From positions 70,517-134,516 of the forward strand of contig NZ_FOFB01000009.1 in NCBI RefSeq assembly GCF_900110645.1: a stretch of 64,000 bases of DNA, given 5' to 3'. Each line of letters starts with the position of its first letter. The first letter of the stretch is position 1. Positions 1-64,000 of this stretch are shown piece after piece. The notes below the pieces were generated by a model. That model was not told the origin of the DNA. It searched no databases and saw only the letters and a program-made list of their open reading frames with translations. This DNA comes from Neolewinella agarilytica. Lineage in GTDB: Bacteria > Bacteroidota > Bacteroidia > Chitinophagales > Saprospiraceae. A program made the position numbers and the translations under genes.

Positions 1-433
1 CGAGTTCATAGCCGGCGCGAAAAGCGATAAAGTCGCGGCCACGATCAATCAGGTTTCGGGGTGCTGCAGGCAGGCTGTGGAGATAGGCATTGAACAGGAA
101 ACCGGTATCCTGGCCGTAGGCGGCCATGATCCAGACACCCGTAATCGGGGTGTCGTGAAAGATAAGCTCGTCATCAGCTCCCTGCCGCTCCCGGTGAAGG
201 TTACGGAGCGAGCCAATGGTGTCATAACCCATATCACAGGTGGAGAGAACGCTGACGGTTTCGTTAAAAGGAATGAGCGCCAGCGAGGCAGAGGCCGTGC
301 TCGGGGCGCTGCGCAGTTGCAGGCCCGAGCGGGCAATTACACGGTTGAATGCCGGATCTACTGTGTCTGCATGGGCGCGGACGCAGGTGCAAAGGAAGAG
401 AACCAGGAGCAGGGGGGGAATACGCATCTTCAT
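1..433 (-). CDS. Secreted SH3-like domain protein (partial, C-terminus outside window)
   Basis: Reading the minus strand from the ATG at 433 gives an open frame to the window edge (144 codons seen), so the C-terminus is missing. Residues 1 to about 22 form a signal peptide (basic start, then IPPLLLVLFLC, likely cleavage after ARA or AHA). The segment NRVIARSGLQLRSAPS followed by LIPFNETVSVLS is typical of bacterial SH3 (SH3_3) domains, in which a 'GLnvRsaPs' strand is followed by a 'l.kGe.V.Vl' strand; these bind peptides or cell-wall material. The rest is unassigned. The gene is divergent from the nucleotidase gene at 702. A copy of the dispersed 20-bp element lies inside the signal-peptide codons and encodes LCTCVRA. 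The SH3 assignment is from pattern only. Confidence 0.6.
   Translation of the reverse strand, partial: MKMRIPPLLLVLFLCTCVRAHADTVDPAFNRVIARSGLQLRSAPSTASASLALIPFNETVSVLSTCDMGYDTIGSLRNLHRERQGADDELIFHDTPITGVWIMAAYGQDTGFLFNAYLHSLPAAPRNLIDRGRDFIAFRAGYEL
373..394 (-). repeat. Dispersed 20-bp element, copy 1
   Basis: On the minus strand this reads TTTGCACCTGCGTCCGCGCC. It lies within the signal-peptide codons of the SH3-like protein and is translated as LCTCVRA. Confidence 0.75.
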
Positions 434-613
434 AGGTATACTTTTTCAGTACACTACAAAAGTGCGCCCCGCTGACCGGGGAAATGGGGAGAATTAGAAT
501 TTGCGGGAGTATGGGGAGAATTCGTTTTTATTCTCAGGTATTCGTGCAGCGGAAGGCTGAATACAGCCTGAACACCAGGGAAGGGAGCCTCTTTTGCTCC
601 TTCAACATCCTCC

Positions 614-633
614 TTGCACCTGCGGCCGCGCCC
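614..633 (+). repeat. Dispersed 20-bp element, copy 2
   Basis: TTGCACCTGCGGCCGCGCCC, in the intergenic DNA between the divergent SH3-like and nucleotidase genes, about 70 bp before the nucleotidase start. Confidence 0.75.
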
Positions 634-701
634 TGAACTATGGAATTGCCGGATTCCAACGTCTCTACCGTAAATTGTACCCACCACCAATTAAGATACC
701 C

Positions 702-2225
702 ATGCGCCAGCTATTTCTACTTCTCTTTGCCCTGTTGATCACGGCCTGTACGGCACCCACCGTAGCGACGGTTGTCCGGGAAGCTCCCGTTGAATTCATT
801 ATACTTCAGCTCAACGATGTATACGAAATTGCGCCGCTGGAAGGTGGTAAAGCCGGCGGCCTGGCCCGGGTTGCTACCGTCCGTCAGGAGCTGTTGCGTG
901 AAAACCCCTATGTGATTACCATGCTGGCCGGCGATTTCCTAAGCCCCAGCTTTCTCGGCACCATGAAGTTTGAGAATGAAGCGGGAGAACGCGAAAAAAT
1001 TGCCGGATTACAAATGGTGGAAACCCTGAACGCCATGGGGCTGGACTACGCTACTTTCGGTAATCATGAGTTTGACATCAAAGACCGTGCACTACTGGAA
1101 AAACGGCTCGCCCAGAGTGATTTTCAGTACACTGTCTGCAATGCTACTGCCGTTGTGGATGGACGGGAAAGGGCCTTTATGCAGGGGAATAAACCGGTGC
1201 CGGAATATCTGATTCACGAAATTCCCGTGGCGAATGGTGCCCCCTTGCGGCTGGGCCTGCTGGGCGTCGTGCTGCCATTCAACCAGATCAATTACGTAAA
1301 GTATACTGACGTTACGGAATCTTTTCGCAGCACCCTGAAGCAGCTGCAACCCGTCAGCGATCTCGCCGTGGCCATTACCCACCTGAACGTGGACGAGGAC
1401 GAGGCGCTGGCCGCTGATGTGCCCGGCGTACCACTCTTCGTGGGCGGCCACGACCACAGTCAACTCAGCCGCTACGTAGAGCGCACCGTGATTGCTAAAG
1501 CCGACGCTAATGCCAAGACCGTCTACATCCACCGGATTTCTCATGACCGGAATAGCGGCAAAACCAGCATTAGCTCCACCATCCGAAAAATCGATGATAC
1601 CATAGCCGACGAACCGGCCACTAAAGCGGTCGTAGACAAGTGGCTGGCCAGGGCCTTCACCGTTATGGAAGACATGGGCTTTGAACCCCGCAGGGAAGTC
1701 GCTGAAATCGACGAGCCGCTGGTCTGTAAAGAATCGCTCATCCGAACAAGCCAAACGAATTACGGCCGCCTGACGATGGACGCTATTGCCGCCGCCATGC
1801 CCGGTGCAGACGTATATTTTATCAATTCAGGAACCATGCGACTGGACGATAACATCTTCAATGTTGTAACGGAGTACGACATCCTGAGAACTTACCCCTT
1901 TGGCGGCAAGTTGGTGCGTATCGAGCTGCCCGGTGAGGTGCTGGAGCGTGCGCTCCAGACCGGCATCCGGGATAACCTCGGCGAAGGGGGCTACTTGCAA
2001 TACAAGAACGTAAACCCCAGTGACCTGGCCGTTAACGGAGAGGTGATCGATCCGGGAAAAAACTACTCCGTTGTGCTGCCTGAATTCGTAGCCAAAGGCT
2101 ATGAGGCTAATCTTGAATTCCTCGGAGATCATTACGACGGTACCAATGAAGAAATGCTGACCGTTGACGGCAAACCACTGCGGAATGATATCCGGGACGT
2201 GGTGATCTGGTATATGGGCAGATAG
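702..2225 (+). CDS. Bifunctional metallophosphatase/5'-nucleotidase lipoprotein
   Basis: 507 aa. The start at 702 gives a lipoprotein signal (LLITAC, lipid Cys16); the longer in-frame start would place non-signal sequence in front. The N-terminal calcineurin-like domain shows the metal motifs LNDVYE (Asp39), GDF (77-78), GNHE (120-123), a later THLN and GGHDH. The C-terminal half carries the 5'-nucleotidase substrate-binding domain, seen in FINSGTMR and the TYPFGGKL segment. Enzymes of this family remove phosphate from nucleotides or UDP-sugars outside the cytoplasm, allowing purine and phosphate scavenging. NDVYE in place of the usual D-x-H at the first metal motif is a Bacteroidota variant, so exact activity is uncertain. 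Followed 43 bp later by the PhnA-like gene. Confidence 0.88.
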   Translation: MRQLFLLLFALLITACTAPTVATVVREAPVEFIILQLNDVYEIAPLEGGKAGGLARVATVRQELLRENPYVITMLAGDFLSPSFLGTMKFENEAGEREKIAGLQMVETLNAMGLDYATFGNHEFDIKDRALLEKRLAQSDFQYTVCNATAVVDGRERAFMQGNKPVPEYLIHEIPVANGAPLRLGLLGVVLPFNQINYVKYTDVTESFRSTLKQLQPVSDLAVAITHLNVDEDEALAADVPGVPLFVGGHDHSQLSRYVERTVIAKADANAKTVYIHRISHDRNSGKTSISSTIRKIDDTIADEPATKAVVDKWLARAFTVMEDMGFEPRREVAEIDEPLVCKESLIRTSQTNYGRLTMDAIAAAMPGADVYFINSGTMRLDDNIFNVVTEYDILRTYPFGGKLVRIELPGEVLERALQTGIRDNLGEGGYLQYKNVNPSDLAVNGEVIDPGKNYSVVLPEFVAKGYEANLEFLGDHYDGTNEEMLTVDGKPLRNDIRDVVIWYMGR

Positions 2226-2255
2226 TAGGGTGGTAGTGGTCGTACTGAATTGACG

Positions 2256-2263
2256 TACCTTCG
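2256..2263 (+). promoter_or_regulatory. Candidate Bacteroidota -7 box (TACCTTCG)
   Basis: TACCTTCG matches TAnnTTTG at 7 of 8 positions and ends only 5 nt before the ATG at 2269. Transcription from it would start about at the start codon, giving an almost leaderless mRNA. Confidence 0.4.
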
Positions 2264-2268
2264 CCCCC

Positions 2269-2841
2269 ATGAAAATTGATCGCGACCTGCAATCCCGCTC
2301 CGGCAATGCCTGTGAACTCAGTGGAGAAACTGAGAACCTGACCGTTTACGAAGTTGGTCCCGGAGCAGACGGCAGCCCGGAGAAAAGCATCGTTATCAGC
2401 CAAAAGCTAAATGACCAATTGACGGGAGAGGTGGACCCGGTGGCCAACGACTGGCGTTGCCTCAACGACAGTATGTGGTCGGAGGTGGAAGCGGTAAAAG
2501 TAGTCGCCTACCGTATGCTGCACCAGCTGCGCGGAGAAGGCTGGCCACAGGACCTGCTGGACATGATGTATCTCGAAGATGACACCCTCGCCTGGGCCAA
2601 AGCCGGCCTGCCTGATGAGGATGCCGTCGTGCACAAAGACGCGAACGGAAACGTGCTCGAAGCCGGAGACTCCGTTACCCTCATCAAAGACCTGAAGGTG
2701 AAGGGCGCTAACTTCATTGCCAAACGAGGTACGGCCGTGCGCAACATTCGGCTGGTACATGACAATGCCGGCCAGATCGAGGGCAAGGTCGAAACACAAA
2801 TGATTGTGATCCTGACGGAGTACGTGAAGAAGAATAAGTAG
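2269..2841 (+). CDS. PhnA/YjdM-family protein
   Basis: 190 aa, soluble. The C-terminal half (residues about 115-188: VVHKDANGNVLEAGDSVTL, then a VKG-anFIAKRGT turn, ending VETQMIVILTEYVKK) is the PhnA/YjdM SH3-like domain. The N-terminal part begins CELSGETENLTVYEV, where an intact zinc ribbon of YjdM would be expected; here only one Cys is visible at residue 15 and another at about 64, so the ribbon is degenerate. The family was named from the E. coli phn region, but the protein is not required for phosphonate breakdown and its role is unclear. It ends directly at the inverted heptamer palindrome and is convergent with the DUF1761 gene. Confidence 0.8.
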   Translation: MKIDRDLQSRSGNACELSGETENLTVYEVGPGADGSPEKSIVISQKLNDQLTGEVDPVANDWRCLNDSMWSEVEAVKVVAYRMLHQLRGEGWPQDLLDMMYLEDDTLAWAKAGLPDEDAVVHKDANGNVLEAGDSVTLIKDLKVKGANFIAKRGTAVRNIRLVHDNAGQIEGKVETQMIVILTEYVKKNK

Positions 2842-2846
2842 GACTT

Positions 2847-2943
2847 AGGTTGCAGGTTGCAGGTTGCAAGTTGCGGGTTGCAGGTTCAGCTTGTAGGCCT
2901 AACTTCCTGCAACCTGCAACCTGCAACCTGCAACCCGCAACCC
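2847..2943. repeat. Palindrome of inverted tandem heptamers (GGTTGCA)
   Basis: The left arm (2847-2897) is a run of GGTTGCA-type 7-mers; the right arm (2898-2943) is a run of the complement TGCAACC/CTGCAAC. The arms can fold into one long imperfect hairpin. It fills nearly the whole gap between two convergent genes, so it may act as a bidirectional terminator. An 8-mer (CCCGTCTA) is then repeated twice to 2958. Confidence 0.8.
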
Positions 2944-2953
2944 GTCTACCCGT

Positions 2954-3403
2954 CTACCCTTTTTTCCGCCACCCCCCGACAATACCGCCAATTACGGCAA
3001 AGAGCACGACGTAGTAGCTGCCATCAATGACACTCAGAATGGTGGGGTCGGCAGCGAAGCGGTTACTAACGTAAGAGGTTAGCATGGCTACCAGGCCAAT
3101 GAGCGCACCCAGAACCGCGCCGCCAGCAAAGCTGAAGCGATTGGTTTGGACTACCAGCCAGTTCAGGATCAGTGCATAAATGACCATGCTGACCGCATTG
3201 ATAATCATGGGGAGTACGGGGTCCAGGGTTATGGATTTGCCGTGCTTAAAGACTTCAGCTCCTGGTTCCGTTAGGCCTGGTCCAGTCATCCCAACGGCTT
3301 CTGCCCATTGGGCCTGGAAGAACAGTCCGTACCAGAGGAAGCCGATGAACATACCGGCAATGGCTGCGACGATGATCGCTAGCCAATTCGTTTTGTTTTG
3401 CAT
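2954..3403 (-). CDS. DUF1761 family membrane protein
   Basis: 149 aa. Four hydrophobic segments (about residues 7-27, 61-83, 91-113 and 124-143). The N-terminal pattern NWLAIIVAAIAGMFIGFLWY followed by a W and GMTGPG fits DUF1761, a small bacterial integral membrane family of unknown function. Convergent with the PhnA-like gene and divergent, across a 237-bp gap, from the response regulator gene. No function can be assigned. Confidence 0.75.
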   Translation of the reverse strand: MQNKTNWLAIIVAAIAGMFIGFLWYGLFFQAQWAEAVGMTGPGLTEPGAEVFKHGKSITLDPVLPMIINAVSMVIYALILNWLVVQTNRFSFAGGAVLGALIGLVAMLTSYVSNRFAADPTILSVIDGSYYVVLFAVIGGIVGGWRKKG

Positions 3404-3640
3404 GATGGATGTTTTGCTTGTGTGAACATACGGTTTTAGTGTCTGATTTGAAAATTTAAATCGTTTTTGTTTTAAATGCCTGGTCTTAGATTTTCCTTTG
3501 GCGCTACTCTGAATGTCCGTAAGCGGGTTGTGAAGACTAGGATTGGTCGGTTTGCGCTACACGGCAGTCTTAATATTGATCTACAGGCTTAGCCATAAAA
3601 GCGTACCTTAAAACTTTATTTTTACCTACTTCAATCTCCT

Positions 3641-4390
3641 ATGAATTCTGCCGTAAAAGTCTTAATCGTTGAAGATGAAATGATCATCGCTGCCAAGATC
3701 AGTATGCATCTGGAACAGTTGGGCTATGAGGTCGTTGGTATTCTCCCCAGGGGAGAGGAAGCCGTTGTGCAGTGCCGACAGTCGCCACCTGATATATTGC
3801 TATTGGACATCAACCTCAAAGGAAACCTTGACGGCGTCGAAACCGCTCAACTTCTCCTGAAGGAAGATATCATTGTGCCCACTATCTTCCTGACGGCAAA
3901 TAGCGATCAGGCGACTTTTGACCGGGCAAAATCGACGCTCCCGCAGGCCTTCCTGACCAAGCCCTACCGCAAAACAGAACTTTCCCGGGCTATTGACCTT
4001 GCGGTTGCGAACGCTTCCACTGCACCTGCGTCCGCGCCCCAATCCGCCGCCATCTCCGAGGATGCTCACTTGCTCAGCGACCGCATCTTCGTTCGCCACA
4101 AAGAGCGTATGGTTAAGCTTTTCCTGAAAGATATCCTCTACGTTGAAGCAGAACGTGCTTACTGTAAGATTGTAACCTCCTCCACGGAATACCTCTTAAG
4201 TATCGCTCTTGGTAAACTGGAGGAACAATTGACCTCGCCCACCTTTATGCGCGTACACCGCTCTTACCTCATCAACCTGTCTCAGATTGATGAAATTGCA
4301 GAAGGCCACGTAGCTATTGCTGGCAAAGCCATCCCTATCGGTAAGTCACACCGGGAGGCTTTTATTGCGCGGGTGAATTTGATTCGGTAG
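3641..4390 (+). CDS. LytTR response regulator (REC + LytTR)
   Basis: 249 aa. Residues 5-120 are a receiver domain: acidic pair ED at 11-12, phosphoacceptor Asp56 in LLLDINL, a Thr in FLTAN and the conserved Lys in FLTKPYRK. A short Ala/Pro/Ser linker (about 125-140) joins it to a LytTR DNA-binding domain (about 148-245) with the family signatures DILYVEAERAYC and FMRVHRSYLINL. The linker codons APASAP are a copy of the dispersed 20-bp element. The LytTR domain is clearly related to the LytTR-only protein at 36308. The partner kinase is not adjacent; the HisKA_2 kinase at 32963 is the best local candidate (inference). A TACCTTAA box about 30 bp upstream may be its -7 element. Confidence 0.9.
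   Translation: MNSAVKVLIVEDEMIIAAKISMHLEQLGYEVVGILPRGEEAVVQCRQSPPDILLLDINLKGNLDGVETAQLLLKEDIIVPTIFLTANSDQATFDRAKSTLPQAFLTKPYRKTELSRAIDLAVANASTAPASAPQSAAISEDAHLLSDRIFVRHKERMVKLFLKDILYVEAERAYCKIVTSSTEYLLSIALGKLEEQLTSPTFMRVHRSYLINLSQIDEIAEGHVAIAGKAIPIGKSHREAFIARVNLIR
4021..4039 (+). repeat. Dispersed 20-bp element, copy 3
   Basis: TGCACCTGCGTCCGCGCCC inside the REC-LytTR linker; translated in a different frame from the signal-peptide copies (APASAP). Confidence 0.75.
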
Positions 4391-4509
4391 CCTTACCTGT
4401 AAAGACGCGTATTGTTTTCCCTGGTCCCTCCCCGTCGAGCCCTGAACGAGAGATGTTGGAGAGAGGGAAGAAAAAACATTGAGAGCGATTCGTTCAGCGT
4501 CCGGACGGA

Positions 4510-4557
4510 CATTTTGGGGCAGGAATCCCGCTTCGCTTGATTACCTGACCCAAAATG
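4510..4557. other. Inverted repeat downstream of the giant adhesin gene
   Basis: CATTTTGGGGCAGG is matched by CCTGACCCAAAATG (13 of 14 pairs) across a 20-nt loop. It lies between the convergent response-regulator and adhesin genes. There is no T-run, so a role in termination or mRNA stability is only possible. Confidence 0.45.
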
Positions 4558-4589
4558 ATCAATTCGATCGCCTCCACTTGTTGTTACTG

Positions 4590-7500
4590 TTAGAAAACCA
4601 CAATCACCACCGTTCTTCGTGCCGTAGGCGTTTGCACCAGCAGCAGGTAAGAGCCGGCTTCCAGATTGAGATTGTAATTGAAGGTATAATCCGTGCCGCC
4701 CTGATCTTCCTGCCGGTCAACCGGGGTGCCGTCCATTTCATAAAGATTCATAAATATCCGGTCAGTATTGGTGAGTTCAACCGTGGCGATGAAGTTGCTA
4801 TTGTTGGGGTTCGGGCTGATGCCTACGTCAGAAATTCCCGTACGGAAAAGACCCGTTGATGGGATCGAGGTACTGTCAGGATGAACCGTGATATTCTTCG
4901 TGAGCAGGTCGTCACAACCGCCAAAACCTGCCAGCAGACTCAGGCTGTATTCTCCGGCCTCATCAAAGATGAACCAGTACTGGTTTTGTCGTTGATCCAC
5001 CTGGGTTACTCCTGCCTGATCGAAGATCCACTCCAGATTGTCGGGGGCCGGCCAGCTGGTTTCGAGTACGACGACGGAATCTCCAACCACGACATCCGAT
5101 GGAAGGACAAAGCCCGCCACAAAGCTTTCGCCCGTCACGTTGACGGTTACTTCTGTGCTGGTCATACAACCGCTTGCGTTTGTTGCCGTAACGGTGTAAG
5201 TACCTGCTTCATCAAGGAGTACTACAGGATCGCTGCTACTGAATCCGCCGGCAGAAGTCACGGAGGTGTTACTGTATTCCGTTAGGTCTAAAGCCCAAAT
5301 GTCATCCCGGCAAAGCGAGGTGTCCGCCGGGAAGGGCAACACAACAGCATCGGCTTCCGGTAAGAAGAATGTAGCTTCTGTAGTACAGCCTTCCGTACTT
5401 GATACGGTAACTGTATAGGTTTGCCCTCCGGCTAAGTCAAGGGCTGCTACTCCTGTCTGTCCGTCAGACCAGTTGATGGTTAAGGGCTCCATTCCGCCAC
5501 TCACGGCGATTTCAAGTCGACCATCGGTCAGACTGCCACAGCTCGGTGCTATAGAGTCCACCACACTAATGGCAATGGCAGGGCCATCCTCAAGCGGGAT
5601 GTCTAAGGTAGCTGTGCAACCATTCGCGTCAGTGATCGTGACCTGATAATCGCCAGCGATAAGACTCGTCAGAGCGGAGGTATTTGCACCATTACTCCAC
5701 AGGTAGGAGAAAGGAGATGTACCGCCAAGTGGGGTAAGCACAATCCCACCATTGGCGGCGCCCGCGCAGGTCGGGTTCGTCAATGCTGCTTCCAGGCCAG
5801 GGGGCAGGATGAGGTCTACCGTCGCCTCTAACCTCACCGAACAACCCACTGCATCCGTTACCAGAACACTGTAGGTGTCAGCGGACAGGTTGCTGGCGGT
5901 GGCTGTATTCAGGGAAGTATCATGAGACCAGTTAAAGGTGTATGGGCCGCGTCCATCGGAGATGGTAACGGTGATTCCTCCTTGCCCATCCGTACAATTG
6001 GAAGGCGTGGCGGCGATGACGAAGGTGGCGGGGTTATCCACGGTGTTAACCATGATCATATCTTCTACCGAACAGCCCGCGGCGTCCGTTATGGTAACTC
6101 CGTAGTTGCCTGCGGTAAGGCCAGTGGCAGAGGCTGCATTCAAATCCTCATCGTGGCTCCAGTCGTAGGTCAATTCACCGTTGGCATTGATTACTGTCAG
6201 GCTAATGGAGCCATCGGTTGCCTCGCAGTTTGCACCCATAACAGCGGCTTCTGAAATGGTAAGAGCGTTACTTTCGCCTACGTTGAAGGTCCGGCTTAGG
6301 GAACAGCCATTAGCATCCGTTACTACTACCTGATAGATACCACTGGAAAGGTCTTCTGCCTGGTTACTGTTCAGGTCTTCGTCGTGGCTCCAGTCGAAAT
6401 CATAAGGGGGGGCACCTCCTTCAACGGAGAGGGTGATGGCACCATTGCTTTCCCCACAACTGCTGGCAATCAGCTCCGTTGCGGTGATGCTTTCTGGCCC
6501 GTCTGAGGACTCAATCGAGATGGATAGGGCGGCAGAGCAGGTGGCGTCACTTACCGTGACGGTATAAAGTCCGCTACTCAGGCCTTCAGCGGTCTCACTG
6601 TTCAGTTCGCCGTCGTGGCTCCAGCTGTAAGTGAAGCCTTCCGAAAATCCACTGACACTAACCGTCGCAGCTCCGGTGGCTTCACCACAAGCACTCGGGC
6701 TTTGGGCAAAAAGGCTCACTGTCGGTGCCTCACTCCCGGCGATGGTGAACGTTTGTGCAACGACACAGTTGTTCGCATCCAGAACGTTTAGGGCGTAATC
6801 GCCAGCGGGCAAGTCGCTGAGCTGTGCGCTGTTTAGACCAGGGAAGTCTTCCCATTCAAAGGTGAAGGGGGCCGAACCTCCCTCGGGACTGATGCTGATG
6901 CTACCATTGTTTTCTCCACAGCTGGTGTTCTCGAGGCTCAAAACGTTCAGGGCTGAAGGCCCTTCCTCCAGGCCGATGGTGAACGTAACGCCGGTCGAAC
7001 AGTTGTTAGCATCGGTGATCGTTACAGTATACTCTCCAGAGGCGAGGTCGCTAAAGCTGTCGGCGTTTATGCCCGGAGCGTGGCTCCACTCATAGGTGAA
7101 AGGCGCCCTTCCGGTAAGGACTGAAATAGCCGCTGTTCCGTTGCCGTCTTCACATCGGGCGTTGACCAGACCGGCTACTTCTGCGGTCAGCCCATCAATG
7201 GCTTCAAGCGAAGTGCTGATTTCTGCGGAACAGCCATTGGCGCCGGTGATGGTGACGGAGTAGTCTCCCGCAGCCAGATCTTCAGCGATGGAGGTCTCCA
7301 GACCATCATTATGACTCCAGGTGAAGGAGAGCGGGGATGCCAGACCAGTAGTACTCAGGCTAATGCTGCCGTTGTTTTCATTACAGGTCGGTTCGATCAA
7401 TGCAGCTATAGTGGCCATCGGGGTTTCACTGCCTTCGACGGTAAAGTCACCAGTGATCATACAACCATTGGCATCGGTAACGATGAGGTTGTAGGTACCC

Positions 7501-10500
7501 GCTGCCAGGCCGGAGGCCTGGCTTTGGTCAAGACCGGCATCGTGATTCCAGGCATAACGGTAAGGAGCCAGCCCGCCTTCTACCTCAATGCTGATACTGC
7601 CATTGTCTTCTCCACAACGGCTGTTTTCCAGACTAAGGAGGTTCAGGGCCGAAGGACCAGCCTCAAGGCCGATGGAGAACGTTACAACGGTGATGCAGTT
7701 GTTGGCATCCGTGACGGTGACGGAGTAGTCTCCCGATGCGAGCTCACTAAAGCGGTCAACATTCTCGCCGGCGGCATGACTCCACTGGTAGGTGAAAGGC
7801 GCGTTTCCAGTGAGGACGGAGATGGTGGCCTGTCCGTTGCCGTCTTGGCAGCGGGTGTCGACCAGGTTGCTCACTTCAGCAGAAACCCCTTCACTGTCTT
7901 CGAGGGAAGTGCTGATTTCTGCGGAGCAGCCGTTGGCTCCGGTGATGGTGACGGAATAATCGCCGGCTGCCAGACCAGCGGCCATTGGTGCATTGAGCGT
8001 TTCGTTATGGCTCCATCGGTAGCTGAATGGAGGGGTTAGCCCCGTAGCACTAACGGTAATGCTGCCGTTCTCATTCCCACAACTAGGTTCGGTCGTTTGG
8101 TCCATACTGACCAGCGGTGTCTCGCTGCCGGCTACCGCAAAGTCAGCGCTGACGGTGCAATTGTTGGCATCGGTAAGAATGACGGTATAGGTTCCCCCCG
8201 CCAGGCCAGAGGCAATAGCGCCTTCCAGTTCTGGGTCATGGGACCATCTAAAGGTGAAGGGAGCCGTTCCGCCTGAAGCCGAAACTTCCAGCGCACCATT
8301 GTTCTCTCCACAGCTGGTCGGCGTATTAGCGATGAGTTCGACGTTTTCCGGCCCGGTTAATCCGCTGATCTGGAAGTCTGCCGTTTCCGTACAGCCGTTC
8401 TGATCGATGATGGTAACGCTGTGGTTGCCTTCAGGAACGTTGGTGGCTTCCGGACCGGATAGCGCCGCATCATGGCTCCAGAAGAAGAAGTAAGGCCCGC
8501 GCCCACCCTGTGGTTCTACCATTGCCTGCCCGTCATTTTGGGCGCAAGTCGCAGGTGCAAGGGTGAATTCAGGGAGCAGTGCGGTTACCTCCGTTTCTAC
8601 GCTTGCGGTCAAGGCGGCAACGCAGCCCGTTGCATCGGTAAGGGTGATGCCATAGGTGCCGGCCGACAGGCCGCTGGCCGTGTTTGCGTCCAGTTCAGTA
8701 TCGTGGCTCCAGCTGTAGGCGAACGGAGCAGTTCCGCCACCGTCGTAAGAAATCAGAATTACTCCCGTCTCTGCATTACAGGTATCCATTGAAATGCTGC
8801 TTATGCTGATGGTCGGACCGTCCTGGCTGCTCACTGAGGCCGTTGTCTCCGCCCGGCAACCGCCGTCACCCGTAATAGTAACACTGTAGTTGCCGCTGCC
8901 GAGATCTTCCGCCAGCGGACTATCTAGTTCCAAATCATGACTCCACTCATAAGCTAGAGGGGGCACTAATCCGCTTACGGAGACCAATATTGATCCATTG
9001 TTTTCTCCGCAGTTGGCATCAATGACTTCCTCTACGATTATTTCCGGGCTTTCGCTCTCATCGATGGTGTAAACGTCAGCCACCGGGCAACCATTCACAT
9101 CCGTGATGGTCACTTCGTACTGGCCTGCAGCCAGCCCGATCGCGAGGCCCGTGTCCAGATCATCGTCATGAGACCATTTGAAAACATAGGGAGCACTACC
9201 CCCATCAGGTGCTACTTCAAGCGTACCGTTATTTTCACCACAGATAGTAGATCGCTGATTGATAACATTTACTCCTGCCGGACCATTGATAAATTCAATC
9301 TGAAAGACCTGAATCTCAAAACAGCCATTGGCATCCGTAATCGTTACGCCGTAGTCTCCGGCCGTAAGGTTCTGGAAATTGTCCACGTTTTCTTCGGGGG
9401 CGTGCGACCACTCAAAGGTGAAGGGTTCCGTTCCGCTGGTGACAGAGATCGTGGCGCTGCCAGAATCTTCTTCACAGATAGCATCACTTAATCCCGTAAG
9501 ACTGGTGGTAAGTGCGTCCTGCCCGGTCAGGGTAAGCATAATGCTGGCGGTACACTCATTTGCGTCAGTAATGTCGATGGTGTAATCATCAGGAGCGAGG
9601 CCAGTGGCCGTCGGGCCGTCGAGGGTGTCGTCATGGCTCCAGACGTAAGTCAGGGGAGCGGTGAGTCCTTCAGCGAGGACGGTAATTTGTCCGTTGTCTT
9701 CTCCGCAACTTGGATTGGTTTGGCTGCCGATGCTGAGCGTCGGTGTGGCGCTGCCGTCAATGGTAAATACATCCGCTACGGAGCAATCGTTAGCGTCGGT
9801 GATGGTGACCTCGTAGTCTCCGGCAGCGAGGTTGGTCGCGACGCCGTCTTCCAACTCGTTGTCATGACTCCAGGCGAAGGTGTAAGGGCCCGTGCCTCCT
9901 TCCGGTGCGACTTCCAGGCTGCCATTATCTTCTCCACAGGTCGTTGCCTGCTGGCTGATGAGGGTCACGCCGGCCGGGCCGGCGATGAAGTCGATGCTGA
10001 AGGTCTGCACGTCTGTACAGCCGTTGGCATCGGTAATGGTGACGCTGTAGTCGTCGGCTTCAAGATTGTCGAAACTGGCCACATCTTCGCCCGGGGCGTG
10101 CGACCACTCGAAGGTGAAGGGTTCCGTTCCGCTGGTGACAGAGATCGTGGCGCTGCCAGAATCTTCTTCACAGATAGCATCACTTAATCCCGTAAGACTG
10201 GTGGTGAGTGCGTCCTGCCCGGTCAGGGTAAGCATGATGCTGGCGGTACACCCATTTGCGTCAGTAATGTCGATGGTATAATCATCAGGAGCGAGGCCAG
10301 TGGCCGTCGGACCGTCGAGGGTGTCGTCATGGCTCCAGACGTAGGTCAGGGGAGCGGTGAGTCCTTCAGCGAGGACGGTAATTTGTCCGTTGTCTTCTCC
10401 GCAACTCGGATTGGTTTGGCTGCCGATGCTGAGCGTCGGTGTGGCGCTGCCGTCAATGGTAAATACATCAGCTACGGAGCAATCGTTAGCGTCGGTGATG

Positions 10501-13500
10501 GTGACCTCGTAGTCTCCGGCAGCGAGGTTGGTCGCGACGCCGTCTTCCAACTCGTTGTCGTGACTCCAGGCGAAGGTGTAAGGGGCCGTGCCTCCTTCCG
10601 GTGCGACTTCCAGGCTGCCATTATCTTCTCCACAGGTCGTTGCCTGCTGGCTGATGAGAGTCACGCCGGCCGGGCCGGCGATGAAGTCGATGCTGAAGGT
10701 CTGCACGTCCGTACAGCCGTTGGCATCGGTAATGGTGACGCTGTAGTCGTCGGCTTCAAGATTGTCGAAACTGGCCACATCTTCGCCCGGGGCGTGCGAC
10801 CACTCGAAGGTGAAGGGTTCCGTTCCGCTGGTGACAGAGATCGTGGCGCTGCCCGTTCCGTTGTCACAGATGGCATCACTGCGTTCGCTGAGACTGGTGG
10901 CAAGAGCGTCCTGTCCGGTCAGGGTAAGCATAATGCTGGCGGTACACCCATTTGCGTCAGTAATGTCGATGGTGTAATCATCAGGAACGAGGCCAGTGGC
11001 CGTCGGGCCGTCGAGGGTGTCGTCATGGCTCCAGACGTAGGTCAGGGGAGCGGTGAGTCCTTCAGCGAGGACGGTAACCTGTCCGTTGTCTTCTCCGCAA
11101 CTTGGATTGGTTTGGCTGCTGATCGTCAGCACCGGCAGATCACTCGCTTCAATGGTAAATACATCGACTACGGAGCAATCGTTAGCGTCGGTGATGGTGA
11201 CCTCGTAGTCTCCGGCAGCGAGGTTGGTCGCTATGCCGGTGTCTAGCTCATCATCATGGGCCCAGTCGAAGGTGTAGGGCGCGGTGCCACCGACCGGGGA
11301 AATGCTTAGACTGCCGTTGTTCTCGCCACAGGTGGTTCCCTCGTTGCTAACAGAATTTATGGCAGACGGGCCGAGTTCCAGACCTACGAAGAAGTCGATC
11401 CCGAAAGTGGCACCGTTAACATCAGTCACCGTGACTGTATAATTGCCGCGAGCAAGGTTGTCGAAGGAGGCTTCATTAACGCCTGGTGCGTGGGACCAGG
11501 CGTAGAAGAAGGGGGCTGTACCCGAGAGCACATTTACCTCCGCGGCACCATTATCATCAGTACATACTGAGTTTCTGAGGTTAATGATTTCTGCGGTCAG
11601 GCCTTCGGTAAGCACTACCGTGAGTTCAACGGCACAGTTGTTAACATCGGAAACGGAAACGGTGTAACTGCCTGCGGTCAGGTCATCCGCCAAAGGGGCA
11701 TCAACGGTATCGTCATGACTCCACTGGTAAGTAAGCGGATCCGTGAAACCAGAGGTCGTGATGCTGATGGAGCCGTTAGCCAACCCTCCGGTGGGGTTGA
11801 CCTGCTCGTCGAGATTAACGGTGGGTGCGGCGCTACCTGCAACGGTGAAGGTCTCAGTGAAGGAACAATTTTGAATGTCGATTATCGTCAGGGTATAGTC
11901 GCCCGGAGCGAGTTCAGTCAGGGTCGGGTCATTTACCTCGGGGAAATCAACCCAATCATACTCAAAGGGTGGATTACCACCGACGGGGGCAACGGTTAAT
12001 ACTGCATTGCTCTCTCCACAGGTGGTTCCTTCGTTGGCCGTTGCAACGATTGCCGTGGGGCCTGAGCGGGAGACGATAGAGAAACTCACAACCGTCATTG
12101 CACCTGCGTCATCGCTCACTGTAACCATGTAGTTGCCACCGGCGAGATTGTCGAAACTGTTAACATTTTCACCTGGAGCGTGTGACCACTCATAAGTGTA
12201 AGGGAATTCACCGACGTTGACCAGAATGGTGGCTTCCCCATCGTCGTTTGAACAGCCTGCGTCCCGAAGATTGATGACCCGGGCACTAATAATGGGTACG
12301 CCCAACTGGATAGTGATCATCTCTGAACAGCCTGGTTCATCGGAAACGGTAAGCGTATAGGTCCCCGCCGGAACACCTTCCAGGAACGGAGAATTGATAC
12401 TGGGATCGTGGCTCCAGCTATAAGTGATCGGTTCGGTAAATCCGGAGACTACTACACCGATCTCACCGTTGGCCATGCCATCAGTAGGCTGGAATATGTA
12501 GTCGAGGATGATCTCTGGTTCGGGAGCAGGCTCAACGGTGAAGACTCTGCTAAGCGAACAGCCCTGTCCGTCGGTGACCGTCACGGCGTAATCGCCGATA
12601 GCCAGGTCGGTCAGTTCTCCATTCGTTACGTCCAGGAAATCGGCCCAATTGTAAGTGTATGGAAATTGTCCGTCCGCGGGTAAGAGCTCCAGGGTGCCAT
12701 TGTCCAGCCCGCAGGAGGCGGGGCGGGAGTAGGAGAAAAACTCAGAGAACCCACCCTCAAATTCAAGCTCGAAACTGAGGTTGAAAGTAGCACCGGTAGC
12801 GTCTGAGACCTGCACACTATAACTTCCTTCGGAGAGATTTTCGAATGAGGGGACATCCTCACCCGGCGCGTGGGACCAGGCGTAGCTGTAGGGCGCAGTA
12901 CCGGTCAGTACGTTCACCTCCGCCGTGCCGGTGTTGTTGGTACACACCGGATTGTTGACATTGATGAGTTCGGCGATGAGCCCGGAGTTGAGCACTACGG
13001 TTACTTCGTCGTAGCATAGGTTGGCGTCCTGAACGCCGACGGTATAAGTGCCGGCAGACAGGTTAGCTGCTATTGGTCCTTGCAGGTTATCGTCATGGCT
13101 CCAAAAATAAGTAAGTGGAGGCACGAAACCAGTCGTGGAGATGGTGATTGAACCATTATTCGCCCCTCCGGTAGGGTTCACCTGGTTGGTAACGCTGACG
13201 GCTACCGGGGCGCTACCATTGATGGTATAGGTTCCGCTAACGGTACAGCCATTGGCATCGGTTACCGTCAGGTGGTAATCGCCCGCCGGACCGCTAATGC
13301 CATCGAAGCCATTGGTCTGACCACTGGTCTGATCGGCTATTTCTGCCCAGTCGAATACATACGGGCGCAAACCTCCGGAGGCATTTACGTAGAGGAAGCC
13401 ACTGCCGTTCCCGCAACGGGTATGCACTTGGGTGAATAGGTTCAGGGTTGGGGGTTCGTCGACGTTTATACGACCGGACCACTGTCCCGTACAGCCGGTA

Positions 13501-16500
13501 GCATCAGTAACCGTTGCTCGATAAAATCCGGCGTTAAGATCGGTAAAACCGGGTACGTTTTCGCCAGGAGCATGTTCCCAGTCATACCTGAAAGGTGGGG
13601 TGCCATTAGAAACGGTCAGGCTTATACTTCCATTACCATCAACACAAAGTGAGTGGGTTCTGGTGTCGGTTACCGTAATGGATCCTACGTTTTCTACCGT
13701 GAAGGTTTCCGTTACCGTACAGACGCCATCGGTTGCGGTTACTTGATACTGGCCTCCGGCAAGGTTCTCGGCTATCGGACCAGTGAGTTCAGGGTCATGG
13801 CTCCAGGCATAGGTAGTGAGTAAGCCAAGGCCAGTACCGATGACGTTAAGTTGCCCATTTGATTGTCCGCAATCTGCGGGAAGGCTTCCAGAGACTTCAA
13901 ACAGATCGGGCAGGGGGCTTCCGTTAATGTTGAAAGATCTTTCGGAGGTACAGCCGTCCGCATCGGTAGCGGTAACGGAGTAGGTTCCGGCGGCCAGGTT
14001 TGTAGCCGTGCCGGTAACCAGAGTGTTGGTATGGCTCCACCGATACGTGAAGGGGGCGTTGCCGGAAGTAGGTTCTACGGTGAGGCTGCCGTTGTCGAGT
14101 CCACAGCTGGTATGTGTACGGCTGAGGTCAGTAAGGAAAGCGCCGCCGGGCGAGCCTTCAATGTTGTAGTTTAGCACGACCGAGCAGCGCGGACCGTTTT
14201 CCGTTACGGTTACGGAGTAATCTCCCGCAGCCAAACCGGAGGCAAAGTTTCCAACGAGACCGGGATCATGACTCCAGTTGTAGCGTATGCCATTGACGTT
14301 GCCGGTCGTTTCGAGAGTAATATTGCCATTGGGCGTTGCACAATCCGAAGGCTCCTGTCTGACGATTTGTACGGACAGCGGATTTGTGCTGGGAGCGATA
14401 TTATACGTCCGATCAATACTACACCCGTTATCATCAGTGATCGTGACGGTGTAGTCGCCGGGGGCAAGATTGGTCGCCGGGCTCGTGGTGAGAGTGTTGG
14501 AGTGACTCCAGGCGTAGGTGAAGGGAGCCGTGCCGCCTACGGGCTCGGCGGTAATTTGACCGTTGTCGAGCCCACAGGTAGTTGCCTGGGCAGAACCATT
14601 GATCAGGCCTATGCCGCCGTTGCTGTTAATGGAAATGGTCAATTCGTCGGTACAGCCGTTTGCGCTGGTGACCGTAACCGTACTGAGACTGCCCGGAAGA
14701 TTATTCACTGTAGGGCCGTTGGCCATCGGGTCATGCGACCAGGCGTAGAGAATGGGTTCGATGCCGCCGGTGGTCGTTACGGCGGCTGTCCCGCTATTTT
14801 GGCCGCAGGCCGTTGGGGTGCTGCTCTCCAGGCTTACGGTAATGCCGGGGATTGAACTAAGCTCAACAGTCTGTTGTCTGCTACAACCTGTTACATCGGT
14901 AGCCGTAATGGTGTAGGTACCTGCGGAAAGTGAACTCGCGAAACTTACGGTACGCTCAGGATCGTCACTCCAGGCATAGCTGTAGGGTGGGGTGCCGCCC
15001 ACTGCCTGGACGGTAATGCCGCCAAAACCACTGTCGCAAGTATCATCATCCGCACTTAGAACATTGATCGCTACGGTAGCATCGATAGTTACGTCCAGAA
15101 TTTCACTTTCACAGCCGTTGGCCGCTTGCATTTGGAACTGGTAGTCCCCGGGGGCAAGACCGCTGAATGTTGGCGAAGAGTCGTAGGTGCCGCCAGCGAT
15201 ACGATACATAAAGGGGGCGAGGCCGCTGGTGCCGGCTAAGGTAACGGAGCCATCATCGAGCCCGTTACAACTCACAGTGCTGGAAAGCACCGTCAGCCCC
15301 GGGGGAGCTGGCGGCGGAACGACTACAGATGTCTGGCCACTACATCCCGTTGCATCCGTGACGGTTACGTTATAAGTTCCGGAGTTCAAACCGATGAACC
15401 CGGATATATTGTCGCCGGGGGCGTGCTCCCAGTCGTAGGTAAAGGGAGGTGTGCCGTTTAGCACGGTTACGCTCGCGGTACCACTACCTTCCTCACAGCC
15501 AACGTTGGCACCCGTTGCCTCAAGCTCGTTAAAGCCCGTATTGGCGACATTATACGTGGCTTCCACGCTACAACCATTACTACCCGTAACCGTCACGGTA
15601 TAATCGCCACCGGAAAGGTTCTCCGCCAGAGGACCATCGAGGTTCGAGTTGTGACTCCAGCTGAAAGTTGGATCTGGTACAAAGCCCGGGGTAACGGTCA
15701 GGCTGCCATTGGCCTGGCCGCAAGCCGATGGGGTGCTACTCTGTAAGAAGATCTGAGCGGCGTTGCTGGGGGCGATGGTAAAGCTGCCCACCGACGTACA
15801 GCCCTCCGTATCGGTAGAAGTAACGCCGTAGGTCCCGGCAGCCAAATTGCTCACCGTTCCGATGCTTAAGGTATTGGTATGGCTCCACCGGTATTCAAAG
15901 GGAGGGGTGCCGAAAGCGGGTACTACTTCCAGCGCACCGTTGTCTAGCCCGCAGCTTGTATTGGTAAGGGAGGTTATCGTCATCATCGCACCGTTCGGGC
16001 TACCGGTAACGTTAACGTCGATGCTTGCGGTACAACCAGTACCGTCTTCCGTAACGGTGATGGAGTAATCACCCGCCGCCAGTCCGGAGGCAAATTGGCC
16101 AGTAATGCCCGCATCATGACTCCAGGCGTAGGTCACGCTGTTGGTATTGCCTGACACGCCCACATTTATGGAGCCATTGCTCATTCCGCAGTCGGAAGGT
16201 GTCACGTTGTTGGTGCCCAGTACGATCGGGCTGGAGGAAATGATGGTAAAATCACGTTCCAGGCTACATCCATTGGCGTCCGATACAGTCACCGCGTAGG
16301 TGCCTTCGGCCAGATTAATGGCCTGGTTGGTCGTTAGGGCATCAGTATGGCTCCAGGTGTAGTTGTAGGGCGGGGTTCCTCCTACGGGAGTAAGGGTGAT
16401 TTGGCCGTCGTCCTGCCCACAGGAAGTAGCTTCCACTATATCGGTCAACCCCTGGAGGCCAATAGAATTAGTGGCTGGAATGGTCAGCTGGTCCGTACAG

Positions 16501-19500
16501 CCGTTACTGCTGGTTGCCGTGACGATCACGTCGACTGTGTTCGGAAGATTGCTAACGGTAGGTCCGTCTGCCGTTAGGTCGTGCGACCAGCTATAAGCTA
16601 CCGGGTCAATGCCTCCCGTGCTGGCCAGGGTGGCCGTGCCATTAGCAAGTCCGCAGCTATTCGGCGTGCTACTCACCAGGCTAAGACTGATACCCGGCGT
16701 AGTAGTCACCGTGGCGGTTGCCTGGGAACTGCATCCCACGATGTCGGTAACCGTGATGGTATAGTCGCCGCCGGGAAGGCCCGTAGCGGATGCCTGGCTC
16801 CGGTTTAGGTCATCGCTCCAGGCGTAGGTGTAGGGTGGGGTCCCGCTACTTACGCTGACGGTGACGCTGCCGTTACCACTTTCGCAGGCATCAGTGCCAA
16901 TGAATAGCGACAATGACGGGCCCGCACTCGAATTGACAGTTGCCGTAAAGGTCTGAGAACAGCCAGCTGCACTGGTCACAATGACGTCGTAAGAACCAGC
17001 CAGCAGATTAGTAGCGGTAGGGCCCGTCTGTCCGTCTGGCCAGGCAAAGGAGTAGCCGTCGTTGCCGCCCACAACGTTCACCGTGGAGCTGCCGTCGGCA
17101 GTATTACAAGTAGCGGCAACGATAGCACCTTGCTCCAGGCTAAAGAGCGGAAGCTGGCCTACGGGCGCGCCAATCAAGGCACTCTCGCAGCCGTCGGCGT
17201 CCCGTACCTGAAACTGGTAAGCACCCGGCGCAAGATCGGTGAAAACAGGATCGGGACTGTAGACGTCTCCTTCCATTCGGTAAGAGAAGGGGGCGCGGCC
17301 GCTGGTGCCGGCAAGGGTAACGGAGCCGTTGTTGCCCCCAACACAGCTGTTGGTGATGGAAACCCATTCTCCGGCTACCGGATCCGGATCGCTGATGACG
17401 ATTGGTTCGCTGGTGGCCGAACAGCCCGCCGCATCAGTAACCACAATGGTGTAGGTACTTGCCGTTAGGCCGGTAAATGTGCCGTCAGAGACGGGGGGCG
17501 CACCGTCCAGGGAATACTGGTAGGGAGGGGTGCCGCCGCCGGCCTGTGCTACTATTTGGCCGTCATTCTCCCCGTTACAGGTGGCGTCGGTGGGCGTGGC
17601 GCTGATGGTAAGATCATTGTTCTGGCTTATCAGGTCTACGCTGAGCAGGCCGTCCTGTAAGCAGTTAGCATCATCAAATACCCGTACGATGTAGTTTCCG
17701 GCTGGCAGTTCATCAAAAAACAATTCGCTCTGCCGTGGGCCACCGTTGATAGATGCCATGATGTTTGAGGAAAGGGGGTAACTGTTTTGCGTAATGTTGA
17801 TCCGGAAGCTCCCGGTGGGGGAGCAACCCGGTTGCACCACATCCACGATCTCCGCCTGGAGGGGATCCCGACCGCCAACCCAGGCGTAACTTTCCACGAT
17901 GCAGCCATTGGTCGACTCGATCCGGTAGTCGTACCGCTGGCGGGTCAAGTCTCTGCGTTCAACGAGCCCATCCTGTACTACACTGAACGAAGGTTCGCCA
18001 TCGTCGAGCCAGTCGAATTGGTAAGGGCCTACGCCGCCAAAAAGGTCGACGATGAGTACGCCGTTGCCGGTACCGGGGCAAGGGGTTTCGTCTTCCGTTC
18101 TGACGCCTACTGAAATAGCACCGGGGGAGATAGGTATATCAATCACCTGCGAAATTTCACAGTTATTGGCGTCGTAAACACCAACCTGGATATCCCCGGA
18201 GGCCGCGTTCGTAATGTCAAGTACCGCTGGGCTGCCGATTGGAACCTGGCTTTCCCCCAGGTAGACAAAAGTTAAGGGTTCTACCCCGCCAGTAGCTCGA
18301 ACCCTGACCTGAGCGTCACGGGCGCCGGGGCAACTCTCTCCCTGAATACTTTCCACCTCTAAGCTGAGCGGCAGCGGCGGTGCCGGGTTTTCAAAAGTGG
18401 CTGTCTGGCAGCGTTGTCCGGTAGCCGGATTATCAATGAAAACGGTTACCGTACCCGGTAGCATGCCCGATAGAAAAATAACGGAGTCCGCCGTCGTAAT
18501 GGCTGCCGGGGCGGCTACACCATCGGTACTGAAAGTATAGGTCGTGAGCCCCAGCCCACCGTTGACCCGCATAATGCCCGTTAAAAACTCATCTAGTTCG
18601 GGGGGGCACTCTCCATCCCTTATCGGCGTAGGAGTAAATCTCACGCCATATTCCTGGGTCGGTTCGTACCATGGAAAATAACTGACGGTTCGGTCTTCGT
18701 AAACACAATTCCGGGCATCTCGCATGATCACCGCTACGAAGCCCTCTCCGCTAATATCAAAAGTGGTCTGCGGCGAAAAATCATAAATGGTCGTTGCAGA
18801 GCCTACCCCAGCCACTAGGCTGAACTCGTAAGGCGGGGTTCCCCCCGTTGGGTTACTGATGCTGAACGTAGCCCCGGAGCCGTCGCACTCTAATCCTTTG
18901 GTAAAGCCAGCAGTAAACGACATCTGATCGGGGCTGACGAGTCGAACCAGTTCTTCCGGCGGGCCACCCACTTCGTGCGATTGTGCGATGCAGCTTGCAC
19001 CAGAGATGGTCAAACTGGGCTGAATACGAGCGAAGTAAGCGAAGGTGCTTGGGTCTTCTGGAATGTTTGCAAGGTCAAAATAGGCATTTATGCTGGGGAG
19101 TCCCCCAATGGTGATGGTATTGTCTTTGGAGTAGGTGTAGCTGAAGCTAGGTAGGCTAACGGGTATAAATCCCGAATTGTCAGAAGGGCCCGTTGAGATG
19201 TAAAGGTCAATGTCGAAAATGTCTTCGGGGTCTCCTCCTCCGTATTTCAGGGTAATGGACCCGTCATAGGCTTCATAACAGCTGGGATCTGTCTTGTCAA
19301 TAATCTCAATGAAAAGTGGGCCCTCCGGTAGGGCGGTAAAGGGAACCGCCGCTGATGTACACTCAATGTGTATGGGCAAAGGGGAATAATGCAGTATGCC
19401 CAGCTCAAAAAGATAGTTGCCGGGCATTTGTCCACTCACCAGGATTTCCTGTATCGGATCATCAGGAGCGGTAAGTAAGGTTATGGGGCTTCCAAAAAGA

Positions 19501-21983
19501 CCAGTTTCACCATCGGTATTGATAATGAATAGACTTTCATCTGCATTCATCATTTCCTGGGTGCGGAGAACCAATTCACAACTTCCCTGGCCGTAACTCA
19601 GGTCGGGCATCCGATTAAACTTAATCCTGAAGTCTACTGTTGCTTCATCGCATATGTAACGGGTGACGTAGCTCACGTCCAGTATTTCCAACTGGTCGGG
19701 CTCGGAAATAGTGATCGATTGGCTGGCTATACAACCAACGTTGGCATCGTCCTTTATTTCCGCCAGATAGGTGCCCGCTGCCAGATTTTCAAAAAGGGTT
19801 TGTGTCCCGAAGTCTCCTGGGGTGGTGCCCTGGGCCGTAAGGCGGTAAGTCAGGTTGCCATCGCCCGTACCGGTAAGCTGGATGCTGCCGTCCGTGTCCC
19901 CAAAACAGTCTACCGCCAGACGTGAATTAGCCAGGTCGACCTGTACGTTGACCATGGCCGGATTGGGGATGTTCAGCGTTCTGATGGCTACACAGCCATT
20001 GGCGTCGGTGACCTGGAAAGTATAACTCCCGCCCGTCAAACCGGTGAAAGTGTAGCGAATGGTATCATTACCAAGGTCTTCGGTAGAAAAAAGGTCTGCT
20101 CCCTGAATTTCGGCCATGTAGCCCGGGGTTCCACCGGAAACGTCGATTATGGCCTCTCCGCTGGTGGGTTCACACACCGTTGGTCCGGCTAGCATATTCA
20201 GGATGACCTCCATCGGTGCTAAATCAGGAGCGACCGTGAAAAAATAGGTCCGGTCACAACCCGTATTGTCGAGCCGGCGAAAGTTGACGGCGTAGTCTCC
20301 CTGGCGGAGATTCGCCGTAGTTGATGAGCCCGCGCTAACATCCCTTTGGAATACCTGGCTGTCTCCCCCGCCAAGTAATACGTTGAGGGCGGTCAGGGTC
20401 ACCTCATTGGTACCCGTGCCATTATCCGGCGTAAAGTCGACAGGGATGGTCTCTCCCATACAGTTCACCGTCAGTGCGTCGCCATCAGGTGTCCAGCTAC
20501 CACTGGCACGGTTGACTGGTGCTGAAATAGAAAATAGTTCTGAGCGTCTAGCACAGCCGTTACCGTTTTGGCGCAACGAGACAAAATAGCTTCCTGGTAT
20601 TACGTCGGTAAAAACATGCTCCGTCCCGGCGTTCGGGGCCACAGGGCCGCTTACCGGTGTATCTTCATCGGCTGTACTATAAAGCTCCACCGTGAAATCA
20701 CTGGTCGCAGCACCGACTCGTACCGTACCCGACGGCGTTTCACAACTGGCATTGGTGGGTACCAGCTGCGTGATCGCTGGAGCGGGTTGGGGGTCAATGT
20801 TGAATACCTCACTGTCCGTGCCACAATCGCCGATCAGGTCTCCCTCTGCGTTCCTGGCGTTGCTAGACGCAGTAATTATGTAACTGCCAGCCGGAACGTC
20901 TTGAAAGGTGTAAGGCATGATAGGAGAGACAACGGTCGGATTATCGAAGACGATGCCGGAGGTGTTAACCCGTTTCAATTGTAGTGCATAGGTAATGTTT
21001 GAGTTTAGCCCCGGTATGGGGTTTACCGTAACGCGACCTTTGCTTGCATCCTGGCAGGTGCTGGCGGTGCTAAAGGTGATGTCAGAAGGCTCTATACTTG
21101 GAAATATGTCGATGTTGCTGAAGTCCACCTGCTTAGGTTCCTCATCCCGCAGACACGTAACTAGACGGGCCCGGTAGCGATCGTTCGGAAAACCAGTGTA
21201 CTCCACTTCGATGGGGGTACTAGTCATACGGTCCCCGATCGTTCCCCAGTTATTCCCTGCATTCCCTGACTTTTCGTAGCGGATGACGCCTCCGGTAAAG
21301 TTGTCGGCCAGCACGCCCTGGAGGTAGACATTGCCCCCTGCGCAAAGGTCCGCAACGGGTTCTCCGGCGGCATTTCCCGCAATTTCAACCCGTTGCAATA
21401 CATTCTCCAAGGTATAAACGACGGTAAACTCAAAGCCAAAAGGAGAATTGGGGTCACTGTAATCACTTCCCATAACCACAATGGTTCTGGTGACGCCCGG
21501 TCCGGACCCTGCTTCCGGCCTGCCCGTTGGGCGTATCGAACCATCCTCATCATCAGGACCAGGAGAACTGCTAAGCTGGAGAGGGAAACCATCTCCAGCT
21601 TCCAGCCCATCGCTTTCCCCAACGTTTTCCTCCCAGGCATCCAGGTCGTCGAATACTACATCAATCCCCGTATTACACAGGTTAATGGTACGTGAACCGG
21701 GAACGAGGGTGCCACTCACAACCACCTGGTCGTCGATGTCGATCCATCCCGTAGTTTGCAGGTCGTTCAACGACACGAAAACGTTATTGTTGATGTTGGT
21801 GCCAAGGCCGCGCAGCTGGGCGTTGATGCGGTAGCGGGGGTCGGGGCCGTAAGGGTCCTGATTAACGGGGATACCGCAGTACACCCGTGTCAGCTTCATC
21901 TCGTAGGTCATCACGGGGTCCTGGGCCTGAAGCATCACTGGAAAAAGGCAACAAAGGAAAAACAGGAAGGAAAAGACTTTCAT
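4590..21983 (-). CDS. Giant SprB-like T9SS adhesin with more than 53 Ig-like repeats
   Basis: 5797 aa. Signal peptide at 1-20 (ends MLQAQ). Residues about 20-1460 are divergent Ig-like and SprB-like modules. Residues about 1465-5530 hold 53 recognisable SprB-type repeats of about 77 aa, each with a 'TxCGxxNGx' start, a 'GGTAPYTYxWSHD' core and a 'LAAGDYxVTVTDANGC' end. Then comes a PKD-like module and a type-A T9SS sorting domain (last about 85 residues: ISPNPNNSNF, ending in RRTVVIVVF). SprB of Flavobacterium johnsoniae is a mobile surface adhesin used in gliding; this protein shares its repeats but not necessarily its role. Most repeats hold two Cys, probably paired. Repeats are arranged in A-B-C triads over much of the length. 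It is the last gene of the minus-strand surface block, 139 bp after the FN3 gene. Confidence 0.9.
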   Translation of the reverse strand: MKVFSFLFFLCCLFPVMLQAQDPVMTYEMKLTRVYCGIPVNQDPYGPDPRYRINAQLRGLGTNINNNVFVSLNDLQTTGWIDIDDQVVVSGTLVPGSRTINLCNTGIDVVFDDLDAWEENVGESDGLEAGDGFPLQLSSSPGPDDEDGSIRPTGRPEAGSGPGVTRTIVVMGSDYSDPNSPFGFEFTVVYTLENVLQRVEIAGNAAGEPVADLCAGGNVYLQGVLADNFTGGVIRYEKSGNAGNNWGTIGDRMTSTPIEVEYTGFPNDRYRARLVTCLRDEEPKQVDFSNIDIFPSIEPSDITFSTASTCQDASKGRVTVNPIPGLNSNITYALQLKRVNTSGIVFDNPTVVSPIMPYTFQDVPAGSYIITASSNARNAEGDLIGDCGTDSEVFNIDPQPAPAITQLVPTNASCETPSGTVRVGAATSDFTVELYSTADEDTPVSGPVAPNAGTEHVFTDVIPGSYFVSLRQNGNGCARRSELFSISAPVNRASGSWTPDGDALTVNCMGETIPVDFTPDNGTGTNEVTLTALNVLLGGGDSQVFQRDVSAGSSTTANLRQGDYAVNFRRLDNTGCDRTYFFTVAPDLAPMEVILNMLAGPTVCEPTSGEAIIDVSGGTPGYMAEIQGADLFSTEDLGNDTIRYTFTGLTGGSYTFQVTDANGCVAIRTLNIPNPAMVNVQVDLANSRLAVDCFGDTDGSIQLTGTGDGNLTYRLTAQGTTPGDFGTQTLFENLAAGTYLAEIKDDANVGCIASQSITISEPDQLEILDVSYVTRYICDEATVDFRIKFNRMPDLSYGQGSCELVLRTQEMMNADESLFIINTDGETGLFGSPITLLTAPDDPIQEILVSGQMPGNYLFELGILHYSPLPIHIECTSAAVPFTALPEGPLFIEIIDKTDPSCYEAYDGSITLKYGGGDPEDIFDIDLYISTGPSDNSGFIPVSLPSFSYTYSKDNTITIGGLPSINAYFDLANIPEDPSTFAYFARIQPSLTISGASCIAQSHEVGGPPEELVRLVSPDQMSFTAGFTKGLECDGSGATFSISNPTGGTPPYEFSLVAGVGSATTIYDFSPQTTFDISGEGFVAVIMRDARNCVYEDRTVSYFPWYEPTQEYGVRFTPTPIRDGECPPELDEFLTGIMRVNGGLGLTTYTFSTDGVAAPAAITTADSVIFLSGMLPGTVTVFIDNPATGQRCQTATFENPAPPLPLSLEVESIQGESCPGARDAQVRVRATGGVEPLTFVYLGESQVPIGSPAVLDITNAASGDIQVGVYDANNCEISQVIDIPISPGAISVGVRTEDETPCPGTGNGVLIVDLFGGVGPYQFDWLDDGEPSFSVVQDGLVERRDLTRQRYDYRIESTNGCIVESYAWVGGRDPLQAEIVDVVQPGCSPTGSFRINITQNSYPLSSNIMASINGGPRQSELFFDELPAGNYIVRVFDDANCLQDGLLSVDLISQNNDLTISATPTDATCNGENDGQIVAQAGGGTPPYQYSLDGAPPVSDGTFTGLTASTYTIVVTDAAGCSATSEPIVISDPDPVAGEWVSITNSCVGGNNGSVTLAGTSGRAPFSYRMEGDVYSPDPVFTDLAPGAYQFQVRDADGCESALIGAPVGQLPLFSLEQGAIVAATCNTADGSSTVNVVGGNDGYSFAWPDGQTGPTATNLLAGSYDVIVTSAAGCSQTFTATVNSSAGPSLSLFIGTDACESGNGSVTVSVSSGTPPYTYAWSDDLNRSQASATGLPGGDYTITVTDIVGCSSQATATVTTTPGISLSLVSSTPNSCGLANGTATLASTGGIDPVAYSWSHDLTADGPTVSNLPNTVDVIVTATSSNGCTDQLTIPATNSIGLQGLTDIVEATSCGQDDGQITLTPVGGTPPYNYTWSHTDALTTNQAINLAEGTYAVTVSDANGCSLERDFTIISSSPIVLGTNNVTPSDCGMSNGSINVGVSGNTNSVTYAWSHDAGITGQFASGLAAGDYSITVTEDGTGCTASIDVNVTGSPNGAMMTITSLTNTSCGLDNGALEVVPAFGTPPFEYRWSHTNTLSIGTVSNLAAGTYGVTSTDTEGCTSVGSFTIAPSNAAQIFLQSSTPSACGQANGSLTVTPGFVPDPTFSWSHNSNLDGPLAENLSGGDYTVTVTGSNGCSVEATYNVANTGFNELEATGANVGCEEGSGTASVTVLNGTPPFTYDWEHAPGDNISGFIGLNSGTYNVTVTDATGCSGQTSVVVPPPAPPGLTVLSSTVSCNGLDDGSVTLAGTSGLAPFMYRIAGGTYDSSPTFSGLAPGDYQFQMQAANGCESEILDVTIDATVAINVLSADDDTCDSGFGGITVQAVGGTPPYSYAWSDDPERTVSFASSLSAGTYTITATDVTGCSRQQTVELSSIPGITVSLESSTPTACGQNSGTAAVTTTGGIEPILYAWSHDPMANGPTVNNLPGSLSTVTVTSANGCTDELTISINSNGGIGLINGSAQATTCGLDNGQITAEPVGGTAPFTYAWSHSNTLTTSPATNLAPGDYTVTITDDNGCSIDRTYNIAPSTNPLSVQIVRQEPSDCATPNGNITLETTGNVNGIRYNWSHDPGLVGNFASGLAAGDYSVTVTENGPRCSVVLNYNIEGSPGGAFLTDLSRTHTSCGLDNGSLTVEPTSGNAPFTYRWSHTNTLVTGTATNLAAGTYSVTATDADGCTSERSFNINGSPLPDLFEVSGSLPADCGQSNGQLNVIGTGLGLLTTYAWSHDPELTGPIAENLAGGQYQVTATDGVCTVTETFTVENVGSITVTDTRTHSLCVDGNGSISLTVSNGTPPFRYDWEHAPGENVPGFTDLNAGFYRATVTDATGCTGQWSGRINVDEPPTLNLFTQVHTRCGNGSGFLYVNASGGLRPYVFDWAEIADQTSGQTNGFDGISGPAGDYHLTVTDANGCTVSGTYTINGSAPVAVSVTNQVNPTGGANNGSITISTTGFVPPLTYFWSHDDNLQGPIAANLSAGTYTVGVQDANLCYDEVTVVLNSGLIAELINVNNPVCTNNTGTAEVNVLTGTAPYSYAWSHAPGEDVPSFENLSEGSYSVQVSDATGATFNLSFELEFEGGFSEFFSYSRPASCGLDNGTLELLPADGQFPYTYNWADFLDVTNGELTDLAIGDYAVTVTDGQGCSLSRVFTVEPAPEPEIILDYIFQPTDGMANGEIGVVVSGFTEPITYSWSHDPSINSPFLEGVPAGTYTLTVSDEPGCSEMITIQLGVPIISARVINLRDAGCSNDDGEATILVNVGEFPYTYEWSHAPGENVNSFDNLAGGNYMVTVSDDAGAMTVVSFSIVSRSGPTAIVATANEGTTCGESNAVLTVAPVGGNPPFEYDWVDFPEVNDPTLTELAPGDYTLTIIDIQNCSFTETFTVAGSAAPTVNLDEQVNPTGGLANGSISITTSGFTDPLTYQWSHDDTVDAPLADDLTAGSYTVSVSDVNNCAVELTVVLTEGLTAEIINLRNSVCTDDNGAAEVNVLSGTAPFFYAWSHAPGVNEASFDNLARGNYTVTVTDVNGATFGIDFFVGLELGPSAINSVSNEGTTCGENNGSLSISPVGGTAPYTFDWAHDDELDTGIATNLAAGDYEVTITDANDCSVVDVFTIEASDLPVLTISSQTNPSCGEDNGQVTVLAEGLTAPLTYVWSHDDTLDGPTATGLVPDDYTIDITDANGCTASIMLTLTGQDALATSLSERSDAICDNGTGSATISVTSGTEPFTFEWSHAPGEDVASFDNLEADDYSVTITDANGCTDVQTFSIDFIAGPAGVTLISQQATTCGEDNGSLEVAPEGGTAPYTFAWSHDNELEDGVATNLAAGDYEVTITDANDCSVADVFTIDGSATPTLSIGSQTNPSCGEDNGQITVLAEGLTAPLTYVWSHDDTLDGPTATGLAPDDYTIDITDANGCTASIMLTLTGQDALTTSLTGLSDAICEEDSGSATISVTSGTEPFTFEWSHAPGEDVASFDNLEADDYSVTITDANGCTDVQTFSIDFIAGPAGVTLISQQATTCGEDNGSLEVAPEGGTGPYTFAWSHDNELEDGVATNLAAGDYEVTITDANDCSVADVFTIDGSATPTLSIGSQTNPSCGEDNGQITVLAEGLTAPLTYVWSHDDTLDGPTATGLAPDDYTIDITDANECTASIMLTLTGQDALTTSLTGLSDAICEEDSGSATISVTSGTEPFTFEWSHAPEENVDNFQNLTAGDYGVTITDANGCFEIQVFQIEFINGPAGVNVINQRSTICGENNGTLEVAPDGGSAPYVFKWSHDDDLDTGLAIGLAAGQYEVTITDVNGCPVADVYTIDESESPEIIVEEVIDANCGENNGSILVSVSGLVPPLAYEWSHDLELDSPLAEDLGSGNYSVTITGDGGCRAETTASVSSQDGPTISISSISMDTCNAETGVILISYDGGGTAPFAYSWSHDTELDANTASGLSAGTYGITLTDATGCVAALTASVETEVTALLPEFTLAPATCAQNDGQAMVEPQGGRGPYFFFWSHDAALSGPEATNVPEGNHSVTIIDQNGCTETADFQISGLTGPENVELIANTPTSCGENNGALEVSASGGTAPFTFRWSHDPELEGAIASGLAGGTYTVILTDANNCTVSADFAVAGSETPLVSMDQTTEPSCGNENGSITVSATGLTPPFSYRWSHNETLNAPMAAGLAAGDYSVTITGANGCSAEISTSLEDSEGVSAEVSNLVDTRCQDGNGQATISVLTGNAPFTYQWSHAAGENVDRFSELASGDYSVTVTDANNCITVVTFSIGLEAGPSALNLLSLENSRCGEDNGSISIEVEGGLAPYRYAWNHDAGLDQSQASGLAAGTYNLIVTDANGCMITGDFTVEGSETPMATIAALIEPTCNENNGSISLSTTGLASPLSFTWSHNDGLETSIAEDLAAGDYSVTITGANGCSAEISTSLEAIDGLTAEVAGLVNARCEDGNGTAAISVLTGRAPFTYEWSHAPGINADSFSDLASGEYTVTITDANNCSTGVTFTIGLEEGPSALNVLSLENTSCGENNGSISISPEGGSAPFTFEWEDFPGLNSAQLSDLPAGDYALNVLDANNCVVAQTFTIAGSEAPTVSLFAQSPSACGEATGAATVSVSGFSEGFTYSWSHDGELNSETAEGLSSGLYTVTVSDATCSAALSISIESSDGPESITATELIASSCGESNGAITLSVEGGAPPYDFDWSHDEDLNSNQAEDLSSGIYQVVVTDANGCSLSRTFNVGESNALTISEAAVMGANCEATDGSISLTVINANGELTYDWSHDEDLNAASATGLTAGNYGVTITDAAGCSVEDMIMVNTVDNPATFVIAATPSNCTDGQGGITVTISDGRGPYTFNWSHDTSLNTATASNLSADTYSVLVTDAVGCSVRLEATVDLILPPGLEAALTNPTCAGAANGGIVLTPLGGTSPFSYLWSNGANTSALTSLIAGDYQVTITDANGCTATLDIPLEDGPAIAISVVDSIAPSCGSLTDGRLEIAVSGGMEPLTINWSDGQTGVAALDLAGGQTYTVTVSSTEGCTTEATFFLPEADAVVLPFPADTSLCRDDIWALDLTEYSNTSVTSAGGFSSSDPVVLLDEAGTYTVTATNASGCMTSTEVTVNVTGESFVAGFVLPSDVVVGDSVVVLETSWPAPDNLEWIFDQAGVTQVDQRQNQYWFIFDEAGEYSLSLLAGFGGCDDLLTKNITVHPDSTSIPSTGLFRTGISDVGISPNPNNSNFIATVELTNTDRIFMNLYEMDGTPVDRQEDQGGTDYTFNYNLNLEAGSYLLLVQTPTARRTVVIVVF
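8540..8560 (-). repeat. Dispersed 20-bp element, weak copy
   Basis: Contains the exact core GCACCTGCG on the minus strand, but the GC tail has one extra base. It lies in a SprB repeat whose protein sequence (APATCAQNDGQ) fits the family, so it may be chance. Confidence 0.35.
9390..11110 (-). repeat. Higher-order 696-bp repeat inside the adhesin gene
   Basis: Three SprB repeats (types B, C, A; 232 aa) form a superunit that recurs almost unchanged. One landmark sequence (ATGCTGGCGGTACAC) occurs at 9541, 10237 and 10933, exactly 696 bp apart each time. Around 2.5 superunits are near-identical at DNA level, unlike the rest of the gene, which points to recent unequal crossover or gene conversion. 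Confidence 0.88.
12098..12110 (+). repeat. Dispersed 20-bp element, partial copy
   Basis: TTGCACCTGCGTC matches the first 13 bases of the element and then diverges (ATCGCTC). Possibly a decayed copy. Confidence 0.3.
13450..17370 (-). repeat. Tandem block duplication of 8-9 SprB repeats
   Basis: In the protein, repeats 2-10 (about residues 1540-2225) match repeats 11-18 (about 2225-2845) in order. Both blocks open with the unusual SVTLAGTSG repeat, continue through SDD, STPxACG, TSCG and PSDC types, and end with an EHAPG repeat. One repeat (AATCNTADG) is present only in the first copy. The copies are diverged, so this duplication is older than the 696-bp one. Confidence 0.75.
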
Positions 21984-22025
21984 CGGATGAATATTGAAAA
22001 ACGGGAGGGATAGAATAGTGAGGGT

Positions 22026-22042
22026 GGCGCGGTCGCAGGTGC
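22026..22042 (-). repeat. Dispersed 20-bp element, copy 4
   Basis: On the minus strand GCACCTGCGACCGCGCC. It lies in the 139-bp gap before the giant adhesin gene and faces copy 5 in inverted orientation. Confidence 0.7.
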
Positions 22043-22103
22043 GGAGAAAGCTATTTTAAGAGCGATGGAGGGAAAGTGCTGCCACTGCTTCTTAATCCTT
22101 TCA

Positions 22104-22123
22104 CTGCACCTGCGGCCCCGCCC
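22104..22123 (+). repeat. Dispersed 20-bp element, copy 5
   Basis: CTGCACCTGCGGCCCCGCCC, touching the stop codon of the FN3 gene. Together with copy 4 it forms an inverted pair (15 of 17 bases complementary) around about 60 nt of leader. Confidence 0.7.
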
Positions 22124-24285
22124 TAATAATTGACGGAAACGGCTGGGCTGAGGCGAGACAAGCCGCCGTCGGAGTACACGGCCCGCACCCGGTATTCGTA
22201 GTCGGTATCCATTTTCAGGGGGCCGGGGTCGGTAAACTGGTAGGCTGCTTTTTTCCCACTACTCGGCGCTGTAGGCGGCTGGTGCAGGGCAATGATGTCG
22301 GGGTTCTTTCCCGGTACATTGCGAAAGATCTCGAAGTGAAGGAATTTGTCGTCTTCCGGAGCATAGGTCCAATCCAGCAGGATGGTGTGCTCGCGGCGAT
22401 CAGGGGTAGCTTTCACTTTCTTTACCTGCTGACGGATAAAATCGTCGATGACCTTTCCTTGCAGCACATCCGAGCTGGCCCGGAGGCCCGAGCGGTCTAT
22501 GGCGTCGAGGCGGTATTCGTGCGTTAGGCCCGGCGCCAGGTCGGTATCGCGGTAGTGATCCGCTTCTTTTTCATCCGGAAAGGGTAGCGTCCTGATCAGC
22601 TGCCAGACGGTATCGCCCGCTGGTCGGCGGAATAACTCGTGCTGCTCAATGTCGGGCGTACGGCTGGTGGCGAAGTAGAGGTCGAGGTGCTCGGTGGTGC
22701 TGGTCACCTCTTTGAGCAAAGGGGCTGCCGGAGCGATGGTGTCAGGCCGTAGGATCTCGATGTATTCGGAAAACGGCGAGGGGTTGTGACGAATGTCGAG
22801 GGCCGTAATCTTAGCGTAGAGGGAAGACGTCAGCGTATTGAGGGTCGTTTCACCGATATAGTAGTCGTTAACGAGGGGCGTACTGGTGGCCAGTTTGAAC
22901 TCTTCCTGTGGCGTGTTAGCGAGCCAGATACGGTAGCCGAGGAGGTCTTCCTCGGTGTTGGCGTCCCAGTTCAGGATCACCTTGCCGTCGTCGGTGATGA
23001 TGCCCCGCAGGTTGACCGGCGTTTCCGGCGGCGTGGTGTCATTGGGCTGGGCCATAATGACGAAAGAGCGCAGTTCCCGGTTGTACTGGTCGTAAACGGC
23101 GATCTGGTAGTAGTTGACGCGCATAGGTGCTTCATCGCGGAAGTTGCGGGCATCGCCGGGGAGTAAGTCGCTTAGCGGTTCGAATATCCCCACTGCATTG
23201 TCAGCCCTGAAAACCCGGAAATTGTTGACGGGGATGTCGTTGGGGAAGGTCCAGCTAATGTCGAAGCCTCCTTCCTCGTTCGGGAAGGCCCCGGCGATGG
23301 AAGGCGCCGTTTCGGGCAGCGGGTCTTTGCCCATGCCCTGCACGACATTGCTGGGGGGGGCATCCTGGGCGAAGGGTGTGCGGCCGATTACCCGCATGAA
23401 ATAAGGGCGGTTGTTCTCCGGCAGCGGTACCTGGTAAAAGGCTATGGGCCGTTGGTTCTCTTTGAAGACTGGGACAAAGGGTTCTTCATTGACCCGTTCC
23501 CAGCTAACGCCATCGGCGGAAAGTTCAATGAAGTAGCTGGTATAAAAATCCCGGGCGACTTCCACGTCCCAGCTTAGGACGCCAACCTTGTCTTCGAACT
23601 CGGCCTCCAGGCTGCTGATCTTCGTTTTTAGTACGTTGGACCCTGCTTTAACGGTGACGAAGGCGCTGTACTTGGTGTCGAGATTAGTGAGGTCTCCCGT
23701 GGCTCCCCGGAGGGTATAAATGTAGGTTTCGTTGTCCCGTACGTTGGTGTCGGTATAGCCCAGGCCTAGCAGTGTCGCTGCTTGCCAGGATTGATCTGCG
23801 GCGTAGAGCCCGAAACTAAAGCGGTTCTCCTGGTCAGTAGCACCGTTGAAGAGCGCTCCGAGGGATACTTCGTCGGCGTCGTCGGTCTGTGGCAAAAAGC
23901 TTTCTCCGTAGATGGCCTGCCCACCGATGGCCACGAAGTCATCCGTCGCTCCGGCAGTCTCGAAGGCTGCTAGCGGTGCGGGCCGCAGGTCTTGGGCTAT
24001 GACGGTGGTCTGCTGGCGCTCGGCCAGGGGAAGGAGTTTTCCGTCCCGCATCATCGTCTGCCGGCTCAGTTGTAAGCCTTTGGTCCTGACTTGCTGCCAA
24101 AGCTGGAAGCTGCCCGGCGCCCAGCGAAGCAGTATGCTGTCGGTAGTCGAGTGCGCAATCATCGCCAGTTGGTTCTCCTGTTGTTGGGCAACCAGTTTCG
24201 CCTGGAATGAGAAACAAAACAGTAGCAGAAAGGCCGAAAGCCGTAGGGTGCCCATAGCGTGGTGGTTGGTGTTAATCAATTTCAT
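22123..24285 (-). CDS. Secreted multi-fibronectin-III protein
   Basis: 720 aa. Signal peptide in residues 11-34 (LSAFLLLFCFSFQAKLVAQ). The body is a row of about five FN3-like modules; the clearest are around residues 425-520 (TPPETPVNLRGIITDDGKVI), 525-620 and 620-718. The start overlaps the stop of the preceding TANFOR-like gene by 14 nt, which suggests translational coupling; a second ATG at 24255 would also give a good signal peptide. There is no T9SS sorting domain: the protein ends LSPAVSVNY. It probably works as a partner of the two upstream surface proteins, in the periplasm or held at the outer membrane (inference). Confidence 0.75.
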   Translation of the reverse strand: MKLINTNHHAMGTLRLSAFLLLFCFSFQAKLVAQQQENQLAMIAHSTTDSILLRWAPGSFQLWQQVRTKGLQLSRQTMMRDGKLLPLAERQQTTVIAQDLRPAPLAAFETAGATDDFVAIGGQAIYGESFLPQTDDADEVSLGALFNGATDQENRFSFGLYAADQSWQAATLLGLGYTDTNVRDNETYIYTLRGATGDLTNLDTKYSAFVTVKAGSNVLKTKISSLEAEFEDKVGVLSWDVEVARDFYTSYFIELSADGVSWERVNEEPFVPVFKENQRPIAFYQVPLPENNRPYFMRVIGRTPFAQDAPPSNVVQGMGKDPLPETAPSIAGAFPNEEGGFDISWTFPNDIPVNNFRVFRADNAVGIFEPLSDLLPGDARNFRDEAPMRVNYYQIAVYDQYNRELRSFVIMAQPNDTTPPETPVNLRGIITDDGKVILNWDANTEEDLLGYRIWLANTPQEEFKLATSTPLVNDYYIGETTLNTLTSSLYAKITALDIRHNPSPFSEYIEILRPDTIAPAAPLLKEVTSTTEHLDLYFATSRTPDIEQHELFRRPAGDTVWQLIRTLPFPDEKEADHYRDTDLAPGLTHEYRLDAIDRSGLRASSDVLQGKVIDDFIRQQVKKVKATPDRREHTILLDWTYAPEDDKFLHFEIFRNVPGKNPDIIALHQPPTAPSSGKKAAYQFTDPGPLKMDTDYEYRVRAVYSDGGLSRLSPAVSVNY

Positions 24286-27200
24286 TTGGGATCAGATGTT
24301 GGTAAGTGGAGGAAGGGCTGGTCTGGCCCGGGAGTACGTACTCAATGATCATCTCGTAGTCCCCATCAGGCGGGTAGATGAAATCCCACTCCATGAAGCT
24401 TTCGAGACCGGGGTCGGGGTCAGTGCCATTTAGGGTTCTTATGTAGTTGCCTGCCTGGTTCCAGTAGTCGGCGTAGTCGCGGTAGATTTGGTACGGCAGG
24501 TGGTATCGGTACAGGACGGGGCGTTTACGAGTGGTGAAGGCTCCTGAAGAGATGTTGTCATTACTCAGGTAGGGCAAGGGCGACAGGCTGTTTTGCCGGA
24601 AGAAAACTGCCTTCACCGGAGGCATCCCGTAGGGCTCTTCCTGCCGCCAGCTCAGGTTGAAGTTGTAGGGCGCACCCGCCGGAGAGGGGAAGTTGTCGTA
24701 GACGTTGGGCCGGATGCGGTTGTTGAACCAATCGTTGGCGGTAACATTCGGGTTGGCACGGATACGGATTAGGGGGGCGTAATCTTTGCCCTCTCTCTGG
24801 AATCCGCTTAATTCATAGCGGTCAAAAACCTCCGGGCCGGAGAGTACTTCCACAAAATCCTTTATCTTAAGGTAAGGGATGGGATCTAGGTTGGCGTCGA
24901 TCGAATCCGTGAGGGCGCGGTCTTGCATGACGATGAAATCTCGTTTGAGCTCGGCCATCTTGTCGGCGAAATTGTCGTAGTGACTGGTGCGGAAATCGAG
25001 GTGATAGACGATGCGTTCTTTGCGGCTGGTCAGCGCACCGTTGGCCTCCTGGGTGGCTAGCAATATCTCGGTGTCGGCGGAGTCAGGTAGGGACCCCTGA
25101 TCGAGGCTGAGCAGGACTGCATCCGCTGCGACTACGTTGGAGGTCAGGTCGGCATCTTCGCCCACCGGGAGATCGACGATCTCGAATGAGCTGACGACCG
25201 AGCGGGCCAGTTCATTGGCGGGGATGGCAAAGTTGAGTTGGTTGTTCAACGCATCGTAGGCATAACTGGCAGCGTTGACTACAGCGCCATCTTGCTGAAA
25301 ACGGATCTGCTGATTCCACTCGGTCGGGTCAATGTTTTCAAAGAGGTAATCCTGTCCCTGAATGAGTTTTACGTAGCCCCGGTCGCTCTCTTCCACCAGG
25401 AAGTTGGCCTGTAAGTTGATCGGGTAGGCGTAGGCAACGTTTTCTTCGGGAATGTGATCTGGCGCGGTACCCGTACGGAAGTAAGCCGAGTCTTCCTGCT
25501 CAGGTGGGATGTTCCCGCCTTCGTCAATCAAGCGGAACGGTTCGCCGGAAGACCTGCGCTGGTACAACTCCGATTGGATGTTCACTTTGTAAACCCGGTG
25601 GGGAGGTAGGATGTCGCTGGGGATGAAGGCGGCAATTGTCTTGTCTTCGCTCCATTCCAGGCTACCGGGGATGTTAGCTCCGGTAATGGAGTCCGTTACC
25701 CGGAAGGATTTCAGGCTGGGCTTGAACTCCATGTACTGGCCCGTCTCGTCGAGTAGTACCGTGCCTTTGTTCATCTCGAAGTTGAAGATGGCCTGGGGGC
25801 GGGCGAAAACGCTGCTCTCTTCCGCCGTTTCATTTGGGGTGATGCTTTGAACTAAACGGATGCTTTGATCTCCGGTAGGAACGACCTCACATTCCTGCCC
25901 AACTTCAAAGTCGAACTTGCAGTTGCCTTTGATCAAGCCATTCAGTACAGTGAACCGGCCGGCGACCGCTCCTTTTGCCCACATGGGGTTGGGGAGGCGG
26001 GCCTGGATCAGGGCGGCGGCCCCGACTTCAAGGATTTTTACCTTGAGTTTCAAGGCTCCGATGGCAATGTCGATGCCGACTTTACCATCCAGATAGCCGT
26101 AAAGCTGCCCCGTAGCGTACCAGCCATTGAAGCCGATGGGGTCTGAGTTGTTGAGGTCGTTGGCGCAGCGGGCGTTGAGGCCGTAGTCTTTCAGCATCAT
26201 ATCAAAGCCGACTCCACCGTACAACTCTGCGTAGAAGATCAGAAAGTTAAGCTTCGGCATGTTTAGTTTGAGGCTCGCCCCGAAGAGGAGGCCTCCGGCG
26301 TTGGCGAAAGCAGGATCGTCGCGACGGGCGGCGTTGCCAAACGAATCATCACCAAGGATATCGAGCACACGCTGTGGTGGACTGGGGAAGGGGTCCAGAA
26401 TGGTACCTGCTTCGATATAGGCCGTGAGGATAAGGCCGATGACGTCGATGGAGCCCAAAGGCTTGGATCTTACTGTGTCTGCAGCCGTTAGTGGCGTACT
26501 GTTATCAGGGGGTAACTCAGCATCACCGTTACCATCCGCACGGGCGAGGTTGGCCAGTTTACTGACGTCGTAGCTAAGTTTGATCGGGGTGTTGGGCCGT
26601 CCGAGGTAGAAGTACCAGTCGTCCTTACTGAAATAGATATTGCCCTCTCCGGCCACGTTGTTGGGGTAGGCGCCCCGGATGTAGGCGATGCCGGGCGGTG
26701 CAGCCACCTGCAAGCGCAGGTAGGCGGAGAAAGAGTTGTTCATAAAGTCATAGCCCATATCGAAGAAGAAGGCTACGGCGGGTTTGGGTATGGGGTTAAG
26801 TGGCGTCCGGGGCGGCGTCATGATGTTGGCATTGCCCATCAGGCCGATATAGTTGAGGCTCCCGTTCGTATTAAAGATGATTTCAAAGGTTATGTCTCCG
26901 TTGAAGACTTCCCTGCGTACGGCACCGATGGCCACCATGGCTTTAATGCCGATGCCTACGCTCTGGTCGGGGACGTAACTAACCCCGGAAAGGGTTTCCC
27001 CCAATTCAGTGGGTAATTCCAGGAAATCAGGTACGCTGGAGGAAGGGTCCGTACCGGAAATGAAAGCGTTGGCGAGGTCGGATGCCCCACCGACAACCGC
27101 GAGGGTATCGTTTGCAATCGGTGTGTCAGCGGGTATGCTTTCCGCTTCCGAATATGGGAGGCCGTTGTCCCCGAAGCCTTGTCGCTTCATATGGTAACTC

Positions 27201-30200
27201 ACGCCACCCCCGAAGCCGTAGAGTGCCATGCCCGAAGTACCCAGCGTAATGCCCGGGTCGAGCGCCAGCAGGGCGTCGGCAAAGAAGTAACGGTAATTTT
27301 CCTGTTTCGTCGGGTTCTTCTTAGTGCCGAACATCGCCGCCACAGCTACCCGGATACCGGGTGTGAAGGACGCCTGAATGCCCCCCTGGAAGCCGGTACC
27401 ATAAACAGGGTGGGTCTCATAATTTCTGAGGTAACCGGCAAAGGCGAAGCCCGGCCCCTGATAGTTGATCGAAAGCTTATCCAGCCGGACTCGTTTGAAT
27501 TTCCACTCCTGTTTACGGGTGACCGGGTCTACGTTGACATCACAGATGACGAAGGCGCGGCCGTTGGCCCCGAAACCCTGGTCGTCGCTTTTTACCAGGT
27601 TGAGGGTAAGGTCGATGCCGAAGGCGACCTCGTTCTGCGCCTCGTTCTGGAACAGACCTACCTGGTTGAGGGTAAGGGGGAAGCCGGCGACCTTGGATTG
27701 AGAATTATCGTTCGACGCAATCGCCCACTCCCCCAAATTTTCGAGATAGGGCGCCCGGGAAGATAACTTGAAGTTCTGAAAAGCGATGTAAGGGACCTTC
27801 AGGCTATTGACAGTATCTTGAGGTTCAGAGACGTTGTTGAAGTCAGCACCGCTGGCATCGCTTGCTCCTCCAAAGGCTCCCCCTGCACCTGCGGACCCCG
27901 CCGAAGTGTCCGCGCCCTGATCGTTGTTTCCGCCACCCAAACTTGGTTTAAAGGTAATTTTCCCATGCAGCTCTGCCGAAGCAGCGAAGGTATCCTTCGC
28001 TGCTATGTATTCCAGCGAAATTTTTGTGTTGGGGTCAAGCCGGACTTCCGCCACGAAGGCGTTCATTGTCAGAGAAGAGTCACGTAAAGCGAGGCTAAAA
28101 GCATATCGGCTGCCCGGTTGGATGTGGCAATTATAAGTCAGATTGGCATCTACGGCTGGCACGATCAGTTCGCCCGCAATGGCCAGTTTTTTGAATTGGT
28201 TCTGCTGGATGCCTAGTGCTACGGTATCGATGCCGATGGCCCAGGAATCGAGGCGGCCAGTATCAATCGACAAGATGTTGGTGCCAAAAACGGTTCCCGA
28301 AAAGCCCGTCTGGTCGATGATCAGGTGCTGGGCCCCGATGGTTACCGGTGGTTCATTTTCTTTTTTGCCCGTCAGGTTGTTCGGGATGCGGATGCGGGCG
28401 CCACCCAGATAGAACCCTCTCCATTGCGGGTTTTGCAGACCTGTGCGTAGGGCCGGATCCGGGCTGTCCGTCACCCCGTCGTACACATAACCGGAAGGAA
28501 ACTGGACTGATGAAGGCGTGCTGGTCGTGGAAAAATCGAAAACGGCATTCTGTACGGAAAATGCCCAGCCTGGCAAGCTGTCGAGTTCAAACGGGGTAAT
28601 CGAGATGTCCCCCGCAAATTCTCCCCAGCCATCGGCGACGGCGGCGAAGGTGCCAGTGACATAACCGCTGGCGTCCCTTTCGTAGGTATAAGGATCGACG
28701 GGTATCGCGACGTTGCGGCACACCTCTACTTTCATGTTGATAGCGACCTGATTGACGCCCTCACAGTCAAAGCGAACGTAAGTGCCATTGCCACCATTGA
28801 TGGTCAGCTTCATTTTATCATTCCAACTGAAAGAAAGGTCGGAAAGCATTTTCAATTTCGTCTCTCCCTGCAAGCCTGATGGCCCGAAACCGACGCCGAT
28901 GGCCTGGAAAGCCGTATGCTGATTAACCGAGGGGATAGTAGCAGAAAAATAAGCATTGAGGAAAGCCCCGGTGGGAGTGAACTTGATGCCGTAGATCGCC
29001 AGCATATTCGGGGAATTGCCGAGCTTAACCGGGCAACTCACTCCGCCGGAGAGTAGCGACTCGTCTACTGCAGCAGGTACGCCGCCCTGCTTGTCGAACA
29101 TCCGATCCACCGTCCAAATGAAGTTTGATGACCAGGGGTTGGCCGGGTCGTCATAATCAAGGTAGTTGTAGGGGTTGAAGGCATTCCACGGGTTCCAGAT
29201 GTTACTGCCATCGTATGGTTTTTCCGCGGTATAGGGGTTGTTGGGGTTGTTGTAGTCAGAGGGCGTATAGCGGGCACGGGAGTTGTTAGGATTGTACTCA
29301 TTGTAAAACTGGGAATCGTCTACTACCACTCCACCGGTGCCCGTGGTACTGGTGGGGTCGAATGGAATGTAGTGGTTGTTGTAGTCAGGGTTGCCAGAAG
29401 CATAGAAGTCATCGCTCTGATAGGCAACGACTGAGGGAGTGTCTCTTGGAGGGCTTGTGTCTCCGCAGAAGTTACGGAGACTGTTGTCTTGAGCATCAAA
29501 AATTTCCCCTACGGTCATGAAGCCAGAGAGACTGGAAAGCCCTTCGTCGATGGCCACCACGTTGCCGTCGAACACTACCCGGTCGGAATTGATGAAGAGG
29601 TTGTGGAACCGGCAATTGAAGGTCTTGAATAGCCACGGCACCCGCACTTGACCCAGGCCTTTCCATCCCCCATTTTGTGTTTTGGTAGCACTTTGGATTT
29701 TCATCTTGAAACCACCAACGGTGACTTCCTGGCCGCGAGTCAGGTCCTGCTGCAGCAGCATTTTGTTGGTTGGTAGCGTAAGACTTTCGATGGGAGCGCT
29801 ACAGTCAACGGCATCGTCGACCGGAATGCCCGGCGTGGTAAACTCGAAAAGCGGGCCGAAGAGACCACCGCCAACGTTGCTGCAGATCGACTGTACCTGT
29901 ACTTCATAGGTTGTTCCTTCTAGTAGCTCCCTTAGAAAAACCTGGTTGCGGATGGAAGCTTCCTCGTACCAGTTGGCACCATCCTGTTTTTTTCGGTAAC
30001 GAATGACGTAGCTGGAAGCAATACCCTCTTGGTAATCCCAGTTGATGCGGGCCGCTTCAGTATTGCTTACATCAGCGGACACGTTTAGTGGCGCTGGGCA
30101 GTCGCTGCCATAATCGAAGAAGACCGGCTCACTGTAGCCCGCATTGCGGAAGTTGTTGTTGCCCAGCGGGTCGCGGGCCTGCACCCGGAGAAGGTAGCGG

Positions 30201-30952
30201 TAGCCGGTTTCCAACTGAGGGAAACTGGCGTCGATTACTGTAGTCGTCAGGCCGTCAATCTGCGTTTCAACCCAGGGCTGCTGGAAGCTGTAAATTTGCT
30301 CGGGTGTAAAGTTGGCCGAAGGATCTACCTGGTATATTTCCACGCGATAATCAGTAATGAAAGAAGCTGTATGCCGTGCCTGCCACTGAATGATAAGGTT
30401 TTGCGGGTTAAGCGGTAGCTGCTGGCCGGTAGGAGACAGTACCACCGGAGGGTCAAGTAAAGAGGCTTGTACGAAAGTGCACGCCCGGTCCGAGGCTGCT
30501 TCCTCCTGTGACCGGTTGTAATCGAAAACCCGTACACATATGGTGTAGGAACCATCGGGCAAGCCTCCGTTCTGGACGTAGGCCTGGCGCGAGTAGCCGG
30601 TGAAACTCAGATGATCCAGGTTCAGGTACTCACTCAGCTCAATGCCGCCGAGCTGTACTACCTGTCCGTAATTGAGGTTAATGGGGGTCGGCAACCAGTT
30701 GTTATTAGTTTGCAGCCGAACACCGTTACCTTCGATGGTCAGTTCCAGTCTTACCTGGTAGTTACCGTCGTTGCGGTCGTTGAGTAGTAGAGAAACCCCC
30801 AGTGAACTATTGAGCGGATCGCCCCATTCACTGATTTGGTTGGAAAATGGAGGCAGCGACTGCACTACAGCAGTCACCGGAAAAGATTGGCCGAAAACGC
30901 TAACGCTCAGCAGGAAAATGAAGGTGCCGAAAAGAAGGCGTAGGGAAGACAT
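24272..30952 (-). CDS. Large TANFOR-like/FN3 surface protein
   Basis: 2226 aa from the ATG at 30952, chosen because it gives a clean signal peptide (MSSLRLLFGTFIFLLSVSVFGQ). Residues about 20-170 (SLPPFSNQISEWGDP, GNGVRLQTNNNW, GLPDGSYTICVRVFDYNR) resemble what I know as the TANFOR domain, described from Tannerella forsythia large proteins. FN3-like modules follow (about 170-285 and 288-380). The middle is a long beta-rich region with repeated aromatic strands, including DDWYFYLGRPNTPIKLSYD. The C-terminal third is unassigned and lacks a T9SS sorting domain. The gene starts 40 bp after the barrel gene and overlaps the FN3 gene, so the three are very likely one operon. A dispersed-element copy sits in a Gly/Ala/Ser linker. 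Confidence 0.7.
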   Translation of the reverse strand: MSSLRLLFGTFIFLLSVSVFGQSFPVTAVVQSLPPFSNQISEWGDPLNSSLGVSLLLNDRNDGNYQVRLELTIEGNGVRLQTNNNWLPTPINLNYGQVVQLGGIELSEYLNLDHLSFTGYSRQAYVQNGGLPDGSYTICVRVFDYNRSQEEAASDRACTFVQASLLDPPVVLSPTGQQLPLNPQNLIIQWQARHTASFITDYRVEIYQVDPSANFTPEQIYSFQQPWVETQIDGLTTTVIDASFPQLETGYRYLLRVQARDPLGNNNFRNAGYSEPVFFDYGSDCPAPLNVSADVSNTEAARINWDYQEGIASSYVIRYRKKQDGANWYEEASIRNQVFLRELLEGTTYEVQVQSICSNVGGGLFGPLFEFTTPGIPVDDAVDCSAPIESLTLPTNKMLLQQDLTRGQEVTVGGFKMKIQSATKTQNGGWKGLGQVRVPWLFKTFNCRFHNLFINSDRVVFDGNVVAIDEGLSSLSGFMTVGEIFDAQDNSLRNFCGDTSPPRDTPSVVAYQSDDFYASGNPDYNNHYIPFDPTSTTGTGGVVVDDSQFYNEYNPNNSRARYTPSDYNNPNNPYTAEKPYDGSNIWNPWNAFNPYNYLDYDDPANPWSSNFIWTVDRMFDKQGGVPAAVDESLLSGGVSCPVKLGNSPNMLAIYGIKFTPTGAFLNAYFSATIPSVNQHTAFQAIGVGFGPSGLQGETKLKMLSDLSFSWNDKMKLTINGGNGTYVRFDCEGVNQVAINMKVEVCRNVAIPVDPYTYERDASGYVTGTFAAVADGWGEFAGDISITPFELDSLPGWAFSVQNAVFDFSTTSTPSSVQFPSGYVYDGVTDSPDPALRTGLQNPQWRGFYLGGARIRIPNNLTGKKENEPPVTIGAQHLIIDQTGFSGTVFGTNILSIDTGRLDSWAIGIDTVALGIQQNQFKKLAIAGELIVPAVDANLTYNCHIQPGSRYAFSLALRDSSLTMNAFVAEVRLDPNTKISLEYIAAKDTFAASAELHGKITFKPSLGGGNNDQGADTSAGSAGAGGAFGGASDASGADFNNVSEPQDTVNSLKVPYIAFQNFKLSSRAPYLENLGEWAIASNDNSQSKVAGFPLTLNQVGLFQNEAQNEVAFGIDLTLNLVKSDDQGFGANGRAFVICDVNVDPVTRKQEWKFKRVRLDKLSINYQGPGFAFAGYLRNYETHPVYGTGFQGGIQASFTPGIRVAVAAMFGTKKNPTKQENYRYFFADALLALDPGITLGTSGMALYGFGGGVSYHMKRQGFGDNGLPYSEAESIPADTPIANDTLAVVGGASDLANAFISGTDPSSSVPDFLELPTELGETLSGVSYVPDQSVGIGIKAMVAIGAVRREVFNGDITFEIIFNTNGSLNYIGLMGNANIMTPPRTPLNPIPKPAVAFFFDMGYDFMNNSFSAYLRLQVAAPPGIAYIRGAYPNNVAGEGNIYFSKDDWYFYLGRPNTPIKLSYDVSKLANLARADGNGDAELPPDNSTPLTAADTVRSKPLGSIDVIGLILTAYIEAGTILDPFPSPPQRVLDILGDDSFGNAARRDDPAFANAGGLLFGASLKLNMPKLNFLIFYAELYGGVGFDMMLKDYGLNARCANDLNNSDPIGFNGWYATGQLYGYLDGKVGIDIAIGALKLKVKILEVGAAALIQARLPNPMWAKGAVAGRFTVLNGLIKGNCKFDFEVGQECEVVPTGDQSIRLVQSITPNETAEESSVFARPQAIFNFEMNKGTVLLDETGQYMEFKPSLKSFRVTDSITGANIPGSLEWSEDKTIAAFIPSDILPPHRVYKVNIQSELYQRRSSGEPFRLIDEGGNIPPEQEDSAYFRTGTAPDHIPEENVAYAYPINLQANFLVEESDRGYVKLIQGQDYLFENIDPTEWNQQIRFQQDGAVVNAASYAYDALNNQLNFAIPANELARSVVSSFEIVDLPVGEDADLTSNVVAADAVLLSLDQGSLPDSADTEILLATQEANGALTSRKERIVYHLDFRTSHYDNFADKMAELKRDFIVMQDRALTDSIDANLDPIPYLKIKDFVEVLSGPEVFDRYELSGFQREGKDYAPLIRIRANPNVTANDWFNNRIRPNVYDNFPSPAGAPYNFNLSWRQEEPYGMPPVKAVFFRQNSLSPLPYLSNDNISSGAFTTRKRPVLYRYHLPYQIYRDYADYWNQAGNYIRTLNGTDPDPGLESFMEWDFIYPPDGDYEMIIEYVLPGQTSPSSTYQHLIPNEID
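27883..27902 (+). repeat. Dispersed 20-bp element, copy 6
   Basis: CTGCACCTGCGGACCCCGCC (one extra base in the tail). Lies in a Gly/Ala/Ser linker of the TANFOR-like protein, on the opposite strand to the gene. Confidence 0.6.
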
Positions 30953-30992
30953 AACGGGTGTATTGTGTTGAAGCAAAAGCAATAGGTGTTCG

Positions 30993-32774
30993 TTACTTTT
31001 TCTCTGGTGTTGGAGGCGATTCGGTGGCGGGCTTTTCTTTCCGTCCTAAAGCCCCGCCAAAGCTGTAGCCATAGGTCAGCGAACCGTACCACTCCCGGAA
31101 GTTGCGGTCGGCCAGCTCGGAGCCAAAGCGGTTGATGTGGTTGGCCCGCAGACCTAGCCGGTGGCTGTTGGCCAGCCGGTAGGTGCCGCCCAGTGAAAGG
31201 TTGAAGACGCGGTTGTTGTCACCGTTTTGCTCAGTCAGGCTGAGGGCCGACTGCAGGTGTGTAGCCAGGGCGTTGTTGAAAAAGTTTTTGTTGACGCCCA
31301 GGGTAGGAGAGAGGGCATTGTTGCTGATCATGCCGATGTTGGTCCTGTTGTAAGTCAGGCCGGTATTCCACTGCAGGCCTGCCTCAGGGTTGCCAGCAGT
31401 GTAGGCCAACGAGGCAATCGTCACCAGACTGTTGGCGTTCGCGTTCACTTCGTCGTTGATAATGTTGTTGGCTTGCTGGCGCATCAGCATCAGGCGGACG
31501 GAGGAGGGCTTGTCTTTGTTGCCCAGTTGGCGCATTACCATTACGTTGGCACTCTGGTTTACCTGAGCCAGGAAGATGCTGTCGACGGGCGCGAGCAAGT
31601 TCGTGCGAGCCCGCAGTTTGGTGTCGTTGCGGAAGTTGCTGTAGCCGCCGCTCAGCATCCATTTATCGGTAGGGCGGTAATTGAGGTTGGCGGAGGCAAT
31701 GATGCGGTTGGTGGATTCCTCTTCCTCACTGTCGAGGTTCGTGCGCTCCAGGCCACCATTGACGAAAATCGTCAGCTTGTTTTCCAGGAAATTGCGGTTG
31801 AGGCCAAGGGTGATGTTTTCCGAGTCCTTATTAAAGAACAAAGCCCCGAGCGTTCGAAAGCCCCGCGTGATGCGTTCGTAGCGGGCCTGCAATCCGTATT
31901 TCTGCTGGTTGTAGGCTAGGCCGATCTGGTAAGCCTGGCCGGTCTGGGTCTCTTCGGTTGGTGAGAAAAGGCCGAGCAGGGAGTTGCCAAAGTTGGTGTC
32001 GGCGTCGGTAAGCGGTGCGGCCGAGCGGTTACCGTTGAAGGCGGAGTGGGCCAGCTCACCGAAAAGCGAGATGTTTTTGCCGAGCTGCTGCCGCCCTTCG
32101 ATACTGATTACCTTGTTGTTCTGGAGGCCGAGAACGGGACCGAGCTCCGTCTGTGGCGGCAGTCCGTCAGCCTCCTGATCGTCGGCGGCGAAGAAATTGG
32201 CGTATACGGCGGTCGATTTACCGCCGTAGCCCATCCGAAAGCCATAGCCATTACGTTGATAAAAGCCATTAAGGTCGCCCAGAGTGTTAAGGTCGTTGGC
32301 CAGAGCACGGTTCAGTTTGCCATAAAAGCCCGAAAAATGAAACTTGCCGGGTTCCAGCGTAAGCCCTCCCCCCCGGAAGCTGATGCCGCCCATAGTGTAT
32401 CGGCTAAAGCTCATGCTTCGGTCTCCGGCATGCAGCGTTGCCCACTTGTAGCGGGGACTGATGCCAACAAAGGAATAGGAGGGTAAGCCAAAGTTTTGGT
32501 TAGCTTCCGAAAAGACGAAACTGAATGGGGCATTGATGCCCAAAAAGCTGAAGTTAAGATTTGCCCGGGCAACCCATTGGAAGTTGTCCCGCCGGTTAGC
32601 AATGCCCACTGCATCGTAAAACTGACTCGTCAGATTAATGCCACCGGTGATGCTGAGCTGCTGCTCTTTCAGGTTCTTTAACCGGTTAACGGTCGCCTCT
32701 ACATCTTGTGCGGCGCTGACGCAGGATGCAAGCAAAAGAACAAAAAGCAGTGTGTGTCGGGATGAATTGGGCAT
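30993..32774 (-). CDS. Outer-membrane beta-barrel protein
   Basis: 593 aa. Signal peptide 1-22 (LLFVLLLASCVSAAQ). After a short helix (VNRLKNLKEQQ) the rest is alternating aromatic/polar strands with short turns (NLNFSFLGINAPFSF, KFHFSGFYGKL, SLTYGYSFGGAL), the pattern of a 16-24-strand outer-membrane barrel. It lacks a TonB box and plug and is not recognisably PorP/SprF, although SprF-type barrels usually accompany SprB adhesins. First gene of the surface block; 188 bp of divergent control region with a candidate LytTR operator separate it from the sensor kinase. It may anchor or help export the following large proteins (inference). Confidence 0.72.
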   Translation of the reverse strand: MPNSSRHTLLFVLLLASCVSAAQDVEATVNRLKNLKEQQLSITGGINLTSQFYDAVGIANRRDNFQWVARANLNFSFLGINAPFSFVFSEANQNFGLPSYSFVGISPRYKWATLHAGDRSMSFSRYTMGGISFRGGGLTLEPGKFHFSGFYGKLNRALANDLNTLGDLNGFYQRNGYGFRMGYGGKSTAVYANFFAADDQEADGLPPQTELGPVLGLQNNKVISIEGRQQLGKNISLFGELAHSAFNGNRSAAPLTDADTNFGNSLLGLFSPTEETQTGQAYQIGLAYNQQKYGLQARYERITRGFRTLGALFFNKDSENITLGLNRNFLENKLTIFVNGGLERTNLDSEEEESTNRIIASANLNYRPTDKWMLSGGYSNFRNDTKLRARTNLLAPVDSIFLAQVNQSANVMVMRQLGNKDKPSSVRLMLMRQQANNIINDEVNANANSLVTIASLAYTAGNPEAGLQWNTGLTYNRTNIGMISNNALSPTLGVNKNFFNNALATHLQSALSLTEQNGDNNRVFNLSLGGTYRLANSHRLGLRANHINRFGSELADRNFREWYGSLTYGYSFGGALGRKEKPATESPPTPEKK

Positions 32775-32828
32775 GGCAAAAGAGCTTTAATCGAATAGGG
32801 GGGAAATCGCTTTCTTCCTTATTTGATT

Positions 32829-32836
32829 CAATTTTA
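32829..32836 (-). promoter_or_regulatory. Candidate -7 box of the surface operon (TAAAATTG)
   Basis: On the minus strand TAAAATTG fits TAnnTTTG at 7 of 8 positions. Its first base is exactly 30 bp from the end of the 21-bp-period operator, the same distance as in front of the LytTR-only gene. Confidence 0.45.
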
Positions 32837-32865
32837 AGCCGTTGCCCGCAAGGAGGAAAGAAGCT

Positions 32866-32896
32866 CTTTCCGAAGAGGCAGTATTACTTTCCGAAG
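32866..32896 (-). promoter_or_regulatory. Candidate LytTR operator (two CTTCGGAAAG direct repeats)
   Basis: On the minus strand CTTCGGAAAG occurs twice, perfectly, with 11 bp between (21-bp period, two helical turns). Paired direct repeats at this spacing are the known binding pattern of LytTR regulators such as AgrA and ComE. It points toward the surface operon and ends 92 bp before its start codon. The same pair recurs before the LytTR-only gene. Confidence 0.6.
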
Positions 32897-32962
32897 GTTT
32901 TTATCACCAGGTGTAACTACGTGTTTTTCTCTCTTGTCAAGGTTTTTTTCCCATCTTGAGGA

Positions 32963-35900
32963 ATGGCAGCGCTGAAAAACATTCTCTTTCTCCAGATCAC
33001 CATCTCATTCATACTTGTCTCCTGTTGCGGTAAGCTTTACGGGCAATGGCTCCCCGTTGAAGAGGTGGAAGTCTTACTCCCCAATGGAGATGTCTACGAA
33101 AAGTCAATGGAGGTGGTGCATATTGACCAGGCGGGTATGCTATGGATGTCTAGATATCCCGATGGATTGGGCGTTTATGATGGCGAAAAAATGATCCCTT
33201 ACGGCTTCGAAAACGGCCTCTCCACTAATGTCTGGTACGTCAGTCAGGATGAACTGGGATTCATCTGGCTGGGCACCAGAAACACAGCTTCTGAGAGAGG
33301 TGGTGTTCAGCGATCCAGCAAGCCCTTCCTTAATGGAATTCTCCCCAAGGACGGAGTGTTTCTCGATTCTCTGCCCGGATTACCTCTTTTGGATGTAGAG
33401 GTCTCTGCTCTTAAGAAGGATGAGCTGGGCAACCTCTGGGCGGCATCAGTAGATAGCTTGCTGATCCGGTATCATGTCGATGCCGAGGGGACTGTTTCTG
33501 CTGATACCATTGCACCGCCAACCGGAGTGTTTGGTGGTTTAATGATAGCTTTCAAAGAGCAGCAGGCTTATCTGCTCGACCGGGATGCGAGCCGGCTTTA
33601 TCGTGTTCCAATCGACTATGAGGTGGGAGACACCATGGAACAAGTAGAACTTCCGGGAAGTACAGTTGGAAACATCCATTTTGGACCCGGTGACCGCCTG
33701 TATTGGAAGGGGGCAGAAAGACTGTTTATGGCAGACGCTCCTCTAGCCAAACCGCTGGAAGACATTAAGAATAATATCCGGGAGCTGGAGATGGGAGCTG
33801 TGAAGGAAAATTTTGTATTTCCTGATAACGAAACAATGCTGGTTCAATCGACTGGCAATCTGATCGAGATCAACACCAACACACTCTCTATCCGCCGGAT
33901 TTACGATTCTGCTCTGGACCTCAATGTCAAACCCTTACTCGATATCTTTAAGGGAAGGACCGGTAATATTTGGTTGGCCACCAACGATGGCCTGGCGAGA
34001 ATGCCGGTAGACTACCGGGCTTATTTGAGCCCGAACCTGCATTCTACCGGCTTGAGTACCGGCCTGGGAGATGAAGCTACTGTACAGGCGGCCCGAATGA
34101 CCGGACCCGAAGGGAAGTGGCTGACCATCGGTACTTCTCAGGGGCTACTTCTTCGTTCGGAAGAAGGCACCTGGACTGCAGTCGGCGAAGCAGAAGGTTT
34201 ACCCTATCCACAGGTCTTGGGAGTCGCATCCGATGATGAAGGGCGAATTTGGGCTTCCTCCCGTCAAAGGGGCATCAATTTACTTACCCCCGAATCAAAC
34301 CCTCACGATATCAGGGTGGCCAGTAAAACCCTCAATTTATTTGACCGGCCTTACCTCATCCATCAGATCCCCTCACTTTCGTCCTACGTCCCAAGTGCAT
34401 TAAATTTGGAAAGAGCATCTGGTGGAGACCCGGTTCCATCCATCTGGGGAGGGAATGGTACCTTCGGAATGGTACTCTCTGACGATGAGCCCTGGTACCT
34501 TTTTACCAAGGAAACAGGCCTGGAAACAGCAGTCCTGACTTTTTATGAAAAAGACGAGCAGGAGCATGTTATTGCCGCTAACATCCAGACGGGTATTTTC
34601 CGCTCCAAAGAGCCATTTACCTTCGAGGAAGTGCAGCGTCTCGCAACCAAAGGCAAGGCTGTTTCTAAAAACAGATCCTTTGCTGGCGTCCGGGATACGG
34701 GGCTTTTTGAACACATTCCCCTGATTTGGAATGATGTTGTATTCCCCGCCATAACGATCATACGAAAATGGGAAAATGAGCTCTGGGCTGGTGTTCCCGG
34801 TGGAGTATTGATCCTTGATCTTAATACGCTTAAAGCCCGGGAATTCGTCTCTTTGCAAGACACCTTACGCACGCCCACTGACATTGCTTTTGATCCAGAC
34901 CGAAACCGGGCGTGGGTTGTCACCGGTTTGGGTCTGTGTGAAGTGCATTTGGAGAACTACGAATTACTCAATGTCATCCGTAAAGCAGATGGCCTTCGTG
35001 GCGAAATCGGATACGGACCACAGTGTACGGTACTAGACGAAACCGGAACCATCTTTTTCGGGTCTGAAAAAGGGCTGGCGGCTTATCGTCCGGAGTTAGC
35101 AAGGCACGCAAAAGACTCCTTTGCCCTCTACGTGAGAGAAAACGATTTATACCAGAATGGCTGGGGAAAAAATGAAGCTTATTTCAGTTATGCTGCCCTG
35201 GATTATGATAACAGGAAAAAACAATATCAAACCAAACTGGAAGGCTACGATGAAGAATGGTCGGATTGGTCTAAAGACGCCAGCCTTCGGTACACCAACC
35301 TGCCCGCCTACCTGTTCCCCAAGGTCTATAAATTCAGGGTCCGGTCCCAAACAACGAACGGAGATTGGGTGGAGAACGAGGTTCCGACTAAGATCGAAGT
35401 CTCTCCCCCCTGGTACCTGACTTGGTGGGCGGCGCTCATTGGTCTGGGCTTACTGGCCCTGATGATCCGTTGGTTCCTGCGCTTCCAGCTTCGCCGACAG
35501 GCAGAGGCGCTGGCCCTCCAGGAAGCCGCAGTAATCAAACAACAGCGCGATGAGATCCAAAAGAAGAGCGATCAGAACGAGTTGCTCCTTAAGGAAATTC
35601 ACCATCGGGTGAAGAATAATCTGGAGGTAGTCTCCAGCTTGCTGGAGCTACAATCGGCAGGCCTTACCGATTCGGAAGCGCGCGACGCGATGCAGGCCGG
35701 CCAGAGCCGGGTGCAAAGCATGGGGCTGCTCCATCAGAAACTGTATCAGGGAGAGAACCTGGCGGCCATTGAAATGAAAGGCTACTTCGGAGAACTGGCA
35801 AGTAGCTTGCTGGAGTCTTTTGAGGCCGAAGAGAAATTAAAGGTAAAGGTGGATATGGCCCCCCTGGAACTGGATGTTGACACCGCTGTCCCACTTGGCC

Positions 35901-36196
35901 TCATCATCAATGAGTTATTGACCAATACCATTAAGTATGCTTATACGGAACAAGGCGAGGGCGCAGCCGCAGGTGCAGTGGAGGTTAAACTGAGCAAGGA
36001 GACGAAGAAGACCTATCGCCTTACCGTTAAGGATAATGGCAAGGGCAAGGACTTTGCTGCCGGGGCCACCGGCACTGGTTTCGGCAGTCGACTGGTCAAT
36101 TTACTTACCCGGCAGCTGGGAGGTACCCTAACCGAAGAGAATGACGGTGGATTGAAGACAGAGGTGCTTTTTGAGGTAGCGGCTCCTCCGGAATGA
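32963..36196 (+). CDS. Membrane sensor histidine kinase, Reg_prop/Y_Y_Y/HisKA_2
   Basis: 1077 aa. Signal or anchor segment at 6-28 (FLQITISFILVSCCGKLYG). Residues about 40-720 are two-component-regulator propeller repeats (for example IDQAGMLWMS, QDELGFIWLGT, DDEGRIWAS). A Y_Y_Y domain follows (about 725-810, ending in VSPPWYLTWW), then one membrane helix (about 818-838) and a coiled linker. The kinase core is HisKA_2 type with LLKEIHHRVKNNLEVV (His880/881) and an HATPase domain with N-box LIINELLTNTIKYA and G-box DNGKGKDF. There is no receiver or HTH fused, unlike the hybrid systems of Bacteroides. It is divergent from the surface operon and followed by a LytTR-only gene, so it probably senses an external ligand and controls LytTR proteins (inference). 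Confidence 0.88.
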   Translation: MAALKNILFLQITISFILVSCCGKLYGQWLPVEEVEVLLPNGDVYEKSMEVVHIDQAGMLWMSRYPDGLGVYDGEKMIPYGFENGLSTNVWYVSQDELGFIWLGTRNTASERGGVQRSSKPFLNGILPKDGVFLDSLPGLPLLDVEVSALKKDELGNLWAASVDSLLIRYHVDAEGTVSADTIAPPTGVFGGLMIAFKEQQAYLLDRDASRLYRVPIDYEVGDTMEQVELPGSTVGNIHFGPGDRLYWKGAERLFMADAPLAKPLEDIKNNIRELEMGAVKENFVFPDNETMLVQSTGNLIEINTNTLSIRRIYDSALDLNVKPLLDIFKGRTGNIWLATNDGLARMPVDYRAYLSPNLHSTGLSTGLGDEATVQAARMTGPEGKWLTIGTSQGLLLRSEEGTWTAVGEAEGLPYPQVLGVASDDEGRIWASSRQRGINLLTPESNPHDIRVASKTLNLFDRPYLIHQIPSLSSYVPSALNLERASGGDPVPSIWGGNGTFGMVLSDDEPWYLFTKETGLETAVLTFYEKDEQEHVIAANIQTGIFRSKEPFTFEEVQRLATKGKAVSKNRSFAGVRDTGLFEHIPLIWNDVVFPAITIIRKWENELWAGVPGGVLILDLNTLKAREFVSLQDTLRTPTDIAFDPDRNRAWVVTGLGLCEVHLENYELLNVIRKADGLRGEIGYGPQCTVLDETGTIFFGSEKGLAAYRPELARHAKDSFALYVRENDLYQNGWGKNEAYFSYAALDYDNRKKQYQTKLEGYDEEWSDWSKDASLRYTNLPAYLFPKVYKFRVRSQTTNGDWVENEVPTKIEVSPPWYLTWWAALIGLGLLALMIRWFLRFQLRRQAEALALQEAAVIKQQRDEIQKKSDQNELLLKEIHHRVKNNLEVVSSLLELQSAGLTDSEARDAMQAGQSRVQSMGLLHQKLYQGENLAAIEMKGYFGELASSLLESFEAEEKLKVKVDMAPLELDVDTAVPLGLIINELLTNTIKYAYTEQGEGAAAGAVEVKLSKETKKTYRLTVKDNGKGKDFAAGATGTGFGSRLVNLLTRQLGGTLTEENDGGLKTEVLFEVAAPPE
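35959..35977 (-). repeat. Dispersed 20-bp element, copy 7
   Basis: On the minus strand TGCACCTGCGGCTGCGCCC. Encodes GAAAGA in a loop of the kinase ATPase domain. Confidence 0.65.
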
Positions 36197-36218
36197 TTGA
36201 TCAGGGAAGGTTTTTTTG

Positions 36219-36249
36219 CTTCGGAAAGTGAAACTGCCCTTTCGGAAAG
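36219..36249 (+). promoter_or_regulatory. Candidate LytTR operator before the LytTR-only gene
   Basis: CTTCGGAAAG at 36219-36228 and TTTCGGAAAG at 36240-36249 share the core TTCGGAAAG with 21-bp period. Same sequence, spacing and orientation relative to the gene as the site before the surface operon. Confidence 0.6.
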
Positions 36250-36278
36250 GACCCCAATGGAAAGAAGGCCCGATCCGT

Positions 36279-36286
36279 GAATATTG
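36279..36286 (+). promoter_or_regulatory. Candidate -7-like box (GAATATTG)
   Basis: GAATATTG begins exactly 30 bp after the operator and 29 bp before the ATG at 36308. It resembles the box before the surface operon in its ATTG end but fits TAnnTTTG poorly on its own, as expected of an activator-dependent promoter. Confidence 0.35.
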
Positions 36287-36307
36287 GTCATAGTAAACAA
36301 ATACGTT

Positions 36308-36688
36308 ATGACTTTTCAGCACGGACAACTCTCCATCACCTCTGATCCCCGATCTCCCAACCCTTGCCAGGATCGTATTTACATCCACTACAAGAAACGT
36401 ATGATTAGGATTATGACTTCTGATATCCGCTATGTGGAAGCACACCGTGCTTATTGCCGGCTGGTCACCACTGACGGGCGGGAGTTTACCCTTTCCCTTG
36501 CCCTGGGGGTGTTACAAAAGCAGCTGCCTTCTGATAATATCGTTCGCGTCCATCGTTCCTACCTGGTTAATGTCTTACACATCGACCAGATTGAGGACGG
36601 TACAATTTTATCCGGTAAGCAGCTTCTTCCGTTGAGCAGAAGCTGTCGGGCTTCGTTGCTGGGGCGCCTCAGGGTTATTGGCAAGTGA
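36308..36688 (+). CDS. LytTR-only DNA-binding regulator (no receiver domain)
   Basis: 126 aa from the ATG at 36308; an upstream TTG start would overlap the predicted -7 box. Nearly the whole protein is a LytTR domain: RIYIHYKKRMIRI, IRYVEAHRAYCRLVT, IVRVHRSYLVNV and a basic tail. It is close to the LytTR half of the regulator at 3641, but has only a short N-terminal segment (about 25 aa) in place of the receiver, so direct phosphorylation by the neighbouring kinase is not evident. It lies 112 bp after the Reg_prop kinase. A 21-bp-period direct repeat upstream, shared with the surface operon, suggests that it binds both sites and regulates itself (inference). Confidence 0.85.
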   Translation: MTFQHGQLSITSDPRSPNPCQDRIYIHYKKRMIRIMTSDIRYVEAHRAYCRLVTTDGREFTLSLALGVLQKQLPSDNIVRVHRSYLVNVLHIDQIEDGTILSGKQLLPLSRSCRASLLGRLRVIGK

Positions 36689-36788
36689 GTCTCAAGGCCG
36701 GATGGCCTGAATGATATAGGAAAGACATTTGTTTAGAATGAACCCTATCGTGTAGGAGGGAGTCAGGGACGTGCTTATCTTCGCTATC

Positions 36789-37988
36789 GTGAAAGCTCAA
36801 TTGCCTAAGAACGAACTCGCCAGACTCGAGAATCTCAGGCGCTACAACATCCTCGACAGTGATCGCGAGCAGGAGTATGATGACCTGACCTTTATTGCTT
36901 CTCAGATATGTGGGGCTCCGGTCTCTATGATCAGTTTAATTGATAAGGACCGGCAATGGTATAAATCCACACTGGGAGTTGACCCTGACTTACGGGAGAC
37001 CGGTCGGGATATTGCTTTCTGTGCCCACTCTATCCTTGATCCTGAACACCCAACGGTCGTTAAGGATATGCGCAGCGATGACCGGTTTGCGGATAATCCC
37101 TTTGTGGTGGGGAGCCCTCGCGCCGTTTTTTATGCTGGCGTGCCTCTGCTAACCCGGGAAGGGTATGCGCTGGGAACGATCTGTGTGCTCGATTTGCAAC
37201 CCCGTGAACTAACGGAAGACCAACTGGATGCCCTGCGCCGGCTGAGCCGGCAGGTAGTAAAGTTGCTGGAGCTACGGCAGGCGTTACAGCAAACTGAAGC
37301 GAAGCATAATCAGCTTGAGTGGTCTCACAATAACCTGAAGGAGTTTTGCCAGTTGGTGGCTCATGACCTGAAAGCCCCCCTACGGAGTATTCAGCAATAC
37401 ACCGAACTATTGAGGGAGGATCATCAAGACTGTTTGAACGAAGACGGGCTGAAGATGCTGGGCACTCTGGGAGCGCTTTCGGCAGATGCCAGGGAAATGG
37501 TTCAGGGCGTATTACGCTACAGCGTAGCGTTTAATGGTCTTGATGACAACATCGGGCGGGTGGACCTGCATGCAGTAATAGATACACTGAGCAAACGGCT
37601 GCAGCCTTCTGCCGGCAGCCGTATAGAATTCGTGGGAGAGGTGAGCCACCTGCAAACCTCAGAGCTAGCCATAGAGCATATTCTGCAAAACCTTATCGGG
37701 AATGCGCTCAAGTTCAGCGACAAAACCGATACGCTGGTCCGGGTCAGCTGTACCAAAGCCGGCAGTAAATATGAAATAGGCGTAGCTGATAACGGCCCGG
37801 GTATTGCGGAAGAGGAACTGCGAAAAGTTTTCTCTATGTTTTACACAACGGCCCCGGCGAAAGGCGGAGAAGGACACGGAGTGGGGCTTACCATCGTGAA
37901 AAGAATGGCGGAAATGTTAGGGGGTACGGTGAGTTTGTCCTCTACGGTAGGAACCGGCAGTGTTTTCACGGTGACTCTGGAAGCCTGA
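36789..37988 (+). CDS. GAF-domain histidine kinase
   Basis: 399 aa from the GTG at 36789 (MKAQLPKNELARLENLRRYN), chosen because GAF kinases of this type start with this segment; an earlier GTG would add six residues. Residues about 20-165 are a GAF domain (ISLIDKDRQWYKSTLG, DIAFCAHSIL, FYAGVPL). A coiled-coil linker (165-195) leads to a HisKA dimerisation domain with phosphoacceptor His in VAHDLKAPLRS and an HATPase domain (NLIGNALKFS, DNGPGI, GHGVGLTIVKRM). No membrane segment, so it is a cytoplasmic kinase. It follows the LytTR-only gene by 100 bp. No response regulator is adjacent. Confidence 0.88.
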   Translation: MKAQLPKNELARLENLRRYNILDSDREQEYDDLTFIASQICGAPVSMISLIDKDRQWYKSTLGVDPDLRETGRDIAFCAHSILDPEHPTVVKDMRSDDRFADNPFVVGSPRAVFYAGVPLLTREGYALGTICVLDLQPRELTEDQLDALRRLSRQVVKLLELRQALQQTEAKHNQLEWSHNNLKEFCQLVAHDLKAPLRSIQQYTELLREDHQDCLNEDGLKMLGTLGALSADAREMVQGVLRYSVAFNGLDDNIGRVDLHAVIDTLSKRLQPSAGSRIEFVGEVSHLQTSELAIEHILQNLIGNALKFSDKTDTLVRVSCTKAGSKYEIGVADNGPGIAEEELRKVFSMFYTTAPAKGGEGHGVGLTIVKRMAEMLGGTVSLSSTVGTGSVFTVTLEA

Positions 37989-38113
37989 TTTTTGTTGATC
38001 AGAAGGCGCGGTACGTACCCTTCCTGAAGTAGTCATTTTCAGTTCTGTGCGAAATTTTGACTGTTTTTCAGTGACTTATAAAGGTTGCTGTTGAAAAATA
38101 AGTTGTAAAAGGC

Positions 38114-38144
38114 TTGTTTATCGAGGCTAAAGCATCTACCTTTG
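38114..38144 (+). promoter_or_regulatory. Promoter of rplM (TTG ... TACCTTTG)
   Basis: A perfect -7 box TACCTTTG (38137-38144) has TTG at 38114 with 20 nt between, the spacing of Bacteroidota sigma-ABfr promoters. The leader to the GTG start is about 70 nt. Confidence 0.65.
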
Positions 38145-38219
38145 CAGCCGCTTAAGCGAGGACACCCGGAAAGGGAGGAATTTGCCTGGGTGATAACACA
38201 AATAAAATTAAGCAATACA

Positions 38220-38660
38220 GTGGATACACTTAGCTACAAGACCAAGTCGGCCAATGCCGCATCGGTGGAGCGCCAGTGGCACGTAATTGACGCGGAAGGA
38301 GAGATTGTAGGTCGTTTGGCCTCTAAGGTCGCTACCGTTCTTCGCGGCAAGCACAAGCCGGACTTCACCCCTCACTTTGATAACGGCGATCACGTAATCA
38401 TCGTAAACTGTGATAAGGTTCGCTTTACGGGAGAGAAGTTCACCGATAAGGAGTACCTCCGCCACACCGGTTACCCCGGTGGTCAGCGTAAGGCAACCCC
38501 ACGTGACCTGATGGCCCGCAAGCCAGAACGGATTCTTGAAATGGCCATTAAGGGCATGCTGCCTAAGACCAAGCTTGGTCGTGCGCAGATCAAGAAGCTG
38601 CACATTTACGCCGGTGCTGAGCATCCGCACTCCGCTCAGAAGCCGACGGAACTCAAATAA
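38220..38660 (+). CDS. rplM: 50S ribosomal protein L13
   Basis: 146 aa. Start placed at the GTG at 38220, giving [20 protein letters not shown], the usual Bacteroidota L13 N-terminus; the open frame continues upstream, but that part overlaps the promoter. Family motifs include [35 protein letters not shown] and RAVKGMLP-type [14 protein letters not shown]13 binds 23S rRNA early in large-subunit assembly. Followed by rpsI after 161 bp, as the pair is in most bacteria, although the gap here is long and carries a dispersed element. Confidence 0.97.
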
Positions 38661-38727
38661 AGGGTTGCAAAGGGACAAAAGGAATAAAGAAGTAAGGGGG
38701 TACACAAGCCCTGCATTTCAACATTTA

Positions 38728-38747
38728 TTGCACCTGCGTCCGCGCCC
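38728..38747 (+). repeat. Dispersed 20-bp element, copy 8
   Basis: TTGCACCTGCGTCCGCGCCC in the rplM-rpsI gap. Identical over 20 bp to the minus-strand reading of copy 1 near 373. Confidence 0.75.
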
Positions 38748-38821
38748 AAAAAATAAAAAACCCGGGACAAAGCCGGAATTGGATACCCTCCTGTTCTCTT
38801 TTCTCCCTTAATCCATTACTT

Positions 38822-39211
38822 ATGGAAAAGATCAATGCCATTGGCCGACGCAAAGCTTCCGTAGCACGCGTTTACCTCTCTCAGGGGTCCGGAAAAATTA
38901 CCATCAACGGTAAAGATTACAAAGAATACTTCCCCCAGAAGCACCTTCAGCCTGCGATCGTTCAGCCTTTCAGCATCATCGAGGTGGACAATGCTATCTA
39001 TGATATCATGGTCAACGTTGCCGGCGGTGGTATCAAAGGACAAGCAGAAGCTATTCGCATGGGCATCAGCCGCGCGCTGGTGAAGCTCAACGAAGATTTT
39101 CGCAGCCCGCTTAAGAGCCAGAAAATGCTTACCCGTGACGCCCGCGTTGTGGAACGTAAGAAGTACGGTAAGCCCAAGGCGCGTAAGAGCTTCCAGTTCT
39201 CTAAGCGTTAA
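38822..39211 (+). CDS. rpsI: 30S ribosomal protein S9
   Basis: 129 aa. Starts MEKINAIGRRKASVARVYL, the classic S9 entry, and ends in the basic RKSFQFSKR tail that reaches the P-site tRNA. Internal motifs GKITINGKDYKEYF, GGGIKGQAEAIRMGISRAL and MLTRDARVVERKKYG are complete. Same strand as rplM and rpsB; an inverted heptamer palindrome follows its stop. Confidence 0.97.
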   Translation: MEKINAIGRRKASVARVYLSQGSGKITINGKDYKEYFPQKHLQPAIVQPFSIIEVDNAIYDIMVNVAGGGIKGQAEAIRMGISRALVKLNEDFRSPLKSQKMLTRDARVVERKKYGKPKARKSFQFSKR

Positions 39212-39217
39212 TTTCTG

Positions 39218-39303
39218 GTTGCAGGTTAGAGGTTACAGGTTGCCTTGTGACTTACCTACCTCATTGACCTGCAACTTCCAACCTGCAACTTGCAACTTGC
39301 AGG
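39218..39303. repeat. Palindrome of inverted tandem heptamers (GGTTGCA), second site
   Basis: Left arm 39218-39244 is built of GGTTGCA/GGTTACA units; right arm 39266-39303 of the complement (CTGCAAC, TTGCAAC). Same unit as at 2847-2943, but here between two co-directional ribosomal genes, so it may attenuate or stabilise the mRNA. Confidence 0.75.
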
Positions 39304-39365
39304 ACAATCTCTAATCCACGTCCAAAACCCTACGCGGGTAATAAGGACTGAAAATATCACTCCCC

Positions 39366-40169
39366 ATGGCTACTAAGCCCACCCACCAGGAGCTGCTCGA
39401 AGCTGGCGTACACTTCGGCCACCTACGCCGCAAGTGGAACCCAAAGATGTCTAACTACATCTTCGGTGAAAAAAACGGCATTCACCTCATCGATCTTAAC
39501 AGTACGATTTCCGGAATGGACCGTGCCGGAAACGCGATGCGTCAGATTGCACGCGCTGGAAAAAAGATTCTCTTTGTTGCTACCAAGAAGCAGGCCCGCG
39601 ATATCATTACCGCTGCTGCTACGGAAGTGAACATGCCATATGTCACTGACCGGTGGCAGGGTGGTATGTTGACCAACTTCAACACCATTCGCCGTTCTAT
39701 CCGTAAGATGCAGAACATTCAGCGGATGCTTGAAGATGGTACCCTCGACAGTGTGACCAAGAAGGAAAAACTGACGCTGACGCGTGAGCACGAGAAGATG
39801 AGCAAAGTATTGGGTGGTATTGCGGACATGAGCCGTATCCCCAACGCTATCTTCGTGGTAGACATCGTACACGAGCACCTTGCCGTGGCCGAAGCCAAGA
39901 AGCTCAACATGCGTACTTTCGGTATTGTCGACACCAACGCCGACCCTACCAGCGTTGACTACCCGATTCCGGGAAATGACGACGCTTCGAAGTCCATCAA
40001 AGCGGTCATCGATTACCTCACGGCCTGTATCAAGCAGGGTCTCTCCGAGCGTAGCGAAGAGAAAGACCAGAAAGCAAGTGCGAAGCCGGCTGAAGCTGCT
40101 GCTCCTGCAGCTGCGGAGACTCCCGCTCCCCCGGCAGCGGAAGAGCCTACTGCTCCGGCAGCGGAATAG
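39366..40169 (+). CDS. rpsB: 30S ribosomal protein S2
   Basis: 267 aa. MATKPTHQELLEAGVHFGHLRRKWNPKM is the S2 start; GKKILFVATKKQAR, YVTDRWQGGMLTNF and FVVDIVHEHLAVAEAKKLN follow in order. The last about 40 residues are an Ala/Pro/Glu-rich tail beyond the conserved core, a common Bacteroidota extension that is probably disordered. S2 sits at the head-platform junction of the small subunit. The adjacency to tsf is the ancient rpsB-tsf arrangement. Confidence 0.97.
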   Translation: MATKPTHQELLEAGVHFGHLRRKWNPKMSNYIFGEKNGIHLIDLNSTISGMDRAGNAMRQIARAGKKILFVATKKQARDIITAAATEVNMPYVTDRWQGGMLTNFNTIRRSIRKMQNIQRMLEDGTLDSVTKKEKLTLTREHEKMSKVLGGIADMSRIPNAIFVVDIVHEHLAVAEAKKLNMRTFGIVDTNADPTSVDYPIPGNDDASKSIKAVIDYLTACIKQGLSERSEEKDQKASAKPAEAAAPAAAETPAPPAAEEPTAPAAE

Positions 40170-40173
40170 TTGT

Positions 40174-40262
40174 GGTAGCATGATAGTAATGATAGTATAA
40201 TAGTAGTTGGCCATCGTTGCCGCTACTATCATACTATCATTACTACCTTACTATTATACTAC
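40174..40262. repeat. Palindrome of inverted tandem 7-8-mers (TGATAGTA)
   Basis: The left arm carries TGATAGTA-type units, the right arm TACTATCA-type units, meeting around 40210-40220. The design is that of the GGTTGCA palindromes but with a different unit. It lies between rpsB and tsf, where it could change the ratio of the two products. Confidence 0.75.
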
Positions 40263-40336
40263 TCTACCGGGCACAGCGGTTACCACCCAGGGCCCACCCC
40301 AAATAAAATTTAGAATTACTTAAATTATAATACGCT

Positions 40337-41167
40337 ATGGCCATTTCAGCCCAAGACGTAAAGAAACTACGGGACATGACCGGTTCCGGAATGATGGATT
40401 GTAAGAAAGCCCTGGCGGAAGCTGACGGCGATTTTGACAAAGCCATCGAAGTGCTGCGTAAGCGCGGCGAAAAAGTTGCTGCCAAGCGCGGTGATCGTGA
40501 TGCTAACGAAGGTGCCGTTATCGCTAAGATCAGCGACGACAAAACCTACGGTATTATCATCCGCCTGAGCTCCGAGACGGACTTCGTATCTAAGAATGAC
40601 GACTTCGTTGCTTTTGCTCACAAAATTGCCGACGTAGCTCTGGCCGGTAAGCCCGCTGACCTAAATGCTCTTATGGCATTGCCCATGGAAGGTGACCTCA
40701 CCATTCAGGATAAGGTGACCGAAATGGTCGGTAAGATCAACGAGAAGATCAACGTTACCGCTTACGAGCAACTGTCTGCTCCTCTGGTAGCAGAATACAT
40801 TCACATGGGTAACCGTGCTGGTGTACTTGTTGGCCTGAGTGCAAGCTCAGATGCTGCTTATGATGCTGGCCGTAGTGTTGCCATGCAGGCTGCAGCCATG
40901 AAGCCAATCGCTCTGGACAAAGAAAACATTGATCAGGCTACCCAGGACAAAGAGATCGACATTGCCAAGGAACTTGCGCGTCAGGAAGGTAAGCCAGAAG
41001 CTATGCTTGACAAGATCGCTATGGGCCGTTTGAACAAGTTCTTCAAAGAGAAGACGCTGGTTAATCAGCAGTTCGTGAAGGACAATAAGAAAACGGTAAA
41101 GCAATTTGTTGCTGAGGTTGAAAAAGGTCTGGAAGTGACGGACTTTAAGCACGTCGAACTCGTGTAA
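40337..41167 (+). CDS. tsf: Translation elongation factor Ts
   Basis: 276 aa. The N-terminal UBA-like part ISAQDVKKLRDMTGSGMMDCKKAL and the following EADGDFDKAIEVLRKRG are diagnostic. The core contains SSETDFVSKNDDF, the contact region for EF-Tu nucleotide exchange. Length is normal for Bacteroidota. Last gene of the translation cluster; a strong terminator begins 25 bp after the stop. Confidence 0.97.
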   Translation: MAISAQDVKKLRDMTGSGMMDCKKALAEADGDFDKAIEVLRKRGEKVAAKRGDRDANEGAVIAKISDDKTYGIIIRLSSETDFVSKNDDFVAFAHKIADVALAGKPADLNALMALPMEGDLTIQDKVTEMVGKINEKINVTAYEQLSAPLVAEYIHMGNRAGVLVGLSASSDAAYDAGRSVAMQAAAMKPIALDKENIDQATQDKEIDIAKELARQEGKPEAMLDKIAMGRLNKFFKEKTLVNQQFVKDNKKTVKQFVAEVEKGLEVTDFKHVELV

Positions 41168-41652
41168 TAGTCTTAAAACGGCTTTTAAGTAAGACGCCAC
41201 GTTCCTTTGATCGGAACGTGGCGTCTTTGTGTTTGCGGTATTCTTGTAAGGAGCGGTTAAGGCCGAGAATAAATTGGTGTTGGGCCGGCAATCAGGCTAA
41301 ATGATTATCTTAATAAGAGTGAATATATGGGGTGGGAGATTTGAAAAATATTGTTTAAAGTACACGATAGTTTAGGTGTTAAGCAAACAGAATTTGTCAG
41401 TTAAACGACCTGGTTGTTAAAATTTTACTTAGCTTTATTCCAGATTTAAGTTTTAAGCGAATTCCATCATGAAAAATAAATCGTTGTAAAACCTCTGTTT
41501 CTGCAGAGGATGAGTAGCTTTTGTCATGTAGTATTTTCTGCGTGAAAGCTCGTCACTTCTTCCTTCGATTTTGCTTTGTTGTTGTGATGGAATCCTGAAT
41601 TCCTCGCACTATCCGTATTGGATTGTTGTATTTGTTTTTAATAATGTTTCTC
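41168..41652. other. Intergenic region between tsf and the M14 peptidase
   Basis: Begins with the tsf terminator (41192-41233) and is then AT-rich. I see a tiny ORF at 41469 (MKNKSL) directly followed by a small hairpin (CCTCTG...CAGAGG, 41492-41509). No larger gene and no clear promoter box. It is long enough to hold a regulated leader for the peptidase gene. Confidence 0.4.
41192..41233 (+). terminator. Rho-independent terminator of the rplM-tsf cluster
   Basis: A perfect 14-bp stem (AGACGCCACGTTCC with GGAACGTGGCGTCT) around a 7-nt loop, followed by TTGTGTTTG. Confidence 0.9.
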
Positions 41653-44600
41653 ATGACAAAACCTAATTTTTTTCACTGGACCAAGTCCAGTGCATGCCTC
41701 TTGTTTTCTCTTGTTTTTCTTCCTTTGTACGTTTCGGCACAAGACCGCGCTGATGTATATTCAGAAGTCAGGTTTATACTTGCCGATGACCAATCCATCG
41801 AAAGGTTGATAGAAAGTGGGGTCGATCTCGATCATGTACATCCCCACCATGGGAAAAACTCAATGATTCTCAGGCAATCTGAACTGCCGCTACTCACTAC
41901 GGCGGGTATCTCCTACGATCTTCTTACGGCGGATGTTTCGAAAGCTATCGAAAAAAGAAATATTGCTGATCAGGAGACCTACCGACCTGCTCCGAACGCG
42001 AAGTCTACTGCCGGCTTTGAGTTAGGCAGTATGGGGGGATTTTACACTTATGCTGAAGTGCTTCAACAGTTGGATGAGATGTACGCTTTATATCCGTCTT
42101 TGATCACGCAGCGTTTCAGTATTGGGACGACCACTGAGGGAAGAACGATCTGGGCTGTCAAAATATCAGACAACCCGAACACAGACGAGAGCGCTGCCGA
42201 AGCACCCGTTTATTTTGATGCTTTGCACCATGCCCGGGAGCCTGCATCAATGGCAACCGTGATTAATTTCATGTTTCACCTTCTCGAGAACTATGCATCT
42301 GACCCCGGGATGAACTACGTAGTTAATAATCGGGAAATTTTTGTCGTTCCCGTAGTAAACCCTGACGGTTACGAGTATAACCGAACCACCAACCCCAACG
42401 GCGGTGGTTTATGGCGTAAAAACCGCAGGGTCAATTCAGGAAGTTCTTGCAGAGGGGTAGACCTTAACCGGAATTATGATTCTGATTGGGGAGGTAGCGG
42501 TTCAAGTAGTAGTACTTGTTCTGATTCTTACCGTGGACCTGGCCCGTTTTCTGAGCCAGAATCTCAGGCGATTCGTGACTTTACTACTTCGATTGGGGCG
42601 TCCATCGCCTATACAACCCATACATCAGGCGGATACTGGCTGGGCCCCGATTTTAGTAGTGGACAGGCAGAGTTTGCCATTCATGCAGAACTCAACGGTG
42701 ATTGCCTTGATGAGAATGATTATATCTATGGAGATGCGGATATCATTTTGGGGTATGCCAGCGGTACGACTCAAAACTGGATGTACGAAAGCCTTGGCTC
42801 CCTTTCCTGGACACCAGAAATCGGGACCACCGGATTCTGGCCTTCTATTCCTGAGATTATTCCATTGGTTAATGAACAGATTAAACCTTACGAATACGCT
42901 TGCTGGGTCGCTGGAGCTTTAGCAGACTTTCAGGGCTTTGAATTGGTTGGTAACTCTGGCTTGTCTTCAGCAGCACCTCTGGAGATGAATATTCTTATCC
43001 GGAACAAAGGTTTGAGTCGGTCTGCACAAAACGTAAGTGTTTCGGTGTCTACGGATGTATCTGGTGTGGTAGCGATTAACGGCTCCCGTAGCTACGGGAA
43101 TATTGCTTCCCGAACTTCAGCTTCTAACAGCCTTCCCTTTACGTTTAGTGTTGATGGTGCCGTTGCCGCGGGAACGGAAGTTAAATTCTATGTTGACGTT
43201 AGCCAGGAAGGTGTGATTTCTGATCGTGATTCTTTCTTTGTTACCGTTGGTACGCCCAACGTGCTTTTTGCGGATGATGCCGAAAGCGGCTCCAATGCCT
43301 GGAGCAATGGGGGAAGTGGCAACAATTGGGAAACCTCCACAGCAGATGCTTATACGGGAACCAGTTGCTTTGTCGATTCCAGACTGAGTCATACTGCTGG
43401 CAACAGTAGCCGGTCTTTCACTACTAATGCTCCGATTTCACTGGCAGGAACCAGCAACCCACGACTGGAATTTGCGGCTAAATGGGGGCTACATACTAAT
43501 ACGGACTACGTGCGTCTGCAGGTATCCGTAAATGGAGGCAGCTGGACCAATATCGCCACCCCTGCCATGGAAACCATCAGCGGAGAGCCTGCTTTTGTGA
43601 GAAATGAACGCTGGACTAATCAAGTAGCAGACCTGAGCGCATACTCTGGTCAGTCCGTTCAATTCAGGTTCGTATCCTTCAGTAACAGTAGTCTTCGTTC
43701 GGACGGATTTTATTTTGATGATTTTCGAGTAGTGGATTATGCTCCAATGCTGATAAGTACCTGTACCGATGGCGTTCAAAACGGCAGTGAAACAGCTGTT
43801 GATTGTGGTGGCCCGGATTGTGCCCCTTGTTCAACCTGTACCGATGGCGTTCAAAACGGCAGTGAAACAGCTGTTGATTGTGGTGGGCCGGATTGCGAAC
43901 CCTGTAGTACCGACTGTACAGCAGTAACGCTGAGTTCGGACGACTTCGAAGCAGGTTACGGGAGCTGGAACGATGGTGGCTCAGATTGCACGCGGATAAG
44001 CAATGCAACTTATGCAAACAGCGGAACTATTTCCGCGAGAATAAGAGACAATACTTCTTCCTCCGTTCTTACTTCAGATATCTTAGACCTCTCTGCCTAT
44101 TCAGAAATCAATGTTGCGTTTACCTACGTACCCGTTAGTATGGACAATGTAAATGAAGATTTTTGGCTACAGGTCTCAACCGATGGAGGAAGCAGCTATA
44201 CAATAGTGGAGGAATGGAACCGGGGAGATGAGTTTCAAAACAATCTTCGGTATTTTGAAGATGTTACTATTCAGGGGCCTTTTACGGCTAACACCCGCCT
44301 TCGTTTCCGTTGTGATGCTTCCGGGAATTCCGACTGGATTTACCTGGACGATATTGTCGTCTCATCTTGCCCCGGCGGCTCCGGTTCTTCAAGCTGTACG
44401 GACGGAATCCAAAACGGCGAAGAGACCGGCGTGGATTGTGGCGGACCAGACTGTGCCCCATGTCCAACCTGCTCAGATGGTATTCAGAATGGAGGAGAAA
44501 CTGGAGTCGATTGTGGTGGCCCGGACTGTGGGGATTGCGATACTTGCTCAGATGGAATTCAAAATGGTGATGAAACCGGTATAGATTGTGGCGGAATTGC

Positions 44601-45573
44601 CTGCCAGGAATGCCCAACCTGTTTTGATGGAGAACAAAACGGAAACGAAACGGGCATTGATTGTGGCGGCCCGGATTGTGCTGCTTGTCAAAGCTGTACG
44701 GATGGTATTCAGAATGGTGGTGAGACTGGTGTTGATTGTGGTGGCCCGGATTGTGCCGCCTGTCCGACCTGTACCGATGGGATTCAAAACGGAAACGAGA
44801 CGGGTATCGATTGTGGTGGGCCGGACTGTATCGCCTGTACTATATCCTACTGTTCTTCAAGCGCTAATACTCAGTATGAGTATATCCAGTCTGTAACCTT
44901 TGCTGGAACGACCAATTCTTCCAGCAATAATGGCGGTTATGCCGACTTTACCGGAAGCACTACTTTTAACTTGAGTGGTACGGTGACTTTATCATTGACG
45001 CCTGGCTTCCCGGGTGGTTCATATAATGAGAACTGGACGGTATACGTCGACTACAATGCAGATGGAGATTTTTCGGATGCCGGAGAACAGGTGTTTCAGG
45101 GAGCCAGTTCCGGAATTGTAAATGGCTCTTTCATTGTTCCGGGTGGATTGACGGGAACCAGCCGCATGCGCATTCAAATGCGCTATGGCTCCTATAACTC
45201 CAGCAGCTGTGGGAGTTACTCCTGGGGAGAAGTAGAGGATTATACCGTTGACTTTGGCAGTGGAGTTACCCGAAGAGCAGTCTCTACTAATTCAGTGTTC
45301 AGCCCTGTTTCGGATTCTCCGGTTTTAGAGCTTTATCCGAATCCGGTCCGGACAGATTTAACGGTCCGCCTGACGGTTGGAGAGCTGAAAGAAACCCCAT
45401 CCTGGATAGTTGTTGATGCAACGGGCAAAGTAGTGATGGAAGGCCAAACGTCTTCTGATGCGCTGCAGTCCGGTCTTAATATCTATCTGCAGGATCTATC
45501 TGCGGGAATGTATTACTTCTCTCTCCGCTCGGCTGAAGGGCGGATGACTAAACGTTTTATCGTCCAACCTTAG
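41653..45573 (+). CDS. Secreted M14 zinc carboxypeptidase with Cys-rich repeats and T9SS sorting domain
   Basis: 1306 aa from the ATG at 41653; earlier in-frame starts at 41623 and 41644 are possible. Signal peptide to about residue 30 (PLYVSAQ). The M14 domain (about 130-455) has zinc ligands His193 and Glu196 (HHARE), His323 (THTSGG), substrate residues in DLNRNY and catalytic Glu389 (TPEIG), so it should be active. Next come a CARDB-like segment, a MAM-like jelly roll with two Cys-rich repeats, a second jelly roll, six more Cys-rich repeats of about 24 aa (CTDGIQNG-ETGVDCGGPDC), a GEVED-type domain (GEVEDYTV) and a type-A T9SS sorting domain (LYPNPVRTDL...RFIVQP). An exported, surface-held or released peptidase that removes C-terminal residues. 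Confidence 0.9.
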   Translation: MTKPNFFHWTKSSACLLFSLVFLPLYVSAQDRADVYSEVRFILADDQSIERLIESGVDLDHVHPHHGKNSMILRQSELPLLTTAGISYDLLTADVSKAIEKRNIADQETYRPAPNAKSTAGFELGSMGGFYTYAEVLQQLDEMYALYPSLITQRFSIGTTTEGRTIWAVKISDNPNTDESAAEAPVYFDALHHAREPASMATVINFMFHLLENYASDPGMNYVVNNREIFVVPVVNPDGYEYNRTTNPNGGGLWRKNRRVNSGSSCRGVDLNRNYDSDWGGSGSSSSTCSDSYRGPGPFSEPESQAIRDFTTSIGASIAYTTHTSGGYWLGPDFSSGQAEFAIHAELNGDCLDENDYIYGDADIILGYASGTTQNWMYESLGSLSWTPEIGTTGFWPSIPEIIPLVNEQIKPYEYACWVAGALADFQGFELVGNSGLSSAAPLEMNILIRNKGLSRSAQNVSVSVSTDVSGVVAINGSRSYGNIASRTSASNSLPFTFSVDGAVAAGTEVKFYVDVSQEGVISDRDSFFVTVGTPNVLFADDAESGSNAWSNGGSGNNWETSTADAYTGTSCFVDSRLSHTAGNSSRSFTTNAPISLAGTSNPRLEFAAKWGLHTNTDYVRLQVSVNGGSWTNIATPAMETISGEPAFVRNERWTNQVADLSAYSGQSVQFRFVSFSNSSLRSDGFYFDDFRVVDYAPMLISTCTDGVQNGSETAVDCGGPDCAPCSTCTDGVQNGSETAVDCGGPDCEPCSTDCTAVTLSSDDFEAGYGSWNDGGSDCTRISNATYANSGTISARIRDNTSSSVLTSDILDLSAYSEINVAFTYVPVSMDNVNEDFWLQVSTDGGSSYTIVEEWNRGDEFQNNLRYFEDVTIQGPFTANTRLRFRCDASGNSDWIYLDDIVVSSCPGGSGSSSCTDGIQNGEETGVDCGGPDCAPCPTCSDGIQNGGETGVDCGGPDCGDCDTCSDGIQNGDETGIDCGGIACQECPTCFDGEQNGNETGIDCGGPDCAACQSCTDGIQNGGETGVDCGGPDCAACPTCTDGIQNGNETGIDCGGPDCIACTISYCSSSANTQYEYIQSVTFAGTTNSSSNNGGYADFTGSTTFNLSGTVTLSLTPGFPGGSYNENWTVYVDYNADGDFSDAGEQVFQGASSGIVNGSFIVPGGLTGTSRMRIQMRYGSYNSSSCGSYSWGEVEDYTVDFGSGVTRRAVSTNSVFSPVSDSPVLELYPNPVRTDLTVRLTVGELKETPSWIVVDATGKVVMEGQTSSDALQSGLNIYLQDLSAGMYYFSLRSAEGRMTKRFIVQP
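43762..44840 (+). repeat. Eight ~24-aa Cys-rich repeats (2 + 6)
   Basis: Two copies at 43762-43917 and six at about 44395-44840, each with four Cys in a C-x9/10-NG...DCGGPDC-x2-C pattern, separated by one jelly-roll domain. Copies differ mostly at third codon positions. Confidence 0.85.
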
Positions 45574-45731
45574 CGTTTTATTATTTACTAGTGGTCCCTT
45601 TTCTGGCGCTGGCCTGTCTTTAATCGGCAGGTCAGTGTCCCGGGCCAAAGACTGTTGTTTTTCTAACGGGAAGGAAGATTTTTATTTCTCCTGTAAGCAC
45701 GTTTGGCTTTTCGATTTATAGCTTTTATATC

Positions 45732-48700
45732 ATGAAAAATATAAACCTTATTTCTGGAATAGCGCTGGCGCTATTTTCAGTCCTCCCTTGGTCCATGTCT
45801 TGGCCTGATACTGTCGATCTGATAAGAGAACAATCCGGACCTAATGACATTATGGTCTCAGTCTTCAAAGACTTTAACGGGGATGGGATTCGTCAATCCA
45901 CGGAACCTCCGGTAGCAGGAGTAACGGTCACAGCATATGATGATCTGAATGCTTTGGCTGCGCAAGACAATATTGGGAATAGTGGAAACTATTTGCTGAA
46001 CGTAGGAGCTGGAACAGGTACTTACCGGGTAGAAGTGACCGGCCTTCCCGTTGACCTTCAGCCAGGGGCCGTCGGTTCTTCAACGGTCTTTTTTGCAACT
46101 GCTAACCAGACAGTAGCCGTTGCACTGGCGAATCCGGACCAATACAGCCAGCCTAACCCTCCTTTAATCACTACCTGCTTTATCGAAGGCCCGCAATCTG
46201 TGGGTGCCGGAGAGACACTAATTCGTTTCGACTACGACTCTGGTTGTTTTGATGCAGGCATCAACGCTACTTGCGACGACGGCGGCACCTTCAACGGCCC
46301 CAAGGCTGCCCTGGCGGATGCATCAGACATTGGATCTACCTTCGGAGTAGCATACCAGCGAAATACCCGCTCAGCTTTTGTCGCTTCTTTCATGAAACGA
46401 CATGCCGGGTTTAAGGAAAATGGAAAAACAGGTATTATCTACCGCGTCCAAAACCCTAATACGGCAACACCCACCATTACAGAATACATTGATTTTGATG
46501 CCCTTGGGATACCTACCCAACCGCTTACCGGCGATCCACACCCCGCGGACAATGCGTCGGTTACTGACTGGGAACTTGATAACAATTCCTGGGACTGGGT
46601 AGGGAAAATGAGCTTTGGTGACCTCGATATCTCCGAAGACGGAGAAACCCTTTACGTCGTCAACCTCTTCGATCGGCAGCTTTACAGTTTTCCCGCTAAG
46701 GCTACTCCTTATACAGCAGCTGACGCAGCTATGGTAACGGCCATTCCCCTGCCACAACCGTGTGGGAATGCTATCGATGCCCGCCCTTTTGGCCTGGGAG
46801 TATATAATGGCAAAGTCTACTTCAGTATGATCTGTTCAGGAGAGTCCAGCACGGGAGCCTGGGCGGGTGGAAAAATTCCTGCCAACTCGGTGTGTAACGT
46901 CAATACCCCTCCGGTGGGAGACCGGACAGCTTTGGAAGCTAATATATATGAATACGATCCTGGAACTGGCTTGGTGAACCTTACTCCGGTATTAAATTTT
47001 CCTCTTAACTACGGACGAGGTCTGGCCATCAACTCCAGCTATGGAGCTACCTCTGCTACCTGGAATCCATGGGTGAGTGAATGGACAGTTTTTAATCGCC
47101 CTCCAAGAATCATCAACAACACTAAAGCGCTTGCACAGGACCGTTCTTACCCACAGCCCATGATTTCCGACATTGAATTTGATGCAAACGGTAATATGGT
47201 ACTCGGGCTACGGGACCGCTTTGGAGATCAGACCGGACACCTGCAATCCGCACCTGCAGGCTTTACGATTAACCCGGATCCGGATCCGGGAAATGGGGCC
47301 CCTCCGGCCTTTGAAAATATGTACGACGGGGTAGCTGAAGGAGATATTCTTCGTGCTTGCGGTGATCCCACTAGTGGCTGGACGCTGGAGTCTGGCGGAG
47401 CGTGTGGCGGTATATCCGGACCAACAGCACCCAATGTGAATTCTAATGGCCCCGGTGGGGGAGAATATTACTCTCAGGATGATTACGACAATTTTCACAA
47501 CGAAATCGCTCAAGGTGGTATGGTCATCGTTCCCGGTCAGGAAGAAGTTGTCACTATTGTGACAGACCCCATCAACAGCTCAACAGAATTCTACGACGCG
47601 GGTATCGTTTGGTACCGTAACAGTGACGGCCAGCGAGTGCAAAACTTCCTGGTCTTCAGTACCGCCGTAGGGGTCGGTGATGATGACGGACCCACCTTTG
47701 CCAAGGCCAACGGCCTGGGAGATATGATCGCCCTTTCTGATCCCACTCCGATCCAGATTGGCAACCGCGTTTGGTTTGACTCAAACAGAGACGGTATTCA
47801 AACCCCTGATGAACCTGGCCTTAATGGAGTACTGGTGGAGTTGTATAAGGATATTGGAGGAGTAATGACCAAAGTGGCAGAAACCACCACATCGGCAGAT
47901 CCGCTTCAGGGTAATGGCGCCTACAAGTTTACCAACAGTACAGAGCAGACCTGGTCGAACGGGCAAACAGAGGTCCTGCCAAACATGAGTTACGAAATCA
48001 GGGTGAGCCTCGCTGATGTTCAGTCTGTAGAGAATACAGTGACAGAATTTACCCTCCCTAACGGTTCCGGGGATTCTTCCAACAATAACCTGAGTGACCT
48101 CAATGACTCGGACGCCAATAGTTCGGGAGTTATTGCTTTTCAAACAGGCGGTGCCGGAGAGAATAACCATACCCTTGACATTGGAGCAAGAGTAGGCTGT
48201 TCCGTTTCGGGGAGTATCGTATCCGAAACCTGCGACGGCATGAGCACCCCCGTTACCGCTGATGACACCTACGACATTGTCGTAACGGCAACAGTAACCA
48301 ATGGTAGCGGAGCCTACGACGTGTTGGTCGATGGCCTCGAAGTCACCGCTGCGGTAAGTTCCGGAACCCAGACCACCATCACCTTGCCGGCTTCTGGCAC
48401 TACCGTTGACATCTCCTTCCGGGATGCAACGGATGATTCCTGTATGTCGGGTGCCATTACCTCTTCTTCACTCGAAAGCTGTAGCCCCGCCATCCCGTGT
48501 GATGTATCTATCACTAACGTCAGAGTAGCTTGTGCAAACGAAACGGAATTCATGCTGACGTTTGACGTTAATTGGGATTATATCCTCGCAACTACCGACA
48601 TGATTCAGGTTACCGTCAATGGTGTCGCTCAGGCTCCTTTCACACCGCTTACGCCTGCGGGAACGCAAGCCTTTGGACCATTTTCGTTCAACCAGCCGGC

Positions 48701-51700
48701 AAATGGCCTTTTAATGGAAGCCTCCTTTACGGGGTTGTCAACCTGCTCCACAATCGCGTCTGCTGACCTCATCGCCTGTACCGATCCCTGTACTGACGCC
48801 CTAGGCGGTAACGTCTTCAATGATTTCAATAACGACGGCGCGGACGCAGGTGCAAGCGAAGTTGGACAAAGCAATGTGCTCGTCGAAGTCTATGAATGCG
48901 ATAACGATGTCCCCGTCGCGACCACTTATACTAACGCTGATGGCGATTGGAGTGTAGATGACACCAATATCACTTATCCCGTTCGTGTGGAGTTCTCCAC
49001 ACCATTGCAGGATTACCTCCAGCCTGGTGTCGCAGGCATGAACAACGGCACGAATGTGCAGTTCGTAGAGGCACCAACCTGTCAAGTGATTTATGGTGTA
49101 CTAAACCCCAGTACTTATTGTGGCGAAGATGTCTCATTAGTTACCACCTGTTACCTCGGAGGTGACAACACTGGCGGGCAGGCAGCAGTTTTAACCTGGT
49201 CCTACGAAAATGTAGGACTTGGACCAAACGATAAACGTTCTGTCTCAACGGTAGGTCAGGTTGCTTCTGCCTGGGGAGCGTCTTACAATACTTCTGAAAA
49301 AGAGTTGTTAGTGGCCGCAGTGCTGAAGCGGCATAGCGGTTTGCATTATGAGGCAGACGGGAGCGGTGGCCTTGATGCTATTTACGCTATTGATCCGTTT
49401 TCCAGCAATCCAAACGGGACGATCTGGCTAGAGCTCGATGACGATCTTGGTATTGATGTAGGTTCCATTCCTGATAATGCAGGCCGTGGGTTAGGAGCTC
49501 CAACCGCACCTAGTAATGACGTAGAGGCATATGATAAAGCGGGTAAAGTTGGAATCGGTGATATCGACCTAAGTGAAGATAACAGTCGCCTTTACGTGAT
49601 GAATCTGTTCGACAAAACGCTTTACGAAATTGACGTAGCAACCAAAACACTGGTAAACAGCTATCCTGTACCGGACCCTGGATGCGCCAATGGCGACTAT
49701 CGCCCCTGGGCTGTACAGTACCATAAGGGCAAAGTATATGTAGGGAGCATTTGTGATGGCAGTGAGGCGGGCAAGAACGCTACTGCTGGAGATGCATTGA
49801 CCAACGAAACCGGCCGTTCGGATCTACGTGCCTACGTATACAAGCTATCCGATGGTACTTTCAACGAAGTATTGGATTTCTCCCTGGATTATACCCGCGA
49901 ACCACCTGATCAATATAATGGAAGCTGTAATACCTCTGATGGCTGGTTTCCCTGGGTGCAAAGTAACGAAGTGCCCCTTTCATGTGTGTTTTTTAACCCT
50001 ACAAATGTTATCGGTTATCCTCAACCGTTGCTCACTGATATTGAGTTTACGGATAGCGGAGACATGATTCTGGGCTTTCTGGACCGTACAGGCTTACAAA
50101 TAGGCAATGGTAATTACGGACCCACTGGAACGACGCTTTACGGCCTGGCTTCCTCCGGAGATATTTTACACGCTTGTGCAGACGGCGCTGGTGGGTTTAC
50201 CCTCGAAAGTCCGGAATGTGCCAACGTAAATGGGCATTTCCTCAATTCAGATTCTGGGGAATACAATGCCTTTCCGGATGGACACGGAGAATATTATGGT
50301 GGCGATTTCTTCCACAATAATGGTACATTTTCTAATCCGAACGAATTTCCGGGCCATTCGGAGATTACGCTTGGGGGGCTGGCGGTGCTTAGTGGTAGTG
50401 GAGAAGTAATAGCTAATGCCTACGACCCGGTTACGGGAGGAAATAATTTCGGCACTGGTGGAATAATTCGATTGAGCACAACTACCGGTATGCGTACGAG
50501 TAATGGCTTCCAGCTTTACGATGCCAGTGATGTGGGAACCTTTGGTAAGGGGGTGGGTATAGGCGATTTGGAAATCATCTGTGGCGAATCCCCCATCCAA
50601 ATCGGAAACTACGCCTGGGTCGACACCGACGAAGACGGTGTTCAGGATGCCTGTGAGGAGCCCGTAGAGAATCTCCCCGTTTCTCTTTACACCAAAGATG
50701 ATAACGGAGACCTGACACTGGTCGCCACTACCACTACAACTGCCGATGGAGAATATTACTTCACCGGCGACGGTACGACCGGCGAAACCTGGACAAACAT
50801 CGACGATGTGATCCTGAAAGATACTACCTACCTCATCGTCTTTGGCGATGCCGCAACGGCACCAACGGATACTACAATCCTGGCTGGTGGTGTTGAATAC
50901 ACCATTACAGCAGACTCAACGGGCGAAGGCAATAGCCCGGGGCTTAACGATTCAGATGCCATCCTGATGAATGTCAATGGAACCATGCTGCCGGCCATTT
51001 GCTATAGTACCGCTGATACCACCGATCATACGCTCGACGTCGGCCTTAAGTCCGTTGCATTTCTCAGCATCGGCTCCACCGTCTTCGAAGACCTGGACAA
51101 TAACGCCCTGCAAGACGTTGACGAAGACGGCATCCCCAACGTGGAGCTCGTTATCTACCAGCTTGTGGGCAACAAAGACGATGCCACCAACGGCGAAACG
51201 GACGATATTCTTCTCGATGTAGGCTCCGACGGCGATCTGTCCACGGCCACTGACGGCATGCCACTGGTGACTGACGCCAACGGCGATTACCTCGTCACCG
51301 GCCTCCAGCCGGGCGATTACTACCTGGTTATTCCCTCGGGCAACTTCGCCGATGGCGAAGCGCTGAACGACATTTCGATTTCCTCTACGGACATCGCGAC
51401 CTCAGCAGCGGATAACCAACGGGATGGCGACGATAACGGCCTGCAGCCCGCTGGCCCGGCGACTGAAGTGTGCAGCCCCGTCATCACCCTCTCCGCTGGA
51501 GACGAACCGGAAGACGGCACGGACCCCGACGAAGAAACGGGCTCCGGCTCCACTCAGGACAATGCCTCGCCCCTCCGCGATGACAACGGCGATATGACGG
51601 TCGACTTCGGCTTCTTCCGTCCGCTCAGCATCGGCTCCACCGTCTTCGAAGACCTGGACAATAACGCCCTGCAAGACGTTGACGAAGACGGCATCCCCAA

Positions 51701-53510
51701 CGTGGAGCTCGTTATCTACCAGCTTGTGGGTAACAAAGACGATGCCACCAACGGCGAAACGGACGATATTCTTCTCGATGTAGGCTCCGACGGCGATCTG
51801 TCCACGACCACTGACGGCATGCCACTGTTAACTGACGCCAACGGCGATTACCTCGTCACCGGCCTCCAACCGGGCGACTACTACCTGGTTATTCCCTCTG
51901 GCAACTTCGCCGATGGCGAAGCGCTGAACGATATCTCGATTTCGTCTACGGACATCGCGACCTCAGCGGCGGATAACCAACGGGACGGCGACGATAACGG
52001 CCTGCAGCCCGCTGGCCCGGCGACCGAAGTGTGCAGCCCCGTCATCACCCTCTCCGCTGGCGACGAACCGGAAGACGGTACGGACCCCGACGAAGAAACG
52101 GGCTCCGGCTCCACCCAGGACAATGCCTCGCCCCTCCGCGATGACAACGGCGATATGACGGTCGACTTCGGTTTCTTCCGTCCGCTCAGCATCGGCTCCA
52201 CGGTCTTCGAAGATGGAGACAATAGCGGTCGTCAGGATGCCGGGGAGGCAGCCATCCCTAATGTAGTCGTCCAGCTTTTCCGGACGGTAGGGAATAAGGA
52301 CGACGATATCAATCGAGAAACGGATGATACCTTGTTGGATGCCGGCTCAGATGGAGATTTAATCACCCCAACTGATGGATTGCCGACAACCACAAATTCT
52401 ACAGGAGACTACCTTTTTACGGGTCTTACGCCTGATGAATATTATGTCGTTATCCCCACTAGCGAATTTGGTGTTGGAGAGCCACTTGAGGTACTCAATG
52501 TTTCCTCCTATGATATTGCCACCTCGCTGACGGATAACCAAATTGACGGCGACGATAATGGTCAGCAACCCGCTGGTCGGGGAACCGCTATTTGTAGCCC
52601 GGAAATCACCCTGTCTGTTGGCGACGAGCCGATTAACGGTTCAGTGGCTGGCACTGAGGTGGATCAGGGCAACGTGCAGGATGATGCTACGGCAGCAAGG
52701 GACGCCAATGGTGATATGACAATTGATATGGGGCTATTCGCTCCGGTATGCCTTGGAGATACCGCCTTTATCGATATTGACGGAGATGGAATCCAATCCG
52801 TTGGAGACGAACCCTTACCCGGAGTTGTCGTAACGCTTTATGAAAGTGAGACCATGATGCCATTTACGGGAATGGACGTAAACGGTAATACTGTTGATCC
52901 ACTAATCACCAATATGGACGGAGCGTATAAATTTACCGACCTTCCTCCCGGAGATTACTACGTTGTTTTCGATATTTCGATGATTGCTAATGCTGATCTG
53001 TACGAGTTCACCATACCAAATCAGGGAGATGATATTGATGATTCTGATGCCATCCCGGATGGACCTGGCGATGATGTCGCGAGAAGCGAGTCGACGGGAG
53101 GTCTTGATTCTGGCGAAGAATTCCGGAATCTGGACGTTGGGGTGACTTGTGCCATTACCGTGGAAGTATCCCAACCATTCACGATCTGTAGTACCCAGCC
53201 GATTAACCTGTTGGAAGGAGCCTCTGTCTCTCCGGAAAGACTGGGTGGGGTATGGTCCACGTCCGATGGTACTGGTTCCTTCGTAGATGTTGATGGAAAT
53301 GCCTTGTTAGCCCCCTTCGAGTTAGGCATTGCCGCTGAATATTTGCCAAGCAGGGAGGATGGTTTACGAGGATTTGTTACGTTTGTGCTATCCAGTGGAG
53401 ATCCCGGTGAATTAGTTCCGCCAAGTAGCTGTGCAACCGTGAGCAGCGCAGCCTTAAGAATTGAGGTTCTTAATGTTGACTGTGGGCAGCTTCTTTGGGA
53501 CGGGAAGTAA
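45732..53510 (+). CDS. Giant SdrD-B-like repeat protein
   Basis: 2592 aa. N-terminal hydrophobic segment (residues about 4-24). SdrD-B-like modules (VFKDFNGDGIRQSTEPPVAG; NRVWFDSNRDGIQTPDEPG; YAWVDTDEDGVQDACEEP) carry Asp/Gly Ca2+-loop motifs and recur through the protein. Two long paralogous regions (about residues 140-680 and 1130-1620) look like beta-propellers (DISEDGETLYVVNLFDRQLY; DLSEDNSRLYVMNLFDKTLY). Three 187-aa units follow (about 1778-2338), then a last SdrD-B module and a short Ig-like end (NVDCGQLLWDGK). No T9SS sorting domain is visible, which is odd for so large an exported protein. Same strand as the peptidase, 158 bp after it, and closed by a terminator. Confidence 0.82.
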   Translation: MKNINLISGIALALFSVLPWSMSWPDTVDLIREQSGPNDIMVSVFKDFNGDGIRQSTEPPVAGVTVTAYDDLNALAAQDNIGNSGNYLLNVGAGTGTYRVEVTGLPVDLQPGAVGSSTVFFATANQTVAVALANPDQYSQPNPPLITTCFIEGPQSVGAGETLIRFDYDSGCFDAGINATCDDGGTFNGPKAALADASDIGSTFGVAYQRNTRSAFVASFMKRHAGFKENGKTGIIYRVQNPNTATPTITEYIDFDALGIPTQPLTGDPHPADNASVTDWELDNNSWDWVGKMSFGDLDISEDGETLYVVNLFDRQLYSFPAKATPYTAADAAMVTAIPLPQPCGNAIDARPFGLGVYNGKVYFSMICSGESSTGAWAGGKIPANSVCNVNTPPVGDRTALEANIYEYDPGTGLVNLTPVLNFPLNYGRGLAINSSYGATSATWNPWVSEWTVFNRPPRIINNTKALAQDRSYPQPMISDIEFDANGNMVLGLRDRFGDQTGHLQSAPAGFTINPDPDPGNGAPPAFENMYDGVAEGDILRACGDPTSGWTLESGGACGGISGPTAPNVNSNGPGGGEYYSQDDYDNFHNEIAQGGMVIVPGQEEVVTIVTDPINSSTEFYDAGIVWYRNSDGQRVQNFLVFSTAVGVGDDDGPTFAKANGLGDMIALSDPTPIQIGNRVWFDSNRDGIQTPDEPGLNGVLVELYKDIGGVMTKVAETTTSADPLQGNGAYKFTNSTEQTWSNGQTEVLPNMSYEIRVSLADVQSVENTVTEFTLPNGSGDSSNNNLSDLNDSDANSSGVIAFQTGGAGENNHTLDIGARVGCSVSGSIVSETCDGMSTPVTADDTYDIVVTATVTNGSGAYDVLVDGLEVTAAVSSGTQTTITLPASGTTVDISFRDATDDSCMSGAITSSSLESCSPAIPCDVSITNVRVACANETEFMLTFDVNWDYILATTDMIQVTVNGVAQAPFTPLTPAGTQAFGPFSFNQPANGLLMEASFTGLSTCSTIASADLIACTDPCTDALGGNVFNDFNNDGADAGASEVGQSNVLVEVYECDNDVPVATTYTNADGDWSVDDTNITYPVRVEFSTPLQDYLQPGVAGMNNGTNVQFVEAPTCQVIYGVLNPSTYCGEDVSLVTTCYLGGDNTGGQAAVLTWSYENVGLGPNDKRSVSTVGQVASAWGASYNTSEKELLVAAVLKRHSGLHYEADGSGGLDAIYAIDPFSSNPNGTIWLELDDDLGIDVGSIPDNAGRGLGAPTAPSNDVEAYDKAGKVGIGDIDLSEDNSRLYVMNLFDKTLYEIDVATKTLVNSYPVPDPGCANGDYRPWAVQYHKGKVYVGSICDGSEAGKNATAGDALTNETGRSDLRAYVYKLSDGTFNEVLDFSLDYTREPPDQYNGSCNTSDGWFPWVQSNEVPLSCVFFNPTNVIGYPQPLLTDIEFTDSGDMILGFLDRTGLQIGNGNYGPTGTTLYGLASSGDILHACADGAGGFTLESPECANVNGHFLNSDSGEYNAFPDGHGEYYGGDFFHNNGTFSNPNEFPGHSEITLGGLAVLSGSGEVIANAYDPVTGGNNFGTGGIIRLSTTTGMRTSNGFQLYDASDVGTFGKGVGIGDLEIICGESPIQIGNYAWVDTDEDGVQDACEEPVENLPVSLYTKDDNGDLTLVATTTTTADGEYYFTGDGTTGETWTNIDDVILKDTTYLIVFGDAATAPTDTTILAGGVEYTITADSTGEGNSPGLNDSDAILMNVNGTMLPAICYSTADTTDHTLDVGLKSVAFLSIGSTVFEDLDNNALQDVDEDGIPNVELVIYQLVGNKDDATNGETDDILLDVGSDGDLSTATDGMPLVTDANGDYLVTGLQPGDYYLVIPSGNFADGEALNDISISSTDIATSAADNQRDGDDNGLQPAGPATEVCSPVITLSAGDEPEDGTDPDEETGSGSTQDNASPLRDDNGDMTVDFGFFRPLSIGSTVFEDLDNNALQDVDEDGIPNVELVIYQLVGNKDDATNGETDDILLDVGSDGDLSTTTDGMPLLTDANGDYLVTGLQPGDYYLVIPSGNFADGEALNDISISSTDIATSAADNQRDGDDNGLQPAGPATEVCSPVITLSAGDEPEDGTDPDEETGSGSTQDNASPLRDDNGDMTVDFGFFRPLSIGSTVFEDGDNSGRQDAGEAAIPNVVVQLFRTVGNKDDDINRETDDTLLDAGSDGDLITPTDGLPTTTNSTGDYLFTGLTPDEYYVVIPTSEFGVGEPLEVLNVSSYDIATSLTDNQIDGDDNGQQPAGRGTAICSPEITLSVGDEPINGSVAGTEVDQGNVQDDATAARDANGDMTIDMGLFAPVCLGDTAFIDIDGDGIQSVGDEPLPGVVVTLYESETMMPFTGMDVNGNTVDPLITNMDGAYKFTDLPPGDYYVVFDISMIANADLYEFTIPNQGDDIDDSDAIPDGPGDDVARSESTGGLDSGEEFRNLDVGVTCAITVEVSQPFTICSTQPINLLEGASVSPERLGGVWSTSDGTGSFVDVDGNALLAPFELGIAAEYLPSREDGLRGFVTFVLSSGDPGELVPPSSCATVSSAALRIEVLNVDCGQLLWDGK
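48837..48856 (-). repeat. Dispersed 20-bp element, copy 9
   Basis: On the minus strand CTTGCACCTGCGTCCGCGCC. Encodes GADAGAS in an SdrD-B Ca2+ loop (FNNDGADAGASEVGQ), where related modules have only a short DG-x-D stretch. Confidence 0.7.
51063..52744 (+). repeat. Three tandem 561-bp (187-aa) units
   Basis: Units start at 51063, 51624 and 52185 with the same CTCAGCATCGGCTCCAC, exactly 561 bp apart. The first two differ at only two amino acids (TAT to TTT and VT to LT region) and few bases; the third is clearly diverged. Indicates a recent duplication or gene conversion of units 1 and 2. Confidence 0.92.
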
Positions 53511-53625
53511 CAATCCCATATATAGTATTATTTTTGTGTTTTGTCAGAAAGGCTTGGGCAATAAATTGTCTTTGTATTAGCGTCTCTCCAAACTGACCCA
53601 AGGCCTTATGCGTACTTTACTTTCT

Positions 53626-53662
53626 AACCCCGGCACTGAAAAGTGACCGGGGTTCTTGTTTT
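53626..53662 (+). terminator. Rho-independent terminator after the SdrD-B-like gene
   Basis: AACCCCGGCACT pairs with AGTG-A-CCGGGGTT (one bulged A) around a GAAA tetraloop, followed by CTTGTTTT. Confidence 0.85.
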
Positions 53663-53696
53663 ACCAGCCCAAAGAGTTTGCGCCTTATCCTTGTCA

Positions 53697-53713
53697 GGCG
53701 CTGCCGCAGGTGC
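53697..53713 (-). repeat. Dispersed 20-bp element, copy 10
   Basis: On the minus strand GCACCTGCGGCAGCGCC; intergenic, about 95 bp before the asparaginase start. Confidence 0.6.
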
Positions 53714-53806
53714 TGGCGCAGGCTGAAAGAGCAAGGAAAGCCTTCCGTAAGAAAAGGCTCCAAAGGGCGAAAAAATCCTACCTTAGCCAGCAAAACACTC
53801 CCGCTG

Positions 53807-54880
53807 ATGGCTATGCGTACCCTCTTACTCTGCTCCCTTATTCTTCTGCTTTGCACCTGCGACCGCGCCACCTCTGAATCGGACCCGGAAGCTGAAAAAA
53901 CTGCTGCTATGGAAGCTCCTTCTACGCCCGCTCCCGAATACGCCATGGTTATCCACGGCGGTGCCGGTACCATCCTGCCCGAAAACATGACGCCCGAGCG
54001 GGCCGCTGGCATCAAAGCAGCCATGAACGCCGCCCTTGATGCCGGAGAGGCCGTCCTCAAAGCCGGCGGCTCCGCCGCCGATGCCGTCGAGAAAACGATC
54101 TGGGTAATGGAAGACAGCCCCCACTTCAACGCCGGTAAGGGAGCCGTTTTTACCAACGCCGGCATCAACGAAATGGACGCCAGCTTCATGACGGGCCACG
54201 ACCAAAACGCTGGCGCCATCGGCGGCGTCACCAACCTCAAGCACCCCATCAGCGGTGCCCGGGCCGTGCTGGAAAAGTCCGAACACGTCCTGCTATCCGG
54301 TAAAGGTGCCGAAGAATTCTCCATCCTGCAGGGACTGGAAACCGTCGACCCCAAGTACTTCTGGACCGAACACCGCTGGGCCGCCCTGCAGCGCGCCCTC
54401 GAAGGCGAAAAGGTAGAACAGGAAAAAATTGAAGGCAATCGTATCATCGAGGAAATTGACCGGAAGTACGGAACCGTCGGTTGCGTCGCCCTGGATAAAT
54501 CCGGTAACCTCGCCGCCGGCACCTCCACCGGAGGCATGACCAACAAACGCTACAATCGCCTCGGAGACAGCCCCCTGATCGGCGCCGGCACCTACGCCGA
54601 CAACGCCACCTGCGGCGTTAGCTGTACGGGATGGGGAGAGTTCTTCATCCGCTATGCTGTAGCCTACGATGTACACGCCCGTATGGCCTACGGAAACGCC
54701 TCCGTACAGGATGCTGCCGATGCCGTCATCAACAAAACCCTCGTAGAAAAAGGAGGCACTGGCGGCCTCATTGCCCTTGATGCAAAAGGCAACGTCGCCA
54801 TGCCCTTCAATACGCCCGGTATGTACAGAGCTTACCTGAAGGCAGGGGGCGAACGGGAGATTTTCTTTTACAAAGAATAG
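53807..54880 (+). CDS. Isoaspartyl peptidase/L-asparaginase (Ntn hydrolase) lipoprotein
   Basis: 357 aa from the ATG at 53807 (another Met two codons later); the longer frame upstream has no signal and crosses the intergenic element. N-terminus LLLCSLILLLCTC suggests a lipoprotein. The plant-type asparaginase fold is complete: YAMVIHGGAGTI, HFNAGKGAVFTNAG with NEMDASFM, the autoprocessing site YGTVGCVALD with nucleophile Thr223, and GTSTGGMTNK plus GAGTYADN for substrate binding. The proenzyme cleaves itself before Thr223 to give alpha and beta chains, then hydrolyses isoaspartyl dipeptides or asparagine. The codons for LCTCDRA are a copy of the dispersed element, like LCTCVRA in the SH3-like protein. 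Confidence 0.92.
   Translation: MAMRTLLLCSLILLLCTCDRATSESDPEAEKTAAMEAPSTPAPEYAMVIHGGAGTILPENMTPERAAGIKAAMNAALDAGEAVLKAGGSAADAVEKTIWVMEDSPHFNAGKGAVFTNAGINEMDASFMTGHDQNAGAIGGVTNLKHPISGARAVLEKSEHVLLSGKGAEEFSILQGLETVDPKYFWTEHRWAALQRALEGEKVEQEKIEGNRIIEEIDRKYGTVGCVALDKSGNLAAGTSTGGMTNKRYNRLGDSPLIGAGTYADNATCGVSCTGWGEFFIRYAVAYDVHARMAYGNASVQDAADAVINKTLVEKGGTGGLIALDAKGNVAMPFNTPGMYRAYLKAGGEREIFFYKE
53851..53870 (+). repeat. Dispersed 20-bp element, copy 11
   Basis: TTGCACCTGCGACCGCGCCA within the lipoprotein signal codons of the asparaginase gene (LCTCDRA). Confidence 0.75.
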
Positions 54881-54885
54881 TTTGT

Positions 54886-54934
54886 ACCGCCGACTTTAGT
54901 CGGCGGAAAGCATCGACTAAAGTCGACGCTACAG
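54886..54934. repeat. Double hairpin with CGACTTTAGTCG core
   Basis: CCGCCGACTTTAGTCGGCGG is a 20-nt perfect palindrome, followed by GCATCGACTAAAGTCGACGC, a related second one. It fills the gap between two convergent genes and probably ends transcription from both sides. Similar 'GACTTTAGTC' palindromes are scattered through Bacteroidota genomes in my experience. Confidence 0.75.
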
Positions 54935-55285
54935 CCCGAATTCCGCCCTCTTCTTCTTCGTCAACGACTTAATGATCAGGTCATAGCTGTGGTCAATGAG
55001 TTCTTTAATGAAGTCATCGCTGAGGTCTCCGTCTTCGATGTAGACCGTGTTCCAATGCTTTTTATTCATGTGCCAGCCGGGCTTCACCTCTTCGTGCTGC
55101 TCCCGTAGCTGAATGGCGTATTCGGGGTCGCATTTAAGGTTGACGCGCAGGTCTTCCTCATCGAGCCCCGTTACTGCAAACATTTTGCCCGCTGCTTTAA
55201 AGACCAGCGTGTCCGGACCAAAAGGAAGCCCTTCAGTGGTGGCCGCTTTAGACAGGCAGTAATCGCGGAGTTGTTCGAGATGCAT
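54929..55285 (-). CDS. MmcQ/YjbR family protein
   Basis: 118 aa, full family length. MHLEQLRDYCLSKAATTEGLPFG, then VFKAAGKMFAVTGL, LRVNLKCDPEYAIQLRE and VKPGWHMNKKHWNTVYI are the standard MmcQ/YjbR (DUF419) blocks; the fold is CyaY-like and some members bind DNA, but the role is not established. A perfect -7 box lies about 60 bp upstream, and the 5' leader contains one arm of an inverted heptamer repeat. Convergent with the asparaginase gene. Confidence 0.88.
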   Translation of the reverse strand: MHLEQLRDYCLSKAATTEGLPFGPDTLVFKAAGKMFAVTGLDEEDLRVNLKCDPEYAIQLREQHEEVKPGWHMNKKHWNTVYIEDGDLSDDFIKELIDHSYDLIIKSLTKKKRAEFGL

Positions 55286-55587
55286 GGTTGGTTCTTTGGT
55301 CTGTTAGTCTTTTGGACTACCGCTATTAGTAGGGTAGTTTTCAAATGTAGCAATTTACAGGAAACTCTTCCGTGGCGCAGCGGGCCCTGTGGAGCCTCCA
55401 AAATACGGCAATCTTCAGCGTCCACCTCCTCCTTCTGCGTGAGACCCTCCCTCGCTGCGCAGCAGGCCCTCTTTCCCCCTCTGCCTCTCTGCGTCCCTCT
55501 GCGTGAGATCCTCCCTGTCGCAAAGCGACCCTGTACCGCCTCCAAAATACAGCAGCCCCAAAAGACCAAAGAACCAAAAGACCAAAC
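55286..55587. repeat. Repeat-filled intergenic region between YjbR-like and sugar porter genes
   Basis: No gene seen. The ends are inverted tandem 7-8-mers: TTGGTTCTTTGGTCTG near 55288 and CCAAAAGACCAAAGAACC near 55558. Between them three imperfect units of about 60 bp recur (CGCAGCGGGCCCTG...CCTCCAAAATAC at about 55376-55404, a middle variant near 55440-55475, and GCAAAGCGACCCTG...CCTCCAAAATAC at about 55519-55550), with CTCTGCGT runs. Confidence 0.65.
55342..55349 (-). promoter_or_regulatory. -7 box TACATTTG of the YjbR-like gene
   Basis: A perfect TAnnTTTG on the minus strand, 57 bp before the start codon. No convincing -33 box was seen. Confidence 0.45.
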
Positions 55588-56916
55588 CTAGCCCTCCAAC
55601 CTCCGCTGCAACTCTTCCAGGTCCACTCCCTTCGTCTCCGGCATCAGGAAATGAACGAAGAGTAACTGAAGCACCATACAGGCGGCAAATAGCGCGAAGA
55701 TGGGCCCTTCGCCAAAGGTCGAGGCCAGTACCGGGAAGTTCCCCCCGATGATGGCGGCAAATACCCAGTGCGTAGCGGAGCCGAGCGACGCGCCCAGTCC
55801 CCGTACCTCATTACCGAATATCTCACTAAGGAAAACCCAGATCACGGCTCCCTGCCCAATGGCGTGGCTGCCAATGAAGACAAATAGCCAGACGGGCACA
55901 ATGGCTCCACTGAGATTACCGGAGAAGAAGGCCCAGCTCACAGCTCCCAGTGAAATGATGTACCCAAAGGAACCGATGTACATCAGGTTACGCCGGCCGG
56001 CCCGGTCAATGAGGAACATCCCCAGCATGGTGAAGACGACATTGACGACACCGATGCCCACCGAAGACAGCAGCGAACTGCTGCGTTCCAGCCCCGCAGC
56101 TTCAAAAATGTCCGGCGCGTAATAGATGACAGCGTTAATGCCAGAAATCTGGTTGAAGAGCGCAAACAGAAAAGCGTAGAAGATCGGCTTGCGATATTTT
56201 TTGGTAAAAAAGGAGCTCAGGGCGACGGTTTCTTTCGTCGTGTTACTGGCTTCAATTGCGGCCATTTCCGACTCCGCTGTACCCGGGTCAATGATCCGGA
56301 GCACCTCCATCGCCTCTTCCTTTTCGCCAGCTTTAGTGATGAGCCAGCGCGGACTGCGCGGCACCCGAAAGAGCATCACCAGAAAGAGTAGGGCGGGCAT
56401 AATTTCAATTCCCAGCATGAGGCGCCAATTATCCCCAAAACCCGCTGCGTCAACGGCATAGTTAGAGAAGTAAGCCACCAGAATACCAACGACCAGATTA
56501 AACTGAAAGGCCGCTACTAACTGCCCCCGGTACTTCGCCGGGGCGATTTCGGTTATGTACAAAGGCGCAACTACAGAGCTGGCGCCCACCCCTAATCCAC
56601 CGATGAAGCGGGCAATGCTCAGCATCACTACGTCAGTAGCCAGGGCGGAGCCAATGGCGGAAACAAGGAACAATAGGCCAATACCGATCAGACTGGCCTT
56701 TCGTCCGAACTTATCCGCAGGGATGCCCCCGAAAATAGCCCCGATAACCGTTCCGTACAGAGCCGCTGCTACCATCTGACCAATGGCTACATCTCCTAAT
56801 GCCCATTCAGCCTTAATGATGCCATTTACACCGCTGATGACAGCAGTATCGAAGCCAAACAGGAAACCTCCCAGCGCGACGGTAATCGACCAGGTCCAGA
56901 CTTTTGCACTATTCAT
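55588..56916 (-). CDS. Sugar porter family MFS transporter
   Basis: 442 aa with 12 predicted membrane helices. Sugar-porter signatures are present: GFLFGFDTAVISGV in helix 1, a GGIPADKFGRKASLIG loop, RFIGGLGVGASSVVAPLYITEIAPAKYRG split across the helix 4-5 region, VPRSPRWLI before the central loop, NQISGINAVIYYAPDIFE in helix 7 and MPETKGVDLEEL at the end. These proteins bring hexoses or pentoses into the cell, usually with H+ or Na+. Start overlaps the stop of the DoxX-like gene by one base (TGATG), so translation is probably coupled. Confidence 0.93.
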   Translation of the reverse strand: MNSAKVWTWSITVALGGFLFGFDTAVISGVNGIIKAEWALGDVAIGQMVAAALYGTVIGAIFGGIPADKFGRKASLIGIGLLFLVSAIGSALATDVVMLSIARFIGGLGVGASSVVAPLYITEIAPAKYRGQLVAAFQFNLVVGILVAYFSNYAVDAAGFGDNWRLMLGIEIMPALLFLVMLFRVPRSPRWLITKAGEKEEAMEVLRIIDPGTAESEMAAIEASNTTKETVALSSFFTKKYRKPIFYAFLFALFNQISGINAVIYYAPDIFEAAGLERSSSLLSSVGIGVVNVVFTMLGMFLIDRAGRRNLMYIGSFGYIISLGAVSWAFFSGNLSGAIVPVWLFVFIGSHAIGQGAVIWVFLSEIFGNEVRGLGASLGSATHWVFAAIIGGNFPVLASTFGEGPIFALFAACMVLQLLFVHFLMPETKGVDLEELQRRLEG

Positions 56917-57275
56917 CAGACAGGGGAGTTCTCAATGCTATTATTCATCAGGCTGGGGCGGTAGAGCACCGTGCCTACGTAAAGGATGATGTTAAGGACT
57001 ACGCCGACAATTGGTAATTCGCCCTCATGCAACCAGCTGAAGGCAATGATGCCGCCGATGTAACTGGCCGCCAGAATGATGCCCAGCAAGCGCCGCTTAG
57101 GGATCGTGATCAGCGCGGCAATGATGAATTCGATGACCGCCAAAATGTAGGGCGCCATGTCGTTACCAAAGCCTTTGGCTGCTTCTTCAGCGCCAACAAT
57201 TTTAAGGACGCCCGTGATGGCCATAGCCACACCGATTAGAGAAATCATCCCTAATCCAATTTTTTCTTGTTTCAT
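56916..57275 (-). CDS. DoxX-like membrane protein
   Basis: 119 aa, four hydrophobic helices (about residues 7-27, 42-60, 65-82 and 88-106). The pattern KIVGAEEAAKGFG after helix 1 and AASYIGGIIAFSWLHEG in the second half fit DoxX-like/DUF4267-like small membrane proteins. It is a tandem paralogue of the next gene upstream (matching EKIGL, GAE, ASYxGG, LPIxGxVLNxxLYVG). TGATG overlap with the sugar porter points to co-production. Function unknown; a helper or redox-related membrane role is speculative. Confidence 0.75.
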   Translation of the reverse strand: MKQEKIGLGMISLIGVAMAITGVLKIVGAEEAAKGFGNDMAPYILAVIEFIIAALITIPKRRLLGIILAASYIGGIIAFSWLHEGELPIVGVVLNIILYVGTVLYRPSLMNNSIENSPV

Positions 57276-57352
57276 GATCGAATCTTTAGAGGGCTCAATC
57301 TATCCATTAATTAATGGGCGACCAAAAAAGTACAGGTTTTACAGCACTATGG

Positions 57353-57709
57353 CTACTCCACTTTATTCCCTCCCAGCAAATATCCCATAGCCGAAGGCGA
57401 ATAGAGGGCGATGCCAACATAGAGTAGCGTATTTAGTACCAGCCCTGGAATGGGAACGCCACCCATCGTGAGCCACTCCGTCGCAATTACCCCGCCCAGA
57501 TAACTGGCGCAGAGGAAAAATCCCAACTGCCGGGTGGTGGGTAGAAACATTGCCAATACGCAAGCCCATTCAATCAGTCCGACCCAAAGCGTGTTGGCGC
57601 CCAGCGCATTCACCATCATTTCTGCTCCGAATACTTTTGCGGTGCCACTGGCTAGTAGGGCCAGGCCCGCGAGACCCCAAAGGGCCAGTCCAATCTTTTC
57701 TCTGCTCAT
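57353..57709 (-). CDS. DoxX-like membrane protein (paralogue)
   Basis: 118 aa from MSREKIGLALWG; the upstream in-frame extension crosses the divergent promoter and shows no homology to its paralogue. Four hydrophobic helices, with GTAKVFGAEMMVNALG and CASYLGGVIATEWLTMGG aligning with the gene at 56916. First gene of the three-gene unit with the second DoxX-like gene (77-bp gap) and the sugar porter. Divergent from the amidohydrolase gene. Confidence 0.75.
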   Translation of the reverse strand: MSREKIGLALWGLAGLALLASGTAKVFGAEMMVNALGANTLWVGLIEWACVLAMFLPTTRQLGFFLCASYLGGVIATEWLTMGGVPIPGLVLNTLLYVGIALYSPSAMGYLLGGNKVE

Positions 57710-57770
57710 CATGAATGTGTTTTGTTTCCCTAAAATAAGCTTTAATGTAGGTACATTTAAGTCGTACGAG

Positions 57771-57778
57771 TATCTTTT
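57771..57778 (+). promoter_or_regulatory. Candidate -7 box (TATCTTTT)
   Basis: Fits TAnnTTTG at 7 of 8 positions and ends 4 nt before the ATG at 57783, again predicting an almost leaderless mRNA. Confidence 0.35.
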
Positions 57779-57782
57779 CGGC

Positions 57783-59060
57783 ATGAAATACTCCATCCAG
57801 CTTTTTCTTTTATTCTTGCTGCCCTTTATCCTGCCGGCGCAATCTTCCATTACCTACCTCCACTGCGGTCGTATTCTCGACGGGGTGGGAGGGGAGTTAA
57901 CCGAGCAAACTATCGTGGTGGAAGATGGAAAAATCAGTCGTATTGAGGCAGGTTATGTGGGCGCTGCCGCAGGTGCAAAGGTGGTTGATTTAAAGCAGAG
58001 CACCGTCATGCCCGGTTTTATTGATCTGCACGTACACGTAGAGTCTGAGTTAAACCCCCGGGCCTACATTGAACGCTTCACCAAGAACCCCGCCGACGTC
58101 GCCCTCCGGGCCACGACCTACATGCGTAAGACCATCGCTGCTGGCTTCACCACCGTGCGTGACCTTGGGGGCAGCGGGGTAAATATCTCCTTGCGGGATG
58201 CCATTAACGAAGGCTATATCATCGGCCCCCGCATCTTTACGGCGGAGAAAGCCATTGCAACCACCGGCGGCCACGCCGACCCCTCCAATGGCCGCAACGA
58301 AGAACTGGCTTTTGATGCCGGGCCGGAGGCCGGCGTTGTTAATTCCGCCGACGAAGCCTGGAAGGCGGTCCGGACCCGCTATAAAAACGGAGCAGACTGC
58401 ATCAAAATCACTGCCACCGGAGGGGTGCTCTCCGTTGCCAAAGACGGTCAGGGCGCTCAGTTCCGCAACGAGGAGCTGGAAGCTATTGTCACCGCGGCCA
58501 AAGAATACGGCATGCACACCGCCGCCCACGCCCACGGTGTTGGTGGAATGCAACGTGCCATCAAAGCTGGCATCACCACCATTGAGCACGGGACGCTGAT
58601 GGACGATGAAACCGCTGACCTCATGATCGAATACGGGACTTACCTCGTGCCCACGCTCAGTGCCGGCTCCTACGTCGCCGAGAAAGCCAAAACCCCCGGC
58701 TTCTTTCCGGCCATCATCGTTCCCAAAGCCATCGAGATTGGCTCGCAGCAAAAAGAAATATTCACCCGAAACTACGCCCGCGGCGTGAAAATCGCTTTCG
58801 GCACCGACTCCGGAGTGAGCCCCCACGGAGACAATGCCAAGGAGTTTGGCTACCTCGTGGAATGTGGGGTTAAGCCCATGGACGCCATTATATCCGCCAC
58901 GTCTACGGCCGCCATGATCCTGGGGCAAAAAGAAACGCTTGGGCAAATCAAACCCGGCTTTACCGCTGATATTGTGGCCGTGTTGGGTAATCCATTAGAG
59001 GATATTCATCTACTGGAAAAGGTGGATTTTGTGATGAAGGACGGGCGGAGAGTGAAGTGA
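57783..59060 (+). CDS. Secreted amidohydrolase (imidazolonepropionase/prolidase-like)
   Basis: 425 aa from the ATG at 57783, chosen because it starts a clear signal peptide (IQLFLLFLLPFILPAQ). The frame is open further upstream, but there it overlaps the divergent DoxX-like gene. Metal-dependent amidohydrolase fold: HVH at 83-85, the Lys in IKITATGG (probable carbamylated bridge), His in AHAHG and IEHGT, and the Asp in GTDSG. The C-terminal barrel edge LGQIKPGFTADIVAVLGNP is standard. Members of this group hydrolyse Xaa-Pro or other N-acyl dipeptides, or cyclic amides; substrate not predictable. Copy 12 of the dispersed element encodes GAAAGAK in the N-terminal beta-sandwich. Confidence 0.88.
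   Translation: MKYSIQLFLLFLLPFILPAQSSITYLHCGRILDGVGGELTEQTIVVEDGKISRIEAGYVGAAAGAKVVDLKQSTVMPGFIDLHVHVESELNPRAYIERFTKNPADVALRATTYMRKTIAAGFTTVRDLGGSGVNISLRDAINEGYIIGPRIFTAEKAIATTGGHADPSNGRNEELAFDAGPEAGVVNSADEAWKAVRTRYKNGADCIKITATGGVLSVAKDGQGAQFRNEELEAIVTAAKEYGMHTAAHAHGVGGMQRAIKAGITTIEHGTLMDDETADLMIEYGTYLVPTLSAGSYVAEKAKTPGFFPAIIVPKAIEIGSQQKEIFTRNYARGVKIAFGTDSGVSPHGDNAKEFGYLVECGVKPMDAIISATSTAAMILGQKETLGQIKPGFTADIVAVLGNPLEDIHLLEKVDFVMKDGRRVK
57959..57980 (-). repeat. Dispersed 20-bp element, copy 12
   Basis: On the minus strand TTTGCACCTGCGGCAGCGCC, in the amidohydrolase gene (GAAAGAK). Confidence 0.7.
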
Positions 59061-59205
59061 GCCGATCAATGCAAAGTGTGCGGCCAACAACTTTTACGTA
59101 CGATTGTCTCTGTCTTTGCATTCGTGTAGTAAGAACACAGAATAAATAATGCTGTATTTTGTGGTCGCAGGTGGATTGTCCTCCTCCGGATTTTAAGTAT
59201 CGATC

Positions 59206-61713
59206 ATGCAAAATTTACTTCGTTCTTGTTTTACTCTTCTTTTCTTTTTTACGCTTGCTGTTTCCTTTGCACAGATCAACGTTCGGCCGAGCGGAAGCAG
59301 TGGCAGCGGTTATCCGGCAATACTTGCCGCCGGGCTTGATTATGAGGACCCCGACTGTGTTCATACCACCTTCGGGCCACACATTACTCAACATTTTGAT
59401 GAGTTGCTGCAGCGGAACGTTTTCCGTTTTCACAGCCACATTGAGGAAGATAACGATCGTTGCCGGGTCTTTGACCGCGTTCGTATGGAGATCAAAGGTG
59501 GGCCTAACACCAACCCGGAGGCCCAGCACCTGATCAATACCAGCTCCTGGTATCGCTGGAAGTTTAAGCTACCCGCTGACTTTGTGGGCACCTCTTCCTT
59601 TTGTCACATCTTTCAGAATAAACTCGTTGGCGGAGAGGATGCGGGTTTACCCATTCTGACCCTGACGGCCAGGGCTTCTGTCTTGCAGTTTAGTCACAGA
59701 GGCGGAGAAACGGGCACGGACCTCGGCGTGCTGACTCAGGCAGACCTTGACCTTTTCCGTGGCCGCTGGGTGGAAGTTTACCTTAGACAATTACACGCCG
59801 AAGCCGGAGAAGTAGAACTGAATATCCGCGACCTCAGCACCGGAGAGACCATTCTGGCCTACGAGAATAACAATATCGACCTCTGGCGAACGGGCGGCCA
59901 ATACGACCGGCCGAAGTGGGGGATTTACCGCAGTAAGTCAGCGGTGCTGAAGGATGAAACGGCTGACTTTGCCGACTTCTGTATCTCCGAAAGCAGCGCC
60001 GCTCTTTGCCCGCCGGAGCCTACTCTAATTGCGGATACCGAAGCACCGACGAGCCCGCAGAATCTGGTCGCCAGTGAGGTGATGATCGCCTCACTGAACC
60101 TTAGTTGGGACGCAGCAACGGATAACATCGGAGTGGATGCTTACCGCCTCTTTCAGGACGGGACGGAAGTCTGGTCCGGGCAGGCAACATCAACCACGGT
60201 TAGTGGGCTTAGGGGCTCAACGACCTACGACTTTTCCGTCCGGGCAATTGACCCCTCAGGTAATGTTTCCGGCTTTAGCGATACGCTGTCCGTTACCACT
60301 ACCGATTCAACGGCTCTGCCCGGGCTGCCCGGCAGTCCTTTTCCCGGAGATGGCGCCACGAATCAGAACACAGAAGCTACGCTCCGATGGAGTGGCGGCG
60401 ATAATACGGTAAGCTATAACGTCTATTTTGGTACGGAGACGGACCCGCCGCTGGTCCGCAATCAAAGCGGAACGTCTTACGTGCCGGATTTAGCGGAATC
60501 GACCACTTATTACTGGCGCATCGGGGGAGTGAATGATTACGGAGAGACACTAAGCCCGCTGTGGACTTTCACTACGGGAACGGGTAACACGGATGCTCCC
60601 TGGTATCTCTTCCGGGGCAACGCCCGGCCGGAAGAGGAAGGCGACCTATGGGAACTTAATAATGCCCCCGATGCCCCCATCGTTGACGCTACGTCCACAG
60701 ATCCGGCAGCGGCGGAAAACTCCTTCTATTCCTTCCATGATGCCAGCGGAGACAATTTCCGCTGGCGCTACCGCTATACGGAAAGCGATACTTCCATTAC
60801 GGTAGTTGCCCGCTTTAAGGCCATCTCTCCGGAGGTCGACGGGATTAGCTTTTTTGAAATCCGGGGCTTCGGCTGGCGGGAGAAAGTCCGCATTAATCAG
60901 TCCTCCGTCAGACTGGAAAGATCGGTGTCGTCGGCCGAACGAGCATTGCCCTTTGACCTGAGTGAAGACTTTCATGTTATCAGAATTACGATGTCAGGAC
61001 CAAACGTAACGGTCTATCTCGATGAAGACCCAGAGCCTTTTTTAATGGGCATTAGTGCGGAAGAAAACACCAGCGAATTTTTTGAATGGGGCAAATCTTC
61101 CGGACAGGAATATGGGGCTACCATTGACTGGATTGCCGTAACGGTTAACGGAGAGTATGCTCCGGGCGAAGGGGCGGAGCTGCCAGAGGACCTTGTGTTG
61201 AGCCGGGATGCAGCCCTGTCAGAAATCACTATTGACGAGGTGCCGATCGATACTTTTGCCCCGGATGTTACGACTTACTACTACGATTTCTCCTCCGGGG
61301 AATTACCGCTTATCGATTTTCAAACACGGTCCGCTTTGGCGAGCACTGAAGTGATGATGGAAGAAGGAACAAGCTCCATCATTCATACGATAAGTGTTAC
61401 GGCCGAGGACGGTATTACTAAGCGGGATTACGTGGTCGTCGTGATCTTCCCGCTCTCTTCCGAAGACCCTGCCTTCGCCACCGTTCAACTCTTCCCTAAC
61501 CCGGTAGAGAGCTTCCTGCAAGTGGATATGGGAGATCTGTCATTGGTTGGCGGAGAGATATTGCTCTACGAAAGTTCGGGGCGCTTTCTTCGGTCGTACC
61601 AACTTAATGGGGAGCCACGACTCGATCTTAGCGGCGTGAAACCCGGCCTTCACACTCTGCTCTTTCAACTGGCCGACGGCCGGAGTTTTGCCCGCCGGGT
61701 AACCATTCGCTGA
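59206..61713 (+). CDS. Polysaccharide-lyase-like T9SS-exported protein
   Basis: 835 aa. Signal peptide 1-22 (FTLAVSFAQ). Residues about 40-265 form a jelly-roll with RMEIKGGPNT, WYRWKFKLPADF, a His in HIFQNKL, RWVEVYLR and RPKWGIYRS...LKDE, the layout of heparin-lyase-I-like/Polysacc_lyase domains. Two FN3-like modules follow (about 277-365 and 372-462), then a second LamG-like jelly-roll (about 465-660), a cadherin-like segment and a type-A T9SS sorting domain (LFPNPVESFLQVD...RRVTIR). Likely an exported lyase or carbohydrate binder acting on acidic polysaccharides; catalytic residues cannot be confirmed from sequence alone. It stands 145 bp after the amidohydrolase. Confidence 0.75.
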   Translation: MQNLLRSCFTLLFFFTLAVSFAQINVRPSGSSGSGYPAILAAGLDYEDPDCVHTTFGPHITQHFDELLQRNVFRFHSHIEEDNDRCRVFDRVRMEIKGGPNTNPEAQHLINTSSWYRWKFKLPADFVGTSSFCHIFQNKLVGGEDAGLPILTLTARASVLQFSHRGGETGTDLGVLTQADLDLFRGRWVEVYLRQLHAEAGEVELNIRDLSTGETILAYENNNIDLWRTGGQYDRPKWGIYRSKSAVLKDETADFADFCISESSAALCPPEPTLIADTEAPTSPQNLVASEVMIASLNLSWDAATDNIGVDAYRLFQDGTEVWSGQATSTTVSGLRGSTTYDFSVRAIDPSGNVSGFSDTLSVTTTDSTALPGLPGSPFPGDGATNQNTEATLRWSGGDNTVSYNVYFGTETDPPLVRNQSGTSYVPDLAESTTYYWRIGGVNDYGETLSPLWTFTTGTGNTDAPWYLFRGNARPEEEGDLWELNNAPDAPIVDATSTDPAAAENSFYSFHDASGDNFRWRYRYTESDTSITVVARFKAISPEVDGISFFEIRGFGWREKVRINQSSVRLERSVSSAERALPFDLSEDFHVIRITMSGPNVTVYLDEDPEPFLMGISAEENTSEFFEWGKSSGQEYGATIDWIAVTVNGEYAPGEGAELPEDLVLSRDAALSEITIDEVPIDTFAPDVTTYYYDFSSGELPLIDFQTRSALASTEVMMEEGTSSIIHTISVTAEDGITKRDYVVVVIFPLSSEDPAFATVQLFPNPVESFLQVDMGDLSLVGGEILLYESSGRFLRSYQLNGEPRLDLSGVKPGLHTLLFQLADGRSFARRVTIR

Positions 61714-61746
61714 CGGTAACCAACGACCCTTTGACGGCGTTCCGCT

Positions 61747-61765
61747 TTGCACCTGCGGCCGCGCC
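61747..61765 (+). repeat. Dispersed 20-bp element, copy 13
   Basis: TTGCACCTGCGGCCGCGCC in the 62-bp gap between two convergent genes; matches copy 2 over 19 bases. Confidence 0.75.
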
Positions 61766-61775
61766 TGTCCCTGTA

Positions 61776-63314
61776 CTAGCGGATGGTATCCCGGAGAATC
61801 AGGCGGCCTTCAGTATCACTAATGTAGCTGTAGGTTATAGCAACGCTGCCATCTGTAAGCTTTTTTCTCTCGACATTCTCCAGCTTCAGCTTAAAGGGCA
61901 TCTTCGCCCGGACGACGGAGTCTACGTATGTTGGTGTCCTTAATTCAAGGGGAATCTGTCGGAGTTGCACCGTCCTGGCAATGATGCTTTCGCGGCCGGC
62001 AATCCACCGATCATTACTGGAGGCGGTTGAAGTCGCGACTGTCTGATTATTATCTTTCATCGCCTGCCGGTCAGCATTTTCCCTGACGGGGCGGGTAGTC
62101 TTTACCTCTGGCGACGTAAGGTCATTTTCCCGGGCATCCTCCGTTGGTTGCGTGCTGGTCGTCCTCTTCGGCTCTTGTGGGGCATCCTCCTTTGCTTCAT
62201 CGAGGGCTAATTGGTCCTCCTTGACGGGGGGCGCGACGACGGGCTCCTCAATGGCAACGGTCGTAGTAGTGTCTGTTCCTTCAGAAGGCAGGAACAGAAA
62301 GGTAGCGACTACGAGCACCAGGGCAAGTACGGCCGCACTCATCCAGCCGCCATACTGTTTTCGACCAGACTCTCTTTTGGGCGCTGGGGCAGGAGGTGGA
62401 GCATGGTCAACCCTACTCCCTCCATCGTTCGCCAGTATTATCTCAGGCGCAGGTAAGGGGCTGGCCGATGGGGCAGGAGCGACAATCGGTGGTGGTGGCG
62501 CAGAATAGGAAGATTCGACCGACGGCTCAAGCACCATCATTTCCTCTGCCACAATCTGTGGAGCGTCCATCACACGAATTAAAGGGGGCTCTACTTCTTC
62601 CGCCAGCTCTGCCGCAACCGTAATCGGGCGGCTGAGGACAATATTCTTCGTCCGTTCCTTTTCCCCGACCGTAATTAAAACCGATATCTTAAGTATCAGG
62701 TCGTGCTGTCCTTCCCGCAGCGGACGGACGTTGAAAACCCATTCGGTAGCCATAAATTCATCAACGACTTGCTCCCCGTCGGAAAGCAGCAGGATGTCAA
62801 AGGCCCGATTACCAGACGGGCAGGGGTCAAGAATTTCTACTTCCATCACCTCCGATACGGGGATTTCCTCCAGGGAGATACTATCGTCAAAGGGCAGGCC
62901 TTCCAGCACCTGGTTGAGCAGGTGTGCAATCCGGACCAGACATTTGTGCGTTTCCCGGACGGCCATCTTTGGGGGCACCTGATAGAGCAGGTGGCCTGGT
63001 TTTAACTCAGGGCGGCTCGTGCTGGCTTCCGTTGAAAAATCGTGAAGGGTGAGATGGTCAACGAAGGTGAGCAGGTCCAGCCGCAACTCGTTCCGCAAAA
63101 TGGCCAGCTGATCCGTCGAGAGGGTGTTATTGATGTCGAAGTCAATAATATCATTGGCCCGTCCATTGAGAAGGGTGACCTGGTTGGCCTTGGGCCGGCC
63201 TGCCGGTAAGGCACCTTCCAGCAGGTGAAAGGCTGTTTCCAGGTCGGCGTCAGCTACCGCAAGGCGAATCTGGTCCTGTAGCTCACTTAACTGTTCGGGG
63301 GTGATAATGGGCAT
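61776..63314 (-). CDS. Effector-associated-domain (EAD11-like) membrane protein
   Basis: 512 aa from MPIITPEQLSELQDQIRLAV at 63314. Residues about 5-85 look like a helical effector-associated domain of the EAD11 type: paired helices ETAFHLLEGAL and VTLLNGRANDIIDFDI, then LAILRNELRLDLLTFVDHL. These death-domain-like adaptors link sensors to effectors in bacterial conflict systems. Residues about 110-240 form an Ig-like beta-sandwich (MEVEILDP...EWVFNVRPLREGQHDLILKI). A Pro/Ala-rich stretch precedes one membrane helix (about 325-345, WMSAAVLALVLVVATFLFL), then a charged low-complexity tail and a short conserved end. No enzyme domain is present, so it would act as an adaptor or receptor, with its EAD in the cytoplasm. 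No partner EAD protein is in the window. Confidence 0.6.
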   Translation of the reverse strand: MPIITPEQLSELQDQIRLAVADADLETAFHLLEGALPAGRPKANQVTLLNGRANDIIDFDINNTLSTDQLAILRNELRLDLLTFVDHLTLHDFSTEASTSRPELKPGHLLYQVPPKMAVRETHKCLVRIAHLLNQVLEGLPFDDSISLEEIPVSEVMEVEILDPCPSGNRAFDILLLSDGEQVVDEFMATEWVFNVRPLREGQHDLILKISVLITVGEKERTKNIVLSRPITVAAELAEEVEPPLIRVMDAPQIVAEEMMVLEPSVESSYSAPPPPIVAPAPSASPLPAPEIILANDGGSRVDHAPPPAPAPKRESGRKQYGGWMSAAVLALVLVVATFLFLPSEGTDTTTTVAIEEPVVAPPVKEDQLALDEAKEDAPQEPKRTTSTQPTEDARENDLTSPEVKTTRPVRENADRQAMKDNNQTVATSTASSNDRWIAGRESIIARTVQLRQIPLELRTPTYVDSVVRAKMPFKLKLENVERKKLTDGSVAITYSYISDTEGRLILRDTIR

Positions 63315-63378
63315 GAATCTCTTTATGGGTGAAGGCAAGATACGGTAATTGTGGCAGGGCTCCACGACGAAGGCGGAT

Positions 63379-63503
63379 TAACCACAGAGGTACAAAGAGG
63401 TCGCCACAGAGGTACACAGAGTGATCATAACGTGGTACTATTCACTCATTCCTTCATTCTCTCCTTCTCTCATTCCTTCATTCACTCATTCACTCATTCA
63501 CTC
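63379..63503. repeat. Intergenic tandem repeats (CCACAGAGGTAC and CATTCACT)
   Basis: CCACAGAGGTAC occurs twice at 63383-63415 with a variant linker, a phrase common in Bacteroidota spacers. From 63441 to 63503 a tandem of CATTCACT and close variants runs almost into the stop codon of the next minus-strand gene. Confidence 0.7.
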
Positions 63504-63510
63504 CTTTCCC

Positions 63511-64000
63511 TCACTCCGTCTTCAACCCAAAGGTCCGTTGCTCCAGAATTATCCGGCCACTGATCTCAATGCCGGCGGAGGAGAGCGTATCGGTCATCGG
63601 CCAGCTGGTCAGGTAAAGGTCTGCTTTAGCGGAATCCTGGACAAGGGGAATACCCGCCTTACGGAAATAGGGCAGGGCCGGGGAATAGTCTTTATGGTCA
63701 GGGATGTAAGTAGGGAGCTTCAGCTCAACCTGCTGGCTGAGGCGGTCGGGCCAGTTACGGCCCGTTTCAAAATAAGGATATACCTGTACCCAAAAGAACA
63801 GCACGCCGAGCATGCCCGACAGAATACTTCCGCCCAGGGAGAAATCCCGCTTGTCTCCGTAGAGGCCGATGACGCCCAGGAGCGAGAATATCCAGTAGGC
63901 AGCAGCCATACCCAGCGCGGCGCGGAAGCCCGCGCCCGCAAAGGTCAGCCCCGCACCGGAGAGCGCGAAAAAGGCCGCCAGGAAGGCCAGTACGAGGTGC
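63511..64000 (-). CDS. Membrane protein of unknown function (partial, N-terminus outside window)
   Basis: The reading frame is open to the window edge on the minus strand; the Met at 63909 is probably internal, because the 30 codons before it continue a hydrophobic helix (LVLAFLAAFFALSGAGLTF). At least three membrane helices are visible (about 63940-63995, 63860-63910 and 63795-63840), followed by an about 90-residue soluble C-terminal part (YIPDHKDYSPALPYF, ADLYLTSWPMTD, ISGRIILEQRTFG). I do not recognise a family. It lies upstream of the EAD protein on the same strand, with a 196-bp repeat-filled gap, so a link is possible but not shown. Confidence 0.7.
   Translation of the reverse strand, partial: HLVLAFLAAFFALSGAGLTFAGAGFRAALGMAAAYWIFSLLGVIGLYGDKRDFSLGGSILSGMLGVLFFWVQVYPYFETGRNWPDRLSQQVELKLPTYIPDHKDYSPALPYFRKAGIPLVQDSAKADLYLTSWPMTDTLSSAGIEISGRIILEQRTFGLKTE

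What the first reader, a model, noticed from the sequence alone, without database searches (positions are those of the whole stretch)
373..61765. Dispersed GC-rich 20-bp element, at least 13 copies in 64 kb, in both genes and spacers
Seen: the 9-mer GCACCTGCG (either strand) occurs about 15 times; chance in 64 kb of equal-base DNA would give about 0.5. In 13 copies the match extends to TTGCACCTGCGKCCGCGCCC or close variants. Copies lie in both orientations, in spacers (614, 22026, 22104, 38728, 53697, 61747) and inside genes (373, 4021, 27883, 35959, 48837, 53851, 57959), read in different frames. So conservation is of DNA, not protein. Inference: a small insertion-like element, an uptake- or segregation-type signal, or a protein/methylase target, comparable in style to HIP1 or DNA uptake sequences but not one I know.
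Basis: partly seen in the sequence, partly recalled or inferred. Interest (0 to 1): 0.8.

Follow-up and report, generated by a model that had tools for sequence, protein, structure and literature searches.

The report
Uptake-like DNA tag in Neolewinella
Marine bacteria of the genus Neolewinella carry hundreds to about a thousand copies of a species-specific DNA tag that seems to arise by point mutation and whose same-orientation copies avoid lying within about 3,000 bases of each other, which looks like a 'take up my own DNA' signal in a bacterial phylum where none is known.

Summary
The window holds 15 GCACCTGCG (0.44 expected); its genome, a Neolewinella (Bacteroidota), holds 386 exact TGCACCTGCGNCCGCGC and none in the reversed control.

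The motif is essentially genus-bound: 19 of 20 other genus genomes have it, against 0 of 39 outside. It has dialects: one species carries 826 TTGCTACTTTG (control 4), another 182 TTACCTGCGCNCCGCC (control 0). The logo fades gradually over about 45 bp. In clear cases copies arose by substitution. One copy between rplM and rpsI persists in 11 of 21 genomes.

Unexpectedly, same-orientation copies avoid each other within about 3 kb (10 pairs, 75.5 expected), while opposite-orientation copies beyond 1 kb do not. The G010 dialect agrees (6 vs 36.3).

Best reading: a DNA-uptake sequence analogous to DUS/USS, read with polarity. ComEC and helix-hairpin-helix proteins are present; secretin was not found in 17 genomes searched. 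The deepest-branching species uses another motif and alone keeps a DUF5689/receptor-like pair resembling Riemerella transformation proteins. Uptake itself is untested; a Chi-like or architectural polar site remains possible.

The parts
373..392 (-). motif copy, exact TTGCACCTGCGTCCGCGCCC, in the signal-peptide-like start of a minus-strand reading frame (LCTCVRA, read by eye)
   Evidence: score 35.6
614..633 (+). motif copy, exact TTGCACCTGCGGCCGCGCCC; divergent partner of the copy at 373
   Evidence: 33.8
4020..4039 (+). motif copy in the ORF 3641..4390 (APASAP frame, linker-like)
   Evidence: 39.2
8541..8560 (-). degenerate motif copy inside the 5797-aa repeat protein ORF
   Evidence: 25.0
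12098..12117 (+). degenerate motif copy inside the 5797-aa repeat protein ORF
   Evidence: 26.9
15215..15234 (-). weak site (core GCACCAGCG) in the protein repeats; may be repeat-driven
   Evidence: 22.6
17291..17310 (-). weak site (core GCACCAGCG) in the protein repeats; may be repeat-driven
   Evidence: 24.4
22025..22044 (-). motif copy in a spacer, divergent pair with 22104
   Evidence: 30.4
22104..22123 (+). motif copy in a spacer, divergent pair with 22025
   Evidence: 35.7
27883..27902 (+). motif copy (variant spacing of the second half) within the 2236-aa ORF
   Evidence: 24.6
35959..35978 (-). motif copy near the 3' end of a histidine kinase gene (GAAAGA frame); core also present at the same place in G002 and G009
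   Evidence: (34.5)
38728..38747 (+). motif copy in the rplM-rpsI spacer; intact or near-intact in 11 of 21 genus genomes
   Evidence: 37.5
48836..48855 (-). motif copy in the 2592-aa ORF (GADAGA frame)
   Evidence: 33.0
53696..53715 (-). motif copy just upstream of a lipoprotein-like gene start (read by eye), divergent pair with 53851
   Evidence: 25.1
53851..53870 (+). motif copy in a lipoprotein-like signal peptide (LLCTCDRAT, read by eye)
   Evidence: 30.4
57959..57978 (-). motif copy in an amidohydrolase gene (GYVGAAAGAKVVDL)
   Evidence: (38.2)
61747..61766 (+). motif copy in a spacer between two converging ORFs
   Evidence: 27.6

Best explanation
The element is a genus-specific DNA-uptake (self-DNA recognition) sequence, analogous to the DUS of Neisseriaceae and the USS of Pasteurellaceae but independently evolved in Bacteroidota. 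Inferred mechanism: an outer-membrane or surface receptor binds the ~45-bp site (consensus about CYTTGCACCTGCGNCCGCGCCCAAA here) on free DNA; fragments with the site enter and recombine preferentially; this biased exchange lets point mutations that create or improve sites accumulate wherever the encoded protein tolerates them; receptor specificity drifts between species, giving dialects. The site is read with polarity: a second site in the same orientation within ~3 kb adds nothing or does harm, while a site in the other orientation counts separately, so the two orientations form two nearly independent sets. SHOWN by computation: number, genus restriction in the genomes searched, dialects, graded logo, substitution origin in examples, orientation-specific exclusion, presence of ComEC and HHH proteins, no secretin in the 17 genus genomes searched. 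INFERRED: that it works in DNA uptake, that a receptor reads it with polarity, and that molecular drive maintains it.
For: Number and control: 386 vs 0, 1202 vs 4. Genus restriction: 19 of 20 genus relatives vs 0 of 39 others; of 395 phylum genomes only three, with one hit each, outside the genus. Dialects: 826 vs 4, 182 vs 0. Graded logo in two dialects. Surplus of copies with 1-3 mismatches (31, 31, 14 vs 0, 0, 0.4). Substitution origin: G000 and G003 encode the same FAPAAAPYHEY with different codons; of 162 site-by-partner comparisons 73 are conserved and 32 lack the motif with no gap inside it. Permissive sites: 30 of 78 intergenic. The rplM-rpsI copy is kept in 11 of 21 genomes in spacers that otherwise hardly align. 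ComEC open in 21 of 21; HHH_3 in 16 of 17 searched. The three-HHH gene carries two copies in G000 and own-dialect copies in 8 of 13 aligned orthologs, G000 included. The species with the deviant dialect is the only one of 21 with DUF5689 and its receptor-like neighbour; these resemble proteins essential for transformation in Riemerella (PMC8459023, sections 19 and 21 read). R. columbina prefers its own DNA (PMC7965970, abstract and passages).
Against: No uptake or transformation of a Neolewinella was measured here or found in print. ComEC and HHH proteins also occur in relatives without the motif (37 of 40 and 25 of 26 genomes searched, genus members included). Secretin was found in 0 of 17 genus genomes, so no type IV pilus route as in DUS/USS; the receptor in the 20 other species is unknown. 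The link between the deviant motif and the DUF5689 pair is a single evolutionary event. Samples (45-100 kb each) of four DUF5689-bearing outgroups gave no comparable motif. In H. influenzae uptake does not depend on USS orientation (PMC1939737, passages), so the orientation rule is not a known uptake-sequence property; a simple directional-coverage model would deplete convergent pairs at least as far out as same-orientation pairs, yet they are depleted only below 1 kb. Of the gapped comparisons, six show 15 or more gap letters in the partner (three in spacers, three in the HHH linker against G005), so indels cannot be excluded for some copies.
Confidence: 0.55

Rival explanations
1. Chi-like polar recombination site: a helicase-nuclease that enters at a DNA end is switched by the site only when it meets it in one orientation, so each orientation needs its own set of sites every few kb.
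For: It explains best the independence of the two orientations and the ~3 kb same-orientation exclusion; density of about one site per 3.8 kb (123 in 464 kb) is in the range recalled for E. coli Chi.
Against: A graded motif of ~45 bp is far longer than Chi (5-8 nt, recalled). Species-level dialects within one genus and absence from the sister genera searched are not Chi-like. Strands are balanced, whereas Chi is skewed to the leading strand (recalled).
Confidence: 0.15
2. Chromosome-architecture or segregation anchor: a nucleoid or SMC-linked protein binds the polar site and sets loops or domains of a few kb.
For: Genome-wide on both strands with spacing rules over kilobases; close divergent pairs enriched (26 vs 6.3); no preference for gene direction (26 along, 22 against).
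Against: A dialect change as large as GCACCTGCG to GCTACTTTG inside one genus is unexpected for a core chromosome function; no such system is known to me.
Confidence: 0.12
3. Mobile or REP-like repeat spread by a transposase, the orientation rule arising because two copies in the same orientation within ~3 kb are excised together.
For: Multi-copy dispersed element; close divergent pairs occur; same-orientation exclusion would fit excision between direct copies; some copies fall where the partner has a gap.
Against: No sharp edges. Orthologous places without the motif and without gaps, in one case with identical protein. The same place is kept in 11 of 21 species. Hairpins of the motif are no better than shuffles (z -0.64 to 0.13). 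A RAYT search was not made.
Confidence: 0.04
4. The orientation rule is only passive purging: direct repeats within 3 kb are lost by deletion, inverted ones are not, and the motif's function is unrelated to polarity.
For: Would produce the same-orientation deficit at short range.
Against: ~20-bp repeats kilobases apart recombine rarely (general knowledge). Control words show no such deficit (400 random 7-mers: same-orientation pairs <3 kb mean 54.3, minimum 23; motif 9), though they are shorter than the motif and so a weak control.
Confidence: 0.08

Closest known systems
DNA uptake sequence (DUS), Neisseriaceae
   Same: Highly over-represented; species dialects that follow phylogeny; effect of bases falling off with distance from a short core; permissive intergenic sites and inverted pairs (PMC3630211, abstract and passages).
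   Different: Unrelated sequence and phylum; longer graded motif; no secretin found; same-orientation avoidance within 3 kb.
Uptake signal sequence (USS), Pasteurellaceae
   Same: Core plus weaker flanks; evolves by point mutation, not insertion (PMC7811141, section 8 read); tolerated in coding regions.
   Different: USS uptake is orientation-independent (PMC1939737, passages); USS lie about 1 kb apart (PMC7811141, summary), here about 3.8 kb; machinery differs. Even spacing of USS was claimed by Karlin et al. and disputed (both as told in PMC1939737).
Natural transformation of Riemerella (Flavobacteriaceae)
   Same: Same phylum; ComEC and an HHH protein; no T4P homologs found there (PMC6533540, passage); R. 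columbina prefers its own DNA (PMC7965970, abstract and passages); a DUF5689/receptor-like pair occurs in one Neolewinella.
   Different: No uptake motif is described in the Riemerella passages I saw; 20 of 21 Neolewinella lack a detectable pair.
Chi sites
   Same: Polar, genome-wide, every few kb (recalled).
   Different: Chi is 5-8 nt and strand-skewed (recalled); here ~45 bp with dialects and balanced strands.
HIP1 of cyanobacteria
   Same: Highly repeated short word in genes and spacers (recalled).
   Different: HIP1 is an 8-bp palindrome (recalled); this motif is long and asymmetric.

Membership tests
DNA uptake sequences (DUS/USS type) | Extreme over-representation on both strands of the chromosome | tested here: met
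   386 vs 0; 1202 vs 4
DNA uptake sequences (DUS/USS type) | Restricted to a clade, with dialects following species | tested here: met
   tree of 19 genus genomes
DNA uptake sequences (DUS/USS type) | Sites arise by point mutation, not insertion | tested here: met
   clear examples; not shown for every copy: 57 of 162 comparisons had gaps in the motif (51 small or complex, 6 with 15 or more gap letters in the partner)
DNA uptake sequences (DUS/USS type) | Enrichment in spacers and permissive coding positions | tested here: met
   30 of 78 intergenic in 11.4% of the DNA
DNA uptake sequences (DUS/USS type) | Competence genes in the host | tested here: met
   ComEC 21 of 21; HHH_3 16 of 17; DprA and ComF not searched
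DNA uptake sequences (DUS/USS type) | Type IV pilus/secretin uptake machine with minor-pilin receptor (DUS: ComP) | tested here: not met
   Secretin PF00263 in 0 of 17 genus genomes searched; pilins not searched. Hence not filed as a member of DUS or USS, only as working like one
DNA uptake sequences (DUS/USS type) | Motif raises uptake of DNA by cells | not testable with these tools
   needs experiment
DNA uptake sequences (DUS/USS type) | No orientation dependence (as described for H. influenzae) | tested here: not met
   same-orientation pairs <3 kb: 10 vs 75.5 expected. H. influenzae itself was not analysed here
REP/RAYT elements | Palindromic, intergenic element | tested here: not met
   48 of 78 genic; folding no better than shuffles
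REP/RAYT elements | Y1 transposase (RAYT) in the genome | not tested
Chi sites | Short (5-8 nt, recalled) | tested here: not met
   logo spans about -24 to +23 around the core
Chi sites | Leading-strand bias (recalled) | tested here: inconclusive
   185/201 over 74 contigs of unknown order, but neighbours alternate
Chi sites | Alters a RecBCD/AddAB enzyme | not testable with these tools
   needs experiment

The most novel reading that the evidence does not exclude
A genome-wide polar self-DNA mark in Bacteroidota: two independent, strand-resolved sets of sites, each with a ~3 kb exclusion zone, read by a machine that travels along DNA in one direction. It would be an uptake system combining DUS-like self-recognition with Chi-like directionality, with a receptor that in 20 of 21 species is neither secretin-linked nor the DUF5689/receptor-like pair.
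Probability: 0.35. Interest if true: 0.95.

Novelty: new variant of a known kind. Interest (0 to 1): 0.85.

Why it matters
[quoted passage not shown] A third, independent system in another phylum, apparently without a type IV pilus secretin, would let the field test whether uptake sequences arise by receptor bias alone. It would give a genetic handle (21 genomes, several dialects, one deviant dialect beside a machinery difference) for finding the unknown outer-membrane DNA receptor of Bacteroidota. The orientation rule, if confirmed, is a new statistical signature that any mechanism must explain, and it is directly testable.

Tried and rejected
Mobile element/REP: disfavoured by graded edges and gap-free places without the motif. 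Structured ssDNA: the GCG-KCCG-CGC hairpin idea was tested by folding, z -0.64 to 0.13; Rfam at gathering thresholds gave no hit in the window. Protein-motif explanation: rejected, several frames on both strands are used. Directional-coverage model of uptake: considered and only partly fitting. Viral spread: the scan returned 80 contigs, the cap, most with one match, roughly chance level by my own estimate; inconclusive. Uptake motif in four other genera with DUF5689 (G021, G022, G024, G039): nothing clear in 45-100 kb each. Replacement of the DUF5689 locus in G000: of seven proteins tried (six from the G010 locus, one G021 nuclease) only one matched the part of G000 held, and no receptor-like pair stands beside it; uninformative. 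De novo refinement mostly fell into codon periodicity or tandem repeats and was replaced by exact-seed logos. In one search the G000 spacing figures counted minus-strand sites twice; they were discarded and redone. One search crashed before its control, which was rerun.

Results against the orientation reading: the partial site list of G001 shows no overall alternation (49 of 89, p 0.4), although its close pairs obey the rule (1 same, 9 opposite). In one search five species alternate in fewer than half of a few pairs (G014 3 of 8, G015 2 of 5, G008 0 of 4, G011 1 of 4, G016 4 of 10), and G011 has 2 same-orientation close pairs against 1.1 expected.
Full report
CHECK OF THE OBSERVATION. The window has 15 copies of GCACCTGCG on both strands, against a shuffle mean of 0.44 and maximum of 2; the 20-mer with up to three mismatches has 12 (0.02 expected). 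In the whole 6.2-Mb genome the exact 17-mer TGCACCTGCGNCCGCGC occurs 185 + 201 times and its reversed control never. The relaxed form GCWCCYGCGN(1-5)GCGCC occurs 1202 times against 4.

WHOSE GENOME. RpsB from the window matches Neolewinella aurantiaca, N. persica, N. antarctica and Lewinella sp. W8 at 89-90% and an uncultured Lewinella MAG at 98%. The rplM-rpsI spacers of G004, G014, G015 and G019 are identical to those of N. persica, N. aurantiaca, Lewinella sp. W8 and N. antarctica, so the window's genus (g1) is Neolewinella, placed by NCBI in Lewinellaceae, Saprospirales, Bacteroidota.

ANATOMY. A logo from 101 core copies in 464 kb shows the core GCACCTGCG followed by NCCGCGCC, a pyrimidine-rich lead from about -24 with A rare at -19 to -16, an A-rich patch at -11/-10, C at -4 and T at -1, and an A-rich tail at +19 to +22. 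The edges fade gradually. Copies with 1, 2 or 3 mismatches to the 18 fixed bases number 31, 31 and 14, against 0, 0 and 0.4 for 20 letter-shuffled consensuses. The window has no Rfam match at gathering thresholds, and hairpins of the motif are no better than shuffles.

DISTRIBUTION AMONG GENOMES. Of 60 genomes (own, 20 of the same genus, 39 of other genera of the order) 20 have the 17-mer: own plus 19 of 20 same-genus genomes, and 0 of 39 others. Of 395 genomes across the phylum three, all of one distant genus, have a single hit outside the genus. Counts of the exact form differ widely inside the genus (0 to 581), because other species use dialects. G010 has 826 TTGCTACTTTG against 4 reversed; the other 20 genomes have 0-4. 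G001 has 182 TTACCTGCGCNCCGCC against 0; its sister G006 has 4, G017 has 1 and the other 18 have none. Further species of the second clade show variants such as TTGCTCCCGCG and, in G006, a spacing longer by two bases (small samples). The G010 logo from 70 copies has the same plan: CATTGCTACTTTG, two loose bases, AGCC, then A-rich. A tree of four proteins from 19 genus genomes plus one outgroup MAG puts G010 as the deepest branch (support 0.77) and broadly groups the dialects by clade (G002 and G018 were left out as incomplete).

HOW COPIES ARISE. In one gene G000 has a full motif where G003 has other codons for the same residues, FAPAAAPYHEY (alignment; codons read by eye). Across the held DNA, 162 site-by-partner comparisons (not independent, some of core-only sites) gave 73 conserved within two differences, 10 absent with no gap within 20 bases (8 distinct places), 22 absent with no gap inside the motif, 51 with small or complex gaps and 6 with 15 or more gap letters in the partner (output partly cut). 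Those six lie in the rplM-rpsI spacer (three) and in the HHH linker against G005 (three), where an indel cannot be excluded. I saw no clean insertion with a duplicated target, but did not test for one systematically. The rplM-rpsI copy is present, intact or nearly so, in 11 of 21 genomes whose spacers otherwise hardly align; two more have remnants and eight lack it.

WHERE THEY SIT. With a home-made gene caller, 78 of 102 core copies with a good second half were placed: 48 genic and 30 intergenic, although DNA outside called genes is only 11.4%. Genic copies use the frames that give APASAP (linker-like), LCTCVRAQ (signal-peptide-like), ARAQVQ and GADAGA; 26 lie along and 22 against the gene, so an RNA-level function is unlikely.

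THE ORIENTATION RULE. In 464 kb of G000, 100 of 120 consecutive sites alternate in orientation (p 5.5e-14); in 240 kb of G010, with another motif, 57 of 75 (p 7e-6). In a second list of G000 sites (84 of the 100 listed, contigs C19-C21) 63 of 81 alternate (p 5e-7). The pair correlation over these 207 G000 sites shows why (expectations for C19-C21 use contig lengths that I assumed). Same-orientation pairs below 3 kb number 10 against 75.5 expected (0, 0, 2 and 8 in 0-0.5, 0.5-1, 1-2 and 2-3 kb); opposite pairs are near expectation beyond 1 kb; close divergent pairs are in excess (26 vs 6.3 below 0.5 kb) and close convergent ones rare (3 vs 12.6 below 1 kb). G010 has 6 same-orientation pairs below 3 kb against 36.3. 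Fifteen other species samples, pooled (one, G001, without a hit to the pattern), give 13 vs 46.2 same and 57 vs 46.2 opposite, with weaker alternation (82 of 137, p 0.026; five species below one half on small numbers). A partial list for G001 (99 of 182 sites) gives 1 same and 9 opposite close pairs but no overall alternation (49 of 89); one for G010 (100 of 826) gives 6 and 24, and 64 of 97. Among 400 random 7-mers of similar frequency the highest alternating fraction is 0.67 and the fewest same-orientation pairs below 3 kb is 23, against 0.83 and 9 for the motif in 464 kb. A simulation with independent orientations and a 3-kb same-orientation hard core gives 0.71 alternation (0.65-0.79), so the exclusion explains most of the effect; the close divergent pairs may add the rest.

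MACHINERY. ComEC (PF03772) is open in 21 of 21 genus genomes, and in 37 of all 40 searched, so it does not discriminate. HHH_3 proteins are found in 16 of 17 searched genus genomes; the miss is the 55%-complete G009. The G000 three-HHH protein resembles in domain content the HHH protein essential for transformation in Riemerella (PMC8459023, sections 19 and 21 read). Its gene carries two motif copies, and 8 of 13 aligned orthologs, G000 included, carry own-dialect copies (for seven; G001). Secretin was found in none of the 17 genus genomes searched; T4P homologs were likewise not found in Riemerella (PMC6533540, passage). DUF5689 (PF18942), the family of Riemerella RA0C_RS04920, is present in 15 of 19 relatives outside the genus but in only 1 of 21 inside it: G010, the species with the deviant motif. 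Its receptor-like neighbour was also found only in G010 (E up to 1e-10; its Pfam domain hits are below cut-off). Orthology to the Riemerella pair was not tested, and this is one evolutionary event. DprA, ComF and pilins were not searched.

INTERPRETATION. Apart from the orientation rule and the machinery, the pattern matches what is described for DUS and USS: extreme number, dialects congruent with phylogeny, permissive positions, point-mutational origin (PMC3630211 abstract and passages; PMC7811141 section 8; PMC2346458 first of three parts). I therefore take an uptake signal as most likely (0.55). It is not filed as DUS or USS: sequence, phylum and machine differ, and orientation matters here whereas in H. 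influenzae uptake does not depend on it (PMC1939737, passages). The rule says that the site is polar and that a second one in the same orientation within ~3 kb is redundant or harmful, while the opposite orientation is counted separately. A machine that meets the site while moving along DNA from an end would do this, which is Chi-like logic; hence Chi-like and architectural rivals keep about a quarter of the probability. A strand preference is on record for gonococcal transformation, but I saw only that title in a reference list.

LITERATURE. Ten full-text searches of the CC-licensed PMC library (listings seen) turned up no uptake sequence described in Bacteroidota and nothing on this motif; subscription papers and preprints were not covered. 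PMC12616744 (passage) names Neisseriaceae and Pasteurellaceae as the only families known. PMC7965970 (abstract and passages) reports that R. columbina prefers its own DNA, so a preference exists in the phylum.

Noticed in passing
window 2848-2942 and 39273-39301: Inverted arrays of a 7-bp unit (GGTTGCA); TTGCAGGTT occurs 56 times in 464 kb against 6.5 expected, so a second, apparently unrelated spacer repeat family exists; similar short stretches of the rplM-tsf region recur in relatives.
   Followed up: no
window 4590-21983 (-): A 5797-aa ORF made of repeats spaced about 231-234 bp and multiples, probably a giant surface protein.
   Followed up: no
window 40176-40253: Inverted repeat with 31-nt arms, 87% complementary, 16 nt apart, just after rpsB.
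   Followed up: no
L099-L102 (G016): A dispersed element of about 60 bp (..GGAATTGACCCCGCTAATTCGG..CCGTCCCTTCCAGGGCC..), nine similar copies in 80 kb, unrelated to the motif.
   Followed up: no
L175-L179 (G021): The words GGTCAATCGG and AACCTGAAAC are strongly over-represented in a 100-kb sample of another genus of the family.
   Followed up: no
window 373, 53851 and several sites in L009-L023: Copies at gene starts encode LCTCVRAQ-like signal-peptide ends, so the tag supplies cysteine-containing ends of signal-peptide-like starts.
   Followed up: partly
L175, L180, L185 (G021, G022, G024): The receptor-like/DUF5689 pair in these genera lies next to a gene with the FYNxENLFDT stretch (endonuclease/exonuclease-like, named by eye); in G010 and G022 it is followed by a methyltransferase-like gene.
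   Followed up: no
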